Shown piece by piece: positions 1 to 49,109 of a stretch of DNA of 49,109 nt (its first letter is position 1; each line of letters begins with the position of its first letter). The notes under the pieces were generated by a model. The model had not been told where the DNA came from. It was given only the letters and a program-made list of their open reading frames with translations, and did no database searches. A program made the translations under genes and the position numbers. The DNA comes from Lactobacillus sp. UCMA15818. GTDB lineage: Bacteria; Bacillota; Bacilli; Lactobacillales; Lactobacillaceae. The stretch is from the NCBI RefSeq assembly GCF_030400225.1, contig NZ_VJYB01000013.1, positions 1-49,109 of the forward strand, written 5' to 3'.

Positions 1-126
1 TTTCTTGTACTTAAATTTGAGGACAAAAAGCTACAACCTTCAAATAAGTTAAAATATTAATCCAATTCTCAATCACTAGTTCAAAGATTAAAAAAATAAG
101 AAATTAGAGGCTTGACTAAACGTAGG
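1..126. other. Left-edge non-coding stretch
   Basis: AT-rich sequence between the window edge and the first repeat element. I see no open reading frame with a ribosome binding site. It is probably the 3' flank of a plus-strand gene outside the window, because the repeat element that follows has the orientation that elsewhere follows plus-strand genes. Confidence 0.4.
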
Positions 127-281
127 AGAGAGGTTAGGTCAAAAGTTAAATTTTGATCTAGCCTCTCTATTTGTTTCGTATAAACATATTTCATAAGTCA
201 AAATTCTCCGTCTAACTTCGAATTACTCATAGCAAAGTACTCGCTATGAGTAATTTCGAGCTAATATTTCCTCTTTACGGT
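127..281 (+). repeat. Intergenic repeat element, copy A (terminator-like hairpin plus near-palindrome)
   Basis: Positions 127-144 pair with 151-168 in an uninterrupted 18-bp stem (two G-U pairs) around the loop GTTAAA. A T-rich stretch follows, so this part can act as a plus-strand intrinsic terminator. Positions 190-281 hold the second module, in which GAATTACTCATAGC (about 220-233) pairs with GCTATGAGTAATTTC (about 243-257). The same two-module order recurs at 3543, 12605 and elsewhere. This copy lies between the window edge and the 3' end of the convergent P-type ATPase gene. Confidence 0.8.
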
Positions 282-290
282 ACAGATGAG

Positions 291-2930
291 TTATCTATGG
301 AGTTTACGCTGAAATAGTTTTACGATTTCAACAATTACGATCATTAACACACCACCACTTAACACTATTAACCATTGTTCTAGGGCGAGTGGGGTAACTT
401 TGAAGACGTCGTTGAATGCCGGAATGAAAATCGTTGCAAACAAAAGTATGCCTGAGATAACAATCGACCAATTAAACATTTTATTTGAAAATAAATTTTT
501 GTTGAAAATAGAACCATGAATTGATTTAGAATTAAAAGCATGAAACAGTTGAATTAATCCTAAAGTTGCAAAAGCCATGGTCAAAGCATCAGCATGTATC
601 AAATCATATGAGTTATGGAAAGGATACTTGATGGCTATCCAGTACACGCCAAGAGTTAATATTCCCTCCAGCAATCCTTGGTAGGTAATACTAGAGAGAA
701 CTCCATCGCCAAAGAAACTCGACTTAGCGCCCCTAGGCTTTCTTTGCATAATCGTAGTTTCAGCTTTTTCGATTCCAAGTGCAATGGCAGGAAAAGTGTC
801 TGTTACGAGATTGATCCAAAGAATTTGTGCTGGGGCAAAGATATCCCAGCCGAGCATCGTCATAAAGAAGAGAGTTAGAACTTCACCTAAATTAGCAGAA
901 AGAAGGTACTGAATGGCCTTTTGAATGTTTGCGAAAACCTTGCGTCCTTCTTTGACAGCAACAATAATGGTTGCAAAATTATCATCAGCTAGAACAATAT
1001 CACTAGCATTTTTAGAAACTTCAGTACCGGTTATACCCATCCCGACCCCAATATCAGCTGTTTTCAAAGCAGGAGCATCGTTGACGCCATCTCCTGTCAT
1101 CGCTACAATTTTTCCTCTCTTCTGCCATGCCTTAACAATTCTAACCTTATGTTCAGGTGCAACTCTAGCATAAACTGAATACTTATCAACTGCAGAATTC
1201 AGCTCGTCAGTTGATAGTGCATCTAGATCATTACCAGTAATGACAGCATCAGTTTGAGAAGCCGTAATTATCCCTAAGCGAACTGCAATCGCCGTAGCAG
1301 TATCCTTATGGTCACCAGTTATCATTAATGGTCTGATTCCTGCTGAACGAGCTTGTGCAACAGCGTCTTTAACCTCTGGACGTTCAGGATCAATCATTCC
1401 CACCATCCCAACAAAAATTAAATCTTGTTCGAGTAGTTGTGAGGAAGGCTCATTTGGAATACTATCTAGTGGTCGATATGCAAAACTTAAAACACGTAAA
1501 GCTTTATGCGCTAGATCATGGTTTGCAGCGAGTATTCTTTTGCGGTCGTTTTCAGTTAAAACAGTTATTTCTCCGTTTTTTTCAATGCGTGTTGTTCGCT
1601 GCAATAATTCATCAACAGCACCTTTTATGAACAACACAGGTTTATCTGCCTGTTTTATTACAACAGACATCAGTTTTCGCTCAGAATCAAAGGGAATTGC
1701 CGCAACTCGTGGGAAGTCTTTTTCAATTTGCGAGACATGATTTGATTTATCAAGATTGTATTGAATCAAAGCCGTTTCAGTGGGATCACCGATTAACCCA
1801 GTGTCGCTTTTTTGGCTATCATTGGCTAAAATCATGGCTTTCATTAAGTTGTTCAGATCAATTTGTGCACTATTGGCATCAGTCAAGGTGTTGTTTTGAT
1901 ATATTTTTTCGACTGTCATTTTGTTCTGAGTCAAAGTACCAGTTTTGTCTGATGCAATGATCTCTGTAGTTCCAAGCGTTTCAACGGCCGGCAGTTTTCT
2001 AATCAATGCATTACGTTTAGCCATGGTTTGTGTCCCAAGTGCAAGCGTAATTGTTACAATTGCTGGCAGCCCTTCAGGAATTGCTGCAACTGCAAGCGAA
2101 ATTGATGTTAACAACATTTCTAAGATTGAAGCACGATCAGCTAATATTCCGATAATAAAAACCAGCAGTGCAATCGCCAAAACTAAAACACTTAGAATCT
2201 TGCTCAGATGTACAATGCTTTTTTGAAGTGGAGTGGTTGTCTGATCAACATTGTTGAGCATTGTTGCAATGTGGCCAACTTCTGTGTTCATGCCGGTTGC
2301 AATAACTACCGCTTCTGCCGTCCCATAGGTAACGTTGGTGTTCATATAGCCAAGATTCTTTCGATCACCTAGTGGAATTTCAGCCTCAGGGATACTAGTT
2401 ATGTTTTTATTTACAGGTACAGATTCACCAGTCAATGCGGCTTCTTCGACTTGCAGAGAAGAAGTGCTGATGAATCTAACATCGGCAGGGATGATATCAC
2501 CTGCTTCTAATAAAATAATATCGCCAGGTACTAAATTTACACTCTTAATAGTTGTGATTTGATTATTTCGTCGTACCTTTGAAGAGGGGGTTGTCATTTC
2601 TTTTAATGCATCAATTGCATTCTCCGCCTTTGCTTCTTGAAATACACCAAATGCAGCATTTAAAACAATTACCAAGAAAATAATTAAGGCATCTGAAATA
2701 TCACCGGCAAAAGCAGCGATAAGAGCAGCAACCATTAATATGATAATCATTAGATCTTTAAATTGAGCTATGAATTTTTGAAACAAGGAACTCTTTTTTT
2801 GTTCAGTGAGCGTGTTTTGTCCGTATTGACCCAATCTCTTGTTTGTCTCATCCAAGGAAAGACCTGTAGTGTTTGTATCTAATAAATTTAATGCCTTTTC
2901 AACAGAAAGCTGGTGATATTTTTGGTTCAT
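291..2930 (-). CDS. P-type cation-transporting ATPase, Ca2+-type (PMCA/SERCA-like, P2A)
   Basis: An 879-residue integral membrane ATPase predicted to export Ca2+ (or a related divalent cation) using ATP. The N-terminal cation-ATPase domain (about 5-75) precedes TM pairs, the actuator motif TGES (about 168), the P2A ion-binding segment PEGLP in M4 (about 285), the phosphorylation site DKTGT (Asp328), and the hinge motif GDGVNDAP. The C-terminal membrane domain has [15 protein letters not shown]. The order and length match bacterial LMCA1/YloB-like pumps. An ATG 21 nt further upstream is possible, but the chosen start has AAGGGA about 12 nt ahead and begins with the usual N-terminal sequence. 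The gene is monocistronic and convergent with repeat copy A. The substrate is inferred from family motifs; Mn2+ is an alternative. Confidence 0.9.
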
Positions 2931-3096
2931 TAAGCATGACAATCCCTTCATATTTTATAGTTTAAATGTATCATGCTTCACGGTGTTAAGAAAGAAATAA
3001 CGATTATAAAATGTGATAAGAGAGAAGTTTAAATAGTTGAAAAAATATATGCATATTGGTACATTTAAAGTAATTTCATATTAGGGGTGTTTAGAA

Positions 3097-3471
3097 TTGA
3101 TTAAAGAGTTTAAAGAGTTTATTTCACGAGGAAATGTGATTGACTTAGCTGTCGGTGTTATTATTGGTGGTGCTTTTACGTCAATTGTTAAGTCATTGGT
3201 TGATTACTTAATTAATCCTTTTATTGGCTTGTTTATTGGAGGAATTGATTTTTCAGAATTAGTGTTCAAGATTAACGGAGCAACGTTCAAAATAGGTAGT
3301 TTTATTAACGCAATTATTAATTTCTTGATTATTGCCTTTGTGGTGTTCTTATTGGTTAAGTTTGTTAATAAATTTTTGATTCGTAAGAAGGAGGAAGTTG
3401 TACCTGTTGCTGCTCCTGAAGTTAAACTCCTGGAAGAAATTCGTGATCTATTAAAAACACAGGAAAAATAA
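3097..3471 (+). CDS. mscL: Large-conductance mechanosensitive channel MscL
   Basis: A 124-residue channel subunit that opens under membrane tension to release solutes during hypo-osmotic shock. The N-terminal amphipathic segment [20 protein letters not shown] is the family hallmark. TM1 (about 15-45) is glycine-rich, and TM2 (about 67-92) is followed by a charged C-terminal helix ([21 protein letters not shown]). The start is TTG, with AGGGG nine nt upstream; no ATG fits the conserved N-terminus. Length is typical for the family. The gene stands alone, divergent from the P-type ATPase and followed by repeat copy B. Confidence 0.96.
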
Positions 3472-3542
3472 TATAAATTAAAAGTAAGAGAGATATGGCA
3501 ATAATTTTGAATTATGAGATACGTTTTTATATGCAAACAAAT

Positions 3543-3713
3543 GGAGCTGGGTCAAAAGTTAAATTTTGATTCAGTTCCTCTATTTATTCCGTATAAACGT
3601 GTTTCATAAGTCAAAATTCTCCGTCTAACTTCGAATTACTCATAGCAAAGTACCTGCTATGTTCGTAATTTCGAGTTAGTACTCAAATTTTCCCGATTTA
3701 TGGCACACTCTCT
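3543..3713 (+). repeat. Intergenic repeat element, copy B
   Basis: The first module (3543-3578) is a 15-bp continuous stem with loop GTTAAA followed by a T-rich run. Its outer pairs differ from copy A yet still pair. The second module (3604-3713) is a near-palindrome: CATAGC pairs with GCTATG at the centre, and the outer arms (TTCATAAGTC near 3604 and the complement of GATTTATGGCA near 3696) also pair. It lies about 70 nt downstream of mscL and in the same direction. Confidence 0.85.
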
Positions 3714-3803
3714 TTGGGTTGTGCAAGTGATAATTATGGATTAGGTAAGGATGATTTGTTTTAAAACAAAGCTCAAAATTAAATGTCACATAAATTAGTA
3801 TCA

Positions 3804-5639
3804 TTAGATTTCTGCAGTAAGAAAGGTATTTAAAAATTCACAGATGCCATTGAAACCTAATTCTCCGCGAAATTGATTAAGTTCTTTACCGCTTCTATAA
3901 GCCGAAACTACTGGGGTTCCCAAGATATGAAGTCTGGTTGTAATCTCTTGATTTTTATCAACATCAAGATAATATGTTTCAAATTGATTGTTGAACTTTT
4001 CAGAGACTGCTTTTTTCAGTAGCGGATGGACTATGCGACAGTGAGAACAACGCTCCGCTCCGAACATTATGATTTTAACTTTATCGGTATTTTTGTTGTT
4101 TAAGATTTGATTTGTAAATTCTTCCTGGGTAATTTCAGGGAAAATGTTGCGGTCAATTGTAAATAATTGTTGATTTTTCTTTTTAGCGGTTACTTGATTG
4201 GATTCATCAATTGTTGCGACACACAAGGCAACGTCTTTATAGTAAGGTAAGGTACCAGCAACAGCAACAATCTTTTTTGCACCTTTTTTTCCGGCATTTG
4301 GCAATCTAAAAGTAGAAATGTCAGGTGGTTGAATTGATATTTCGTGCGGCTTTGGTTCTTGTGGCACATAATCATATGGGTAACGATAAGCGCGGTAAAT
4401 CATATTGTTCTTTAGTTTACCATCATTATTATGTGAAAAATAAGGTGAAATCCATTCCCAGACAATTTCATAGTCATTAGTGAGTTCAATAATTCTGCCG
4501 TCAGATCCCTCGTTAATCAGAGTATTGCCATTTGGTAATCGTTGGACATTTGAAACATAAGGACTATAGAATTTGCTACTGTCAGTTGGCATTTGATAAC
4601 CAAAATCAGCAGGGGTAACCGACCACACAATTTTCATTGCAACAGGATCGATTTCGAGAATTCGGCTATAGTCTCGGAGTGCATTTTTTGAACCATCTAA
4701 GCTACCAGGATTAGGAGTACCGTAGCCAGCCCAGCCACCATTGTCAAATAATAGTAGGTTTCCAGCTCCAGGTAATCCACGGGGAATCATGTGTAGAGCG
4801 TGCTGCCCAATGATTTGACCAATTGCTTGTGCTTTAGGATCATGTATATAATCAGGACCTAACTTCCAGACAATTTTGCCGGTATCATGATCAACGATGA
4901 ATAAAATATTTGCTTCTCTGCTGTCCATGATAATATTATCTGGCTTAAATCGCTGGTCTCCTCGATCAAACCATTTATTTTCTCCCAGATAGCTGGCACA
5001 ATTAGTATGCATGAAATCACCAACACCACCATCAGATTGACGCATATTTGGATTTCTTGTCAAAATATTTTTGGCAGCTTCATCAAAATCAAATTCAGCA
5101 AAGTGTTCTGCTACGCTCCAGCTCCATAATAAGTTACCTTGCCAATCAACTTCGTAAACAATATCATCCAACAATTTTTTGTCAGAGATTACTGAATTAT
5201 GAATTGTTTGATGGGCTAATATTAAAGTTTTCCCTGAGTCTACCTTTGGTTGTTCTAATGGTGAATAATAGACAGCCTGGCCTTCACGCTGAAAATCGTG
5301 ATGCTGTCGTGCCATCCAGCGATGATCGTATCCTGGGTCGTCAATCTTTTCAAAATGATCGAATTGCCATTCAATATTGCCATCGTAATCAACTTGAACA
5401 AGATTAATTCCATCTTGCATCCCATGAACTGGGTGCCGGTTGCCAGAATTTCCAATAATATGCCCATTGGGTAGCATTTTAGGGGGCATTCCGCGAAAAA
5501 TCCAGCGTCTTACCTCATTACCATTCATATCAAATAATAATATGCCATCGTTAATTGTTGGTACTAAGGTATAGCCATTCCAAGCTTTATCAGGATTATA
5601 GCAAATTGTTCCAGTTGGATATATAGATGGTTGTCCCAT
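3804..5639 (-). CDS. Arylsulfotransferase (ASST)-like protein fused to a thioredoxin domain
   Basis: A 611-residue protein without signal peptide, so predicted cytoplasmic. Residues about 10-430 resemble the arylsulfotransferase beta-propeller family, with repeated D-x-x-G-N-x-x-W blades (DYDGNIEWQF, DWQGNLLWSW, DTGKIVWKLG) and His/Asn-rich loops such as GQHALHMIPRG and FDNGGWAGYG. Residues about 515-611 form a thioredoxin fold with the redox motif CSHC (first Cys at residue 531) and the cis-proline motif GTPVV. The ATG is preferred over a GTG nine nt upstream because AAGGAG lies eight nt before it, whereas the same RBS abuts the GTG. It is the last gene of a four-gene operon behind an ABC importer of sulfonate/taurine/nitrate type. 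Whether it transfers sulfate groups is inferred from family resemblance only; a non-catalytic propeller is possible. Confidence 0.8.
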   Translation of the reverse strand: MGQPSIYPTGTICYNPDKAWNGYTLVPTINDGILLFDMNGNEVRRWIFRGMPPKMLPNGHIIGNSGNRHPVHGMQDGINLVQVDYDGNIEWQFDHFEKIDDPGYDHRWMARQHHDFQREGQAVYYSPLEQPKVDSGKTLILAHQTIHNSVISDKKLLDDIVYEVDWQGNLLWSWSVAEHFAEFDFDEAAKNILTRNPNMRQSDGGVGDFMHTNCASYLGENKWFDRGDQRFKPDNIIMDSREANILFIVDHDTGKIVWKLGPDYIHDPKAQAIGQIIGQHALHMIPRGLPGAGNLLLFDNGGWAGYGTPNPGSLDGSKNALRDYSRILEIDPVAMKIVWSVTPADFGYQMPTDSSKFYSPYVSNVQRLPNGNTLINEGSDGRIIELTNDYEIVWEWISPYFSHNNDGKLKNNMIYRAYRYPYDYVPQEPKPHEISIQPPDISTFRLPNAGKKGAKKIVAVAGTLPYYKDVALCVATIDESNQVTAKKKNQQLFTIDRNIFPEITQEEFTNQILNNKNTDKVKIIMFGAERCSHCRIVHPLLKKAVSEKFNNQFETYYLDVDKNQEITTRLHILGTPVVSAYRSGKELNQFRGELGFNGICEFLNTFLTAEI

Positions 5640-5689
5640 ATGATTCACTCCTTAACTTTTTTAATATCGTAATAAATTAAACTTCAGTA

Positions 5690-6712
5690 TTATTTATATG
5701 AAACAGAACCTGAGATGGCTTTCTTCAGTGTCGTAGTATCAATGTAATCATCAATGTCATAAGTATGTTTTAAGCTTCCATTGTTAGCTAGATACTTGTA
5801 AATACTCTTTAAGTCGTTATATGTGCTCTGTTCGAAGCTGACTTTGAAATTAGTACTCTTGAAAGTTGCTAAAACAGTTTTTTTAGGAACATTTAATGCG
5901 GAAGCGACAATTTTAGCAGCTTTTTGTGGATGAGATTGAACCAATTTAATACTGTCATTAATGGCTTTCAGATAGGCAATTGCTGCTTTTGGATGTTCCT
6001 TTAGAAATTTTTTATTGGAAATAGCAAAGGCTAAAGTCGGTGATGTGATTTTTCCTTGGGTAGTTAATACTTTGAACTTCCCAGTTTTTTTCAGTTTTTC
6101 TGCATCTTGACCGGATGCCCATACAGCAGAGGCTTTTCCTGATTTCATCAAAGCCAATCCTTCTTGTCCGGTTTCAACGGATAATAGATTAACTTGGCTT
6201 TCTTTTAAGCCAGCTTTTTTCAATGTTTTAGCAACCCAATATTCCGTAACAGTTCCTTTACTAGTTAAAATATTTTTACCTTTGAGATCAGCTAATGAGT
6301 TAATGGTTTTAGCGGTGTATAATTTAACCCCACTGCCTCCAGAACTGGATAACTTTGCAAAGATTTTGAGATTGCTTTTATTTGAACTTCCAAAACGGTT
6401 TAAGGCTGCAAAATCAGCTACGTAACCAATATCTAACTGTTTTGTTGTAATTGCATTAACTGTTTCAATTCCAGAGGAAAAAGTCGTAGTGTTTACTTTC
6501 AGGTTATACTTACTGAAATACCCCTCCTTTTTCGCAATAGCTGCTAAGTATTGGCCACCGGAATTTGTCATTAATCCTAAGCGGATTGTTGTTGAACTAG
6601 TGCTGCTCTTTTTTGAGCTACTGTCAACAGTCTTTAAGCCATAAACGGCAGCAAATATAATAGCGATAATAACTGCTAGGCTTCCAAATAGCATGATTAT
6701 TTTTTTATTCAC
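5690..6712 (-). CDS. Membrane-anchored substrate-binding protein, sulfonate/taurine/nitrate ABC type
   Basis: A 340-residue extracytoplasmic binding protein. An N-terminal hydrophobic segment (about 5-27) is followed by a Ser/Thr-rich linker (about 30-42). The NMT1/SsuA-like periplasmic-binding fold runs from about 43 to 335: IRLGLMTNSGGQYLAAIAKK, a GYF segment, LKGKNILTSKGT and KSGKASAVWASGQD. There is no lipobox cysteine, so the leader probably stays as an uncleaved anchor, unlike most Gram-positive binding proteins. It is 40 nt downstream of the permease gene and 50 nt upstream of the sulfotransferase-like gene. The substrate is unknown; sulfonates or sulfate esters are suggested by context only. 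Confidence 0.82.
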   Translation of the reverse strand: MNKKIIMLFGSLAVIIAIIFAAVYGLKTVDSSSKKSSTSSTTIRLGLMTNSGGQYLAAIAKKEGYFSKYNLKVNTTTFSSGIETVNAITTKQLDIGYVADFAALNRFGSSNKSNLKIFAKLSSSGGSGVKLYTAKTINSLADLKGKNILTSKGTVTEYWVAKTLKKAGLKESQVNLLSVETGQEGLALMKSGKASAVWASGQDAEKLKKTGKFKVLTTQGKITSPTLAFAISNKKFLKEHPKAAIAYLKAINDSIKLVQSHPQKAAKIVASALNVPKKTVLATFKSTNFKVSFEQSTYNDLKSIYKYLANNGSLKHTYDIDDYIDTTTLKKAISGSVSYK

Positions 6713-6752
6713 TTACAAAAACACCTTTCTAACTTTTTGTTGCATTCCATCA

Positions 6753-7622
6753 TTACGTTGCTTTTTTTTCAAATACACCATATTTTTTGAGCACAACTTT
6801 ACCGAATAAACGAAGCAGTGTATCTGAAAGATAACCAATAAAACCAAGAACAAAAATCCCAACAAAAATCCAATCGGTACGATAATAGAGTCTAGAAGTA
6901 TAAATCAGATAGCCAATTCCGTTTTGAGCTGCTAGCATTTCTGCTGCTACAATCGCTATAATTGCTCCGCCTAATCCAAGGCGGACACCAGTAAAGATAT
7001 TTGGTACAGCTGAAGGAATGACAACGCTGTAGAAAACTTGAAATTTTGATGCTCCTTGTGATTGAGCGGATTCAATCTTTAATGGATCAATTGCAATAAC
7101 CCCAGTAATAGTATTGATGATGATTGGGAACATTGTTGCATAAATGATTAATGCAATTTTAGATACTTCACCAACACCAAACCATAGTAGAAATAGTGTC
7201 AAAAATCCTATGGCTGGTACAAAGCGGAAAAAATTAATCAATGGCTCGAATAAATAACGAATAATTTTAAATTGTCCAATGAATAATCCTAAAGGGACTG
7301 CAATAATAGTCCCAGCCAACCAACCAGCTAATATTCGGAGCAAACTAATTAGTAAGTCACTTTGAAGTGTTCCAGTTTTTATTAATTCCTTAGCACTAGT
7401 TAATGTTTTCCATGGACTAGGTAGGAAGCTGGAATCACTAATTTTAGAGGCAATTATCCAAATCACTAGTAACAAGAGCCAAGCAAACAATCCATGTTTA
7501 GTTAAAAATAATAGTCCAGTCTTAAGCCATTCATTTTTTGTATAATTATCGGTGTTTTTAGAAGCTTCTAGTCCATTCAATGCTTGGGTTTTAGCGGTAT
7601 CTTTACTCGACATTTCTTTCAT
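6753..7622 (-). CDS. ABC transporter permease, SsuC/TauC type
   Basis: A 289-residue inner-membrane permease with about six TM helices after a cytoplasmic N-terminal tail of roughly 45 residues. The cytoplasmic EAA-type coupling loop is visible as GASKFQVFYSVVIPSAVPNI followed by FTGVRLGLGGA, as in the SsuC/TauC/NrtB family. The ATG overlaps the upstream ATPase stop by four nt (ATGA), which indicates translational coupling. A GGGGG run lies eight nt before the start. It forms an importer with the neighbouring ATPase and binding protein. Confidence 0.88.
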   Translation of the reverse strand: MKEMSSKDTAKTQALNGLEASKNTDNYTKNEWLKTGLLFLTKHGLFAWLLLLVIWIIASKISDSSFLPSPWKTLTSAKELIKTGTLQSDLLISLLRILAGWLAGTIIAVPLGLFIGQFKIIRYLFEPLINFFRFVPAIGFLTLFLLWFGVGEVSKIALIIYATMFPIIINTITGVIAIDPLKIESAQSQGASKFQVFYSVVIPSAVPNIFTGVRLGLGGAIIAIVAAEMLAAQNGIGYLIYTSRLYYRTDWIFVGIFVLGFIGYLSDTLLRLFGKVVLKKYGVFEKKAT

Positions 7623-8413
7623 GCTAACGACCCCCTAATCGGGAAATAATTATTTAGTTTTGTGACCAATTGCTCATTATCTTTAGAAAAAATATTTCTA
7701 GGATAAGGGTAATCAACAGTGACTGTTTTGCAGATATTTGCAGCAGGAGCTGGAGAAAAGATACTGATTTTTTGGCCTAGATAAGCAGCTTCTTGAATAT
7801 CATGTGTTACAAATAAAATAGTTTTCTTAGTTTTTTGCCAAATTCTAATAAGCTCGTCTTGCATAATTGCTCTAGTCTGGGCGTCCAAAGCACCAAAAGG
7901 TTCATCCAAAATTAATATGTCTGGATTATTAGCAATACTTCTCGCAATCTGGACACGTTGTTTCATCCCACCAGATAATTCGTAGGGGTACTTATCAGTG
8001 TGTTGGTCAAGCCCAACTAATTTTAAGCTTTGATCAATGATAGGAGTTCGTTCTTTTTCTGGGAAGTGCTGCATTTTTAGACCGTAAGCAACATTTTCAT
8101 AGACAGTTAACCATGGGAAAATCGCAGCATCGGCATTTTGGAATACCACTCCACGATCATGTCCAGGAGCAGTAACTTCATGGCCGTTAACTAAGACCTG
8201 GCCACTTGTTTGGGGAAGAAAGCCAGCAATAATATTGAGTAATGTTGATTTACCACAACCACTGCGACCTAAGAAAATATGGAATTCACCAGCGGCAATT
8301 TTTAAATTAATATCTTGTAATACAAGCGGAGAGCTTCTTATATGTGAGAAGAATGAAGCGCTTGGGGGATACTGCTTAAAAACGTGTTTAAGTTCAATAC
8401 TAAGTTCCATCAT
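7619..8413 (-). CDS. ABC transporter ATP-binding protein, SsuB/TauB type
   Basis: A 264-residue nucleotide-binding subunit that powers the downstream permease. It shows Walker A GRSGCGKST (49-57), the Q-loop, signature LSGGMKQR, Walker B ILILDEPFGALD and the switch His in LFVTHD. FGALD after Walker B is typical of the SsuB/TauB/NrtD group. An in-frame ATG 84 nt upstream would add 28 residues, but GAGG sits eight nt before the chosen ATG and the shorter protein has the usual family length. It is the first gene of the four-gene operon. Confidence 0.88.
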   Translation of the reverse strand: MMELSIELKHVFKQYPPSASFFSHIRSSPLVLQDINLKIAAGEFHIFLGRSGCGKSTLLNIIAGFLPQTSGQVLVNGHEVTAPGHDRGVVFQNADAAIFPWLTVYENVAYGLKMQHFPEKERTPIIDQSLKLVGLDQHTDKYPYELSGGMKQRVQIARSIANNPDILILDEPFGALDAQTRAIMQDELIRIWQKTKKTILFVTHDIQEAAYLGQKISIFSPAPAANICKTVTVDYPYPRNIFSKDNEQLVTKLNNYFPIRGSLA

Positions 8414-9074
8414 ACTAGTTACCTCATTAATTTGAATTTCAGCACTGCTCATATTAAGCAGGCTTTTTCTGCTTAATTCAGTTAGCTTAGAAGCCATGTG
8501 AAAAAAGTTTCATGATTGAATGACTTTGATAATAGACTAAATTTATGAATTACCAGTGAAGTTATTTTGATATAAATATTGGTATTCTATGATGATACTA
8601 GAAAATAAGTACTTGCTGAACTTTAGGTAGATACAGTTATTATTTACAATTTTTTTGAATAAAAAAAATGATAGATAATGTTGAGAAAATTAGCAAATTT
8701 AGTTATTAAATGTACAAATGAATTTGTTTGAATAATGGATAATGGTTTGATATAGACGTAATTAAATAGTGGACATAAAATAGGCCAAAATAGATAATTA
8801 GTATATTTTTTAGATTAATAACAATTTGACTTAGATGGATGAAAATAAATTTAAAATTAGAATGGTTACTTTCATGAAATTTTCTGTTATGATTGTGTGC
8901 GTACACGGTACTAAAAGTTAGTAATGGGTTTACATAAGTAAAAAATAATTTTATTTAGGGGGAGCTATAATTTTGTTATGCGCGTAAAAGATGTCTTTGA
9001 CATACGCGATATTTTGTAGGGCGGGGTGCCTATTTAATGAGCACATATATGATAATTGTGAAAAGAGGCAAAAA
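8414..9074. other. Long AT-rich divergent intergenic region between the importer operon and the Rgg-like gene
   Basis: About 660 nt with no convincing gene. It must hold the divergent promoters of the minus-strand operon and the Rgg-like gene. Visible items are TTTACA (8929-8934) with a poor TATTTA -10 17 nt later, an isolated AGGGGGAG (8957-8964) with no good gene behind it, and an imperfect hairpin at 8981-9008 (CGCGT with ACGCG, ATGTC with GACAT). Short ORFs at 8835-8921 (28 codons) and 8978-9019 (13 codons) have no well-spaced ribosome binding site. Confidence 0.5.
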
Positions 9075-9977
9075 ATGAAAACAGGGGAACTTGTTAAGCA
9101 AATCAGAACTGAAAAAGGGATAAAAGCTAAGTCTGTGTATGATGGGTTACTGTCAAGGTCAATGTATTATAAATATGAGAGTGGCTTAGTTGAAACGACA
9201 GCAGACACTTTCTTATACATATTGAATCGTTTAAATATTGAAGCTGCTGAATTCTCAAGGGTGTTTAGTGTACTGGATAAAAGTAATAGTGAGTATTGCG
9301 ATTATCGTGATAATTTAAAAAATGCCTATCAGCTCAGAAATCTGACTGAAATTAAAGCATTGGAGAAAAAAATTACCAAAGAATATCAAGAAAACGGATT
9401 GATTCGTTTCTATAACTTAATGTTAATTGCCACTGTGATGCGTAAGAAGCTCAGCAGAACTACAGAAAGTTTTTTGAATGAACGAAAAGAAATTGCCCAT
9501 TATCTAATACGGAGTACAAAATGGGGACACTACGAATACGGGCTTTATGTTGATGCGATTTTTATGTTTGATAGCTTATCGATTGAAAAAATATTCCAAG
9601 GCCATGATTGGAGCAATGGCTCTGGGGGTAGAAATATGAAACTTGATAATTTGAAAGTACGAGCCTTATGTCAGTCAATCTTAGTATTTATGAAGGCTAA
9701 CAAGACAAATAATGTGAATTATTATTATACGTTGCTTAATAAAATAAAAATTGGTTCAGATAATGTATATGCGGTAAGTAACAAGAAATTTTTTGAAGGG
9801 TTAAAGATAATTAATGACGGAGATTATGAACAAGGGCTGAAAGTTATTTCTGAAATTTTCTCGTTATATCAGAAATTAGGACTAGACGACTTATATAAAG
9901 AACATGTCGCAGTCCTTCAGGAATTGTTAAGCATCCAACTGCAAAAAGCTAAGTCCAGCAAAAGACGAAAAGCTTAA
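9075..9977 (+). CDS. Rgg/GadR/MutR-like transcriptional regulator
   Basis: A 300-residue predicted cytoplasmic regulator. The N-terminal XRE-type helix-turn-helix (about 1-65: KTGELVKQIRTEKGIKAKSV, then SRSMYYKYESG) is followed by an alpha-helical C-terminal region resembling the TPR-like repeat domain of Rgg proteins, which usually binds short peptides. The start has GAGG at proper spacing; an in-frame ATG 84 nt upstream lacks a ribosome binding site and would add an atypical tail before the HTH. It is divergent from the ABC/sulfotransferase operon, which makes that operon a plausible but unproven target. No obvious partner peptide gene was found. The Rgg assignment rests on domain order and length. 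Confidence 0.7.
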   Translation: MKTGELVKQIRTEKGIKAKSVYDGLLSRSMYYKYESGLVETTADTFLYILNRLNIEAAEFSRVFSVLDKSNSEYCDYRDNLKNAYQLRNLTEIKALEKKITKEYQENGLIRFYNLMLIATVMRKKLSRTTESFLNERKEIAHYLIRSTKWGHYEYGLYVDAIFMFDSLSIEKIFQGHDWSNGSGGRNMKLDNLKVRALCQSILVFMKANKTNNVNYYYTLLNKIKIGSDNVYAVSNKKFFEGLKIINDGDYEQGLKVISEIFSLYQKLGLDDLYKEHVAVLQELLSIQLQKAKSSKRRKA

Positions 9978-9988
9978 TTTCTGCTCGC

Positions 9989-10017
9989 TTGAAAAAAAAT
10001 TAAAAACAGTATAAAAT
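9989..10017 (+). promoter_or_regulatory. Predicted promoter of the 46-aa protein gene
   Basis: TTGAAA (9989-9994) and TAAAAT (10012-10017) are separated by 17 nt, just downstream of the Rgg-like stop codon and about 35 nt before the small ORF. Confidence 0.45.
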
Positions 10018-10052
10018 AGGAAAATACGTGTAGAGTGAAAGGAGGAGAACCA

Positions 10053-10193
10053 ATGTCACAGAATACTCATGTTGGGGTAGCTAACGATCGTCGCCCTGTT
10101 AACCAAAAGAATATTAAAAAGCGTCGCGCACAACATCAAACTGTATTATCATTTTTGAAGAGTCGCGAGGAGCTAGAAAAAGCCGATAAATAA
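10053..10193 (+). CDS. Small basic protein of 46 residues, function unknown
   Basis: A short ORF starting MSQNTHVGVANDRRPVNQKN and ending EELEKADK. An unusually strong ribosome binding site, AAAGGAGGAG, lies about six nt before the ATG. It has its own predicted promoter and an intrinsic terminator. The middle is rich in Lys/Arg (NIKKRRAQ), followed by a probable helix (TVLSFLKSREELEKA). No signal peptide or membrane segment is present. Basic character could suit nucleic-acid or ribosome contact, but that is speculation. I do not recognise the family. Confidence 0.75.
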   Translation: MSQNTHVGVANDRRPVNQKNIKKRRAQHQTVLSFLKSREELEKADK

Positions 10194-10224
10194 GTTGATT
10201 TTTCTAGAAACTTATATTTATTTG

Positions 10225-10265
10225 CCAGCATGGGGCGTCAATGACGTTTTATGGTGGTTTTTTTT
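10225..10265 (+). terminator. Intrinsic terminator after the 46-aa gene
   Basis: CCAGCAT pairs with ATGGTGG, and CGTC pairs with GACG inside. The stem is followed by a run of T's. Confidence 0.75.
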
Positions 10266-10297
10266 GATAAAAATAATAATTAATTGATGTATGAATA

Positions 10298-10306
10298 TGA
10301 TATAAT
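10298..10306 (+). promoter_or_regulatory. Extended -10 promoter of the ABC-F gene
   Basis: TGATATAAT combines a perfect -10 (10301-10306) with the TG extension. No good -35 is visible. It lies 28 nt before the ABC-F start codon. Confidence 0.5.
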
Positions 10307-10334
10307 CACCCAATAAGAGGATGGATGAAAATAA

Positions 10335-11882
10335 ATGAGTATTTTAGAAATAGACGGTCTTTCACACGCTTTTGCTGATAAGGATTTATATCAAGATGCT
10401 AGCTTTAGATTAAATAAAGAAGATCATATGGGAATTATCGGACAAAATGGAGCGGGTAAAAGTACTTTAATCAAAATTATTACAGGACAAGAACTTCCGG
10501 ACGAAGGTAAAATTGTATGGCAGAATAATATAAAGATTGGATATCTTGATCAATACGCACAAACAGCGCATGATTTGACAGTCTTTTCCTTTTTAAAATC
10601 TGCATTTGCAGACTTATATAATATTAGTAAGTTACAAGCCAAGTGTTATGAGGATTATGCCACTACAATGGATGAAGCTTTACTGGATAAAGCAGGCAGC
10701 TATCAGGAACAGCTTGAAGCCGGTGAATTTTATGAGATAGAGACTAAGATTGAACAGGTGATGTCTGGTCTTGGGATAGATGCAATTGGAAAAGACAGAC
10801 ATGTGGATCAGTGCAGCGGGGGGCAAAGATCGAAGATTATCCTGGCTAAGCTATTACTTGAGAATCCAGATGTATTATTACTGGATGAACCAACTAACTA
10901 CCTTGATGTTGAGCATATCGAATGGTTGATAAATTATTTAAATGCTTTTGCTGGCTGTTTTATGGTAATTTCACATGATTTTGATTTCTTGGAAAGAGTT
11001 ACAAACACAATTATTGACGTTGCCTTTGGAAAAATTACAAAATATACAGGAAGCTTCAGTTCAGCAATCAAGCAAAAGGAAGTAAAAAAAGAAGTTCAGC
11101 TTAAAGCTTATGAGAAGCAACGACGCCAAATTGAAAAGGACGAAGCTTACATCAGAAGAAACAAGGCAGGAACTAGGTCTACAATGGCGAAGTCGAGGCA
11201 GAAGCGACTTGATAAGATGGAAAAAGTTGATCCGCCGAGTGATGCACTGCAATCTAGTTTTGGTTTTCCTTATGAAGAACTGATGTCATCTGCTACATTA
11301 GTTGTTGAAGATCTTTCAGTTGGATATGAAAGCCCTTTGCTTGCACCAGTTACTTTTTCAATGAGTCATGGAGAAAAAGTTGTATTGAAGGGCTTTAATG
11401 GAGTTGGTAAGTCAACACTTATTAAATCAATTTTAGGTATAATTCCGAACTTTGGTGGAAGTGCTAACTTTGTTGAAGCAGCCAAGGTAAATTATTTTAC
11501 GCAAGATTTGGACTGGGACAATCCGACACAAACACCGCTGCGGATAGTCCAGGATGTTTATCCAAAATTAGAACCAAAGACAATCAGGCAAAGACTTGCA
11601 CGAGCCGGATTAAGTCCAGCTAATGCTATGAAACCGATGGAATTATTGAGTGGTGGCGAACAAACGAAGGTTAAGTTATGTATCCTAGAGTTAAAGCCAA
11701 GCAATTTCTTAATTATGGACGAGCCTACGAATCATTTAGACGATGAGACAAAGAATGCTTTGAAAAAGGCTCTTGTGTCTTTTGCTGGCAATGTCTTGTT
11801 AGTATCTCATGAAAAGTCTTTTTATGATGGCTGGATTGATAAGATCTTTGATGTTGAGAGCATTCGGCTTAATAAAAATTAG
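10335..11882 (+). CDS. ABC-F family ATPase (ribosome-associated, soluble)
   Basis: A 515-residue protein with two ABC ATPase domains and no membrane segment. Domain 1 has Walker A GQNGAGKST (about 37-45), signature CSGGQRSK and LLLDEPTNYLD. The charged linker (about 240-300, with YIRRNKAGTRSTMAKSRQKR) resembles the tRNA-interacting P-site motif arm. Domain 2 has GFNGVGKST, LSGGEQTK and LIMDEPTNHLD. This architecture defines ABC-F translation factors (YbiT, EttA, YkpA, antibiotic-protection types). The subfamily cannot be settled here. The following transpeptidase-fold gene begins 16 nt downstream, so the two may be cotranscribed. Confidence 0.9.
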   Translation: MSILEIDGLSHAFADKDLYQDASFRLNKEDHMGIIGQNGAGKSTLIKIITGQELPDEGKIVWQNNIKIGYLDQYAQTAHDLTVFSFLKSAFADLYNISKLQAKCYEDYATTMDEALLDKAGSYQEQLEAGEFYEIETKIEQVMSGLGIDAIGKDRHVDQCSGGQRSKIILAKLLLENPDVLLLDEPTNYLDVEHIEWLINYLNAFAGCFMVISHDFDFLERVTNTIIDVAFGKITKYTGSFSSAIKQKEVKKEVQLKAYEKQRRQIEKDEAYIRRNKAGTRSTMAKSRQKRLDKMEKVDPPSDALQSSFGFPYEELMSSATLVVEDLSVGYESPLLAPVTFSMSHGEKVVLKGFNGVGKSTLIKSILGIIPNFGGSANFVEAAKVNYFTQDLDWDNPTQTPLRIVQDVYPKLEPKTIRQRLARAGLSPANAMKPMELLSGGEQTKVKLCILELKPSNFLIMDEPTNHLDDETKNALKKALVSFAGNVLLVSHEKSFYDGWIDKIFDVESIRLNKN

Positions 11883-11898
11883 GGGAGTATACAAGTGA

Positions 11899-12537
11899 AT
11901 GAATAAACGCAAATTGGTTTCTTGGATTGTTGCAATCTTGCTTGTTTTTCTTGCAGGCTGGAGTGTAGTATATGTTAAACATGCGGAAAAAATAAATAGT
12001 GTAAAGATTGCAAAAAATGAAAAAAAGCAGCAGCAACAAAAAAAAGAAGATCAGGATGCGAATATGAGGCACCCAATAAAGTGGCGTAAGTCTTCAGAAA
12101 TAAAAAAATATCCCGATGTGTTTGGCGATAAGAGCTTATGGATCAAAGTTTCACAAAAAAAGCAACGTCTTTACGTGATGTCAGGGAAGAAAAAGGTCTA
12201 TGAAATGTATGTATCTCTAGGGACACATTCTGCAGGCTATTCGAATGAAAGCAAAAAAGAATTTCCAACAGGAACATTTAATGTTAGTAATAAACGTGGT
12301 GAATTTTACTTTAATCAAGTTACCGGCAATGGAGGTAGATATTGGGTTTCTTGGAAGGGTAATGGCAAATATTTGATACAGAGTGTTCCCACTAATGAGC
12401 ATGGAAAGTATATTGTTTCAGAAGCACGCAGCTTGGGAAGTCAGGTAGATACAAATAATAGTATCTGGCTATCTGTTAAAGATGCAAAGTGGTTTTATAA
12501 AAATATTAATGGCGGAACCAAGTTAGTAATTGAATAA
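11899..12537 (+). CDS. Membrane-anchored YkuD-fold protein lacking L,D-transpeptidase catalytic residues
   Basis: A 212-residue protein with an N-terminal TM anchor (about 8-26), a Lys/Gln-rich spacer (about 33-55) and a YkuD-like domain (about 79-211): LWIKVSQKKQRLYVMSG, then KEFPTGTF, then LSVKDAKWFY. In active enzymes the final motif is SHGC[IV]R. Here the aligned residues are TNNSIW (185-190), so His becomes Asn, Gly becomes Asn, the nucleophile Cys becomes Ser188 and Arg becomes Trp190. The upstream His of the active site appears replaced by Gln161 (LIQSVP). The frame is intact, so this looks like a conserved non-catalytic protein rather than a decaying gene. AGGGGAG lies 11 nt upstream. 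Role unknown; cell-wall binding is plausible. Confidence 0.8.
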   Translation: MNKRKLVSWIVAILLVFLAGWSVVYVKHAEKINSVKIAKNEKKQQQQKKEDQDANMRHPIKWRKSSEIKKYPDVFGDKSLWIKVSQKKQRLYVMSGKKKVYEMYVSLGTHSAGYSNESKKEFPTGTFNVSNKRGEFYFNQVTGNGGRYWVSWKGNGKYLIQSVPTNEHGKYIVSEARSLGSQVDTNNSIWLSVKDAKWFYKNINGGTKLVIE

Positions 12538-12604
12538 TCAAAAGTAGGAATGCGATAAAACGCAGCTAATTTATTGGATATGTTGTTTAGACAGAGACAA
12601 TAAT

Positions 12605-12772
12605 GGGGGGTGGGTCAAAAGTTAAATTTTGACTCAATCCTCCTGTTTTATTTCGGATAAACGTGTTCCATAAGTCAAAATTCTTCGTCTAACTTCGAAT
12701 TGCTCATAGCAAAGGACCTGCTATCTTAGTAGTTTCGCGTTAGTACTCATATTTTCCTGACTTATGTCACAA
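12605..12772 (+). repeat. Intergenic repeat element, copy C
   Basis: The first module (12605-12642) pairs around loop GTTAAA with one mismatch. Its outer stem sequence differs from copies A and B. The second module (12667-12772) starts TTCCATAAGTCAAAATTC and ends GACTTATGTCACA, again a near-palindrome with central CATAGC/GCTATC arms. It follows the YkuD-fold gene in the same orientation. Confidence 0.85.
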
Positions 12773-12845
12773 CTTCCTTCCTGTTTTTATATCTAAAATT
12801 AGTAAGGCTGTGGGGAGTCAAAAGATAGGCTGAAAATTTTGGTGA

Positions 12846-12875
12846 GCAAAAAGTATTGTGCAAAATGCTTTTTGC
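12846..12875 (+). promoter_or_regulatory. Inverted repeat overlapping the pyruvate oxidase promoter (candidate operator)
   Basis: GCAAAAAGTAT (12846-12856) and ATGCTTTTTGC (12865-12875) match as inverted repeats at 10 of 11 positions with an 8-nt spacer. The -35 hexamer TTGTGC (12856-12861) lies within it. A regulator bound here would cover the promoter. It is not a clean CcpA cre site. Confidence 0.5.
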
Positions 12876-12883
12876 AGTAGAAT
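12856..12883 (+). promoter_or_regulatory. Predicted promoter of pyruvate oxidase
   Basis: TTGTGC (12856-12861) and TAGAAT (12878-12883) are spaced by 16 nt, about 50 nt before the start codon. Confidence 0.5.
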
Positions 12884-12933
12884 AGAGATGAGCCCGCATC
12901 TATGAGCTATTCTTATGTAGGGAGTGTTTTTTT

Positions 12934-14670
12934 ATGGCAAGTACAAAGGGAGCAGATTTGTTAGTTAATGTCTTAGTAGATTGGGGCATCCAAAATGTTT
13001 ATGGGTTGCCTGGTGATTCAATCGATACTACAATCGATGCTTTGCGTCGCCAACAAGACAAGATAAAGTTTATTCAAGTCCGTCATGAGGAAGTTGCTGC
13101 TTTATCAGCAGCAGCAGAAGCAAAATATACAGATCAGATTGGTGTATGCTTATCAATTGGCGGGCCTGGTGCAATCCATCTTCTGAATGGACTGTACGAT
13201 GCAAAAATGGATCATGTACCAGTACTGGCTCTGTTAGGTCAGGTTACATCGACTTCATTAAACGAAGGATATTTCCAGGAAGTAAACACTGCGAAGCTAT
13301 TCGATGATGTAGCGGTTTTTAATAGAACAATCTCAGCAGTGGACAATCTGCCAGAAGTCATTGACCAAGCTATTAGGAGTGCTTATGAGAACAAGGGTGT
13401 TGCAGTATTGACCATTCCTGACGATATTCCTAATCAAATATTGAAGGGAGAATACAATTCTTCTGCACGTGCATTTACGCTGAGTACACCAGAGGTTAAC
13501 AAAACACAGCTTGATGAAGCAGCTTCGTTGATAAAGAATGCAAGCAAGCCAGTCGTATTACTGGGAGTAGGTGCCAAATATGCTGGAGATGATATCAAGC
13601 AGTTTGTTGAAGCAAATAAAATTCCATTTATGGAAACATTGCCTGCTAAAGGCACGATAGCGGATAACCATCCCAATTCATTGGGGAATATAGGTAAATT
13701 GGGTACCAAGGCAGCATACGAGGCAATGAAAAATGCTGATTTGCTGATAATGTTGGGGACAAATTATCCATACCGGCCTTACTTGCCTGAGAAGGGACAA
13801 GCTAAAAGTGTTCAGGTTGATTTGAAAGCTGAAAATTTAGGTAAACGTTATAGTGTTGATGTTGCTGTGCAAGGGGATGTTAAGAAGTTTGTTGGGGCGC
13901 TCAATGCTTTAGGTGTAGTTAGAACCGACGGCAAGTTCTTGGCTGCATGTCAAAAGAGTATGAGTAATTGGAACAAATGGATGGCTGCCAAGCGTAAGCT
14001 GAATACGAGCCCAGTTTCACCAGAAAGTATGACAGCCTATATTGATGAGACAGCACCAGCGGATTTGATTTACTCTATTGATGTTGGTACATCTACATCG
14101 TGGAGTGCACGTTATTTGCATGTCAAGGATCAGCAGAAATTTGCAATTTCAGCATGGCTTGGAACGATGGGGTGTGCTTTGCCCGGAGCAATCGCAGCAC
14201 AAGTTGCCTATCCAGATAAGAGAGTCGTTGCATTGCAAGGCGATGGGGCTTTTGCGATGGTCATGCAGGATTTTGTTACGGCTGTAAAGTATAAGCTGCC
14301 TGTTATTTGTGTAGTTGTTAATAATCAAAAACTTGCATTTATTGAGTATGAGCAACAGCAAGCTGGACAATTGAATTACCAGATTGACTTGGCTGATATA
14401 GATTATGCTAAATTTGCTGAAGCATGTGGTGGTGTGGGTATTACGGTTAAATCTAATGACGAATTCAAGGCGGCTTTGGATAAGGCATATACTATTACAG
14501 ATAAACCTATTTTAATTAATGCCTATGTCAAGGATAACGCTCCACTTCCGGGCAAGATTGTCATGGATGAGGCGAAAGGATATATGAAGTTTGGTCAAGA
14601 ATACCTCGAAAATTATTGGAAGATTCCAGAATTACCACCATTGAAAGATATCTTGCGTCAATTCTTCTAG
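12934..14670 (+). CDS. pox: Pyruvate oxidase (acetyl-phosphate forming, ThDP/FAD)
   Basis: A 578-residue cytoplasmic flavoenzyme. The family reaction is pyruvate + phosphate + O2 to acetyl phosphate, CO2 and H2O2. The N-terminal PYR domain has the catalytic Glu in VRHEEVAAL (about 49-57) and GGPGAIHLLNGLYDA. A central FAD/Rossmann domain spans about 190-330, and the C-terminal PP domain carries the ThDP/Mg motif starting GDGAFAM and ending VVVNN. Typical lactic acid bacterial Pox proteins are slightly longer (about 590-600). GGAG lies about ten nt before the ATG. Acetolactate synthase is a related alternative, but the N-terminal and FAD-region sequence fits Pox better. The product H2O2 would be physiologically important under aeration. 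Confidence 0.9.
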   Translation: MASTKGADLLVNVLVDWGIQNVYGLPGDSIDTTIDALRRQQDKIKFIQVRHEEVAALSAAAEAKYTDQIGVCLSIGGPGAIHLLNGLYDAKMDHVPVLALLGQVTSTSLNEGYFQEVNTAKLFDDVAVFNRTISAVDNLPEVIDQAIRSAYENKGVAVLTIPDDIPNQILKGEYNSSARAFTLSTPEVNKTQLDEAASLIKNASKPVVLLGVGAKYAGDDIKQFVEANKIPFMETLPAKGTIADNHPNSLGNIGKLGTKAAYEAMKNADLLIMLGTNYPYRPYLPEKGQAKSVQVDLKAENLGKRYSVDVAVQGDVKKFVGALNALGVVRTDGKFLAACQKSMSNWNKWMAAKRKLNTSPVSPESMTAYIDETAPADLIYSIDVGTSTSWSARYLHVKDQQKFAISAWLGTMGCALPGAIAAQVAYPDKRVVALQGDGAFAMVMQDFVTAVKYKLPVICVVVNNQKLAFIEYEQQQAGQLNYQIDLADIDYAKFAEACGGVGITVKSNDEFKAALDKAYTITDKPILINAYVKDNAPLPGKIVMDEAKGYMKFGQEYLENYWKIPELPPLKDILRQFF

Positions 14671-14717
14671 AATAGTAAACTAGACAGCAGAAAGACTTAT
14701 AAAAAATATATTTAGGA

Positions 14718-14753
14718 AATATGGCATAGATGAATTTGTGTCATATTTTTTTA
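14718..14753 (+). terminator. Intrinsic terminator after pyruvate oxidase
   Basis: ATATGGCA pairs with TGTCATAT (one non-canonical pair), followed by seven or more T's. Confidence 0.6.
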
Positions 14754-14769
14754 TTAGGAGATGATCTAC

Positions 14770-15405
14770 GTGAAGGTTGTATTGCTTGGTGGATCGGGCT
14801 ATGTAGGTAAGGGCATTATTCAAGAATTGAGTTTGTACGAAGAAATTGAGTTAGTTAGTATGTCACGACATGGCGGAACAAATGAAGATAAAGAAAAGTG
14901 GCCAAAAGTGTCATGGAACAGGATTGACTTAGATAAACCAGAAACGTGGCAAAAGGAAGTGGCAACAGCAGACTGGGTTATTGACCTGATTGGAGTACTG
15001 TTGGCAAAAAACTACAATGAATATTATAAAAAAACAATAAAACCAGTGATGAACGTAATTAAGTTCATTGAAAAAAAGACTGAGAACACCAAGTTTCTGT
15101 TCGTTTCTGCAAATTCTGCACCATTGGGGATGGGTGCTTATATGAAAGCCAAACTTGTACTTGAAGATGAACTAAGCAAACGATTAGGAACAAGGGCATT
15201 ATTCGTTTATCCGGGATTAATCTATCATAAGGAACGTCCAACTGTCTATGCTGTTGCAACGGTATTGAATAGTTTAGCAAAGATAAAACCATTAAAAAAA
15301 TTAGTGGAATCCTTGCGTCCAGTTGCTCGCGCAAGATTTGCGGTGGAAATCAGAAAACTTTTGTTGGGACAGGATAGTTATTTAATTCATAGGGTTAAAG
15401 AATAG
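14770..15405 (+). CDS. NAD(P)-binding SDR-like protein (atypical, extended type)
   Basis: A 211-residue Rossmann-fold protein. The N-terminus VKVVLLGGSGYVGKGIIQEL carries the glycine-rich dinucleotide motif GGSGYVG. A later segment, FLFVSANSAPLGMGAYMKAK, resembles the S-x(n)-Y-x-x-x-K region of NDUFA9-like/atypical SDR proteins. The GTG start is chosen because AGGAG is nine nt upstream; an ATG nine nt earlier directly abuts the RBS and is unlikely. Substrate unknown. It could be a quinone/NADH-linked or epimerase-like enzyme. It stands alone between terminator-like sequence and a new promoter. Confidence 0.75.
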   Translation: MKVVLLGGSGYVGKGIIQELSLYEEIELVSMSRHGGTNEDKEKWPKVSWNRIDLDKPETWQKEVATADWVIDLIGVLLAKNYNEYYKKTIKPVMNVIKFIEKKTENTKFLFVSANSAPLGMGAYMKAKLVLEDELSKRLGTRALFVYPGLIYHKERPTVYAVATVLNSLAKIKPLKKLVESLRPVARARFAVEIRKLLLGQDSYLIHRVKE

Positions 15406-15479
15406 TGAATATATGCCAAAAATGGACATTCTTACTAAGTAAAAAGGATTGATACTGTGGTTAGGGATGCTGGTGTAAT

Positions 15480-15508
15480 TTGACATTATCCAAACTTGCT
15501 TTTAATAT
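15480..15508 (+). promoter_or_regulatory. Strong sigma-A type promoter
   Basis: Perfect TTGACA (15480-15485), a 17-nt spacer and TAATAT (15503-15508). It lies 54 nt before the following hypothetical gene and is the best promoter match noticed in the window. Confidence 0.7.
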
Positions 15509-15562
15509 AGATTAGAATCTTCGGCAGAATAATCATTTAATGAGTTTGGAAGTGAAATAGTA

Positions 15563-16042
15563 ATGGAAATTAAAGTTAAGGATTTTATTAACCAAGTTGA
15601 AACAGATGAATTTACTAAAATAGTGCTGAATAAAATAGAAGTCAAAGAGGTTAGCGAGTTAAAAACTAATTTTATGGAGAACTTGCTTGCTAAGTTTGAG
15701 AGCGCCATTTCAAGAGAAAAGATTGTGCGGGCTGTGCAACCAATTGCAATGAATAATGAACCTGTTGAAGTGGTATTAGAGACGGGTGTTATTAACTTGC
15801 CCTTTACAAATATTAATCGTGTTGATAATTTCTTTGATGTAGAAAATACAGTTCCACTAGTGACGAATCTTGTTATTATATCGTCTAACTTGAATGCTTC
15901 AGATTTGTTTATTAGATCTTACTCGAATACAAGTGATTTAAAAAGCGATACCGCAAAGCTAGTTGCTGACACTCTTTTGAGTATGAAGCAGATTCAAGTA
16001 AATTTAGAGGAAAATGAGGACGGTAAGCCTCAAGAATCTTAG
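15563..16042 (+). CDS. Conserved-looking hypothetical protein, 159 aa
   Basis: An acidic soluble protein with no signal peptide, membrane segment or recognised motif. The N-terminal half (about 1-65) is probably helical (KVKDFINQVETDEFTKIVLN, SELKTNFMENLLAKFESAIS). The second half has alternating hydrophobic beta-like stretches (PVEVVLETGVINL, TNLVIISSNLNASDLFI). The tail (EENEDGKPQES) is disordered. GGAAGTG lies eight nt before the ATG, and a strong promoter lies upstream. It is a single-gene unit followed by repeat copy D. I do not recognise the family and assign no function. Confidence 0.7.
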   Translation: MEIKVKDFINQVETDEFTKIVLNKIEVKEVSELKTNFMENLLAKFESAISREKIVRAVQPIAMNNEPVEVVLETGVINLPFTNINRVDNFFDVENTVPLVTNLVIISSNLNASDLFIRSYSNTSDLKSDTAKLVADTLLSMKQIQVNLEENEDGKPQES

Positions 16043-16056
16043 AGAATAGGTCCGAA

Positions 16057-16156
16057 GCTGAGTCAAAATTCTCCGGATGACTTCAAATTATTTATGGCCA
16101 AATGCGCATGATGCTTGTAATTTTGAGCATTACCAACCTATACCACACTCCTTTCT
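16057..16156 (+). repeat. Intergenic repeat element, copy D (second module only)
   Basis: AGTCAAAATTCTCCGGATGA is followed by TTCAAATTATTTATGGC and later GTAATTTTGAGC and ACCACACTCCTTTCTT. It aligns with the second module of copies B and C. No GTTAAA hairpin precedes it. It lies 15 nt downstream of the hypothetical gene stop, in the same direction. Confidence 0.65.
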
Positions 16157-16304
16157 TGCATCTAGTCAAGTCTTTTATTTTTTAATTACAGTTGTTATCT
16201 TAGTTAATTCTATTATCAGAATTTCTTTAAAATTATACTAGAAGTTTCTTGTCTGGAGCGGTAAAATAAAAAATCGATAGATTATTTTAGTTAGGAGCGA
16301 AACA

Positions 16305-17147
16305 TTGGAAGCTGAAACTTTAAATATCGGAATTTTAAATATAATGCATGACAAGTCTGATACTCAAAAACGTTTTGCTTTTGTATTGAAACAACAAAGT
16401 ACCCCTGTTAAAGTGACTTATTTTTATCCAACAATGCATTATCAAGGACGTACGGTGCCAGAAGAAATTGCGCATATATCTGAGCCGCTAGATTTTCTTA
16501 AAGTGAAGAAGATGGATGCTTTTATTGTCACGGGGGCACCACTTGAAAAAGTTGACTTTCTGGATGTTACTTATTGGAATGAAATGCAGCAACTATTTCA
16601 ACTTTTACAAAAACTAGATATTCCACAATTATATATTTGCTGGGGAGCAATGGCAGCTGCAAATTTCTTTTATGGGATTGAGAAACAGATGTTAGCGCAT
16701 AAGTTATTTGGTATTTACAAGCAAAAACTGTTTACAGAGTCGAAGCTGTTGGAAGGATTGCCTAGAGGTTTCACAGCTCCGCATGCACGTTATGCAGAAT
16801 TGAATCATAAGCAGATTAGCGAAAATAAAAATTTGGAGATTAAGGCACTTTCAGAAACAAATCATCTATTCTTAGTTGAGGCTAAAAGCGAGCCACAAGT
16901 TTTCTTATTTGCCCATCTTGAATATGGTAGCGATGCTCTCGCAAAAGAATATCAAAGAGAATTGAAGGCGTATCCGGATCAGGCAGCGATATTGGCAAAA
17001 CCGCAAAATTATTATGAAGATTTTGCACAGATGAAAAATCCTATTTTTTCATGGGCAGATACGCAGACATTATTTTTTAAGAATTGGATACTGCAAGTGA
17101 AAAAAGAACGTGATAGTAAACTAAGAAAAAATAGTGGAATGTTATAA
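16305..17147 (+). CDS. MetA-like homoserine/serine O-acyltransferase
   Basis: A 280-residue member of the MetA family, which transfers an acetyl or succinyl group to homoserine (or, in some lactobacilli, serine) for Met/Cys synthesis. The core fits: LNIGILNIMHDK at the N-terminus, FIVTGAPLEKVDF, the nucleophile in ICWGAMAAANFFYGI (Cys112), the HARYAE region, and the catalytic LEYGSDALAKEYQREL segment. The TTG start has AGGAG seven nt upstream; the next ATG would remove conserved residues. It is a lone gene with no neighbouring cystathionine or cysteine synthase, so its pathway is unclear. The acyl donor and acceptor cannot be read from sequence. Confidence 0.83.
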   Translation: MEAETLNIGILNIMHDKSDTQKRFAFVLKQQSTPVKVTYFYPTMHYQGRTVPEEIAHISEPLDFLKVKKMDAFIVTGAPLEKVDFLDVTYWNEMQQLFQLLQKLDIPQLYICWGAMAAANFFYGIEKQMLAHKLFGIYKQKLFTESKLLEGLPRGFTAPHARYAELNHKQISENKNLEIKALSETNHLFLVEAKSEPQVFLFAHLEYGSDALAKEYQRELKAYPDQAAILAKPQNYYEDFAQMKNPIFSWADTQTLFFKNWILQVKKERDSKLRKNSGML

Positions 17148-17184
17148 AATAATAATAATTCTGGATTTTTAAAATATAAAAGTG

Positions 17185-17217
17185 GGTGTGACGAGTACAT
17201 TATTGTCATACCTTTTC
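17185..17217 (+). terminator. Terminator after the MetA-like gene
   Basis: GGTGTGAC and GTCATACC pair with one G-U or mismatch position and are followed by TTTTCC. The T-run is short, so strength is uncertain. Confidence 0.5.
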
Positions 17218-17319
17218 CATTTTTACGAAGAATTAAAGAAATAAGATGATAAACATCATTAAATGACAAAAAAATGATATGATATGCAATAGAACAAAGA
17301 ATGAAATGGGGAATGGATT

Positions 17320-18666
17320 TTGACAGGCGGTCAGCTGGCTTCCAATGTATTGATTATAGTGATAGTTTTTTATTTTGCGGCTTTTTTTGTTGCAGCAGAA
17401 TTTGCACTTGTACAGACTAGAAAAAGTGCACTTGAAGGCGCACTCGAAGAAGGAGAAGGAAACAAACGCAAATTAACAACTGCTCTAAAAATGGTTCAGA
17501 ATCTAAATGAGTACCTTTCGACAACACAAGTAGGTGTGACGTTAGCAGGGATTATTTTAGGTTGGGTTGGTGAGGCCACAATTGAGACAGCGATTGTTGA
17601 TGTATTACAGATTACTCCACTTGGAACGACGGCGATGCATGCTGTCGGAGCCATTCTGGGTGTGCTCTTGTTGACCTATCTTGAAGTTGTTATCACAGAG
17701 ATTGTCCCTAAAAATTTGAGTATTGAAATGCCAATGAGAATGATGATGCTTGTAGTTACACCACTGCATTATTTCCATATTCTCTTTTATCCTTTTGTTC
17801 AATTGCTGAATATTTCTGCGGCGGGCATCATTCGTTTGTTCGGTCTGACTCCAGCTACAGAGAGTAACGATGTGTTAACACAGGCAGAGATATTACGGGT
17901 GTCGCGTAATGCCGTAACTGGTGGTAAATTAGACAAAAATGATTTGATGTATATGCAGCGAGCTTTTGACTTTAATGACAAGATTGCCAAGGATATCATG
18001 GTGGATCGGACGAGCCTTGATGTTGTTGATATCACGGATTCGGTCAAGACGGTTGTGAATAACTACCTGCGTGAGGGGTTTAGTCGCTTTCCAGTTGTTG
18101 CTAATAATGATAAAGATCGCATTTTGGGATATGTATATATATATGATTTAATCAGACAAGCACAAGTTGATGACGGTATTTTGGTCAGCAAACTACTGCG
18201 TACGATTATTACTGTTCCAGAAGTAACGCCAATTCAGGGGCTCTTACAGCAGATGATTCAAAAACAAACACCAATTGTAGTAGTTTTGGATGAATATGGC
18301 GGGACTAGTGGAATTGTCACAGATAAAGATATTTATGAAGAACTTTTTGGTGTTGTCAAAGATGAGATTGATAATGTATCCAGTGAGTATATTGTTAAGA
18401 ATGAAGACGGCGGGTTCAAGATTTCTGGTAAAACTACGCTTTATGATTTTGAACGCTTTTTCAAGATTAAAAATAAGAACTTTGATGCATCAGAGAGTGT
18501 CACTATAGCAGGTTACTTACTTGAAAATTACAAAGTAAAAAGAAATGATATTATAACAATTGATCAGCTCGACTTGAAAGTAACTGAGTTTAATCGAAAT
18601 TATATTGACTGGTTAGAGGTCAGACATCATGTTGAGAATAAAAGTGAAAAGCAAAATGAAGAGTAA
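17320..18666 (+). CDS. CNNM/CorC-type membrane protein (DUF21, two CBS, CorC_HlyC domains)
   Basis: A 448-residue protein often labelled hemolysin, now linked to Mg2+ (or other cation) transport. The N-terminal DUF21 membrane domain (about 1-190, three to four helices; FVAAEFALVQTRKSALEG is diagnostic) is followed by paired CBS domains (about 205-335: DIMVDRTSLDVVDITDSV, LDEYGGTSGIVTDKDIYEEL) and a CorC_HlyC domain (about 360-435). The TTG start has GGGG about eight nt upstream. proB begins 39 nt after the stop, so read-through is possible, but no functional link is known. The cation specificity is inferred from family. Confidence 0.9.
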   Translation: MTGGQLASNVLIIVIVFYFAAFFVAAEFALVQTRKSALEGALEEGEGNKRKLTTALKMVQNLNEYLSTTQVGVTLAGIILGWVGEATIETAIVDVLQITPLGTTAMHAVGAILGVLLLTYLEVVITEIVPKNLSIEMPMRMMMLVVTPLHYFHILFYPFVQLLNISAAGIIRLFGLTPATESNDVLTQAEILRVSRNAVTGGKLDKNDLMYMQRAFDFNDKIAKDIMVDRTSLDVVDITDSVKTVVNNYLREGFSRFPVVANNDKDRILGYVYIYDLIRQAQVDDGILVSKLLRTIITVPEVTPIQGLLQQMIQKQTPIVVVLDEYGGTSGIVTDKDIYEELFGVVKDEIDNVSSEYIVKNEDGGFKISGKTTLYDFERFFKIKNKNFDASESVTIAGYLLENYKVKRNDIITIDQLDLKVTEFNRNYIDWLEVRHHVENKSEKQNEE

Positions 18667-18705
18667 TAGAATGGTTGAAATTATTAAGAAAGCAGTGGAA
18701 TTGTA

Positions 18706-19503
18706 ATGCGCCATATTGAAGCTCAAAGAATTGTTGTTAAGGTAGGGACAAGTACTTTGACACATCCAAATGGAAAATTGAATTTACAAGCAATTGACCA
18801 ACTCTGTTATAGCTTAAGCGGCTTGGTGAATGAGAATAAAGAAGTTGTCCTAGTTTCTTCTGGTGCAATTGGAGTTGGACTTGGTCAATTAGGGATGAAT
18901 GAACGTCCTACCGCAATTCCAGAGCAACAAGCACTTGCTGCAATTGGGCAAACACAGTTAATGACGGTTTATCAGCAGCGTTTTTCGGTCTATGGACAAA
19001 AAATCGGGCAAATATTGTTAACGCATGATGTGATGGATTATCCGACTAGCAGGCAAAATGTATTGAATACATTTGAAAATCTGCTAAGGCTAAAAATTAT
19101 TCCCATTGTTAATGAAAATGATACGGTTGCCGTTGATGAATTGGATCATCATACTAAGTTTGGAGATAATGATCAATTGTCAGCCGTTGTTGCAACTTCG
19201 ATTGATGCGGACTTACTGATCATGCTGTCTGACATTGACGGATTTTATGATAAGAACCCAAGAAAATTTGATGATGCACAGTTACTGCAAACAATTAATG
19301 AGATTAACGACAAAACCTTTGAAAAAGCTGGGGGACGTGGGTCTAAATTTGGAACAGGCGGCATGACTACAAAGCTGAAAGCTGCGAAAAGAATGCTTGA
19401 TGCAAATAAAGCAATGATTCTTGCTAATGGAGAGAATCCTTCCGTGATTTTCAAAATATTGAATGGCGAACAGTTGGGAACGTTATTTATCAACAAAGAT
19501 TAA
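18706..19503 (+). CDS. proB: Glutamate 5-kinase
   Basis: A 265-residue enzyme that phosphorylates glutamate to gamma-glutamyl phosphate, the first step of proline synthesis. The amino acid kinase fold is clear: VVKVGTSTLTHPNGK, VSSGAIGVGLGQLG, PIVNENDTVAVDEL, KFGDNDQLSA and GTGGMTTKLKAAKRML. The C-terminal PUA domain of the E. coli enzyme is absent, as in many lactic acid bacteria and Bacillus ProJ-like forms. The ribosome binding site is weak (GTGGA). proA follows after 17 nt, an evident operon. Confidence 0.96.
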   Translation: MRHIEAQRIVVKVGTSTLTHPNGKLNLQAIDQLCYSLSGLVNENKEVVLVSSGAIGVGLGQLGMNERPTAIPEQQALAAIGQTQLMTVYQQRFSVYGQKIGQILLTHDVMDYPTSRQNVLNTFENLLRLKIIPIVNENDTVAVDELDHHTKFGDNDQLSAVVATSIDADLLIMLSDIDGFYDKNPRKFDDAQLLQTINEINDKTFEKAGGRGSKFGTGGMTTKLKAAKRMLDANKAMILANGENPSVIFKILNGEQLGTLFINKD

Positions 19504-19520
19504 GAACGGAGGTTCCACTT

Positions 19521-20768
19521 ATGGGAATTAATTTAGAAAAGATTGGAAGTCAAGCCAAAGCTGCGTCCTATGAATTGGGTCTTGTTTCGGCTACAAATAA
19601 AAATAAAATTTTGCTTGCTATGGCAGCCGCACTGAGGATAAGTACCAGCGAAATTCTTGCTGCAAATCAACGTGATTTGTCAGCAGCAACAGGATTAGTT
19701 AAAAGCTTCGTTGATCGACTTACATTGGATGAAAGTCGGATAGAGAAAATCGCACAAGGTCTAGAACAAGTTACAACGTTGCCGGATCCATTAGGTAATG
19801 TTACTAATGGTTGGATTAATCATGCTGGTTTGCAGATTACACAAAAAAGGGTTCCACTTGGGGTTGTTGGAATTATTTATGAGGCACGACCAAATGTAAC
19901 TGTTGACGCAGCTGCACTCTGTTTTAAGTCTGGTAATGCTGTTATTTTAAGAGGGGGCAAGGAAGCTTTCAATACTAACCTCAAACTTGTTGAAATATTA
20001 CAAATGACGTTGAAAGAAAATGGGTATAGCGAAAATGCTATCCAAATATTGACCGACACATCACATGAAGTTGCTAATGAATTTATGCAACTGACAGATT
20101 ATCTGGATGTCTTAATTCCCCGTGGAGGAGCTAAGTTGATACAGACAGTGATGGAAAATGCTAAAGTTCCGGTTATTGAAACTGGTGTTGGAAATTGTCA
20201 TATTTATGTCGACCAGACAGCTGACCTTGAAATGGCAGAAAAAATTATAGTTAATGCTAAATGTCAAAGACCGGCAGTCTGTAATGCTGCTGAAAAATTG
20301 CTAATTCATGAAGCTATCGCTAATAGATATCTACCAAAAATTGTTGCTGAGTTGAAGAAAAATAATGTTGAAATTAGAGCTGACGAGGCGGCATTGGATA
20401 TTCTGCAAGGCGCAGCAATTCGTGCAACAGCGGAAGATTGGGACACAGAATATAATGATTATATTCTGGGAGTAAAGGTTGTTTCGTCCGTTGATGAAGC
20501 AATTAAGCATATTAATCAGCATGGTACGAAACATTCTGAGACAATTGTGACAAATGATTATAAAAAAAGTCAACAATTTCTGGAGCAAATTGATGCAGCC
20601 GCCGTATATGTAAATGCATCAACGCGTTTCACGGATGGTTTTGAATTTGGTTTTGGAGCAGAAATTGGGATTTCAACGCAAAAATTACATGCTCGTGGTC
20701 CGATGGGCCTTGAAGCCTTAACGACAACTAAGTATGTTGTTAGAGGTAACGGTCAAATCAGAGAATAA
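19521..20768 (+). CDS. proA: Gamma-glutamyl phosphate reductase
   Basis: A 415-residue NADPH-dependent enzyme that converts gamma-glutamyl phosphate to glutamate semialdehyde. It belongs to the aldehyde dehydrogenase superfamily; the nucleophile Cys lies in CQRPAVCNAAEKLL. IYEARPNVTVDAAALCFKSG and FTDGFEFGFGAEIGISTQK are characteristic. Length is typical. AACGGAGG precedes the ATG. It forms the proBA operon. A third proline gene (proC) is not in the window. Confidence 0.97.
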   Translation: MGINLEKIGSQAKAASYELGLVSATNKNKILLAMAAALRISTSEILAANQRDLSAATGLVKSFVDRLTLDESRIEKIAQGLEQVTTLPDPLGNVTNGWINHAGLQITQKRVPLGVVGIIYEARPNVTVDAAALCFKSGNAVILRGGKEAFNTNLKLVEILQMTLKENGYSENAIQILTDTSHEVANEFMQLTDYLDVLIPRGGAKLIQTVMENAKVPVIETGVGNCHIYVDQTADLEMAEKIIVNAKCQRPAVCNAAEKLLIHEAIANRYLPKIVAELKKNNVEIRADEAALDILQGAAIRATAEDWDTEYNDYILGVKVVSSVDEAIKHINQHGTKHSETIVTNDYKKSQQFLEQIDAAAVYVNASTRFTDGFEFGFGAEIGISTQKLHARGPMGLEALTTTKYVVRGNGQIRE

Positions 20769-20772
20769 ATAT

Positions 20773-20814
20773 TATAATAAAAATATAGTAATATTAGGTA
20801 ATTTTTATTATAAT
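20773..20814. repeat. AT-only inverted repeat between proA and prs
   Basis: TTATAATAAAAAT (20773-20785) and ATTTTTATTATAA (20802-20814) are perfect 13-nt inverted repeats with a 16-nt loop. It may be a weak terminator or attenuator. There is no G-C anchoring and no long T-run after it. Confidence 0.5.
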
Positions 20815-20842
20815 AAGTCAAAAGAGTAAATTGGAGGCAATC

Positions 20843-21808
20843 ATGGGCGAAAAAAAAGAAAAAGCCACTTTAAAATTATTTGCATTAAATTCTAATCAGA
20901 AGCTGGCAGAGAAGATCGCGGCTGAACTAAAGATTCAATTATGTGGAGCATCCGTGAAACACTTTAGTGATGGTGAGATTCAGATAAATATCAATGAAAG
21001 CGTTCGTGGTGATGACGTTTTTGTTATTCAGTCGATTTCGGAGCCGGTTAACGAGAATTTTATGGAATTGATGATTATGGTGGACGCACTTCGTCGCTCT
21101 AGTGCTGGGACAATTAATGTTGTTTTGCCATATTATGGATATGCTCGTTCAGACCGCAAGGCACGTCCAAGAGAACCAATTACTGCAAAGTTAATTGCCA
21201 ACTTTATTCAATTGGCGGGGGCTGATCGCGTAATTACAATGGATTTGCATGCAGGACAATTACAGGGATTCTTCAATATCCCGGTTGACCATCTGCTTGC
21301 GATTTTTGTGCAGGCGGAATATTTTAGAAGTAAGGGAATTACAAATGACGTTGTCATCGTGGCTCCTGATCATAATGGGGTGAAAGCAGCCCGTAACTTG
21401 GCAACTTTGTTAAAGGCACCAATCGCAATTGTTGATAAACGTGACGAGACGCGGGCCTCAAATATGACTGTAATTGGTGATGTAAATGAGCGTCGTTGTA
21501 TCGTTTTTGATGATTTAATTGATACTGGGGGCAAGCTCTCAGATGCTGCAGTTGCGCTTAAGAATGCGGGGGCGACTGAAGTGTATGCATGTGCCACTCA
21601 TCCGATTTTATCCGGTTTAGCGGTTGAAGAGTTAAAGAATTCTTATTACAAGGAAATAGTCGTAACGGATACAATCGATGTACCTGCAGAGAAACAATTT
21701 GATAAACTCAAAGTCTTGTCAGTTTCCAAAACTTTTGCCAAAGCAATTGATTTGATTTTTAACAACCGATCTGTTGACGCGTTATTTAACAAAAAGCACA
21801 CTGTCTAG
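20843..21808 (+). CDS. prs: Ribose-phosphate pyrophosphokinase (PRPP synthetase)
   Basis: A 321-residue cytoplasmic enzyme: ribose 5-phosphate + ATP to PRPP + AMP, feeding nucleotide, His and Trp synthesis. It has the catalytic flexible loop YARSDRKARPREPITAKL, the metal-binding DLHAGQLQGFF, and the PRPP-binding loop CIVFDDLIDTGGKLSDA. The ATG is chosen because GGAGG is five nt upstream; a TTG 12 nt earlier overlaps the RBS. The segment DHNGVKAARNLA differs from the DxGG form I expect in housekeeping Prs, so this may be the second paralogue that many lactobacilli carry. Confidence 0.93.
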   Translation: MGEKKEKATLKLFALNSNQKLAEKIAAELKIQLCGASVKHFSDGEIQININESVRGDDVFVIQSISEPVNENFMELMIMVDALRRSSAGTINVVLPYYGYARSDRKARPREPITAKLIANFIQLAGADRVITMDLHAGQLQGFFNIPVDHLLAIFVQAEYFRSKGITNDVVIVAPDHNGVKAARNLATLLKAPIAIVDKRDETRASNMTVIGDVNERRCIVFDDLIDTGGKLSDAAVALKNAGATEVYACATHPILSGLAVEELKNSYYKEIVVTDTIDVPAEKQFDKLKVLSVSKTFAKAIDLIFNNRSVDALFNKKHTV

Positions 21809-21845
21809 TAATTTTATCAGTAATCTCAGGGTAAAAATGATATGA

Positions 21846-21882
21846 GTTGGGTCAAAAGGTAACTTTTGATGCGGCTTTTTTT
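21846..21882 (+). terminator. Intrinsic terminator after prs, sharing the repeat core
   Basis: TCAAAAG (21852-21858) pairs with CTTTTGA (21863-21869) around a GTAA loop, with outer pairs and seven T's after. The core resembles the first module of the dispersed repeat, but no second module follows. Confidence 0.8.
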
Positions 21883-22030
21883 GTGTCTTTGAGGGGGGCA
21901 ACAAAGATTGTTATCTAAATGAAAAGGTTTAAACGAATTTAATTTCTAAGCATATAAATTGAATTCAGCTGTAAAACAGTTAAGATTACTTTCGTATACA
22001 TACATATATCCGAGAGAAGGAGCGGTCGAC

Positions 22031-22684
22031 ATGTTAAATTACGAACAGCAAGAAAAGTGGTCCAAAATTGTTCCAAATTGGCAATCACCAATAAATATTG
22101 AGACGGTACACACGATTGAGATTAGTGCGAAAGAAAAGATATTAACGTTTGACGATAAATACCAATTTATTAATATTGTGAACAAAGGGAATAATCTACA
22201 ATATGATGGTAAGGGGAAGGCAATTATTGAAGGAAGAACTTTTGACTTTAAGCAGCTTCATTTTCATTTTCCTGCGGAACATACAATTGATGAAAAATCA
22301 CATCCAATGGAGTTACATTTTGTACACCAAAATATAATCGGTCAAATTGCAGTAGTAGCTCTTTTCGTTGAACTAGGGGAATTCAGTGAAGAACTCAATA
22401 GTTTTTTTCAAGATTTTCCTGCAATCGAAAGTGAAAAAGAACCCTTTTCTGCAACCTTGGGTTTGGACAGCTTGATTTCAAGCCTTAAATCCGGTGTATA
22501 CCACTATCTAGGTTCGCTAACCACACCACCTTTGGTTAAAAACGTCGAGTGGTGGGTAATTGAGAAGCCAATTACTGTAAGTGCCCAACAATTGGACAAA
22601 TTAAAACAGCGATTTAACCATGGAAATGCACGAGAGATACAACCAACTAATGAACGTAGTGTGATTCATTACGTGTTAGTATAG
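22031..22684 (+). CDS. Alpha-class carbonic anhydrase, predicted cytoplasmic
   Basis: A 217-residue zinc enzyme interconverting CO2 and bicarbonate. The alpha-class signature is clear: NWQSPINIET, the zinc ligands His77 and His79 in KQLHFHFPAEH and His96 in MELHFVHQN, and the substrate-pocket segment LGSLTTPPLVKNVEWW. The ATG is set by GAAGGAG eight nt upstream; a TTG 72 nt earlier has no such site. Unlike most alpha-class enzymes there is no signal peptide. It might supply bicarbonate for carboxylations. The C1B peptidase gene follows after 32 nt. Confidence 0.93.
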   Translation: MLNYEQQEKWSKIVPNWQSPINIETVHTIEISAKEKILTFDDKYQFINIVNKGNNLQYDGKGKAIIEGRTFDFKQLHFHFPAEHTIDEKSHPMELHFVHQNIIGQIAVVALFVELGEFSEELNSFFQDFPAIESEKEPFSATLGLDSLISSLKSGVYHYLGSLTTPPLVKNVEWWVIEKPITVSAQQLDKLKQRFNHGNAREIQPTNERSVIHYVLV

Positions 22685-22716
22685 ATTATTGGGTTTTTGA
22701 AAGTGAGGATAATGTC

Positions 22717-24042
22717 ATGCATGCGACGAATCGAGATATATCAGAAAGTGATTTAGAAGAATTTCAAAAAGAATATGGTAAGTCAAAAATCGAGCGGGTT
22801 GTTGCACGAGCAGTACAGAAGAATGGGATAGCGGCAACAAGTGAAGACTATGAAGCACAAAAAAATTTAGTCCGTGTTTTTTCTTTAGAGCTGGAGACTG
22901 GGAAGGCTTCCAATCAGAAAAATAGCGGCAGATGCTGGCTGTTTGCGACTCTTAATACAATGAGACAGCAGTATGCAGTTAAATATAAAGTTAAGGATTT
23001 TGAATTATCAGAAAATTATAATTCTTTTTATGATCGTTTAGAGAAAGCAAATCATTTCTATGAGAGTGTGATTACAACTGCTTCATTGCCTTTTTCTAAT
23101 AGGACCGTTAAGAATTTATTTGATTTTCCGGATGATGATGGCGGTCAGTGGGCCAATTCAGCAGCTTTAGTTGAAAAATATGGGGTGGTTCCAAAAGCTG
23201 CCATGCCGGAAACATTTAATAGTGAGAAAACTAGTGAGGTTTCGGAAGTACTAGCACGAAAACTTAGAAAAGATGGGGTTTCTTTAAGGAAACTAATTGC
23301 TGAAGGTAAGACTGATAAGATGCTTGAGACTACAAAAAAAGGTTTTTTGGCAGAAATTTATCGAATACTGGTTTATGCCTTTGGCGAACCACCAGTAAAC
23401 TTTGATTTTGAATACCGAAATGATGATAAACAATATTTTAATGATCGAAATATAACGCCAAAAGAATTTTTTGAGAAGTACTTTGAGTGGGATTTTGCAG
23501 ATTATGTTTGCCTTTCAAATGCACCAGATCATAAATTAAATGAATTATATGAGTTGCCGAGTCAAGGTTATATTCATACGGGGCTTCAAGTTACTTTTGC
23601 TAACACAATGATTGATTCTTTAAAAACGGCAACAATTGCCCAGCTAAAAGATGGTGAAGCTGTGTGGTTTGGTAGTGATGTTGGTAAGGATAGTAATCGT
23701 AAGCTGGGCGTTTTGTCGGCTAAACTATATAAGAAAAGTGAGCTTTTTGATATCGATTTGAATCTTAGTAAGTCTGATAGATTGCGGACAGGTGATGGAA
23801 CTGTTTCGCATGCGATGGCAATTGTTGGGGTTGATATTGTTGAGGGAACTCCTATCAAATGGAAAGTTGAGAATAGTTGGGGTGATAAGTATGGTGAAAA
23901 GGGTTATTTCATAATGAGCGATGATTGGTTTGAGCAGCATGTGTATGAGGTAATCGTAAAGAAACAATACTTAAATGAGAACGACGGCAAAATTTTGAGT
24001 AAGCAGGCTATTAAGATGGATCCATGGGACTCGTTAGCATAA
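22717..24042 (+). CDS. pepC: C1B cysteine aminopeptidase (PepC/PepE/PepG, bleomycin hydrolase family)
   Basis: A 441-residue cytoplasmic papain-like peptidase that trims peptides imported during growth on protein. The triad is Cys73 (QKNSGRCWLFATLN), His365 (VSHAMAIVGVD) and Asn386 (KVENSWGD). The protein ends in PWDSLA; the C-terminal arm of this family reaches into the active site and sets aminopeptidase versus endopeptidase behaviour. Several segments (DGGQWANSAALVEKYGVVPKA) are shared by PepC and PepE/PepG, so the exact paralogue is uncertain. An intrinsic terminator lies 11 nt downstream. Confidence 0.88.
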   Translation: MHATNRDISESDLEEFQKEYGKSKIERVVARAVQKNGIAATSEDYEAQKNLVRVFSLELETGKASNQKNSGRCWLFATLNTMRQQYAVKYKVKDFELSENYNSFYDRLEKANHFYESVITTASLPFSNRTVKNLFDFPDDDGGQWANSAALVEKYGVVPKAAMPETFNSEKTSEVSEVLARKLRKDGVSLRKLIAEGKTDKMLETTKKGFLAEIYRILVYAFGEPPVNFDFEYRNDDKQYFNDRNITPKEFFEKYFEWDFADYVCLSNAPDHKLNELYELPSQGYIHTGLQVTFANTMIDSLKTATIAQLKDGEAVWFGSDVGKDSNRKLGVLSAKLYKKSELFDIDLNLSKSDRLRTGDGTVSHAMAIVGVDIVEGTPIKWKVENSWGDKYGEKGYFIMSDDWFEQHVYEVIVKKQYLNENDGKILSKQAIKMDPWDSLA

Positions 24043-24053
24043 AAAACAATTTT

Positions 24054-24094
24054 GGAACCGAACAAAATTAATTTTTTGTGGCGGTTCTTTTTTG
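24054..24094 (+). terminator. Intrinsic terminator after the C1B peptidase gene
   Basis: GAACCG pairs with CGGTTC and ACAAAA pairs with TTTTGT inside, followed by a T-run. Confidence 0.8.
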
Positions 24095-24102
24095 TTTCCA
24101 CA

Positions 24103-24402
24103 ATATTTGTAATTGATTGTTAGTGCTCGAAGCTTCCCGACTTTCAACACTCTTCTTCTTAACGAGTTTATGAAAGCCAAGCTACTGCGCCTAACTCCAA
24201 TTACTAATAGCTAAAAAGCAAGCATATTTGTAATTGATTGTTAGTGCTCGAAGCTTCCCGACTTTCAACACTCTTCTTCTTAACGAGTTTATGAAAGCCA
24301 AGCTACTGCGCCTAACTCCAATTACTAATAGCTAAAAAGCAAGCATATTTGTAATTGATTGTTAGTGCTCGAAGCTTTCCAGCTTTCAACACTCTTCTTC
24401 TT
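24103..24402 (+). repeat. Tandem 121-bp repeat, about 2.5 copies, related to the dispersed element
   Basis: The unit starts ATATTTGTAATTGATTGTTA at 24103, 24224 and 24345, so the period is 121 bp. The first two units are nearly identical and the third is partial with a few changes (TTTCCAGC for TTCCCGAC). Within a unit, CTAACTCCAATTACTAATAG and TTTCAACACTCTTCTT align with the second module of the dispersed repeats. It fills the gap between the C1B peptidase terminator and rexB. Confidence 0.9.
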
Positions 24403-24446
24403 TTGTGATAAAATAACTGTGACTTAATTAAAGGGGGATAAAACGC

Positions 24447-27400
24447 ATGGGCTTGAGCTTTATCTTAGGAAGTGCAGCAAAAAATCATCAAAGTGAGTTA
24501 GTTGAACAAATTGTTAGGTTAAAAAAAGAAAAAAGAGTTAAGAACATCTATATTTTAGTTCCCAATCATATTAAGTTTGCCTCGGAGATTGCAATTTTGC
24601 AGAAATTACGCGTGGCTTTTGGACGAAAAGGGGAGGTCTTTGCCCAAAGTTCAGTTCAAATTCTCTCATTTTCAAGATTAGCATGGTTTTTTTTGAAAGA
24701 TAGCGCGATTTATCAGAAGCCAAGACTTTCTAACGCAGGATTAAACATGTTAGTTTTAAATATTTTAGAGGAGCAAAAGAATAAATTAACTATTTTTAAA
24801 GGTGAACAAGCACAATCAGGTTTTGTAAGTGAAGTTGTTGCACAACTTGATGAATTTAGTAAAGGACGGATTAATAGTCAAGACTTGGCTTTTTTGGCTG
24901 AACAAACTAATAATCAAAGTGACTTATATGCTAAATTAAAAGATTTACAAATAATCTATCAAGAGTATGAAAAGAAATTAATTGGAAAGTATTTAGATAA
25001 TAGCCAGCTATTACAGGCATTAACGGAAAAAATAGCTGAAACTAATTTAGAAGATAGTTGCTTTATAGTAACTGGTTTTTCTCAATTCACAGCTAGTGAG
25101 AACAAATTAGTTGAGGCAATGATGAAAAAAGCTAAGGAAGTATATATCGATTTGGTACTAGACGAGCGGCAGAAATATGCTAGTCCGAGAAAGGAATCTA
25201 TTTATTACCGCTCTAACAAATTATATGTAAGCCTTATTGCGTATGCTGCGCAGAATCAGATAATCAGCAATAATATTGTGATTGCTGATGAACGTGTTAA
25301 AACACCAATTCTCTTAGATTTGGAAAGATATTGGACAAAGGTAGAGGGACAACACACTGAATTGAAGACGGCAGCGGTTCAAGAAGGGCTGGACATTTTT
25401 TCTGCTAACAATCGTTACCTTGAGATTGAAGAAGTTGCGACTCGAATCAGGCATAGTGTAATAAATGAGGGATATCGATATAGTGATTTTATAATATTGA
25501 CCCGTCATTTAGACTTATACCGCAATATAATTGCTCCGGTTTTTGCACAATACCATCTTCCGTTTTTTATTGATCTCCAAAAAAAGATGACGGATCATCC
25601 TTTTGTTGAATTTATAGCTGCATTATTTGCAGTGAAAAAGCATTATTATCGCTATGATGATGTGATGAGACTATTAAAAACAGAACTATTGTTACCGAAA
25701 GTAGACGGGAAAAGCCTAACAAGTAAGAAGTATCGGGAATATCTTGATTTGACGGAAAACTTAGTCTTAAAATTTGGTTTTGACGGAAAAAGTTGGCTAC
25801 GCGAAGATGATTGGATTTACTATCGCTTTTTTGAAGGAGATACAGGAACTCAGACAGATAAAGAAGTTGAAATCTCTCGAAAAGTAAATATTATTCGTAA
25901 TTTAATAAAAACAACACTTCCTCCCTTTTTTGAAAAAATGAAAAAGGTAAAAAACGGACGCGAAGCTGCACAAGCTCTCTGTCAGTTTTTAACTGAAACA
26001 GGCATCTCTAATGAATTATTGAACTGGCGCGATAAAGCAATTGAACAAGGAAATATTGCAGAAGCAGCTAAACCTGAAGAAACGTGGAATACCTTTTGTG
26101 GGCTATTGGATGAATATGTTGAATTATTGGGAGAACATAAATTTGATGAGGACCAATTTGTTGAGATACTACAAACAGGCTTCGAAGGTGCTGAATATAG
26201 CCAGGTACCTTCTACTTTAGATCAAATTATTGTTTCTGAGAGCGGGATGGTACAGATGAACGACCGGAAGATTACTTTTTTAATCGGTGCTACAGATGCA
26301 GTGATGCCAGACAGAATTAGTAATAGTAACATTATTTCTGATGAGGATCGAACATACTTAAGCCCGGCTTTAACTGAAGAACAGTACCTGAATGATGATA
26401 CACTAAATCAATTGGCTGCTGAACCATTTCTAAGTTATCTAGCATTTATGAGTTCTTCAGATAAATTATACTTGTCTTATCCACTGGCTGACGATGCCAA
26501 AGAAAGTCTGAGAGTGTCTCCTTATGTGACACAAATTGCTAATCATTATGGAATCAAATTAGATTTAAAAACACATGAACCACAAATAACTGATTCAAAC
26601 AAATATGTTTTAAAACATTATGTGGGAACAAGGAAAACAACAATTAAGAAATTATTGATGGTCCTTAGGCAATCGAAAATGCAGGAACAGCAAGTCCCTG
26701 ATATTTGGATTGAAATCCATAATTTCTTGAACGAGGATGGTCAAGAACGGGAATTTATGAATCAAATTTTGGCGAGCTTGAGTTATCAGAATATTCCTGA
26801 AAAATTAAAACCTGAGCTTGTTGATTTGTTATATGGAAAAACAATAAACACTTCAATATCTAAGTTAGAAGAGTTTTATGCAAATGAATATGCTTATTTC
26901 TTGAAGTATGGATTGAAATTACAAGAAAGAAGTATTTTTGAATTATCTGCAGCCAATACAGGAGAATTCTTTCATTTAGCAATGGATTCATTGGTAAAGA
27001 TGTTGAAAGCAGAGAATATTCGTTTACCGGAGATAACTGTGGAACAGCTCATGAAGAAAATTAGGATTATCACGGAGCAAATCCGCCAGTTACCTCAATT
27101 CCAAATTTTGAATAGTACACAAAGAATGCAGTATCTAGCAAGACAATTGGATGCAACGGTGCTGCAAGTAGCAAGGGCAATGCAGAAACAACAAGAAAGA
27201 AGTAACACACAGATTATTCAGACAGAAGTGTTGTTTGGTCATGTGGGGACTGAAAATGGTCTTGCTCCATTGGAATTTAAGTTGGAAAATGAACGCAAGG
27301 TTAATGTACGTGGAAAGATTGATCGATTAGATCAGATTCTCGCAGGTAATACGAACTATGTTGGAATTGTAGATTACAAGTCAAGTTCGCATATTTTTGA

Positions 27401-28013
27401 TTTTCGAGATGCCTATTATGGATTGGCATTGCAAATGCTGACGTATTTAGATGCATTGATGCTTAATTTTGGTAAAATTACAAATAATGAACAAACCAAA
27501 CCAGCAGGGGCGCTATATATGCACCTGTATAATCCAAAGTTAAAAGCAAAGGATGTTTTGAAACAATCTAAGGAAAAGGTGTGGCTTAAAGCTAATAAAT
27601 ATGATGGCTTAATTATTTCAGATGAGAATTTGCTACAAGCAATGGATGAGAAACTAGCTGAGGAGAGCAATGGTTATTCAAATGTTTATCCTTTTAGAAA
27701 GAACAAGGATGGTAGTTTTAAAGCTAGCGGGCGGCATCAACTAGTAACATTAGCAGAATTAGAGCTGTTATTACGGCATAATGAGGATTTGATTAAGGAA
27801 GCAGCAAACAAAATTTTGAGTGGTGAATTATCGTTGAATCCTGTTCAATGGCCTGATAAGCGCACGGCATTGCAATTTTCACCATATAAGTCAATCTTTC
27901 AATTTGACGCAATGCTGCCAGAAAATAATTATCGGAAACTGCCGAAGATAACTCCAGAAGAAATAATCAAAATGTTGACGGAAAGTGCAGGTGAAATTAA
28001 TGGCAAAATTTGA
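24447..28013 (+). CDS. rexB: ATP-dependent exonuclease subunit RexB (AddB family)
   Basis: An 1188-residue subunit of the RexAB/AddAB double-strand-break resection nuclease. The N-terminus (FILGSAAKNHQSEL) sits where AddB has a Walker A but lacks GxGKS/T. The C-terminal PD-(D/E)XK nuclease is visible as GIVDYKSSSHIFDFRDAYYG and ALQMLTYLDA (about 970-1005). The iron-sulfur cysteines of AddB are missing: residues 1141-1154 read ALQFSPYKSIFQFD, where AddB has Cys at three of these positions. The start has AAAGGGGG upstream. rexA overlaps the 3' end by 14 nt. Confidence 0.93.
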   Translation: MGLSFILGSAAKNHQSELVEQIVRLKKEKRVKNIYILVPNHIKFASEIAILQKLRVAFGRKGEVFAQSSVQILSFSRLAWFFLKDSAIYQKPRLSNAGLNMLVLNILEEQKNKLTIFKGEQAQSGFVSEVVAQLDEFSKGRINSQDLAFLAEQTNNQSDLYAKLKDLQIIYQEYEKKLIGKYLDNSQLLQALTEKIAETNLEDSCFIVTGFSQFTASENKLVEAMMKKAKEVYIDLVLDERQKYASPRKESIYYRSNKLYVSLIAYAAQNQIISNNIVIADERVKTPILLDLERYWTKVEGQHTELKTAAVQEGLDIFSANNRYLEIEEVATRIRHSVINEGYRYSDFIILTRHLDLYRNIIAPVFAQYHLPFFIDLQKKMTDHPFVEFIAALFAVKKHYYRYDDVMRLLKTELLLPKVDGKSLTSKKYREYLDLTENLVLKFGFDGKSWLREDDWIYYRFFEGDTGTQTDKEVEISRKVNIIRNLIKTTLPPFFEKMKKVKNGREAAQALCQFLTETGISNELLNWRDKAIEQGNIAEAAKPEETWNTFCGLLDEYVELLGEHKFDEDQFVEILQTGFEGAEYSQVPSTLDQIIVSESGMVQMNDRKITFLIGATDAVMPDRISNSNIISDEDRTYLSPALTEEQYLNDDTLNQLAAEPFLSYLAFMSSSDKLYLSYPLADDAKESLRVSPYVTQIANHYGIKLDLKTHEPQITDSNKYVLKHYVGTRKTTIKKLLMVLRQSKMQEQQVPDIWIEIHNFLNEDGQEREFMNQILASLSYQNIPEKLKPELVDLLYGKTINTSISKLEEFYANEYAYFLKYGLKLQERSIFELSAANTGEFFHLAMDSLVKMLKAENIRLPEITVEQLMKKIRIITEQIRQLPQFQILNSTQRMQYLARQLDATVLQVARAMQKQQERSNTQIIQTEVLFGHVGTENGLAPLEFKLENERKVNVRGKIDRLDQILAGNTNYVGIVDYKSSSHIFDFRDAYYGLALQMLTYLDALMLNFGKITNNEQTKPAGALYMHLYNPKLKAKDVLKQSKEKVWLKANKYDGLIISDENLLQAMDEKLAEESNGYSNVYPFRKNKDGSFKASGRHQLVTLAELELLLRHNEDLIKEAANKILSGELSLNPVQWPDKRTALQFSPYKSIFQFDAMLPENNYRKLPKITPEEIIKMLTESAGEINGKI

Positions 28014-31000
28014 ATTTACTCGTTCTCAAAAAGAGGCAATTGAGAGTAGCGGACAGAACATCTTAGTTGCAGCTTCAGCAGGTTCTGGTAAGACACGTGT
28101 ATTGGTGGAACGTGTTATTTCACATTTAAAGCAAAAAGTTGGGATTGACACAATGCTGATAGTAACCTTTACAGAGGCTGCTGCAAAAGAGATGAAGGAA
28201 CGAATTCAAAAAGCACTCCAGCTTGAGATAAATAGTGCCAAAGGCAGTGAGCAACAATGGTATATCCAACAATTAAACCGTTTGAATATTGCCAATATCA
28301 GCACCCTGCATGCATTTTGCTTGCGATTAATAGAAAAGTATTATTATTTGATTGATCTAGATCCTGTTTTTAGAATGCTGACAGATGAAACAGAAAGAAC
28401 ACTGTTGCGTGATGATGTTTGGAATGATTTACGTGAAGAATACTATCTGCATTCTGACGAACTTTTTGAGAAATTGACACAAAACTTTTCTGATGATCGT
28501 AGTGATGATGGATTGGCAAGTCTAGTTTTTAAGGTTTTTGATTTTGCTAATGCCAACTCAAACTTTGATGAATGGCTCGGTATGATGGGGCAGAGCTATG
28601 CAGTTGATGCGGATAACTTGGTAGCGAGCCGAATCTTTACGAGACAGCTTAAACCGATAATATTAGAAAATTTGGCTCAAGCTGAGCGTAATCTGACTCG
28701 GGCTCTAGAAATAGCAGAAAATCAAGGCTTTGTAAAATGGGAAGATCGTCTTAAAAAAGAGCTGGAAACTATTTCTGAACTTAAATCCAGTGTTGAAGTA
28801 GATAGGTGGAATGAAATCCAAGCAAGAGTAATGAATTTTACCTTAGGAACAGCTCCACGGATGACGAAGTTAGATGATATTCAAAAAGAGGCCAAAGATG
28901 AGATTCTTGGGTTACGGATAGATGTGAAAAAAAGAGTAGCCAAATTAGCTGAAGATTACTTCTTATTCAATGAACAGCAACAATTTGAATTGATGAAAGC
29001 TAGCGAACAGTTAGTTTTGAAATTAATAGAAGTTGTCCAAAATTTTGCACTCAAGTTTGCGCAAGCTAAGCGACAGCGGCATGTATTAGATTTTAGCGAT
29101 CTTGAACATTTTGCACTCGCAATATTATCAGGAAATACTGGAGACAAAAGAAAAGTTCGTAAGAAGTTACAAGAGAAGTTCAGTGAAATCATGATTGATG
29201 AGTACCAAGATACAAATCAATTACAAGAAACACTAATAGGATACTTAGCTAAGAATTCCCCGGGAAATATGTTTATGGTTGGGGATGTCAAGCAGTCAAT
29301 TTATGGCTTTAGACTGGCCGACCCAACAATGTTTTTAGAGAAATATCAACGATATTCGCAAAGTAAAGAGCATAATGATAGTAGTGGTAAGAGAGTGATT
29401 CTGGCAGAAAATTTTCGCTCTGTTAAGAATGTCACATCTTTTATAAACTTAATCTTTAAACAACTAATGGATAATCGTGTTGGTGAGTTAGATTATGATG
29501 AAGATGCACAATTAAAATTTGGAGCAGCATATTATCCTGATTTGTCACCAACCGCCGAGGTTTTAATCTATGAGTCAGAAAAGAGCAAAGATAGTACCAA
29601 TAGTTTAGCTGATGAAGATGTAGCGAATGATTTCATTCCTGATAGTGCAGCGCAGGGCCAAATTTTGGCAGCAATCGACAAGATTAAAGAATTAGTTGCA
29701 CAAAAGAAAACAATTTATGACCGTACGAAAGGTGAGATTCGCGAAGTAGCCTATGGAGATATTGTTTTGTTAGTTCCAACACGGAATAATAATCTATTAA
29801 TTATGGATGAGTTTCAAAAGGCTGAAATACCTGTTTTTATAAATGATGCACAGAACTACTTTCAGACAACTGAGATACAGATAATGCTGTCCTTTTTGAA
29901 AATAATAGATAATCCATTGCAAGATATTCCACTAGTCAGTGTTCTTAGATCGCCAATTGTCGGCTTGAAAGAAAATGCTTTAGCCTATCTAAGGATTAAT
30001 CAACGAACTGGTGATTATTACCAAGCGCTGCAAAATTTCTGTGAAAATTTCAATGATACTGCAGAAAGTACTTTTGGCAGAGAAATCTATGTCAAAATTG
30101 ATAGGTTCATGAATCTTTTGAATGAGTTAAGAAATACTGCACGAAAGAATGAACTAGCAGCACTGATATGGCAGATTTACGAAGAGACTGGTTTCTTGGA
30201 TTATGTCGGTGGAATGCCTGGTGGGATGCAAAGGCAAGCCAACTTGCATGCGTTGTATGAGCGAGCAAGTGCATACGAGAAGACAAGTTTTAAAGGACTT
30301 TTTCAATTTGTCAGGTTTATTGATAGGATGCAGAAACAAAATCATGATTTGGCTGAAGCCACTGCAAAAAAGACTGACGATGCAATCCAAGTCATGACGA
30401 TTCATGGCAGTAAGGGCCTAGAATTCCCGGTCGTTTTCTTAATGGATGCAAATCATCAGTTCAATGAACAAAATCTACGAGAAGATTACGTATTAGATGT
30501 TCATGATGGGATTGGAATAACATATCTTGATGATGAACGAGTGAAGAAAGATACGTTGCCGAAGATGGTAATCAAAGATCTCGCAAAGAAAAAGCTTGCG
30601 GCTGAACAGATGAGATTGCTGTATGTTGCACTGACACGTGCGGAACAATTACTATACATTGTTGGAACATATTCGAATAAGAAAACAGCAGTTTCAATTT
30701 GGAAGCAAGCGGTACAAGATCATCAGCTGGTACTCAGTCCAACTATTAGACAACAAGGTAAGAACTTTATGGATTGGATAGGGATGTGTCTGATAAGAAC
30801 AAAATACTGTGGAGAGACATTTGCAGTTTCGAGTACTGCACCAAAGGAAATCCAAGAATCTACTGCAAATTTTGCAGTGGAATTCTATAATAGTTCTAAA
30901 CTTCAGTTGGAAAGTGATCAGCAGGATGATCCAGTTAACCTCTTAGTGAAAGAAAATAAAGGCTCGGCGAATTCTAACAAAGCTGAGATTAGTAAACTGT

Positions 31001-31737
31001 TGAATTTTGAATATCCGGATGTGGACTTGACAATGACAACTGCTTATCAGGCAGTTTCAGAGGTAAAGCGTGTGTTTGCTGATCCCGCAGAAACAGAATT
31101 ACCATTTTTAAAAGAGTGGGGAGCAAACACTTTTAAGAGGAAAGCTAATCGAATAGTAAATAAAGAATTTAAACTACCCACTTTTTTTAATAATGAAAAC
31201 AAGGTTTCAGCTGCCCAGATAGGGACAGCAACCCATTTAGTGCTACAAAAGATAGAATTGGAAAAACCAGTTACAACACAAGTAATTGAGCAAACGATTG
31301 CTAACTTGTTGGAAAGCGGCTTGTTGGAAAGCGACATTGCAGAAAGAATTGAAATACAGTCAATTGTTAATTTCTTTACAAGCAACATGGGACAACTTTT
31401 ACTGAAAGAGCCGCAATTGGTAAAACGAGAAGTTCCGTTTTCAATGTTAATGCCGGTTAATGAACTGTTTCCAGATGTTAAGACAAGGATTGCCGCTGAT
31501 ATACTTATTCACGGTATTATTGATGCATATATCAAAACTGATAAAGAAGTTATTTTACTGGATTATAAAACAGATTATATTGGACCAGGAGCTATACAAA
31601 AAAAGAAAGAGCTGATTAGTCGTTATAAGGGGCAGTTGAATCTGTATGCGGTTGCTTTAGAAAATGAATTAGGGCAAAAGGTAACTCACAAATATCTTTA
31701 TTTACTAAGCATAAATGAGTTAGTCGAGGTTCTATGA
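28000..31737 (+). CDS. rexA: ATP-dependent helicase/nuclease subunit RexA (AddA family)
   Basis: A 1245-residue UvrD-like SF1 helicase with a C-terminal nuclease that unwinds and degrades broken DNA ends with RexB. Walker A is AASAGSGKTR (about 25-34), Walker B IMIDEYQDTNQLQ, a later helicase motif QVMTIHGSKGLEFPVVF, and motif VI RLLYVALTRAEQLLY. The nuclease motif is VILLDYKTDY followed by YKGQLNLYA. The ATG is preferred over a GTG 15 nt upstream, since AGGTGA lies six nt before it. It overlaps rexB (translational coupling) and its last six nt overlap the convergent hydrolase gene. Confidence 0.95.
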   Translation: MAKFEFTRSQKEAIESSGQNILVAASAGSGKTRVLVERVISHLKQKVGIDTMLIVTFTEAAAKEMKERIQKALQLEINSAKGSEQQWYIQQLNRLNIANISTLHAFCLRLIEKYYYLIDLDPVFRMLTDETERTLLRDDVWNDLREEYYLHSDELFEKLTQNFSDDRSDDGLASLVFKVFDFANANSNFDEWLGMMGQSYAVDADNLVASRIFTRQLKPIILENLAQAERNLTRALEIAENQGFVKWEDRLKKELETISELKSSVEVDRWNEIQARVMNFTLGTAPRMTKLDDIQKEAKDEILGLRIDVKKRVAKLAEDYFLFNEQQQFELMKASEQLVLKLIEVVQNFALKFAQAKRQRHVLDFSDLEHFALAILSGNTGDKRKVRKKLQEKFSEIMIDEYQDTNQLQETLIGYLAKNSPGNMFMVGDVKQSIYGFRLADPTMFLEKYQRYSQSKEHNDSSGKRVILAENFRSVKNVTSFINLIFKQLMDNRVGELDYDEDAQLKFGAAYYPDLSPTAEVLIYESEKSKDSTNSLADEDVANDFIPDSAAQGQILAAIDKIKELVAQKKTIYDRTKGEIREVAYGDIVLLVPTRNNNLLIMDEFQKAEIPVFINDAQNYFQTTEIQIMLSFLKIIDNPLQDIPLVSVLRSPIVGLKENALAYLRINQRTGDYYQALQNFCENFNDTAESTFGREIYVKIDRFMNLLNELRNTARKNELAALIWQIYEETGFLDYVGGMPGGMQRQANLHALYERASAYEKTSFKGLFQFVRFIDRMQKQNHDLAEATAKKTDDAIQVMTIHGSKGLEFPVVFLMDANHQFNEQNLREDYVLDVHDGIGITYLDDERVKKDTLPKMVIKDLAKKKLAAEQMRLLYVALTRAEQLLYIVGTYSNKKTAVSIWKQAVQDHQLVLSPTIRQQGKNFMDWIGMCLIRTKYCGETFAVSSTAPKEIQESTANFAVEFYNSSKLQLESDQQDDPVNLLVKENKGSANSNKAEISKLLNFEYPDVDLTMTTAYQAVSEVKRVFADPAETELPFLKEWGANTFKRKANRIVNKEFKLPTFFNNENKVSAAQIGTATHLVLQKIELEKPVTTQVIEQTIANLLESGLLESDIAERIEIQSIVNFFTSNMGQLLLKEPQLVKREVPFSMLMPVNELFPDVKTRIAADILIHGIIDAYIKTDKEVILLDYKTDYIGPGAIQKKKELISRYKGQLNLYAVALENELGQKVTHKYLYLLSINELVEVL

Positions 31738-32556
31738 ATTCTCGAATTGGGATGACATCCAACTAATTGCAAGATCAACCCAGGTTGCGACACGAGAGTT
31801 AATATCCGAAACCCCTTTTTCTGGACGTGCGGTCAGGGTGTTAGCCAGTACAGTTCCATGAATACCCGATGAAAAGATATGTGATTCAAAGGGAACTTTA
31901 TTTTTAGCCAGTTGGGTAATATAACCCAACGTGTTACTAAGAGGTACAGCAGTATCTGTATAAGAATGCCAGATAAATGTTGGCGGCGTTTTTGCATTAA
32001 CTAATCTTTGTGTATTTATCAATTCAGGGATTGCGATGATGTGATTAATTTTGGTTGATTTATTTGTAAAGAAAGTCGTTAAATCAGTTAAGGGATATGC
32101 TAGAATTTGAGCATTGGGTCTGATGCTTTCACTTGTTAAATTTAATTCACTTGTTAATTTAACCGTTGCCCACGTTCCGGACAATGCAGAAACAATATGT
32201 CCTCCGGCGGAAAAGCCCAATGTAGTAAGCGCATCAGGATTTTGATTGAACTTCTTTGCATTAGTTCTGATAAAGGCAATAGTTGAGGCGAGTTCATATA
32301 AAGGAATCGGGTAAAGTGGTTCAGTGTCAGTGGAAAGTAAAGAATAATTCAATGAATAGACGTTGAAACCATGAGCATGAAAGGCAAGTGCCGCTAGAGT
32401 ATTCTCCCTTTGTGAAAGGTGCTTGAAACTGCCCCCCGCACAAATTATAATTCCGGGAAACATCGTCTTTTTTGGAGTCGTTATGGGTAAAACGTATGCA
32501 GTTGCAGTTACAAAATTTTCATTAGGCAAAGGAATTGTAAGTTCAGTGATTGACAT
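31732..32556 (-). CDS. Alpha/beta hydrolase, esterase/BD-FAE-like
   Basis: A 274-residue predicted cytoplasmic hydrolase. It shows the nucleophile elbow GFSAGGH, an upstream oxyanion-type segment IIICAGGSFKHLS, a candidate acid in WHSYTDTAVPLS, and a C-terminal His in SSGIHGT. These are arranged as in acetyl-xylan esterase or carboxylesterase-like proteins of lactic acid bacteria. The ATG with AGGTG six nt upstream is used rather than a GTG nine nt earlier that overlaps the RBS. Its 3' end overlaps rexA on the opposite strand by six nt. It is divergent from the XRE regulator. Substrate unknown. Confidence 0.85.
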   Translation of the reverse strand: MSITELTIPLPNENFVTATAYVLPITTPKKTMFPGIIICAGGSFKHLSQRENTLAALAFHAHGFNVYSLNYSLLSTDTEPLYPIPLYELASTIAFIRTNAKKFNQNPDALTTLGFSAGGHIVSALSGTWATVKLTSELNLTSESIRPNAQILAYPLTDLTTFFTNKSTKINHIIAIPELINTQRLVNAKTPPTFIWHSYTDTAVPLSNTLGYITQLAKNKVPFESHIFSSGIHGTVLANTLTARPEKGVSDINSRVATWVDLAISWMSSQFENS

Positions 32557-32663
32557 TGCGAACACCTGACTTTCATGGAGAATAAGAATTTCTCATTTAT
32601 TTTAGCATAGCAATTCTTTTAAGTATAACAGTTGAATTTATAAATATTAGGAGGGAAAATTAT

Positions 32664-33110
32664 ATGTTTCCAGAACAATTAAAAGCGTTACGCAGGGGAA
32701 GCGGGTTAACGCTTTCGCAATTGGCAAGACAGTTAAATGAAATGAATATAGATGATGAATTAAAGACACATCCCAATTCTGGACCGCAGATTGGGAGCTG
32801 GGAACGCGGTATTAATACACCTTCCTATTCTGAAGTTATGAAATTGGCGATTTTTTTTGGAGTATCACTAGACTTCATAGTGGGGAGAGTCAATCAGCAA
32901 ATTGATATTGAAAAGATGTTTACTTTAAATAATGATTTAGTCTTTGATGGAAAGCAATTATCAGGTAGAGATCGTGCCGAAAGCTATAGCATTTTAAAAG
33001 CATATTTTATCGGTAAGAGTTTAACAACTCTGCATGGTTCCGATAATAAAGAGAGCAAGAGTTACAAGGAGATTACACTTAGTTTTAGTGATAGAAAATC
33101 GACCGATTAG
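32664..33110 (+). CDS. XRE-family helix-turn-helix regulator
   Basis: A 148-residue DNA-binding protein with an N-terminal HTH_3 domain (about 1-72: LKALRRGSGLTLSQLARQL, then IGSWERGINTPSYSEVMKLA and FFGVSLDFIVGR). The loop between helices 1 and 3 is longer than usual (NEMNIDDELKTHPNSGP). The C-terminal half (about 80-148) is not recognised and could be an effector or oligomerisation region. AGGAGGG precedes the ATG. It is divergent from the hydrolase, a possible target, and 84 nt upstream of the TerC-family gene. Confidence 0.85.
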   Translation: MFPEQLKALRRGSGLTLSQLARQLNEMNIDDELKTHPNSGPQIGSWERGINTPSYSEVMKLAIFFGVSLDFIVGRVNQQIDIEKMFTLNNDLVFDGKQLSGRDRAESYSILKAYFIGKSLTTLHGSDNKESKSYKEITLSFSDRKSTD

Positions 33111-33194
33111 TGCCTTGAATGGCAGTTTAATTATAAATTATAATATGTTAAAATGAAGTTAAATTAATAAAATCAGCTGCAGGAGGGCTCTTTG

Positions 33195-33917
33195 TTGGAT
33201 ATTATTTCTAAATTATATGGTCCATTTTTTAATATTGAGAATTGGAAATTGGTAATTGAATCTGGAAGTGACTGGCTTGTGATTCTATCGCTTGCTTTGA
33301 TTGAGTGTCTGCTTTCGGTAGATAACGCAATCGTGCTTGCTGCGCAGACGAAGGTCTTGCCTACAAAAAAAGAACAAGAGAAATCCCTGTTTTATGGTCT
33401 TTGGGGTGCATATGTGTTCCGTTTTCTGATTATTGGGATAGGGACATACTTGATAAATTTTTGGGAAATCAAGGTAGTCGGTGCGGGGTATTTGCTTTAT
33501 CTAGCACTAGCACATTTTTATCACATGTACCATCCTATTGCCAAGAGGAAAAGGGCAAAAGGCAAGCGGCTATTACCATTATTCTGGTCCGTTGTAATCT
33601 CCATTGAATTGATGGATATTGTATTTTCAATTGATTCTGTATTAGCATCACTAGCAATTTCTTCAAACCCAGTAATTATATTGCTAGGTGGGATGATTGG
33701 TATTTTGTGTATGCGTGGAATTGCCGAAATAATTATCAAACTTATGGAAATCATACCTGAACTTGAGGTAATGGCGTATGCCTTAATCGGATTAATTGCA
33801 GTAAAGCTGTTTGTTTCGATTCCCATGATAGACATTGAAATTCCAGCCCCGTTATTTGCTGGGGTTGTTTTGTTAGCAATTTTTATCACACTTATTATAA
33901 ATCGTGTGAGAAGATAA
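33195..33917 (+). CDS. TerC-family integral membrane protein
   Basis: A 240-residue membrane protein with about seven TM helices. The paired acidic motifs of the TerC family are present: LIECLLSVDNAIVLAAQTK near the N-terminus and IELMDIVFSIDSVLA in the middle. Family members such as Bacillus YkoY/MeeF are implicated in Mn2+ export or metalation of secreted proteins; tellurite resistance is historical. Two consecutive TTG codons begin the gene. The second has AGGAGGG seven nt upstream and is chosen; the first is only four nt away. I see no yybP-ykoY riboswitch in the 80-nt leader. Confidence 0.9.
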   Translation: MDIISKLYGPFFNIENWKLVIESGSDWLVILSLALIECLLSVDNAIVLAAQTKVLPTKKEQEKSLFYGLWGAYVFRFLIIGIGTYLINFWEIKVVGAGYLLYLALAHFYHMYHPIAKRKRAKGKRLLPLFWSVVISIELMDIVFSIDSVLASLAISSNPVIILLGGMIGILCMRGIAEIIIKLMEIIPELEVMAYALIGLIAVKLFVSIPMIDIEIPAPLFAGVVLLAIFITLIINRVRR

Positions 33918-33959
33918 GTAAAAGCGGATTTTAAAATTCAAAGGATTGGTGATTAAAAA

Positions 33960-34775
33960 ATGTATAAGTTAATTGCATGTGATTTAGATGAAACACTTTT
34001 GAACGATCAGAAAAAAATCTCGCCAGAAAATGTTCGAGCAATTAAGAAAGCGGTTGCGCAGGGAGCTTTTTTTGTTCCCAATACTGGACGTAATTTTTTG
34101 ACAGTCCAAGATAATTTACGTGAGCTAGGACTGTATCAACAAGAAAATTCTTATGTGATTTCGTTTAATGGTGGAGCAATTGTTGAGAATCAAGGAAATC
34201 AAATTTTAACAACCAATCTTTTGTCATTTAAAGTCATAAGACAACTTTTTGAGTTAGGTGTGAAAAATAATTACTGTATTCATGTGTACTCACTGGATAA
34301 ACTTTATATTTGGAATATCAATTCCAAAGAAATTAATTATATTTCTGGAAGAGTTGCTCATTGGGAAGAACTGAAAGAAGACAACATTGATGCATTGGCA
34401 GGAACCGAATTGGTAAAGATAATCTTTAATGTACCAACCAAAGCAGAGCGTGAGAAAATAGAAGGGGAGGTTCTAAGGAACATTGATGATTCATTGAATA
34501 TTACTTTTTCATCGGATCGCTATATTGAATTTAATTCTGCAAAAGCTGATAAGGGTCAAGGACTTATTAAACTGGGTAAGATGTTAAATATTGAGGAAGA
34601 CGAAATCATTGCAATTGGAGATAGTGGCAATGACTTAGCCATGATAAAAACCGCGGGTCTGGGGGTTGCTGTTGCAAATGCACATGAATTGATAAAGGAA
34701 AATGCTAATTTTATTACTTCTAATGATAATAACAACAGTGCAGTTGCAGAAGTCATTGAGAAATTCATTCTATGA
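33960..34775 (+). CDS. Cof-type HAD-superfamily phosphatase
   Basis: A 271-residue cytoplasmic hydrolase acting on small phosphorylated metabolites. HAD motif I is DLDETLLNDQ (Asp8 nucleophile), motif II NTGR, the motif III Lys is in NSAKADKGQG, and motif IV is GDSGNDLAMIK. The C2B cap lies between motifs II and III. GGATTGGTG precedes the ATG. The thioredoxin gene starts 18 nt downstream, suggesting cotranscription. Substrate not predictable. Confidence 0.92.
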   Translation: MYKLIACDLDETLLNDQKKISPENVRAIKKAVAQGAFFVPNTGRNFLTVQDNLRELGLYQQENSYVISFNGGAIVENQGNQILTTNLLSFKVIRQLFELGVKNNYCIHVYSLDKLYIWNINSKEINYISGRVAHWEELKEDNIDALAGTELVKIIFNVPTKAEREKIEGEVLRNIDDSLNITFSSDRYIEFNSAKADKGQGLIKLGKMLNIEEDEIIAIGDSGNDLAMIKTAGLGVAVANAHELIKENANFITSNDNNNSAVAEVIEKFIL

Positions 34776-34793
34776 CAACTGAGGGAGTGTAAT

Positions 34794-35108
34794 ATGGTGA
34801 CGGAAATAGTAAGTAAGTCGGATATTCCTAAGGGCTTAGCACTTATTGCTTTTCATGCAGATTGGTGTGGACCATGTCAGATGTTTACACCCGTTTTTGA
34901 AGAATTGGAGAAAAGTTTTGGTAACAAGCTTTTCTTTGGGAGAGTAGATGTTCAAGAAAATCAAAAAATTGCACAGCAGTTTGATGTGCTGAGTATTCCT
35001 TGTACACTCTTATTTGAGAATGGTGTTCCAAAAGAAAAAATTAAGGGTTACAAGCCCTATGGACAGTTCGAAAAGTATCTTAAAAAGAAGTTAGGCGGAG
35101 AATTTTAA
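34794..35108 (+). CDS. Thioredoxin-family protein
   Basis: A 104-residue thiol-disulfide oxidoreductase with the canonical active site FHADWCGPCQMF (Cys29 and Cys32, approximate) and the cis-Pro in LSIPCTLLF. The extra Cys beside the cis-Pro is less common. GAGGGAG precedes the ATG; a GTG codon follows immediately and could also serve. It lies directly after the HAD gene. It may be an accessory thioredoxin rather than the main TrxA, given its short N-terminus. Confidence 0.92.
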   Translation: MVTEIVSKSDIPKGLALIAFHADWCGPCQMFTPVFEELEKSFGNKLFFGRVDVQENQKIAQQFDVLSIPCTLLFENGVPKEKIKGYKPYGQFEKYLKKKLGGEF

Positions 35109-35210
35109 CTTGTGAAGTATGTTTATCCGCAATCGATAGCGGATTGGATTAAAAGCTAAACTTTATACTGATTTCTACTTATCTTTAGTTTAATTTGCAA
35201 ATTTTCTTTT

Positions 35211-35238
35211 TTGTGTCCATACTGACTTTTGTTATAAT
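35211..35238 (+). promoter_or_regulatory. Promoter of the preQ1 riboswitch-queT unit
   Basis: TTGTGT (35211-35216) and a perfect TATAAT (35233-35238) are spaced by 16 nt. Transcription would begin just before the riboswitch stem. Confidence 0.6.
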
Positions 35239-35252
35239 TACAAGTATCATAA

Positions 35253-35297
35253 CGGTGGTTCGCGAAAATCCCACCGGAATAAAAAACTAGAAAGAGG
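35253..35297 (+). promoter_or_regulatory. preQ1 class I riboswitch
   Basis: CGGTGG (35253-35258) pairs with CCACCG (35271-35276). The loop TTCGCGAAAATC and the A-rich tail AATAAAAAACTAG fit the compact preQ1-I aptamer, in which the tail forms a pseudoknot with the stem-loop. The tail runs into the ribosome binding site AAAGAGG (35291-35297), so ligand binding would hide it: predicted translational repression by preQ1. The downstream gene encodes a queuosine-precursor transporter, which strongly supports this. Confidence 0.88.
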
Positions 35298-35305
35298 TAT
35301 CATAG

Positions 35306-35797
35306 ATGCAAAGTTCACACGAAAAGACAGTGGGAATTATTAAGGCTGGGCTAGTTGCTGCAATGTATGTTGTTTTGACTTTGACAGCTTCGGGATTGGC
35401 ATATGGGCCTATTCAGTTCAGACTTTCAGAGACCCTAAATAATCTTGCTATTTTTAATAAACGCTATATCTGGGCAATCACAATTGGGTGTGTAATCGCC
35501 AATTTATGGTCTAATCTTGGGATTACAGATGTTATTTTTGGATCACTAGGCTCACTTATGATGACGTCAATCAGTTATTGGCTTAGTAAATATGCGAAGA
35601 CGACAGCAGGAAAGTTAGCCGTCAGCGTAGTTGTATGTACGGTTTCAATGTGGAGTGTCGCACTGGAACTATATTTGATTAGCCATATCCCCTTTTGGGA
35701 AACATATTTGACGGTTGCGGCTGGAGAGTTAGCTGTATCTGTTTTAGGTGCTGTTATTATTAAGTTAGTTAGTTCAAGAGTAGACTTTAAGAAATAA
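35306..35797 (+). CDS. queT: QueT-family queuosine precursor transporter
   Basis: A 163-residue membrane protein with about five TM helices, the S component of an ECF-type importer for queuosine precursors such as preQ1. QFRLSETLNNLAIF and GCVIANLWSNLGITDVIFGS are characteristic of QueT. AAAGAGG lies eight nt before the ATG, within the riboswitch expression platform. The ECF energising module is not in the window. It is followed by a perfect 15-bp terminator hairpin. Confidence 0.95.
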   Translation: MQSSHEKTVGIIKAGLVAAMYVVLTLTASGLAYGPIQFRLSETLNNLAIFNKRYIWAITIGCVIANLWSNLGITDVIFGSLGSLMMTSISYWLSKYAKTTAGKLAVSVVVCTVSMWSVALELYLISHIPFWETYLTVAAGELAVSVLGAVIIKLVSSRVDFKK

Positions 35798-35880
35798 ACG
35801 ATAGTGTTTGAAGTATTAAGCGAATTTAAAACGCTGAGATAGTAGAACATGACAAAAGATTTTTGCTTATATTTGAATAA

Positions 35881-35968
35881 CTAGCGAGGCTTGGCCAAAA
35901 GTTATATTTTAGCCAAGCCTCGCTAGTTATTTCTTAATAAACGTGTTTCATAAGTTAAAATTCTAGTT
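35881..35968 (+). repeat. Intergenic repeat element, copy F (terminator hairpin plus truncated second module)
   Basis: CTAGCGAGGCTTGGC (35881-35895) and GCCAAGCCTCGCTAG (35912-35926) form a perfect 15-bp stem over a CAAAAGTTATATTTTA loop region, followed by TTATTTC. After it come AATAAACGTGTTTCATAAGT and AAAATTCT, matching the start of the second module of copy B, which then breaks off at the stop codon of the convergent VOC gene. It can end transcription of queT and, lacking a good T-run on that side, less well the minus-strand gene. Confidence 0.85.
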
Positions 35969-36332
35969 AGTGTTGATAGACGGCAATTTCAATAATATTA
36001 TCATCATAGTCTTTGATTCTAATAGCAGTCATTTTTCCAGAAGCTCCAACCTTCTCGCTTGGTTCATTGAGGACAGGAACATAGTAGCTGGCCAAGTGAT
36101 TCAATACGTCTTCCATAGGTGTGCTTGCTACGATACAGAAACTAACACGTTGGCTGCTGCTGGTTGCAGAAGGCACTAACTGTAATTCTAGTAGCTGGTG
36201 GCCACAATGCATAACTGCTTTTTCAGCATTCTCAGAGATGATAGGCATGTCAAAAACCTCGTGATAGAAGCGTACGGCACGTGAGATATTGGAAACGTTC
36301 AAAACAAGATAATCAATTCTTTTGATATTCAT
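35967..36332 (-). CDS. VOC-superfamily (glyoxalase/bleomycin resistance-like) protein
   Basis: A 121-residue single VOC module. The start NIKRIDYLVLNVSNISRAVRFYHEVFDMP is typical (first 20: NIKRIDYLVLNVSNISRAVR). A central GHQLLELQ and the C-terminal DYDDNIIEIAVYQ provide the usual metal-ligand positions of the beta-alpha-beta-beta-beta fold. The ATG lacks a clear ribosome binding site. An upstream in-frame TTG (36365) would add 11 residues and also lacks one, whereas AAAGGAAG lies further up at about 36406, out of useful range. The start is therefore uncertain. Function within the superfamily unknown. Confidence 0.78.
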   Translation of the reverse strand: MNIKRIDYLVLNVSNISRAVRFYHEVFDMPIISENAEKAVMHCGHQLLELQLVPSATSSSQRVSFCIVASTPMEDVLNHLASYYVPVLNEPSEKVGASGKMTAIRIKDYDDNIIEIAVYQH

Positions 36333-36448
36333 ACGAGTTGCTAAACGAAGGAACCTAGTACCCAATGCATTGCTAGATGAATCGACGTCTTGAGCAACTT
36401 CACTTCCTTTCTATGTTATTAAATAGCATTCCTCACAGATAGATTATA

Positions 36449-37765
36449 TCATGCAAAATTCTGCGTAAGGATGTTTCGCAGAAAAAGAGTACCAAAAAGG
36501 GCAACAATCAGTTCGGTAAAAGGAACACTTAGCCAAACCCCTGTTATGCCAAATAGGTAACCAAAGATGATAATAGTGGGTAGTAAAATCAGATAACCGC
36601 GAAGCAGCGATATGAAAAATGATAGGCGCGGTTGATTGATAGAAACAGAAAAAAGCATGATATTTATATTGATTCCTGAAAAAAAGAGACTTAGAAAATA
36701 AAGAGGAATACCATAACTAGCATATGTTACCAATAAGTTATTATGTTCGTTATTAAAAATATTAATGACAGGATATTTAAAAATAATTAAAAATAAATAA
36801 CCAACTAAAGCAATTGCAGAGCAGGTGATCAGACTAGCATAGAGTATCTTGTGTACATGTTCCCAGTTGTTTTTGCCATACTCACGAGCAACGAGCGGCT
36901 GCATTCCGAATGAGACACCGTTGAAGAAAGCCAGAACAATGATACCAATATTAGCAATTACTCCATAAGCTGCAACTTCATAATTACCGCCCAATCTTAG
37001 TAGAACGATGTTAAAAACGAAGATACTAATGCCTGTACTTAGTTCTGTTAGTAAGGAGGGAAATCCAAGCCTGATAACAGATTTTACTAGAACAAAATTT
37101 GGCATTCTCAATTTTAATCTAAGGTTTCTTGCAGGAAAAAAGCGATGATTTGTGAGAATTGCAAGACTTGTCAAGGGGGCGATGAGTGTTGCAAATGCAG
37201 CACCATTCATCCCCAATCCAAATGTAAAGACTAAAAGGTAATCGGCAATTACCACTACACCAGTTTCAGATAAGGTAGCAATCATTGTTAACTTGGGATT
37301 ACCATCATTTCTAATAAAATTAACTGAAATATAGTTTGCAATGAAGAGCGGGGCTGAAAGAGAAATGATTCTGAGATAGGGTGCAGCCACAGCAATTGTC
37401 TGTGAATTTGCTCCCATCAAATATAAAAGCTGATTGGTGAATAGATTTGCAATAATTACAAAAAAAATTCCAACCAAAATTCCTAGGATGAGCAATTGAC
37501 CGTACAACGAAATAGTATTATTCAAGTGTCTTTCTTTGTTCATAGAGTAAATCGTTGCGCCGCCAATTCCAAGCAGCAAACCAACAGAACTAAAAAGATT
37601 AAAAATGGGGAGAACAATGTTTAAAGAAGCTAGTCCAATTGCACCAGCAGCGAGCGCAATAAATAAAGTATCAACAATCACATATAGTGAAAGCCCTAGA
37701 GATGCAAAAATATTTTTAAGCGTATAATTTGCAAATTCTTGAATAATTGTCGTTTTTGATCCCAA
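36449..37765 (-). CDS. MATE-family efflux transporter
   Basis: A 438-residue membrane protein with about 12 TM helices, predicted to export drugs or metabolites in exchange for Na+ or H+. The N-terminal segment (LYVIVDTLFIALAAGAIGLA, then LNIVLPIFNLFSSVGLLLGI) and the repeat-half start (IRLGFPSLLTELSTGISIFV) match MatE domains. The TTG start has AGGAG nine nt upstream; no ATG fits. It follows a minus-strand terminator hairpin, so it is probably transcribed alone. Substrate unknown. Confidence 0.9.
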   Translation of the reverse strand: MGSKTTIIQEFANYTLKNIFASLGLSLYVIVDTLFIALAAGAIGLASLNIVLPIFNLFSSVGLLLGIGGATIYSMNKERHLNNTISLYGQLLILGILVGIFFVIIANLFTNQLLYLMGANSQTIAVAAPYLRIISLSAPLFIANYISVNFIRNDGNPKLTMIATLSETGVVVIADYLLVFTFGLGMNGAAFATLIAPLTSLAILTNHRFFPARNLRLKLRMPNFVLVKSVIRLGFPSLLTELSTGISIFVFNIVLLRLGGNYEVAAYGVIANIGIIVLAFFNGVSFGMQPLVAREYGKNNWEHVHKILYASLITCSAIALVGYLFLIIFKYPVINIFNNEHNNLLVTYASYGIPLYFLSLFFSGININIMLFSVSINQPRLSFFISLLRGYLILLPTIIIFGYLFGITGVWLSVPFTELIVALFGTLFLRNILTQNFA

Positions 37766-37911
37766 TGGACAAATCTCCTAACAATGATTATTTCAAATTC
37801 AGTAAATCCAGGGGTTAAATGATAAGGTTGTGTTTTTGAAGCTTCCTCTGCTGTGAAAATAATCTTTGTCTGCAAGAAGGTTCAAAGCAAAGTCATATTA
37901 TAATCATAAAA

Positions 37912-37956
37912 GGACCTCCTAAGTTAGATTTTTGTCCAACTTGAGGGGGTCACTAT
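37912..37956 (-). terminator. Minus-strand terminator hairpin after the prolyl aminopeptidase gene
   Basis: Read on the minus strand, GACCCCCTCAAGTT pairs with AACTTAGGAGGTC around an unpaired loop, followed by CTTTT. The stem has one bulge. It separates pip from the MATE gene. Confidence 0.6.
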
Positions 37957-37979
37957 CTGTAATGGAACGCACACCTGCT

Positions 37980-38894
37980 CTATTTTTTCGATTCCGGAAA
38001 ATGATGGCTTTCAACATCAACAAGAAATTGTTCCAAATGTTTAAAATAGACAGGAGCATTATCAATCATGTGATGATGCCCACCATTGGGAGTTGTTTCC
38101 AGTCTAGCATTTGGAATAGTTGCAGCCATTCGCTTAGCTGTTTCAAGCGGCATTGTTTCATGTTCACCATAAGTGATTAGTGTGGGCATCTGTAGTTTAT
38201 GAATGTCGTTTCTACGATCCCAGCCCTTCATTTTACCCGTGACAACAAATTCATTGTCACCTTGGAAATAATTATAGACAGGTGTAGCCATTGTATCTGT
38301 TAAATGTGAGATTGCTGGTGGCTGCTTACGGTCAACGTATCCCTGGTTTAATTTATCAATTAGAGATTGATAACGCTCGTTAGCATAGTTGTTTTCAGAT
38401 TCACACTTTTTCATGAAAGCAAGATCGACATCTGAAAATTCTTTTTCGCGAATCTTATTAACATTAGTTACATACTCTTCGATATTATCGGTCATACTAG
38501 AAATGATGATTCCCTTTAGGTGTTCAGGGTACTTAAGAGCATATTCTTGTGTTAAGATTCCTCCCCATGATTGGCCAATCAGGTAAAAGTCTTCTAAGCC
38601 AAGCTTTATTCTGACTTCTTCTACTTCATCTATAAAGTAGTCCATATTTAGAAATTTATCGATGTTTTCCTGAATACTAAAGTCTGGTTGATCTGAGTAC
38701 CAAGAGCCTAATTGATCATACATGGTTACCTGAACACCAAGCTTTGCTAATTTACTAGCAAAATTTTCGTAATACTCGTGGTTACCACCAGGGCCGCCAT
38801 GAAGGCAAAGTAATTTGATTTTTCCTTTACCTTCTGTATGGGTCCAAAGATGATAACCATTATCTAATGTAAGAATAGTAGTTCCTTGTTTCAT
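37980..38894 (-). CDS. pip: Proline iminopeptidase (prolyl aminopeptidase, S33)
   Basis: A 304-residue alpha/beta hydrolase that removes N-terminal proline from peptides (PepI in lactobacilli). LCLHGGPGGNHEYYENFA is the S33 oxyanion motif, the nucleophile is Ser109 in GQSWGGILTQ, the acid lies in the ITYGEHETMPL region, and the His is in GGHHHMID. MYDQLGSWYSDQPD is shared with Lactobacillus PepI. The gene lies just downstream of pepX on the same strand, separated by a degenerate repeat copy. Both complete proline-peptide breakdown. Confidence 0.93.
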   Translation of the reverse strand: MKQGTTILTLDNGYHLWTHTEGKGKIKLLCLHGGPGGNHEYYENFASKLAKLGVQVTMYDQLGSWYSDQPDFSIQENIDKFLNMDYFIDEVEEVRIKLGLEDFYLIGQSWGGILTQEYALKYPEHLKGIIISSMTDNIEEYVTNVNKIREKEFSDVDLAFMKKCESENNYANERYQSLIDKLNQGYVDRKQPPAISHLTDTMATPVYNYFQGDNEFVVTGKMKGWDRRNDIHKLQMPTLITYGEHETMPLETAKRMAATIPNARLETTPNGGHHHMIDNAPVYFKHLEQFLVDVESHHFPESKK

Positions 38895-38946
38895 TAATAT
38901 ACACCCGATTTCTTTATCAATAATTTAATCATACCACCATGAGCAG

Positions 38947-39054
38947 AGAGTGTGGCATAGATTGGTAAAATTTGGATACTAACTTGAAATTGCGAACATA
39001 ACGGTCCTTGCATAAATAAAGCAAACAAATTAGAATTTAACGTCTGATTCAGCT
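38947..39054 (-). repeat. Intergenic repeat element, degenerate minus-strand copy G
   Basis: Read on the minus strand it begins AGCTGAATCAGACGTTAAAT, matching the first module of copy B (AGCTGGGTCAAAAGTTAAAT). After a deletion it resumes with TTATGTTCGCAATTTCAAGT and ends CTATGCCACACTC, the 3' half of the second module. It follows pepX, in the pepX direction, and its first nucleotides overlap the last codons of pepX. Confidence 0.75.
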
Positions 39055-41469
39055 TTTTTTAGAAAGATGCAAAGCCAATTTGCTTTCCGCTAATTGGATC
39101 GAATATGACTGCTCTTCATTCCCACGGACTGTCATTCGCATATCTGTAGCATAAATTACCAATCCCAATTGATGATTTTTTGGAATCTTATAGAATGTTG
39201 GCTGCAACTTCAATGAGACTGGATAAAAGGTATTTGGAAGTAATTCATCATTTTTCCATAATGAAGTACGATTTTGAAGATTGATGTGACCAACAGAAAT
39301 CATCTTCCAAGGTGTTTCTTTATCCATTGTGAATTCTGTCAAGTCGTCTTCGCGCCAATGGTATCCTAAACCAAGTGATTTTCTCGCAAGTGTAGTGGGG
39401 ATTGGCTTGAGTCTCTTTTTACTTCCATAATCAACAAGCATGAAGCTGAGCAATCCATGGTCTTTATTTGTAGAAACTTTCACAGTAACTTCGGGAGTCC
39501 CTCGCAAAAGCAGCTCCTCATCAAAAATTGCTGATTTAAAGATTAGCCGGTTGTTTTTCAATGGTGAATTCTCCACTTGTAAGAGATGCTCTTTCCAGAG
39601 TGAATGATTTGAAGAGTATAGGGAAAAGGCTTCTTCATTCAAATAATCTTGAAAGTGAGCTGCACCATCTTGCAATTCGCTATTTTCAGGAACAAGCTCA
39701 TGTTGTTGCAGTAATAGATTCTGTATAGGCTCGTTTGAGTCCCAATCCTGATAGTTATGCCATGTTTCAGCCTGCAAATTGTCCTGTACAAGTATATCAG
39801 GCAGAACTTCAGCTGCCTTGTTAGGCACGTTATATAATTTATATGACAGCCAGAGATTCATCATATCAGTGAAGTCAAGTGAACGGAAGTTATTGATATA
39901 AATATGTTGTCCCTGATGCAAGATGAGCTTTCGTGTGACTGGCAGTTCTTTCAGTGAGTTCCATAATTGATAAACATTGCGGGGCTTGACGTTCCAATCG
40001 TTTAATCCATGAACCATTACAATGTCAGCTTTAATATTTTTAATGTTTTTCAAGTAATTGCGAGCATCCCAAAATGAATTATAATTTCCCGTTGTTCGAT
40101 CTTGATCTTCAGTAATCTGTTGTAAATGCTGGTCAAATAAATTTTTAACTGTCAGATAATCACCAGCCTGTTTTTTTCGGCTAAAGCATTCTAGTGCTAG
40201 TACATCGGCATCTTCTCCAGGAAATCCGCTGGGAGCCACGACTAAACCACCATCACGATAATAATCATACCAGTTGGAAATTGCAGCTTCAGAGATAATG
40301 GTTTTAAGCCCGGCAACTCCTGTTGTTGCGGCAGCAGTCGCAAGTGTTCCTAAATATGATCTACCAGTCATTGCGATGGCATTGTTGCACCACCAAGCCG
40401 TAATTTGAACATTATCTGTTTTATTCGTAAAAGCTCGGCGCTGATTATTTAGCCATTCAATAATAGCAACAGTAGAAGCTGTTTCGTTCTCTGAACCGCA
40501 TGTCCGAAAGCCATCCGATTCCATGGTACCAATTCCCGCAGCATAAACGGCGGCAAAACCGCGGGCAAGAAAATAATCGTTAAGAGTGTATGAGAATTCC
40601 CTGCTAAATGTTTCGGAGGCTTCAGTTGTAGTACCGGCTGTCACTCTTGGATCAGGCAATGATAACTGAGGAGAATGGTAGGCAATATCGTCATAGGTTG
40701 TGTTGTTTGGAACTTTGTGAATCAAAGGCACATTCATTGAATGCATGAGCTTGTCTCCGTCTTCATCGTTGGTGCCTTGATTGTAGGGACTGGCAGTATA
40801 TAATGCTGGGACTCTTAGACCAATGTTGGTTTCAACTGGTCTGATTACTTCTACTTTCAGCAAATCGAGTTTGCCATCTTTATCGGTATCTAATGAGGAT
40901 TCAACGTAGACGACTTCGCGGATTAGTCTATCCGTGTCAAATACTGGTTGGGCCTTACCGTTGAAGAAAAGTGGTTGAGAAATTTTCCCGTAAAAATTTA
41001 CGAAGAATCCCTGCGTAGCCAAATTATCAAGCAATAACTGACCATTTTTTGTGTGGGTACACAATAGTTCATACCATGCCGAAAATAATGCGGTGGTGGT
41101 AGAAATATTGTCAATATATGGAAGATTGATTTTTTTCATTGCGTCTAGTGGATTTGAAAAATCAAAGTCAATAGTTGGGAGAAACTCTAATAATTGTAAA
41201 GCAACATTGTAAAATGCAGTTACAGAAAATTTTCCTTGATCAGTATATGTGAGCAAGTTAGTATTTTCATCCGCTAAGAGTGCAGCTAGTTTCTCAGATT
41301 GTGAGCTAGCTGTCAGCGCTTGTGGAAATGCTCGGATAATTAACTCACGCCATACTTCTGCAAGATTCTTGCTTGCAAGCATTTCCGGTGTCAAGTAACC
41401 AATACCTTCAAGCTCAGCAATTTTTTGTGAATCTGGAGTAGCAATATGAGCAAATTGATTGTTTTTCAA
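39049..41469 (-). CDS. pepX: Xaa-Pro dipeptidyl-peptidase PepX
   Basis: An 806-residue cytoplasmic S15 serine peptidase that releases Xaa-Pro dipeptides from peptide N-termini. The N-terminal dimerisation domain (about 1-145) precedes the alpha/beta hydrolase core. The nucleophile is in AMTGRSYLGTLATAA (about residue 350), the Asp in MVHGLNDWNVKP and the His in LHQGQHIYI. A C-terminal jelly-roll domain follows. The TTG start is chosen because AGGAGG lies seven nt upstream and KNNQFAHIATP matches the family N-terminus. An in-frame ATG 120 nt earlier would add a sequence encoded across the upstream terminator hairpin, which is implausible. Length is typical. Confidence 0.95.
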   Translation of the reverse strand: MKNNQFAHIATPDSQKIAELEGIGYLTPEMLASKNLAEVWRELIIRAFPQALTASSQSEKLAALLADENTNLLTYTDQGKFSVTAFYNVALQLLEFLPTIDFDFSNPLDAMKKINLPYIDNISTTTALFSAWYELLCTHTKNGQLLLDNLATQGFFVNFYGKISQPLFFNGKAQPVFDTDRLIREVVYVESSLDTDKDGKLDLLKVEVIRPVETNIGLRVPALYTASPYNQGTNDEDGDKLMHSMNVPLIHKVPNNTTYDDIAYHSPQLSLPDPRVTAGTTTEASETFSREFSYTLNDYFLARGFAAVYAAGIGTMESDGFRTCGSENETASTVAIIEWLNNQRRAFTNKTDNVQITAWWCNNAIAMTGRSYLGTLATAAATTGVAGLKTIISEAAISNWYDYYRDGGLVVAPSGFPGEDADVLALECFSRKKQAGDYLTVKNLFDQHLQQITEDQDRTTGNYNSFWDARNYLKNIKNIKADIVMVHGLNDWNVKPRNVYQLWNSLKELPVTRKLILHQGQHIYINNFRSLDFTDMMNLWLSYKLYNVPNKAAEVLPDILVQDNLQAETWHNYQDWDSNEPIQNLLLQQHELVPENSELQDGAAHFQDYLNEEAFSLYSSNHSLWKEHLLQVENSPLKNNRLIFKSAIFDEELLLRGTPEVTVKVSTNKDHGLLSFMLVDYGSKKRLKPIPTTLARKSLGLGYHWREDDLTEFTMDKETPWKMISVGHINLQNRTSLWKNDELLPNTFYPVSLKLQPTFYKIPKNHQLGLVIYATDMRMTVRGNEEQSYSIQLAESKLALHLSKKS

Positions 41470-41530
41470 GATCGTACCTCCTGGATTTAATTCCTTGATT
41501 GCTTGATTATACAATATAATTGAGCAAAAT

Positions 41531-41571
41531 AAAAAAAGGATCGGATCAAAAAATAATTTTGACCTCGTTCC
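41531..41571 (-). terminator. Minus-strand intrinsic terminator after the APC permease gene
   Basis: On the minus strand GGAACGAGGTCAAAA pairs with TTTTGATCCGATCC (one bulge and mismatches), followed by seven T's. The TCAAAA/TTTTGA core again resembles the first module of the dispersed repeats. Confidence 0.75.
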
Positions 41572-41615
41572 AATTTTAGTTTGTTCCAATTTTATTAATT
41601 TACAAATTTATTAGC

Positions 41616-43010
41616 TTATTTTTCACTTTCCAATTTGCTATGTTTTATGCCATATGTGAAATAAAGAACCATCCCGATAATAAACCAGAGGATTGATGCA
41701 ACCCATGTTTCCGCAGATAGGCGTGTCATCATGATGATGCACAAAACTCCAGAAATAATTGGTAAAATAGGATAAAATGGAACTTTAAAGCCGTCATGAG
41801 AGATATCTGTTCGTTTGCGCAGCGGAAGTATTCCGAAAGAAACGAAGGTAAATGCAATCAAGGTTCCGATATTTACCAGATTAGCAAGCTGATTGAGTGA
41901 GACTAATCCACCCAGAGTAGCAATGATTATTGTGACAACGAGCATACTGTTGTTTGGAGTGTGACTCTTAGAATTGATTCTTCCGAGAAAATCAGGTAAA
42001 AGCCCATCGCGCCCAATCGAGTAGATTAAGCGGGAACTACTATAAATCATAGTGACCATCATCGTGAACATTCCAGCCAGAGCACCTATAGAAATAATAC
42101 CGGCTACCCAGTTTTGATTAACCGCCTGAAGTGCAAAAGCAACTGGATCTGCTACATTCAGCTTGGTATAAGAAATCATACCAGTCAAAACAATAGAGAC
42201 TAAGATATAAAGAATAGTACAAATTACAAGGGTGCCAAGAATACCTAAAGGCATATTCTTCCGTGGGTTCTTAACTTCAGCGGCTGAAGCCGAAACTACA
42301 TCAAATCCAAGATAGGCAAAGAAAACAGAAGAGGCACCCACAAATATTCCATTAACCCCAAAGGGCATAAATGGCTGCCAATTAGCGGGCTTAATATAGA
42401 ATGCACCAACAATTAGAAAAATTACAATAATAGCTATTTTTACCAGTACAATGATGTTGTTAATTCTAATTGAAGATTTGACACCTTTGGAAAGCATGAA
42501 GGAAATTAAGAGAATAATTAAGACTGCAGCGAGATTAATATATGTTCCATTTGCTGGATCGAAGTTGCCGCTAAGTGCCTTAGGTATTTGAATACCAAAG
42601 CCCAATAGAAATGACTTAAAATAAGCTGACCATCCTGTTGATACGGCAGCAACGGCGAGCATGTATTCAAGTATTAATGCCCAACCGAGGAACCACCCGA
42701 CAATCTCACCAAAAACAACTGTTCCAAATGAATAGGCACTGCCAGCAATCGGCAATGCTGCAGAAAATTCAGCATAGCATAATGCAGCTGTAGAACAAAC
42801 AATCGCTGCTAAAATAAATGATAATACGATACTTGGACCAGTATGCATAGCAGCTACAGTTCCCGGAAGTATGAAGATTCCTGCACCAATAACAGCTCCA
42901 ACACCAAGTGCAATAAGATCACCGGCACCCAAGGTTTTCACAAAACGATTGTCTTTGGTGATATAACGGGATAGACTTTCTTTGCGTAAAACGCGTTCCT
43001 TTAGATTCAA
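41616..43010 (-). CDS. APC-family amino acid permease (cationic amino acid transporter type)
   Basis: A 464-residue permease with about 12 TM helices. GVGAVIGAGIFILPGTVAA in TM1 is the amino acid/polyamine/organocation hallmark, and FFAYLGFDVVSASAAEVKNP in TM6 is typical of the CAT/YfnA group. The TTG start has GAGG eight nt upstream; no ATG fits the N-terminus. It ends in an intrinsic terminator before pepX, so it is its own transcript. Substrate not determinable; lysine/arginine or branched-chain amino acids are family options. Confidence 0.9.
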   Translation of the reverse strand: MNLKERVLRKESLSRYITKDNRFVKTLGAGDLIALGVGAVIGAGIFILPGTVAAMHTGPSIVLSFILAAIVCSTAALCYAEFSAALPIAGSAYSFGTVVFGEIVGWFLGWALILEYMLAVAAVSTGWSAYFKSFLLGFGIQIPKALSGNFDPANGTYINLAAVLIILLISFMLSKGVKSSIRINNIIVLVKIAIIVIFLIVGAFYIKPANWQPFMPFGVNGIFVGASSVFFAYLGFDVVSASAAEVKNPRKNMPLGILGTLVICTILYILVSIVLTGMISYTKLNVADPVAFALQAVNQNWVAGIISIGALAGMFTMMVTMIYSSSRLIYSIGRDGLLPDFLGRINSKSHTPNNSMLVVTIIIATLGGLVSLNQLANLVNIGTLIAFTFVSFGILPLRKRTDISHDGFKVPFYPILPIISGVLCIIMMTRLSAETWVASILWFIIGMVLYFTYGIKHSKLESEK

Positions 43011-43291
43011 AAGAAATACCTCACTTTTTCTTTATTTAATTATTATGACTTAGATGATAAACATATTTGAAGTGTTCTGTCAATTCATGTCGGGGAAAAT
43101 AAAATAAACGGGAAATGCTTGTTACAAGAGTGTTATTTGTGAAATGTATGAAAAAATCTTGAAATATCAGTTTTTTATTGGCTTTTTCATAGTAATAAGA
43201 GACTAGAGTTATTATAATTGCTATATGTAATGGTTACTATGCAGGAAGGTATTATGCAAAAAGTCAACTTAGAAAAATTAATCAGCTTGGA
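43011..43291. other. Divergent intergenic region between the APC permease and the guanylate kinase-like gene
   Basis: About 280 nt of AT-rich sequence. A TATAAT-like box lies near 43213 (TTATTATAATTGC) without a good -35. No small gene, riboswitch or repeat copy was seen. Confidence 0.4.
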
Positions 43292-43867
43292 ATGGATGAA
43301 AAGATGAAACGATTGATAGTGATATGTGGGGCACCAGGTTCAGGTAAGACAACTATTCAGAATTATTTGCTCGAAAAGTATGAATTTCCACGAGTAATTA
43401 CGCATACTACAAGGCCGCGCAGAATAGGGGAAAAGGATAAAGTTGATTATTATTTTGAATCAAAAAAGAGTTTTTTTAAAAATCACTTTATTGAGTTTGT
43501 CGAATATGCAGGTCACATGTATGGGTCTTCTTATGAGGGATTAGAGTTGGCTTTTCAGAAGTCGAAGACAGTAACCATAGTATTGGACACTGAAGGAGTT
43601 CTCAGTTATAAAAAGACAATAAAAGATATTCAAATATTGTTTTGGTATATTAAGGTTCCCGATGTCAAACAACTCGCAACACGTATTTTAAGGCGCGGAG
43701 AATCTGAACAAGAAGTTGTGAGACGCTTAGCGAGTTTTGAGGCCCAGCGAGATATGAACATCCCCGCGAAACTGGTATCCTTTTGTGAAATAATTGAAAA
43801 TGGAATGTGGCAAAAGACAAAAAACATTGTGGATAAGGTACTAAAAGAAGCAGCAAGCAAGCGATAA
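43292..43867 (+). CDS. Guanylate kinase-like P-loop protein
   Basis: A 191-residue guanylate-kinase fold protein. It has a P-loop CGAPGSGKTT (13-21 approx.), the GMP-binding segment THTTRPRRIGEKDKVDYYF, and a lid-region Arg pair (RILRRGESEQEVVRRL). Guanylate kinase phosphorylates GMP to GDP. The sequence is divergent: the usual FLEWA-type nucleotide segment reads FVEYAGHMYGSSYE, which still fits. It could be a secondary paralogue rather than housekeeping Gmk. An alternative ATG lies 12 nt downstream; neither start has a strong ribosome binding site. A Fur-family gene follows 82 nt later. Confidence 0.8.
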   Translation: MDEKMKRLIVICGAPGSGKTTIQNYLLEKYEFPRVITHTTRPRRIGEKDKVDYYFESKKSFFKNHFIEFVEYAGHMYGSSYEGLELAFQKSKTVTIVLDTEGVLSYKKTIKDIQILFWYIKVPDVKQLATRILRRGESEQEVVRRLASFEAQRDMNIPAKLVSFCEIIENGMWQKTKNIVDKVLKEAASKR

Positions 43868-43949
43868 AAGGCATCATGTGTGTTTAATGAGTAACCAGCA
43901 ACTGCAAAAGATGCTCTCAATTACTATCATTTGTATGGAGGCGAAAAAA

Positions 43950-44378
43950 ATGATTGACATCGCAGTGAAAATATTACAGAAGAATAATTATAAGATCACG
44001 AAGCAAAGAATAAGTATGTTAGAGTATCTTAGCCATTTCCAAGAACAATATGTTAGTGTTGCAGTCGTTGATAAGTATATGCATGAAATTTATCCAGGAA
44101 TGAGTCACAATACTATCTACCGCAACATCAAAGAATTTCAAGAAATTGGGATAATTGAGCAGCGGACACGTGATGGAATCGCATGCGTCAAGTATCAGTG
44201 CGATTTTGTACATCAGCACCATCATCATTTTATCTGTAAAAAATGTGGAAAAGTTCAAGAGGTGCAGATGTGTCCACTAGACTTTTTTGAAGAACAACTT
44301 CCCGGGTGTGAAATTGAGGACCATCATTTTGAACTGTACGGAATTTGTGCTGATTGTATAAGATTAGGCAAAGACTAG
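43950..44378 (+). CDS. Fur-family metal- or peroxide-responsive regulator
   Basis: A 142-residue repressor. The N-terminal winged helix (about 1-80) has the recognition helix MSHNTIYRNIKEF. The C-terminal dimerisation domain contains His-rich HQHHHHFICKKC and two CxxC pairs (Cys96/Cys99 and Cys133/Cys136) for the structural zinc. HHFELYGICADC completes the metal site. An upstream ATG 72 nt earlier lacks a ribosome binding site; GGAGG lies eight nt before the chosen start. Fur, Zur and PerR cannot be separated by eye. The absence of a metal-uptake gene next door leaves the regulon open. Confidence 0.88.
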   Translation: MIDIAVKILQKNNYKITKQRISMLEYLSHFQEQYVSVAVVDKYMHEIYPGMSHNTIYRNIKEFQEIGIIEQRTRDGIACVKYQCDFVHQHHHHFICKKCGKVQEVQMCPLDFFEEQLPGCEIEDHHFELYGICADCIRLGKD

Positions 44379-44454
44379 GCTCAGCAACTACTATACGTCT
44401 TGTGAATATTTTAAAATAGAGATATAAATATTATTTAGAAATGGAGCGATTAAA

Positions 44455-44901
44455 ATGGCATATCGAACGCCACCGTTCATTACGCCGTTCGCGGTAATGT
44501 CAGTAGTTTTAGCACTTGGAGCTACGAATGTTGCGGTAAATACTGTGACAAATACAAATGAAGGACGAACTGTGACACAGACGTCCTCAGTCAGTTCAAG
44601 TGAGAGCAAGGAGACAAGTTCAGAAAATTCAGTTTCATCTAGTGAATCTTCTTCAAGTAATCCTTCTTCAAGCAGTTCAGAATCCTTGTCTTCTTCAGAA
44701 AAAGATAGCAGTTCAGAAGAAAATTCAACATCAAGTAGTAATACCCATTCAAACAGCAGTTCATCAGCAACTGATAATCAAACGCAAGATGGAAGCAGCA
44801 GTACAAGTCAAAGCTCTGCTACAACAGCAACAAGTAGTTCAACGCAGGATAATCAGACTGATAGTGCAAGTTCAAGTGCTCAAACAACTAAGACAGAATA
44901 G
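44455..44901 (+). CDS. Ser-rich surface-type protein with N-terminal membrane anchor
   Basis: A 148-residue protein. A short N-terminal segment (PFAVMSVVLALGATNVAVNT, about 11-30) looks like a signal anchor. The rest is a low-complexity, mostly Ser/Thr/Glu/Asn tract (about 40-148). No LPxTG motif or other attachment signal is seen at the C-terminus. Such a tract is expected to be disordered and outside the cell, perhaps a glycosylated spacer. ATGGAGCG precedes the ATG. The next gene starts 11 nt after the stop, so they probably act together. I do not recognise the family. Confidence 0.75.
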   Translation: MAYRTPPFITPFAVMSVVLALGATNVAVNTVTNTNEGRTVTQTSSVSSSESKETSSENSVSSSESSSSNPSSSSSESLSSSEKDSSSEENSTSSSNTHSNSSSSATDNQTQDGSSSTSQSSATTATSSSTQDNQTDSASSSAQTTKTE

Positions 44902-44912
44902 GAGGTGCTTCT

Positions 44913-45719
44913 TTGTTTAGTATAATTGGGATTATCAATAGTTATCTAGGATATATCAATATAAATGTAAAGCTAAAAAATAGAGTTTATACCATTCTAG
45001 GAACTGTAGGGAACTTTTATCTATTATATGTGGCAGATCAATTTTTTAAGAATGGATATATGGCAAGAGGAGCGCTTTTTATTCTGGCTTTCATTGCATT
45101 GCTTTATTTTTCATATCTAAATGTTATTCATTATTTTACGAAAAAGAAATCGCGGATTGATTTCTCCCCTTGGATCGAGAAAAAATTGCATCTGAAGCCA
45201 AAGGAAGAAGAAATAGGGAAAACGGGCAAAGTATCCAGAGCAGGATATGTGCAGACTAATGGAATATTCAATAATGAAAAAATGCTGCCAGCTTCACTTG
45301 ATATGAGTCAAGAGAATCATATTAACCTGAAAAAAATAGTGGCGGTATTGGAACAACAAGAATATCTCAACCTAGATTTCGGTGGCTTGTCAGAAGAACA
45401 GCAACTCAAGCTGGCTCGTACAAACAATAACGGAATTGATGCATTGCTGGAACCAGTTGCACTTCCATACTTTGAATTAGAGAAACGCGGAGATCGATTT
45501 GTTATTCTTGGTGGCGTAAATCCATTGGAGAGGAAAGAACTAGGCCAGATAGTACGAATTGGATTAACACCAATTGCCGATATCGGTGATAAATATGAGA
45601 TATTTCTTGCCGCAGTCGTAATTCAGGGGGGGCTGCATAAATTTGCAGGTAGGTCTTCTCTTGTATCGGAGGAACGACCTTTTAGTCTTGGTGTACAGGT
45701 AGCATATCAGAGTAAATAA
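44913..45719 (+). CDS. Two-TM membrane protein with cytoplasmic C-terminal domain, unknown
   Basis: A 268-residue protein with two probable N-terminal TM helices (about 22-42 and 48-70), then a soluble domain (about 80-268). That part begins with a basic linker (FTKKKSRIDFSPWIEKKLHL) and contains GYVQTNGIFNNEKMLPAS, YFELEKRGDRFVILGG and GLTPIADIGDKYEIFLAAVV. No catalytic motif is evident. The TTG start has GGAGG seven nt upstream. It is coupled to the Ser-rich anchored gene by an 11-nt gap. I recall similar proteins only as uncharacterised in lactobacilli. A terminator follows. Confidence 0.75.
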   Translation: MFSIIGIINSYLGYININVKLKNRVYTILGTVGNFYLLYVADQFFKNGYMARGALFILAFIALLYFSYLNVIHYFTKKKSRIDFSPWIEKKLHLKPKEEEIGKTGKVSRAGYVQTNGIFNNEKMLPASLDMSQENHINLKKIVAVLEQQEYLNLDFGGLSEEQQLKLARTNNNGIDALLEPVALPYFELEKRGDRFVILGGVNPLERKELGQIVRIGLTPIADIGDKYEIFLAAVVIQGGLHKFAGRSSLVSEERPFSLGVQVAYQSK

Positions 45720-45762
45720 GAAACTTTGAATATTAGGCAGAATTTCAGAATAATAGTTGAGA

Positions 45763-45798
45763 AACGTATCGTTGAATATTTTGATGCGTTTTTTATTT
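45763..45798 (+). terminator. Intrinsic terminator after the two-TM protein gene
   Basis: AACGTATC pairs with GATGCGTT (one G-U pair) over a 12-nt loop, followed by a T-rich run. Confidence 0.7.
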
Positions 45799-45901
45799 TG
45801 TTTTGAAATATCATTCAGTATTAAAAATAAATAATTTATTGAATACTCTTATGAAATATACTCTGCTAGCATTAGTTGATTAGAAAACAGAAAGATATTT
45901 C

Positions 45902-45930
45902 TTGCATAAAAAGGAAAACTTAATTAGAAT
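45902..45930 (+). promoter_or_regulatory. Predicted promoter of the glnQHMP-type operon
   Basis: TTGCAT (45902-45907) and TAGAAT (45925-45930) are separated by 17 nt, about 40 nt before the first gene. Confidence 0.55.
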
Positions 45931-45971
45931 ATTTATTATCATAAGTTAATTTACATGGAGGGGAACAAAAT

Positions 45972-46706
45972 ATGCCAGTTATTGAATTTAAAAAAGTTGA
46001 AAAATATTATGGGAAATTTCATGCGCTGAAAAACATCAATTTACAGGTTGAAAAAGGTGAAGTCGTTGTTGTGATTGGCCCATCAGGTTCGGGTAAGAGT
46101 ACGTTAATTCGTACAATTAACGGCTTAGAAGAAATTGAGGAAGGCCAGTTGTTGGTTAATGGATATGACTTGGCTGATAAAAAGACGGATTTAAACCAAA
46201 TTCGGAAGGATGTTGGAATGGTTTTTCAACATTTTAACTTATATGATAACAAGACGGTGCTTGAAAATATTATGCTGGCACCAAAGCTTGTTTTGAAAAG
46301 GAATGAAGCTGAGAACAAAGAAACAGCATTGAAACTATTAGAATCAGTTGGTGTTTCAGATAAGACCGCATCATACCCCAAGCAACTGTCTGGTGGACAA
46401 AAGCAACGTGTCGCAATTGCTAGAAGTTTAGCTATGAAACCTAAGGCATTACTATTTGATGAACCAACATCTGCACTTGATCCAGAAATGATTGATGATG
46501 TATTGAATGTGATGAAGGCAATTGCAAAAGAGGGAATGACAATGGTTGTCGTAACGCATGAGATGGGTTTTGCTCGTGAAGTTGCTGACCGGGTTGTATT
46601 TATGGACAATGGTGAAATCTTAGAAAATGCTCAAGCAGACGAGTTTTTTGAAGCACCTAAAGAAGAACGTGCAAAACAATTTTTAAGTAAGATCATCAAG
46701 CATTAG
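45972..46706 (+). CDS. glnQ: Polar amino acid ABC transporter ATPase (GlnQ type)
   Basis: A 244-residue ATP-binding subunit of a glutamine/glutamate-type importer. Walker A is GPSGSGKST (about 35-43), the Q-loop is in [10 protein letters not shown], the signature is [15 protein letters not shown], and Walker [16 protein letters not shown] is diagnostic of the polar amino acid (PAAT) family. The C-terminal [17 protein letters not shown] is also typical. GGAGGGG precedes the ATG. The order ATPase, binding protein, permease, permease equals glnQHMP of Bacillus. The exact substrate is inferred. Confidence 0.93.
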
Positions 46707-46719
46707 AGGAGGAAAGTTG

Positions 46720-47547
46720 ATGAAAAGACTAAGAAAAATGCTCCTTGTAGCAGGTATTTTTATTCTTGGAGGACTCCTTGGTGCTTGCTCATCTTCAAAA
46801 ACACAAAGTACATGGAATGAAGATAAAGCAAATAATACCATTACATGGGGCGTTAAGGCTGATACTCGACTTTTTGGACTGATGGATGTTGGGACTGGTC
46901 AGATTAAGGGTTTTGATATTGATGTCGCTAAGGCAGTTACCAAGAAAATATTAGGTGCAAAAGGCAAAGCAAAATTTGTTCAGGTTACAAGCAAAACAAG
47001 AATACCATTACTGAAAAATGGCAATATTAATGCAATCATTGCAACGATGACAATTACACCGGATCGTGAAAAAATTGTTGATTTCTCAAAAGTATATTTT
47101 GCGGCGGGACAATCATTGTTAGTAAAAAAGGGCAGTAGTATTAAGAACGTTAAAGATTTGAATAAAGCAGGAACTACGGTATTAGCAGTCAAAGGGTCGA
47201 CATCTGCTGTTAATATTAAGAAATCAGCACCAAATGCTAAGGTATTAGAGCTTGAAGATTATGCACAGGCATTTACTGCTTTGAAATCAGGTCAAGGGCA
47301 GGCACTTACAACTGATAACGGGATTTTGTTTGGAATTGCTTCAGAAAATCCAGGGTATCATGTTGTGGGGGGAACCTTTACTAATGAGCCTTATGGAATA
47401 GCAGTGGATCAAGGACAAACGGAATTGAAAAATAAAATCAATAAGGCTTTGAGCGAAATGAGAAAAGATGGAACATATCAGAAACTATTACAAAAATGGT
47501 TTGGAAATGTAGCTGGATTTAACTTGAAGGAGGCGAGCCAACAATGA
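46720..47547 (+). CDS. glnH: Amino acid-binding lipoprotein (GlnH type)
   Basis: A 275-residue lipoprotein with lipobox LGAC (Cys24 approx.) after a basic/hydrophobic leader. The type-3 periplasmic binding fold is visible: GFDIDVAKAVTKKILG, NAIIATMTITPDREKIVDFS, VKDLNKAGTTVLAVKGSTSA and FTNEPYGIAVDQGQTELK. It captures the amino acid outside the membrane. The ATG, with GGAGG seven nt upstream, is used rather than the adjoining TTG three nt earlier. The stop overlaps the permease start by four nt. Confidence 0.92.
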   Translation: MKRLRKMLLVAGIFILGGLLGACSSSKTQSTWNEDKANNTITWGVKADTRLFGLMDVGTGQIKGFDIDVAKAVTKKILGAKGKAKFVQVTSKTRIPLLKNGNINAIIATMTITPDREKIVDFSKVYFAAGQSLLVKKGSSIKNVKDLNKAGTTVLAVKGSTSAVNIKKSAPNAKVLELEDYAQAFTALKSGQGQALTTDNGILFGIASENPGYHVVGGTFTNEPYGIAVDQGQTELKNKINKALSEMRKDGTYQKLLQKWFGNVAGFNLKEASQQ

Positions 47548-48182
47548 TTAGTGTTTTTCAACAGCATGGGCAAGAGTTGCTGACAGGTCTAGAAAATACA
47601 ATTCTATGTAGTGTGATTGCCTTGTTCTTTAGCCTGATAATCGGTTCCACAGTTGCAATCTTTGAAGTTTTACCATCTAAGTTTTTGCGTATAATTGGCA
47701 AGATTTATATCGAAGTTTTTCGTAATATTCCACTGCTCGTAATTGGTATGTTCTTTTATGTGGTTGTACCGCAATATGTTTTTCCAATGGATGGTTTTAC
47801 TGCGGGAACAATTGGCTTAACTCTTTACACTTCATCATTTATTGCTGAGACAGTTCGAGCAGGAATTCAGGCGGTTGATGGTGGACAAATGGAAGGTGCA
47901 CGTGCAAATGGACTGAGTTTCATGCAAGCAATGTGGCATATTGTTTTACCACAAGCATTTAAGTATGTAATTCCGCCACTGGGAAATCAATTTATTAATT
48001 TAGTGAAAAATTCTTCGGTACTAGCCTTTGTAGCAGGTTTTGATTTAATGTATCAAGGAGACATGATTGCTTCGGCAACCTTTGATACTTTTAATACCTA
48101 TATTGCTGTAGGTATCCTATATTTAATAATTACATTACCGTTGAGTTATTATATGCGATATCTTGAGAAAAAATTGGCCTAA
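47544..48182 (+). CDS. glnM: Amino acid ABC transporter permease (GlnM type)
   Basis: A 212-residue His/Glu/Gln/Arg/opine-family permease with about five TM helices. The EAA loop reads DGGQMEGARANGLSFMQAMW followed by HIVLPQAFKYVIPPLGNQ. GLENTILCSVIALFFSLIIG forms TM1. ATGA overlap with the binding-protein stop shows translational coupling. It pairs with the next permease to form the membrane channel. Confidence 0.92.
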   Translation: MISVFQQHGQELLTGLENTILCSVIALFFSLIIGSTVAIFEVLPSKFLRIIGKIYIEVFRNIPLLVIGMFFYVVVPQYVFPMDGFTAGTIGLTLYTSSFIAETVRAGIQAVDGGQMEGARANGLSFMQAMWHIVLPQAFKYVIPPLGNQFINLVKNSSVLAFVAGFDLMYQGDMIASATFDTFNTYIAVGILYLIITLPLSYYMRYLEKKLA

Positions 48183-48195
48183 GGAGGGATGATAG

Positions 48196-48849
48196 ATGAA
48201 TAGTTTTGCTGAAGCATACACTTGGATAAACTTTCGCTTCTTGCTAGAAGGATTATGGGTCACTCTTGAAGTATCTGTTATTTCAATAATTTTGAGTTCA
48301 ATAGTTGGTTTGTTTCTAGGAATTGTTAGATATATTCGTTACCCAGTTGTTTCGGGAGTTGTTGGAATTATCGTTGATTTAATTAGAAACCTACCTTTGT
48401 TGTTGCTGATCTTTTTCACATATTTTGGATTACCAAAAATTGGAATTAGGATGGATCCGCTGACTGCGGCAATTACAGCGATGACAGTCTTCGAATCGGC
48501 GATGATTGCTGAAATTGTAAGAAGTGGGATTCAAGCTGTCGATACTGGGCAAATGGAAGGTGCACGTGCAAATGGATTGACTTATTGGGAAGGCCTGCGC
48601 TATATCATTTTACCACAGGCATTGAAGAAAATGATTCCACCTTTAGTAAGCCAATTTATCTCATTAATAAAGGATACATCTTTGGCTACAATCATTGTTT
48701 TGCCAGAATTAATGTATCGCGCACAGATAATTTATGGGCAGAACACGAGATATTTGATTCCAATGTTTGTGGCATTAGCTGTTTTGTATTTTGTTGTTTG
48801 TTATGCACTCTCGTTGGTTGCTTCAAGACTAGAAAAAAGAGTTGGGTAA
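48196..48849 (+). CDS. glnP: Amino acid ABC transporter permease (GlnP type)
   Basis: A 217-residue permease paralogous to the preceding one. Its EAA loop, TGQMEGARANGLTYWEGLRY and IILPQALKKMIPPLVSQF, is nearly the same, showing an old duplication. AAGGAGGG lies seven nt before the ATG. It is the last gene of the operon. A long overlapping reading frame on the same strand at the 3' end is a shadow of this coding region. Confidence 0.92.
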   Translation: MNSFAEAYTWINFRFLLEGLWVTLEVSVISIILSSIVGLFLGIVRYIRYPVVSGVVGIIVDLIRNLPLLLLIFFTYFGLPKIGIRMDPLTAAITAMTVFESAMIAEIVRSGIQAVDTGQMEGARANGLTYWEGLRYIILPQALKKMIPPLVSQFISLIKDTSLATIIVLPELMYRAQIIYGQNTRYLIPMFVALAVLYFVVCYALSLVASRLEKRVG

Positions 48850-48903
48850 CTGCTAGTGTGGTAATGGTGGGATTAAAAGTAGGGTGGCTTCCAATAGAAA
48901 AGA

Positions 48904-48941
48904 ATGTGACATAAGATGATGAAATTCGAAATTAGACGATT
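48904..48941 (-). repeat. Decayed minus-strand fragment of the dispersed repeat (copy H)
   Basis: Read on the minus strand, ATAATCGTCTAATTTCGAAT resembles TTCTCCGTCTAACTTCGAAT of copy B, then goes to CTTATGTCACATTC, matching the element end in copy C. The middle is deleted. The orientation implies a minus-strand gene to the right. Confidence 0.4.
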
Positions 48942-49006
48942 ATTGTTTCTTGTGAATCATATTTAGCTGTAATTAGCAAAGGGGGGCTGTGCCATAAGTC
49001 CTAAGT

Positions 49007-49045
49007 AAAAGAGCCACATTAGAAAAAATAATAATTTTTCTAGTG
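49007..49045. terminator. Bidirectional hairpin terminator near the right edge
   Basis: AAAAGAGC, ACA and TAGAAAAA on the left pair with TTTTTCTA, TGT and GCTCTTTT on the right, with single mismatches between the blocks. The stem ends in T's when read on either strand. Confidence 0.75.
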
Positions 49046-49070
49046 TAGCTCTTTTGGTATAATTGAAAAT

Positions 49071-49098
49071 AAAAAAAGCACTGGTTGCAGCCAGCACC
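49071..49098 (-). terminator. Minus-strand terminator of a gene beyond the right edge
   Basis: On the minus strand, GTGCTGG pairs with CCAGTGC (two G-U pairs), followed by seven T's. It implies a minus-strand gene entering from outside the window. Confidence 0.65.
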
Positions 49099-49109
49099 TT
49101 CAAAAACAA

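Follow-up and report, generated by a model that had tools for sequence, protein, structure and literature searches.

The window analysed here, a stretch of 49,109 nt from a Liquorilactobacillus genome (G000), harbors copies of an intergenic repeat, which are listed in Table 1. The repeat unit of about 170 bp consists of a 36-nt hairpin (M1) and a following near-palindrome of about 110 nt (M2). This two-module anatomy had been claimed in the original prediction and was borne out by our analysis. The six copies A, B, C, D, F and G named there were recovered by nhmmer with about the same coordinates, and Pfam confirmed the neighboring genes as mscL, YkuD, QueT and PepX. The M2 array, the antisense copy at 35087, the lone hairpin at 21845 and the remnant at 48921, which is joined to the end of an insertion sequence (IS), had been missed.

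Table 1. Copies of the repeat and the IS end in the window.
Feature	Position	Strand	Match
Copy A: M1 and most of M2, which has a diverged 3' end	127-281	+	nhmmer 130-268, E 3e-36
Copy B: full-length, GGAGCTGGGTC...CACACTCTC	3543-3712	+	nhmmer E 9e-51, model columns 1-166
Copy C: full-length, downstream of the YkuD gene	12606-12775	+	nhmmer 12606-12771, E 3.5e-44
Copy D: M2 alone	16057-16156	+	nhmmer 16060-16144, columns 66-162, E 4e-9
Lone M1-like hairpin, weak	21845-21880	+	nhmmer E 0.009
M2 tandem array: one partial and two longer units, period about 121 bp	24098-24392	+	
M1 remnant and first half of M2	35087-35164	-	nhmmer E 6e-11, columns 12-90
Copy F: M1 and start of M2, downstream of queT	35881-35968	+	nhmmer 35886-35964, E 2e-13
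Copy G: decayed M1 and end of M2, downstream of pepX	38947-39054	-	nhmmer 38950-39011, columns 103-166, E 1.5e-7
Decayed M2, first part	48921-48982	-	nhmmer 48921-48999, columns 20-97, E 5e-6
First 127 bp of an IS1182-family IS	48983-49109	+	blastn 88% identity to IS positions 1-127, E 7e-40

Copy A lies behind a minus-strand gene (291-2951), at a distance of some 10-20 bp from its 3' end and in the opposite orientation, while copy B is flanked by mscL (+) and a convergent gene on the minus strand. The M2 array gave three nhmmer matches (E 5e-5, 2e-13 and 5e-12) and is located between a Peptidase_C1-like gene (22717-24042) and the gene at 24447. The copy at 35087 is antisense to a thioredoxin-like gene (34794-35108, plus strand), covers its last 22 bp and extends past it. 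The M1 part of copy G was recognized by eye, and the limits predicted for this copy overlap the last codons of pepX. The lone hairpin may be an ordinary terminator. The remnant at 48921 lies antisense behind a plus-strand gene (48196-48849), and an IS end with a perfect 19-bp terminal repeat (GGGGCTGTGCCATAAGTCC) occupies the position of M1; the last 17 bases of the nhmmer match belong to the IS. The contig stops inside this IS.

The folding energy of copy B was -56.3 kcal/mol compared to -23.9 ± 3.6 kcal/mol for shuffled sequences (z = -9.1), and none of 200 shuffles was as stable. In G000 the element starts with GGRRCTGGGTC and ends with GRCACACTCYC; both arms of M1 resemble the terminal repeat of the IS, and a T-rich stretch follows M1. 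Changes on both sides were seen for 5 of the 15 base pairs of M1, while for all 57 pairs of the element the number of pairs with such changes was within the range of shuffles (90 of 500 reached it). A search of the window against Rfam gave no match above the gathering score.

Within 849 kb of the genome, nhmmer detected 105 non-redundant loci including partial ones (E ≤ 1e-2), 88 of which reached E ≤ 1e-5. Scoring of 40 out of 263 first-look candidates gave at least 45 matches of 84-100% identity in this genome. The repeat family is far above chance. Matches were also present in 10 of 13 other members of the genus. A degenerate 39-nt pattern retrieved 50 stretches from a collection of genome contigs, all from L. 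satsumensis, L. capillatus or L. sucicola; an exact 59-nt pattern gave no match in this collection, and copy B had no nucleotide match in a phage collection. In literature searches on MITEs, IS1182/IS1272, terminators and Liquorilactobacillus we recognized no published description of the repeat. The element is short and non-coding and is dispersed at non-orthologous places, as is the case for MITEs.

The original prediction had described a fixed polarity of the repeat relative to the upstream gene and had used this as an argument against a MITE. Neither the polarity nor the argument held over the 849 kb. For the orientation counts extra copies per gap were merged, which reduced the 105 loci to 97, of which 3 had no usable gap. 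Between tandem genes 31 copies had the same and 28 the opposite orientation (one copy per gap, binomial p = 0.80). The numbers were 36 and 28 when all rows were counted, and 27 and 24 at E ≤ 1e-5. Within the window, the copies at 35087 and 48921, both on the minus strand and each at the 3' end of a plus-strand gene, break the polarity. The copies are close to the 3' ends of genes in either orientation: at E ≤ 1e-5 they occupied 21 of 55 convergent gaps but only 7 of 62 divergent gaps (p = 0.001).

The strong structure and the position at gene 3' ends would also be expected for an immobile functional 3'-UTR element (a terminator, a protection of mRNA ends, or a small RNA), which is kept in a fixed polarity by selection on the host. 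Such an element would also fit the comparison with a close relative (G011), in which some family member was found at the corresponding place for 28 of 51 C12 loci, which suggests an old or recurrent presence of much of the family at these places. For the other 23 loci, G011 lacks a family member at this position. Together with the balanced orientation and the IS-like ends of the repeat, this makes such an immobile 3'-UTR element very improbable. The original prediction had named results that would speak against it, and these were largely obtained: the orientation is random, and the repeat has ends similar to the terminal repeat found in an IS of the IS1182 family.

The terminal repeat GGGGCTGTGCCATAAGTCC of the IS matches the reverse complement of the M2 end in G000 at 16 of 19 positions and the M1 end at 14 of 19 positions. 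A whole IS with both terminal repeats is present at C3 of the same genome, and the transposase match covers all 548 aa at 95% and contains no stops. Its plasmid homologue was assigned to IS1182 by NCBIfam (E 7e-94, above the curated cut-off), and Pfam detected a DDE transposase domain in the presumed partner transposase. Transposase matches, many of them mere fragments, were found in 10 of the 11 genomes of the genus with the repeat and in none of the three genomes without it; intact IS copies were found in G000 and G011 only. The repeat has IS-like terminal repeats and a presumed partner transposase in the same genome, as expected for a MITE, and judged from these sequences it is probably moved by an IS1182-family transposase. 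As another candidate partner we considered the ISL3 family (PF01610), which has two matches in the genome; the longer one had no repeat-like ends by eye.

We analysed the insertion sites of 18 IS copies in G011, leaving out a broken copy at C3 near 2,232,300. Four of them could be placed on the examined sequence of G000. At two of the four (L217 and L210) G000 has a hairpin, in both cases of -14.3 kcal/mol, that is absent in G011 where the IS sits: the target hairpin was removed at insertion. At the other two (L222 and L223) the place of the IS is taken in G000 by a MITE with M1. Inspection of the flanks by eye revealed that 5 of the 18 copies (L208, L215, L220, L223 and L224) lie directly beside M2 where M1 would be expected. 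The sequences flanking the IS form inverted repeats with a mean score of 3.53 compared to 2.58 for the null (n = 17 without the incomplete copy L219; 27 of 2000 shuffles reached the observed mean). A T-box identity of two IS targets was not supported by an Rfam match at the gathering score.

For the MITE, flanking inverted repeats were most evident in L. satsumensis, although the pieces of the transposase are all broken in this species. The mean score was 3.40 compared to 2.05, and none of 2000 shuffles reached it (n = 45, after five copies from tandem arrays were dropped from the merged set of 50). These inverted repeats begin at the outer end of M1. The outward flanks were T-rich on both sides, with a T content of 0.62 for nt 1-8 and 0.33 for nt 26-60 (0 of 5000; n = 46 due to a slightly different filter). 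The flanks of the MITEs in G000 showed no excess of inverted repeats (n = 41; 320 of 2000 shuffles reached the mean). This was also the case for G011 (n = 5), and no clear excess was seen in L. capillatus (n = 8) and L. sucicola (n = 4).

We also compared MITE sites of G000 to the corresponding places in G011, leaving out loci with E > 1e-5, a gap of more than 700 bp or a family member at the place in G011. At 12 of 16 compared sites G011 has a terminator-like hairpin. G000 keeps a separate hairpin at only 4 of these 12 sites. Of 34 control gaps, 28 keep one (p = 0.003 for the difference), which is a statistical indication of hairpin removal by the MITE. When the hairpin of the element itself was counted, 11 of the 12 sites in G000 have a hairpin. 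Two of the 12 hairpins in G011 are themselves M1-like; without these sites, 4 of 10 sites keep a separate hairpin (p = 0.015). For the L. satsumensis copy L111 no empty site was obtained, as the relatives are too divergent there. The original prediction had offered insertion targeted to transcript ends as an alternative. This gained support, since both IS and MITE sit at places where a relative has terminator-like hairpins, and since inverted repeats flank the IS and the MITEs of L. satsumensis.

Three copies (C12:198838, C1:219036 and one copy in G011) have a 10-bp direct repeat, which corresponds to the T-tract behind an intact terminator-like hairpin. Therefore hairpin replacement is not the sole mode of insertion. 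Over all insertion sites direct repeats showed no clear excess over shuffles. An ordinary MITE, which inserts at random with target duplication and survives at gene 3' ends due to selection against insertions into genes and promoters, would account for these three copies, for the random orientation and the depletion in divergent gaps, and for the flanks in G000 without inverted repeats. It would not be expected to show the inverted repeats and the two-sided T-rich flanks of L. satsumensis, a loss of native hairpins at filled sites beyond the control, or IS copies in place of hairpins. We consider an ordinary MITE unlikely.

In all 41 full copies of G000 the 10 nt that follow M1 on the strand of the element contain at least 5 T. 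On the reverse strand this applied to 20 of 41 copies in G000 and to 25 of 30 in G013. Due to the count in G000, bidirectional termination is doubtful for many copies. A role of M1 as terminator would agree with its structure and with the pair changes on both sides. M1 could, however, be an ordinary terminator type of the genus, with M2 alone being mobile and inserting beside it. M1-like hairpins occur without M2, some of them at orthologous places, terminators with GCTGTAGCAAAA-like stems are found in members of the genus that lack the repeat (L174 and L175), and M2 arrays occur without M1. The ends of M1 are nevertheless nearly identical in full copies of L. satsumensis at unrelated places, and it is from the outer end of M1 that the flanking inverted repeats begin. 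Mobility of M2 alone appears to us still less probable than an ordinary MITE.

We favor with good confidence the view that the repeat is a MITE of about 170 bp of an IS1182-family IS of the IS1272 type, which replaces terminators and carries its own. The transposase would recognize DNA hairpins and put the MITE in place of a part of the hairpin. Hairpins between genes are commonly intrinsic terminators, which would lead to an accumulation of copies at gene 3' ends, and the copies would land both ways round because the target hairpin is a roughly symmetrical palindrome. M1 would take over from the lost host terminator, which may keep insertions near-neutral and permit very many copies. Since M1 itself is a hairpin, later IS copies could replace it. 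A more far-reaching version can be put forward tentatively, and we rate it as a little less than evenly balanced: the MITE would act as a self-spreading terminator, which puts its own hairpin in the place of host terminators and re-supplies termination at many gene ends throughout the genus, with M1 also serving as landing site, so that IS and MITE copies stack and genes are spared. If true, the terminator sequence in these bacteria would partly be set by a selfish element and not by gradual evolution alone, and a structure-recognizing transposase would have a near-harmless niche. The repeat may illustrate how selfish DNA can spread over many gene ends without obvious damage. Filled and empty sites are numerous in several genomes and represent a natural data set for hairpin-replacing transposition. 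The case also calls for caution, since an intergenic repeat located behind genes is not necessarily a regulatory RNA.

To our knowledge, hairpin-replacing transposition is known mainly from IS1272, and we know of no link to IS1182 or hairpin replacement for SPRITE, RUP or BOX. RUP is an IS-linked MITE of Streptococcus pneumoniae. REP/BIME are high-copy palindromes outside genes with REP-associated tyrosine transposases, while the presumed partner of the repeat described here has a DDE transposase domain and terminal inverted repeats. SPRITE of S. pneumoniae is described as Rho-independent-terminator-like (PMC10969869). Like SPRITE, RUP and BOX, which occur in another genus and are likened here by description only, our repeat is a high-copy intergenic element. 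IS1272 and TnSha1 of the IS1182 family in staphylococci transpose by replacing stem-loops; they target hairpins, among them several terminators, and delete these wholly or partly at insertion, and both orientations occur at one terminator without a fixed target sequence (PMC5678879, PMC4923244). The presumed transposase family, the probable hairpin targets, the two orientations and the lack of a fixed target sequence are shared with our repeat, and the removal of the hairpin with the IS of G011, as far as the consulted parts of these reports go. While IS1272 is an IS and TnSha1 a composite transposon, the repeat is non-coding, has a length of about 170 bp and very many copies, and carries its own terminator-like hairpin. 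It also differs by the 10-bp direct repeats of some copies, which are not reported for new insertions in those parts. A direct repeat of 21 bp was present at the IS copy L209.

The repeat is best explained as a MITE of an IS1182-family element. A full copy of about 170 bp consists of a 36-nt hairpin (module M1), a T-rich spacer and a near-palindrome of about 110 nt (module M2), and both of its ends are similar to GGGGCTGTGCCATAAGTCC, the terminal repeat of an insertion sequence (IS). This IS, with perfect 19-bp terminal repeats, lies 0.5 kb away from a repeat copy on a plasmid; the transposase between the terminal repeats is annotated as IS1182, and NCBIfam concurs. The same IS is complete in the genome of UCMA15818 (93% DNA identity to the plasmid IS), and we infer that the IS1182-family transposase moves the MITE in trans. 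Six short pieces of the transposase gene at contig ends (C4, C12, C13, C19, C21 and C43) suggest that further IS copies were lost in assembly. Since the contig of the window also ends inside the IS, this element probably breaks up the assembly.

The predicted fold of the full-length copy B had -56.3 kcal/mol (z -9.1). Thirteen copies were aligned (three from UCMA15818, one plasmid copy and one from each of nine other genomes); M1 was the most variable part, yet its pairing was mostly kept (88.5% of cells). Changes on both sides were seen in 5 of 15 M1 pairs and in none of the pairs of the M2 helices. The covariation score across all pairs was matched by 0 of 500 shuffles and the count of pairs with both-side changes by 90 of 500, and kinship among copies can beat shuffles even without structure. 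The MITE carries its own terminator-like hairpin, and M1 would terminate transcription. L. satsumensis also has M1-M2-M2 arrays. Several copies have GGCTTGACTAAACGTAGG or a near-variant just before M1 (109-126 in the window, shortly before 181120 on C1, and locus L030), which may mark a longer form of the element.

Among 60 genomes searched, the repeat was present in 10 of 13 other genomes of the genus, and the 46 more distant genomes gave a weak match in one. Plasmids of Liquorilactobacillus hordei and L. nagelii carry it as well (85% identity), as do contigs of L. satsumensis, L. capillatus and L. sucicola. Together with genome kinship, these matches point to Liquorilactobacillus as the genus of UCMA15818. 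Genome G013 is very probably L. satsumensis, judged from the sequence, because twelve flank pairs are identical between both. The UCMA15818 genome comprises 2,576,500 bases in 46 contigs, with the window as the complete contig C5. A first look gave 263 candidates, 40 of which were scored. With an iterated nhmmer profile, 849,109 bases (C1:1-400k, C12:1-400k and the window) yielded 200 raw rows, which reduced to 105 non-redundant loci. Near full-length copies make up 42 of these; M1-only loci are possibly ordinary terminators and not all countable as copies. Extrapolation gives about 320 loci per genome. MITEs as a kind and IS1272-type targeting are already known; in literature on MITEs, IS1182, IS1272, terminators and Liquorilactobacillus we found no description of a hairpin-replacing, terminator-carrying MITE at high copy across a genus.

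The original prediction held that copies stand in fixed polarity behind genes, pointing to a 3'-UTR function or insertion targeted to transcript ends and not to a random MITE. Genes were called with a simple script and one copy was counted per gap. In tandem gaps, 31 copies ran along the gene direction and 28 against it (p=0.80; full-length copies only, 16 and 12). In 47 of 59 such gaps the copy was closer to the upstream gene's 3' end than to the 5' end of the downstream gene (p=5e-6; full-length copies only, 19/28, p=0.09). At E<=1e-5, copies occupied 21/55 convergent, 50/322 tandem and 7/62 divergent gaps. On these counts the bias to gene 3' ends is real, but the polarity is not.

The MITE probably chooses its targets by hairpin replacement. 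The close relative G011 is 85% identical to UCMA15818 across a 4-kb region used as a test; for G006 and G007 the value is 86%. We compared 16 C12 places with a family member in UCMA15818 and none in G011. At 12 of them G011 had a terminator-like hairpin. A separate hairpin was kept in UCMA15818 at 4/12 filled sites versus 28/34 control gaps (p=0.003), and at stricter cut-offs at 2/9 versus 22/27 and 2/9 versus 16/20. Two of the 12 G011 hairpins looked M1-like, and removal of these sites gave p values of 0.014 to 0.024. When the element's own hairpin was counted, 11 of the 12 filled sites had a hairpin.

G011 has many IS copies; 18 were fetched, 17 of which reach both ends, and four could be placed on the examined UCMA15818 sequence. 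At L217, UCMA15818 has a hairpin (CCTTAACTG-loop-CAGTTAAGG, -14.3 kcal/mol) beside an A/T run; G011 has the IS there and no hairpin. At L210, too, G011 lacks a hairpin (-14.3 kcal/mol) that UCMA15818 has, but the alignment ends before reaching either junction. At L222 the G011 IS stands in place of a UCMA15818 MITE, and at L223 M1-M2 in UCMA15818 corresponds to IS-M2 in G011. The IS lies beside M2 without M1 in 5/18 copies. Some copies have inverted-repeat flanks, e.g., AATAAAAAC before and GTTTTTATT after the IS (mean reached by 27/2000 shuffles, n=17). The copies L217 and L211 adjoin GGTACCACC-like or GTTACCACC-like motifs that resemble a T-box; Rfam gave no match for them. The insertion pattern resembles that in published accounts of IS1272 and TnSha1, which describe elements that enter hairpins in both orientations and remove them completely or in part, several targets being terminators according to RNA-seq (PMC5678879, PMC4923244).

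The flanks of the MITE were also scored. In L. satsumensis, where 40 scored copies were 95-100% alike to a single query, inverted repeats begin at the element ends, e.g., AATAAATAAGAG before and CTCTTATTTATT after the MITE. The mean score was 3.40 (n=45; null 2.05 +/- 0.20, 0/2000 shuffles). This signal is carried by a minority of copies, because seven score 6 or more (null 1.6). The excess was smaller in G003 (n=18, 16/2000), not clear in L. capillatus (n=8, 134/2000) and L. sucicola (n=4, 86/2000), and absent in UCMA15818 (n=41, 320/2000) and G011 (n=5, 1517/2000). On both sides, L. satsumensis copies have T-rich outward flanks; the signal is weaker in G003, UCMA15818 and L. capillatus.

Not all insertions fit simple replacement. 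In three MITE copies, the T-tract that follows an intact terminator-like hairpin forms a 10-bp direct repeat, and the M2 end faces this hairpin. For the IS, L209 shows a direct repeat of 21 bp. Insertion next to a hairpin, with duplication, therefore seems to be a second mode besides replacement. No clear overall excess of direct repeats was seen (mean reached by 7/200 shuffles in UCMA15818 and by more in the other sets). Of 51 C12 loci, 28 had a family member in the matching position of G011 and 23 had none.

Positions of individual element copies and related features
Feature	Position	Remark
IS1182-family copy, first 127 bp	window, 48983-49109	abuts a decayed M2 directly; contig ends inside
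M2 tandem array without M1	window, 24098-24392	period of about 121 bp
10-bp direct-repeat copy	C12:198838	empty site in G011
10-bp direct-repeat copy	C1:219036	
10-bp direct-repeat copy	G011, near C3:968,000	

On the reverse strand, which is relevant to reversed copies, a T-rich stretch behind M1 was present in 20/41 copies of UCMA15818 versus 25/30 of G013. In genus members that lack the repeat (loci L174 and L175), mimicry or shared ancestry may explain why terminator-like hairpins with a GCTGTAGCAAAA...TTTTGCTACAGC-like stem look similar to M1 and the IS end.
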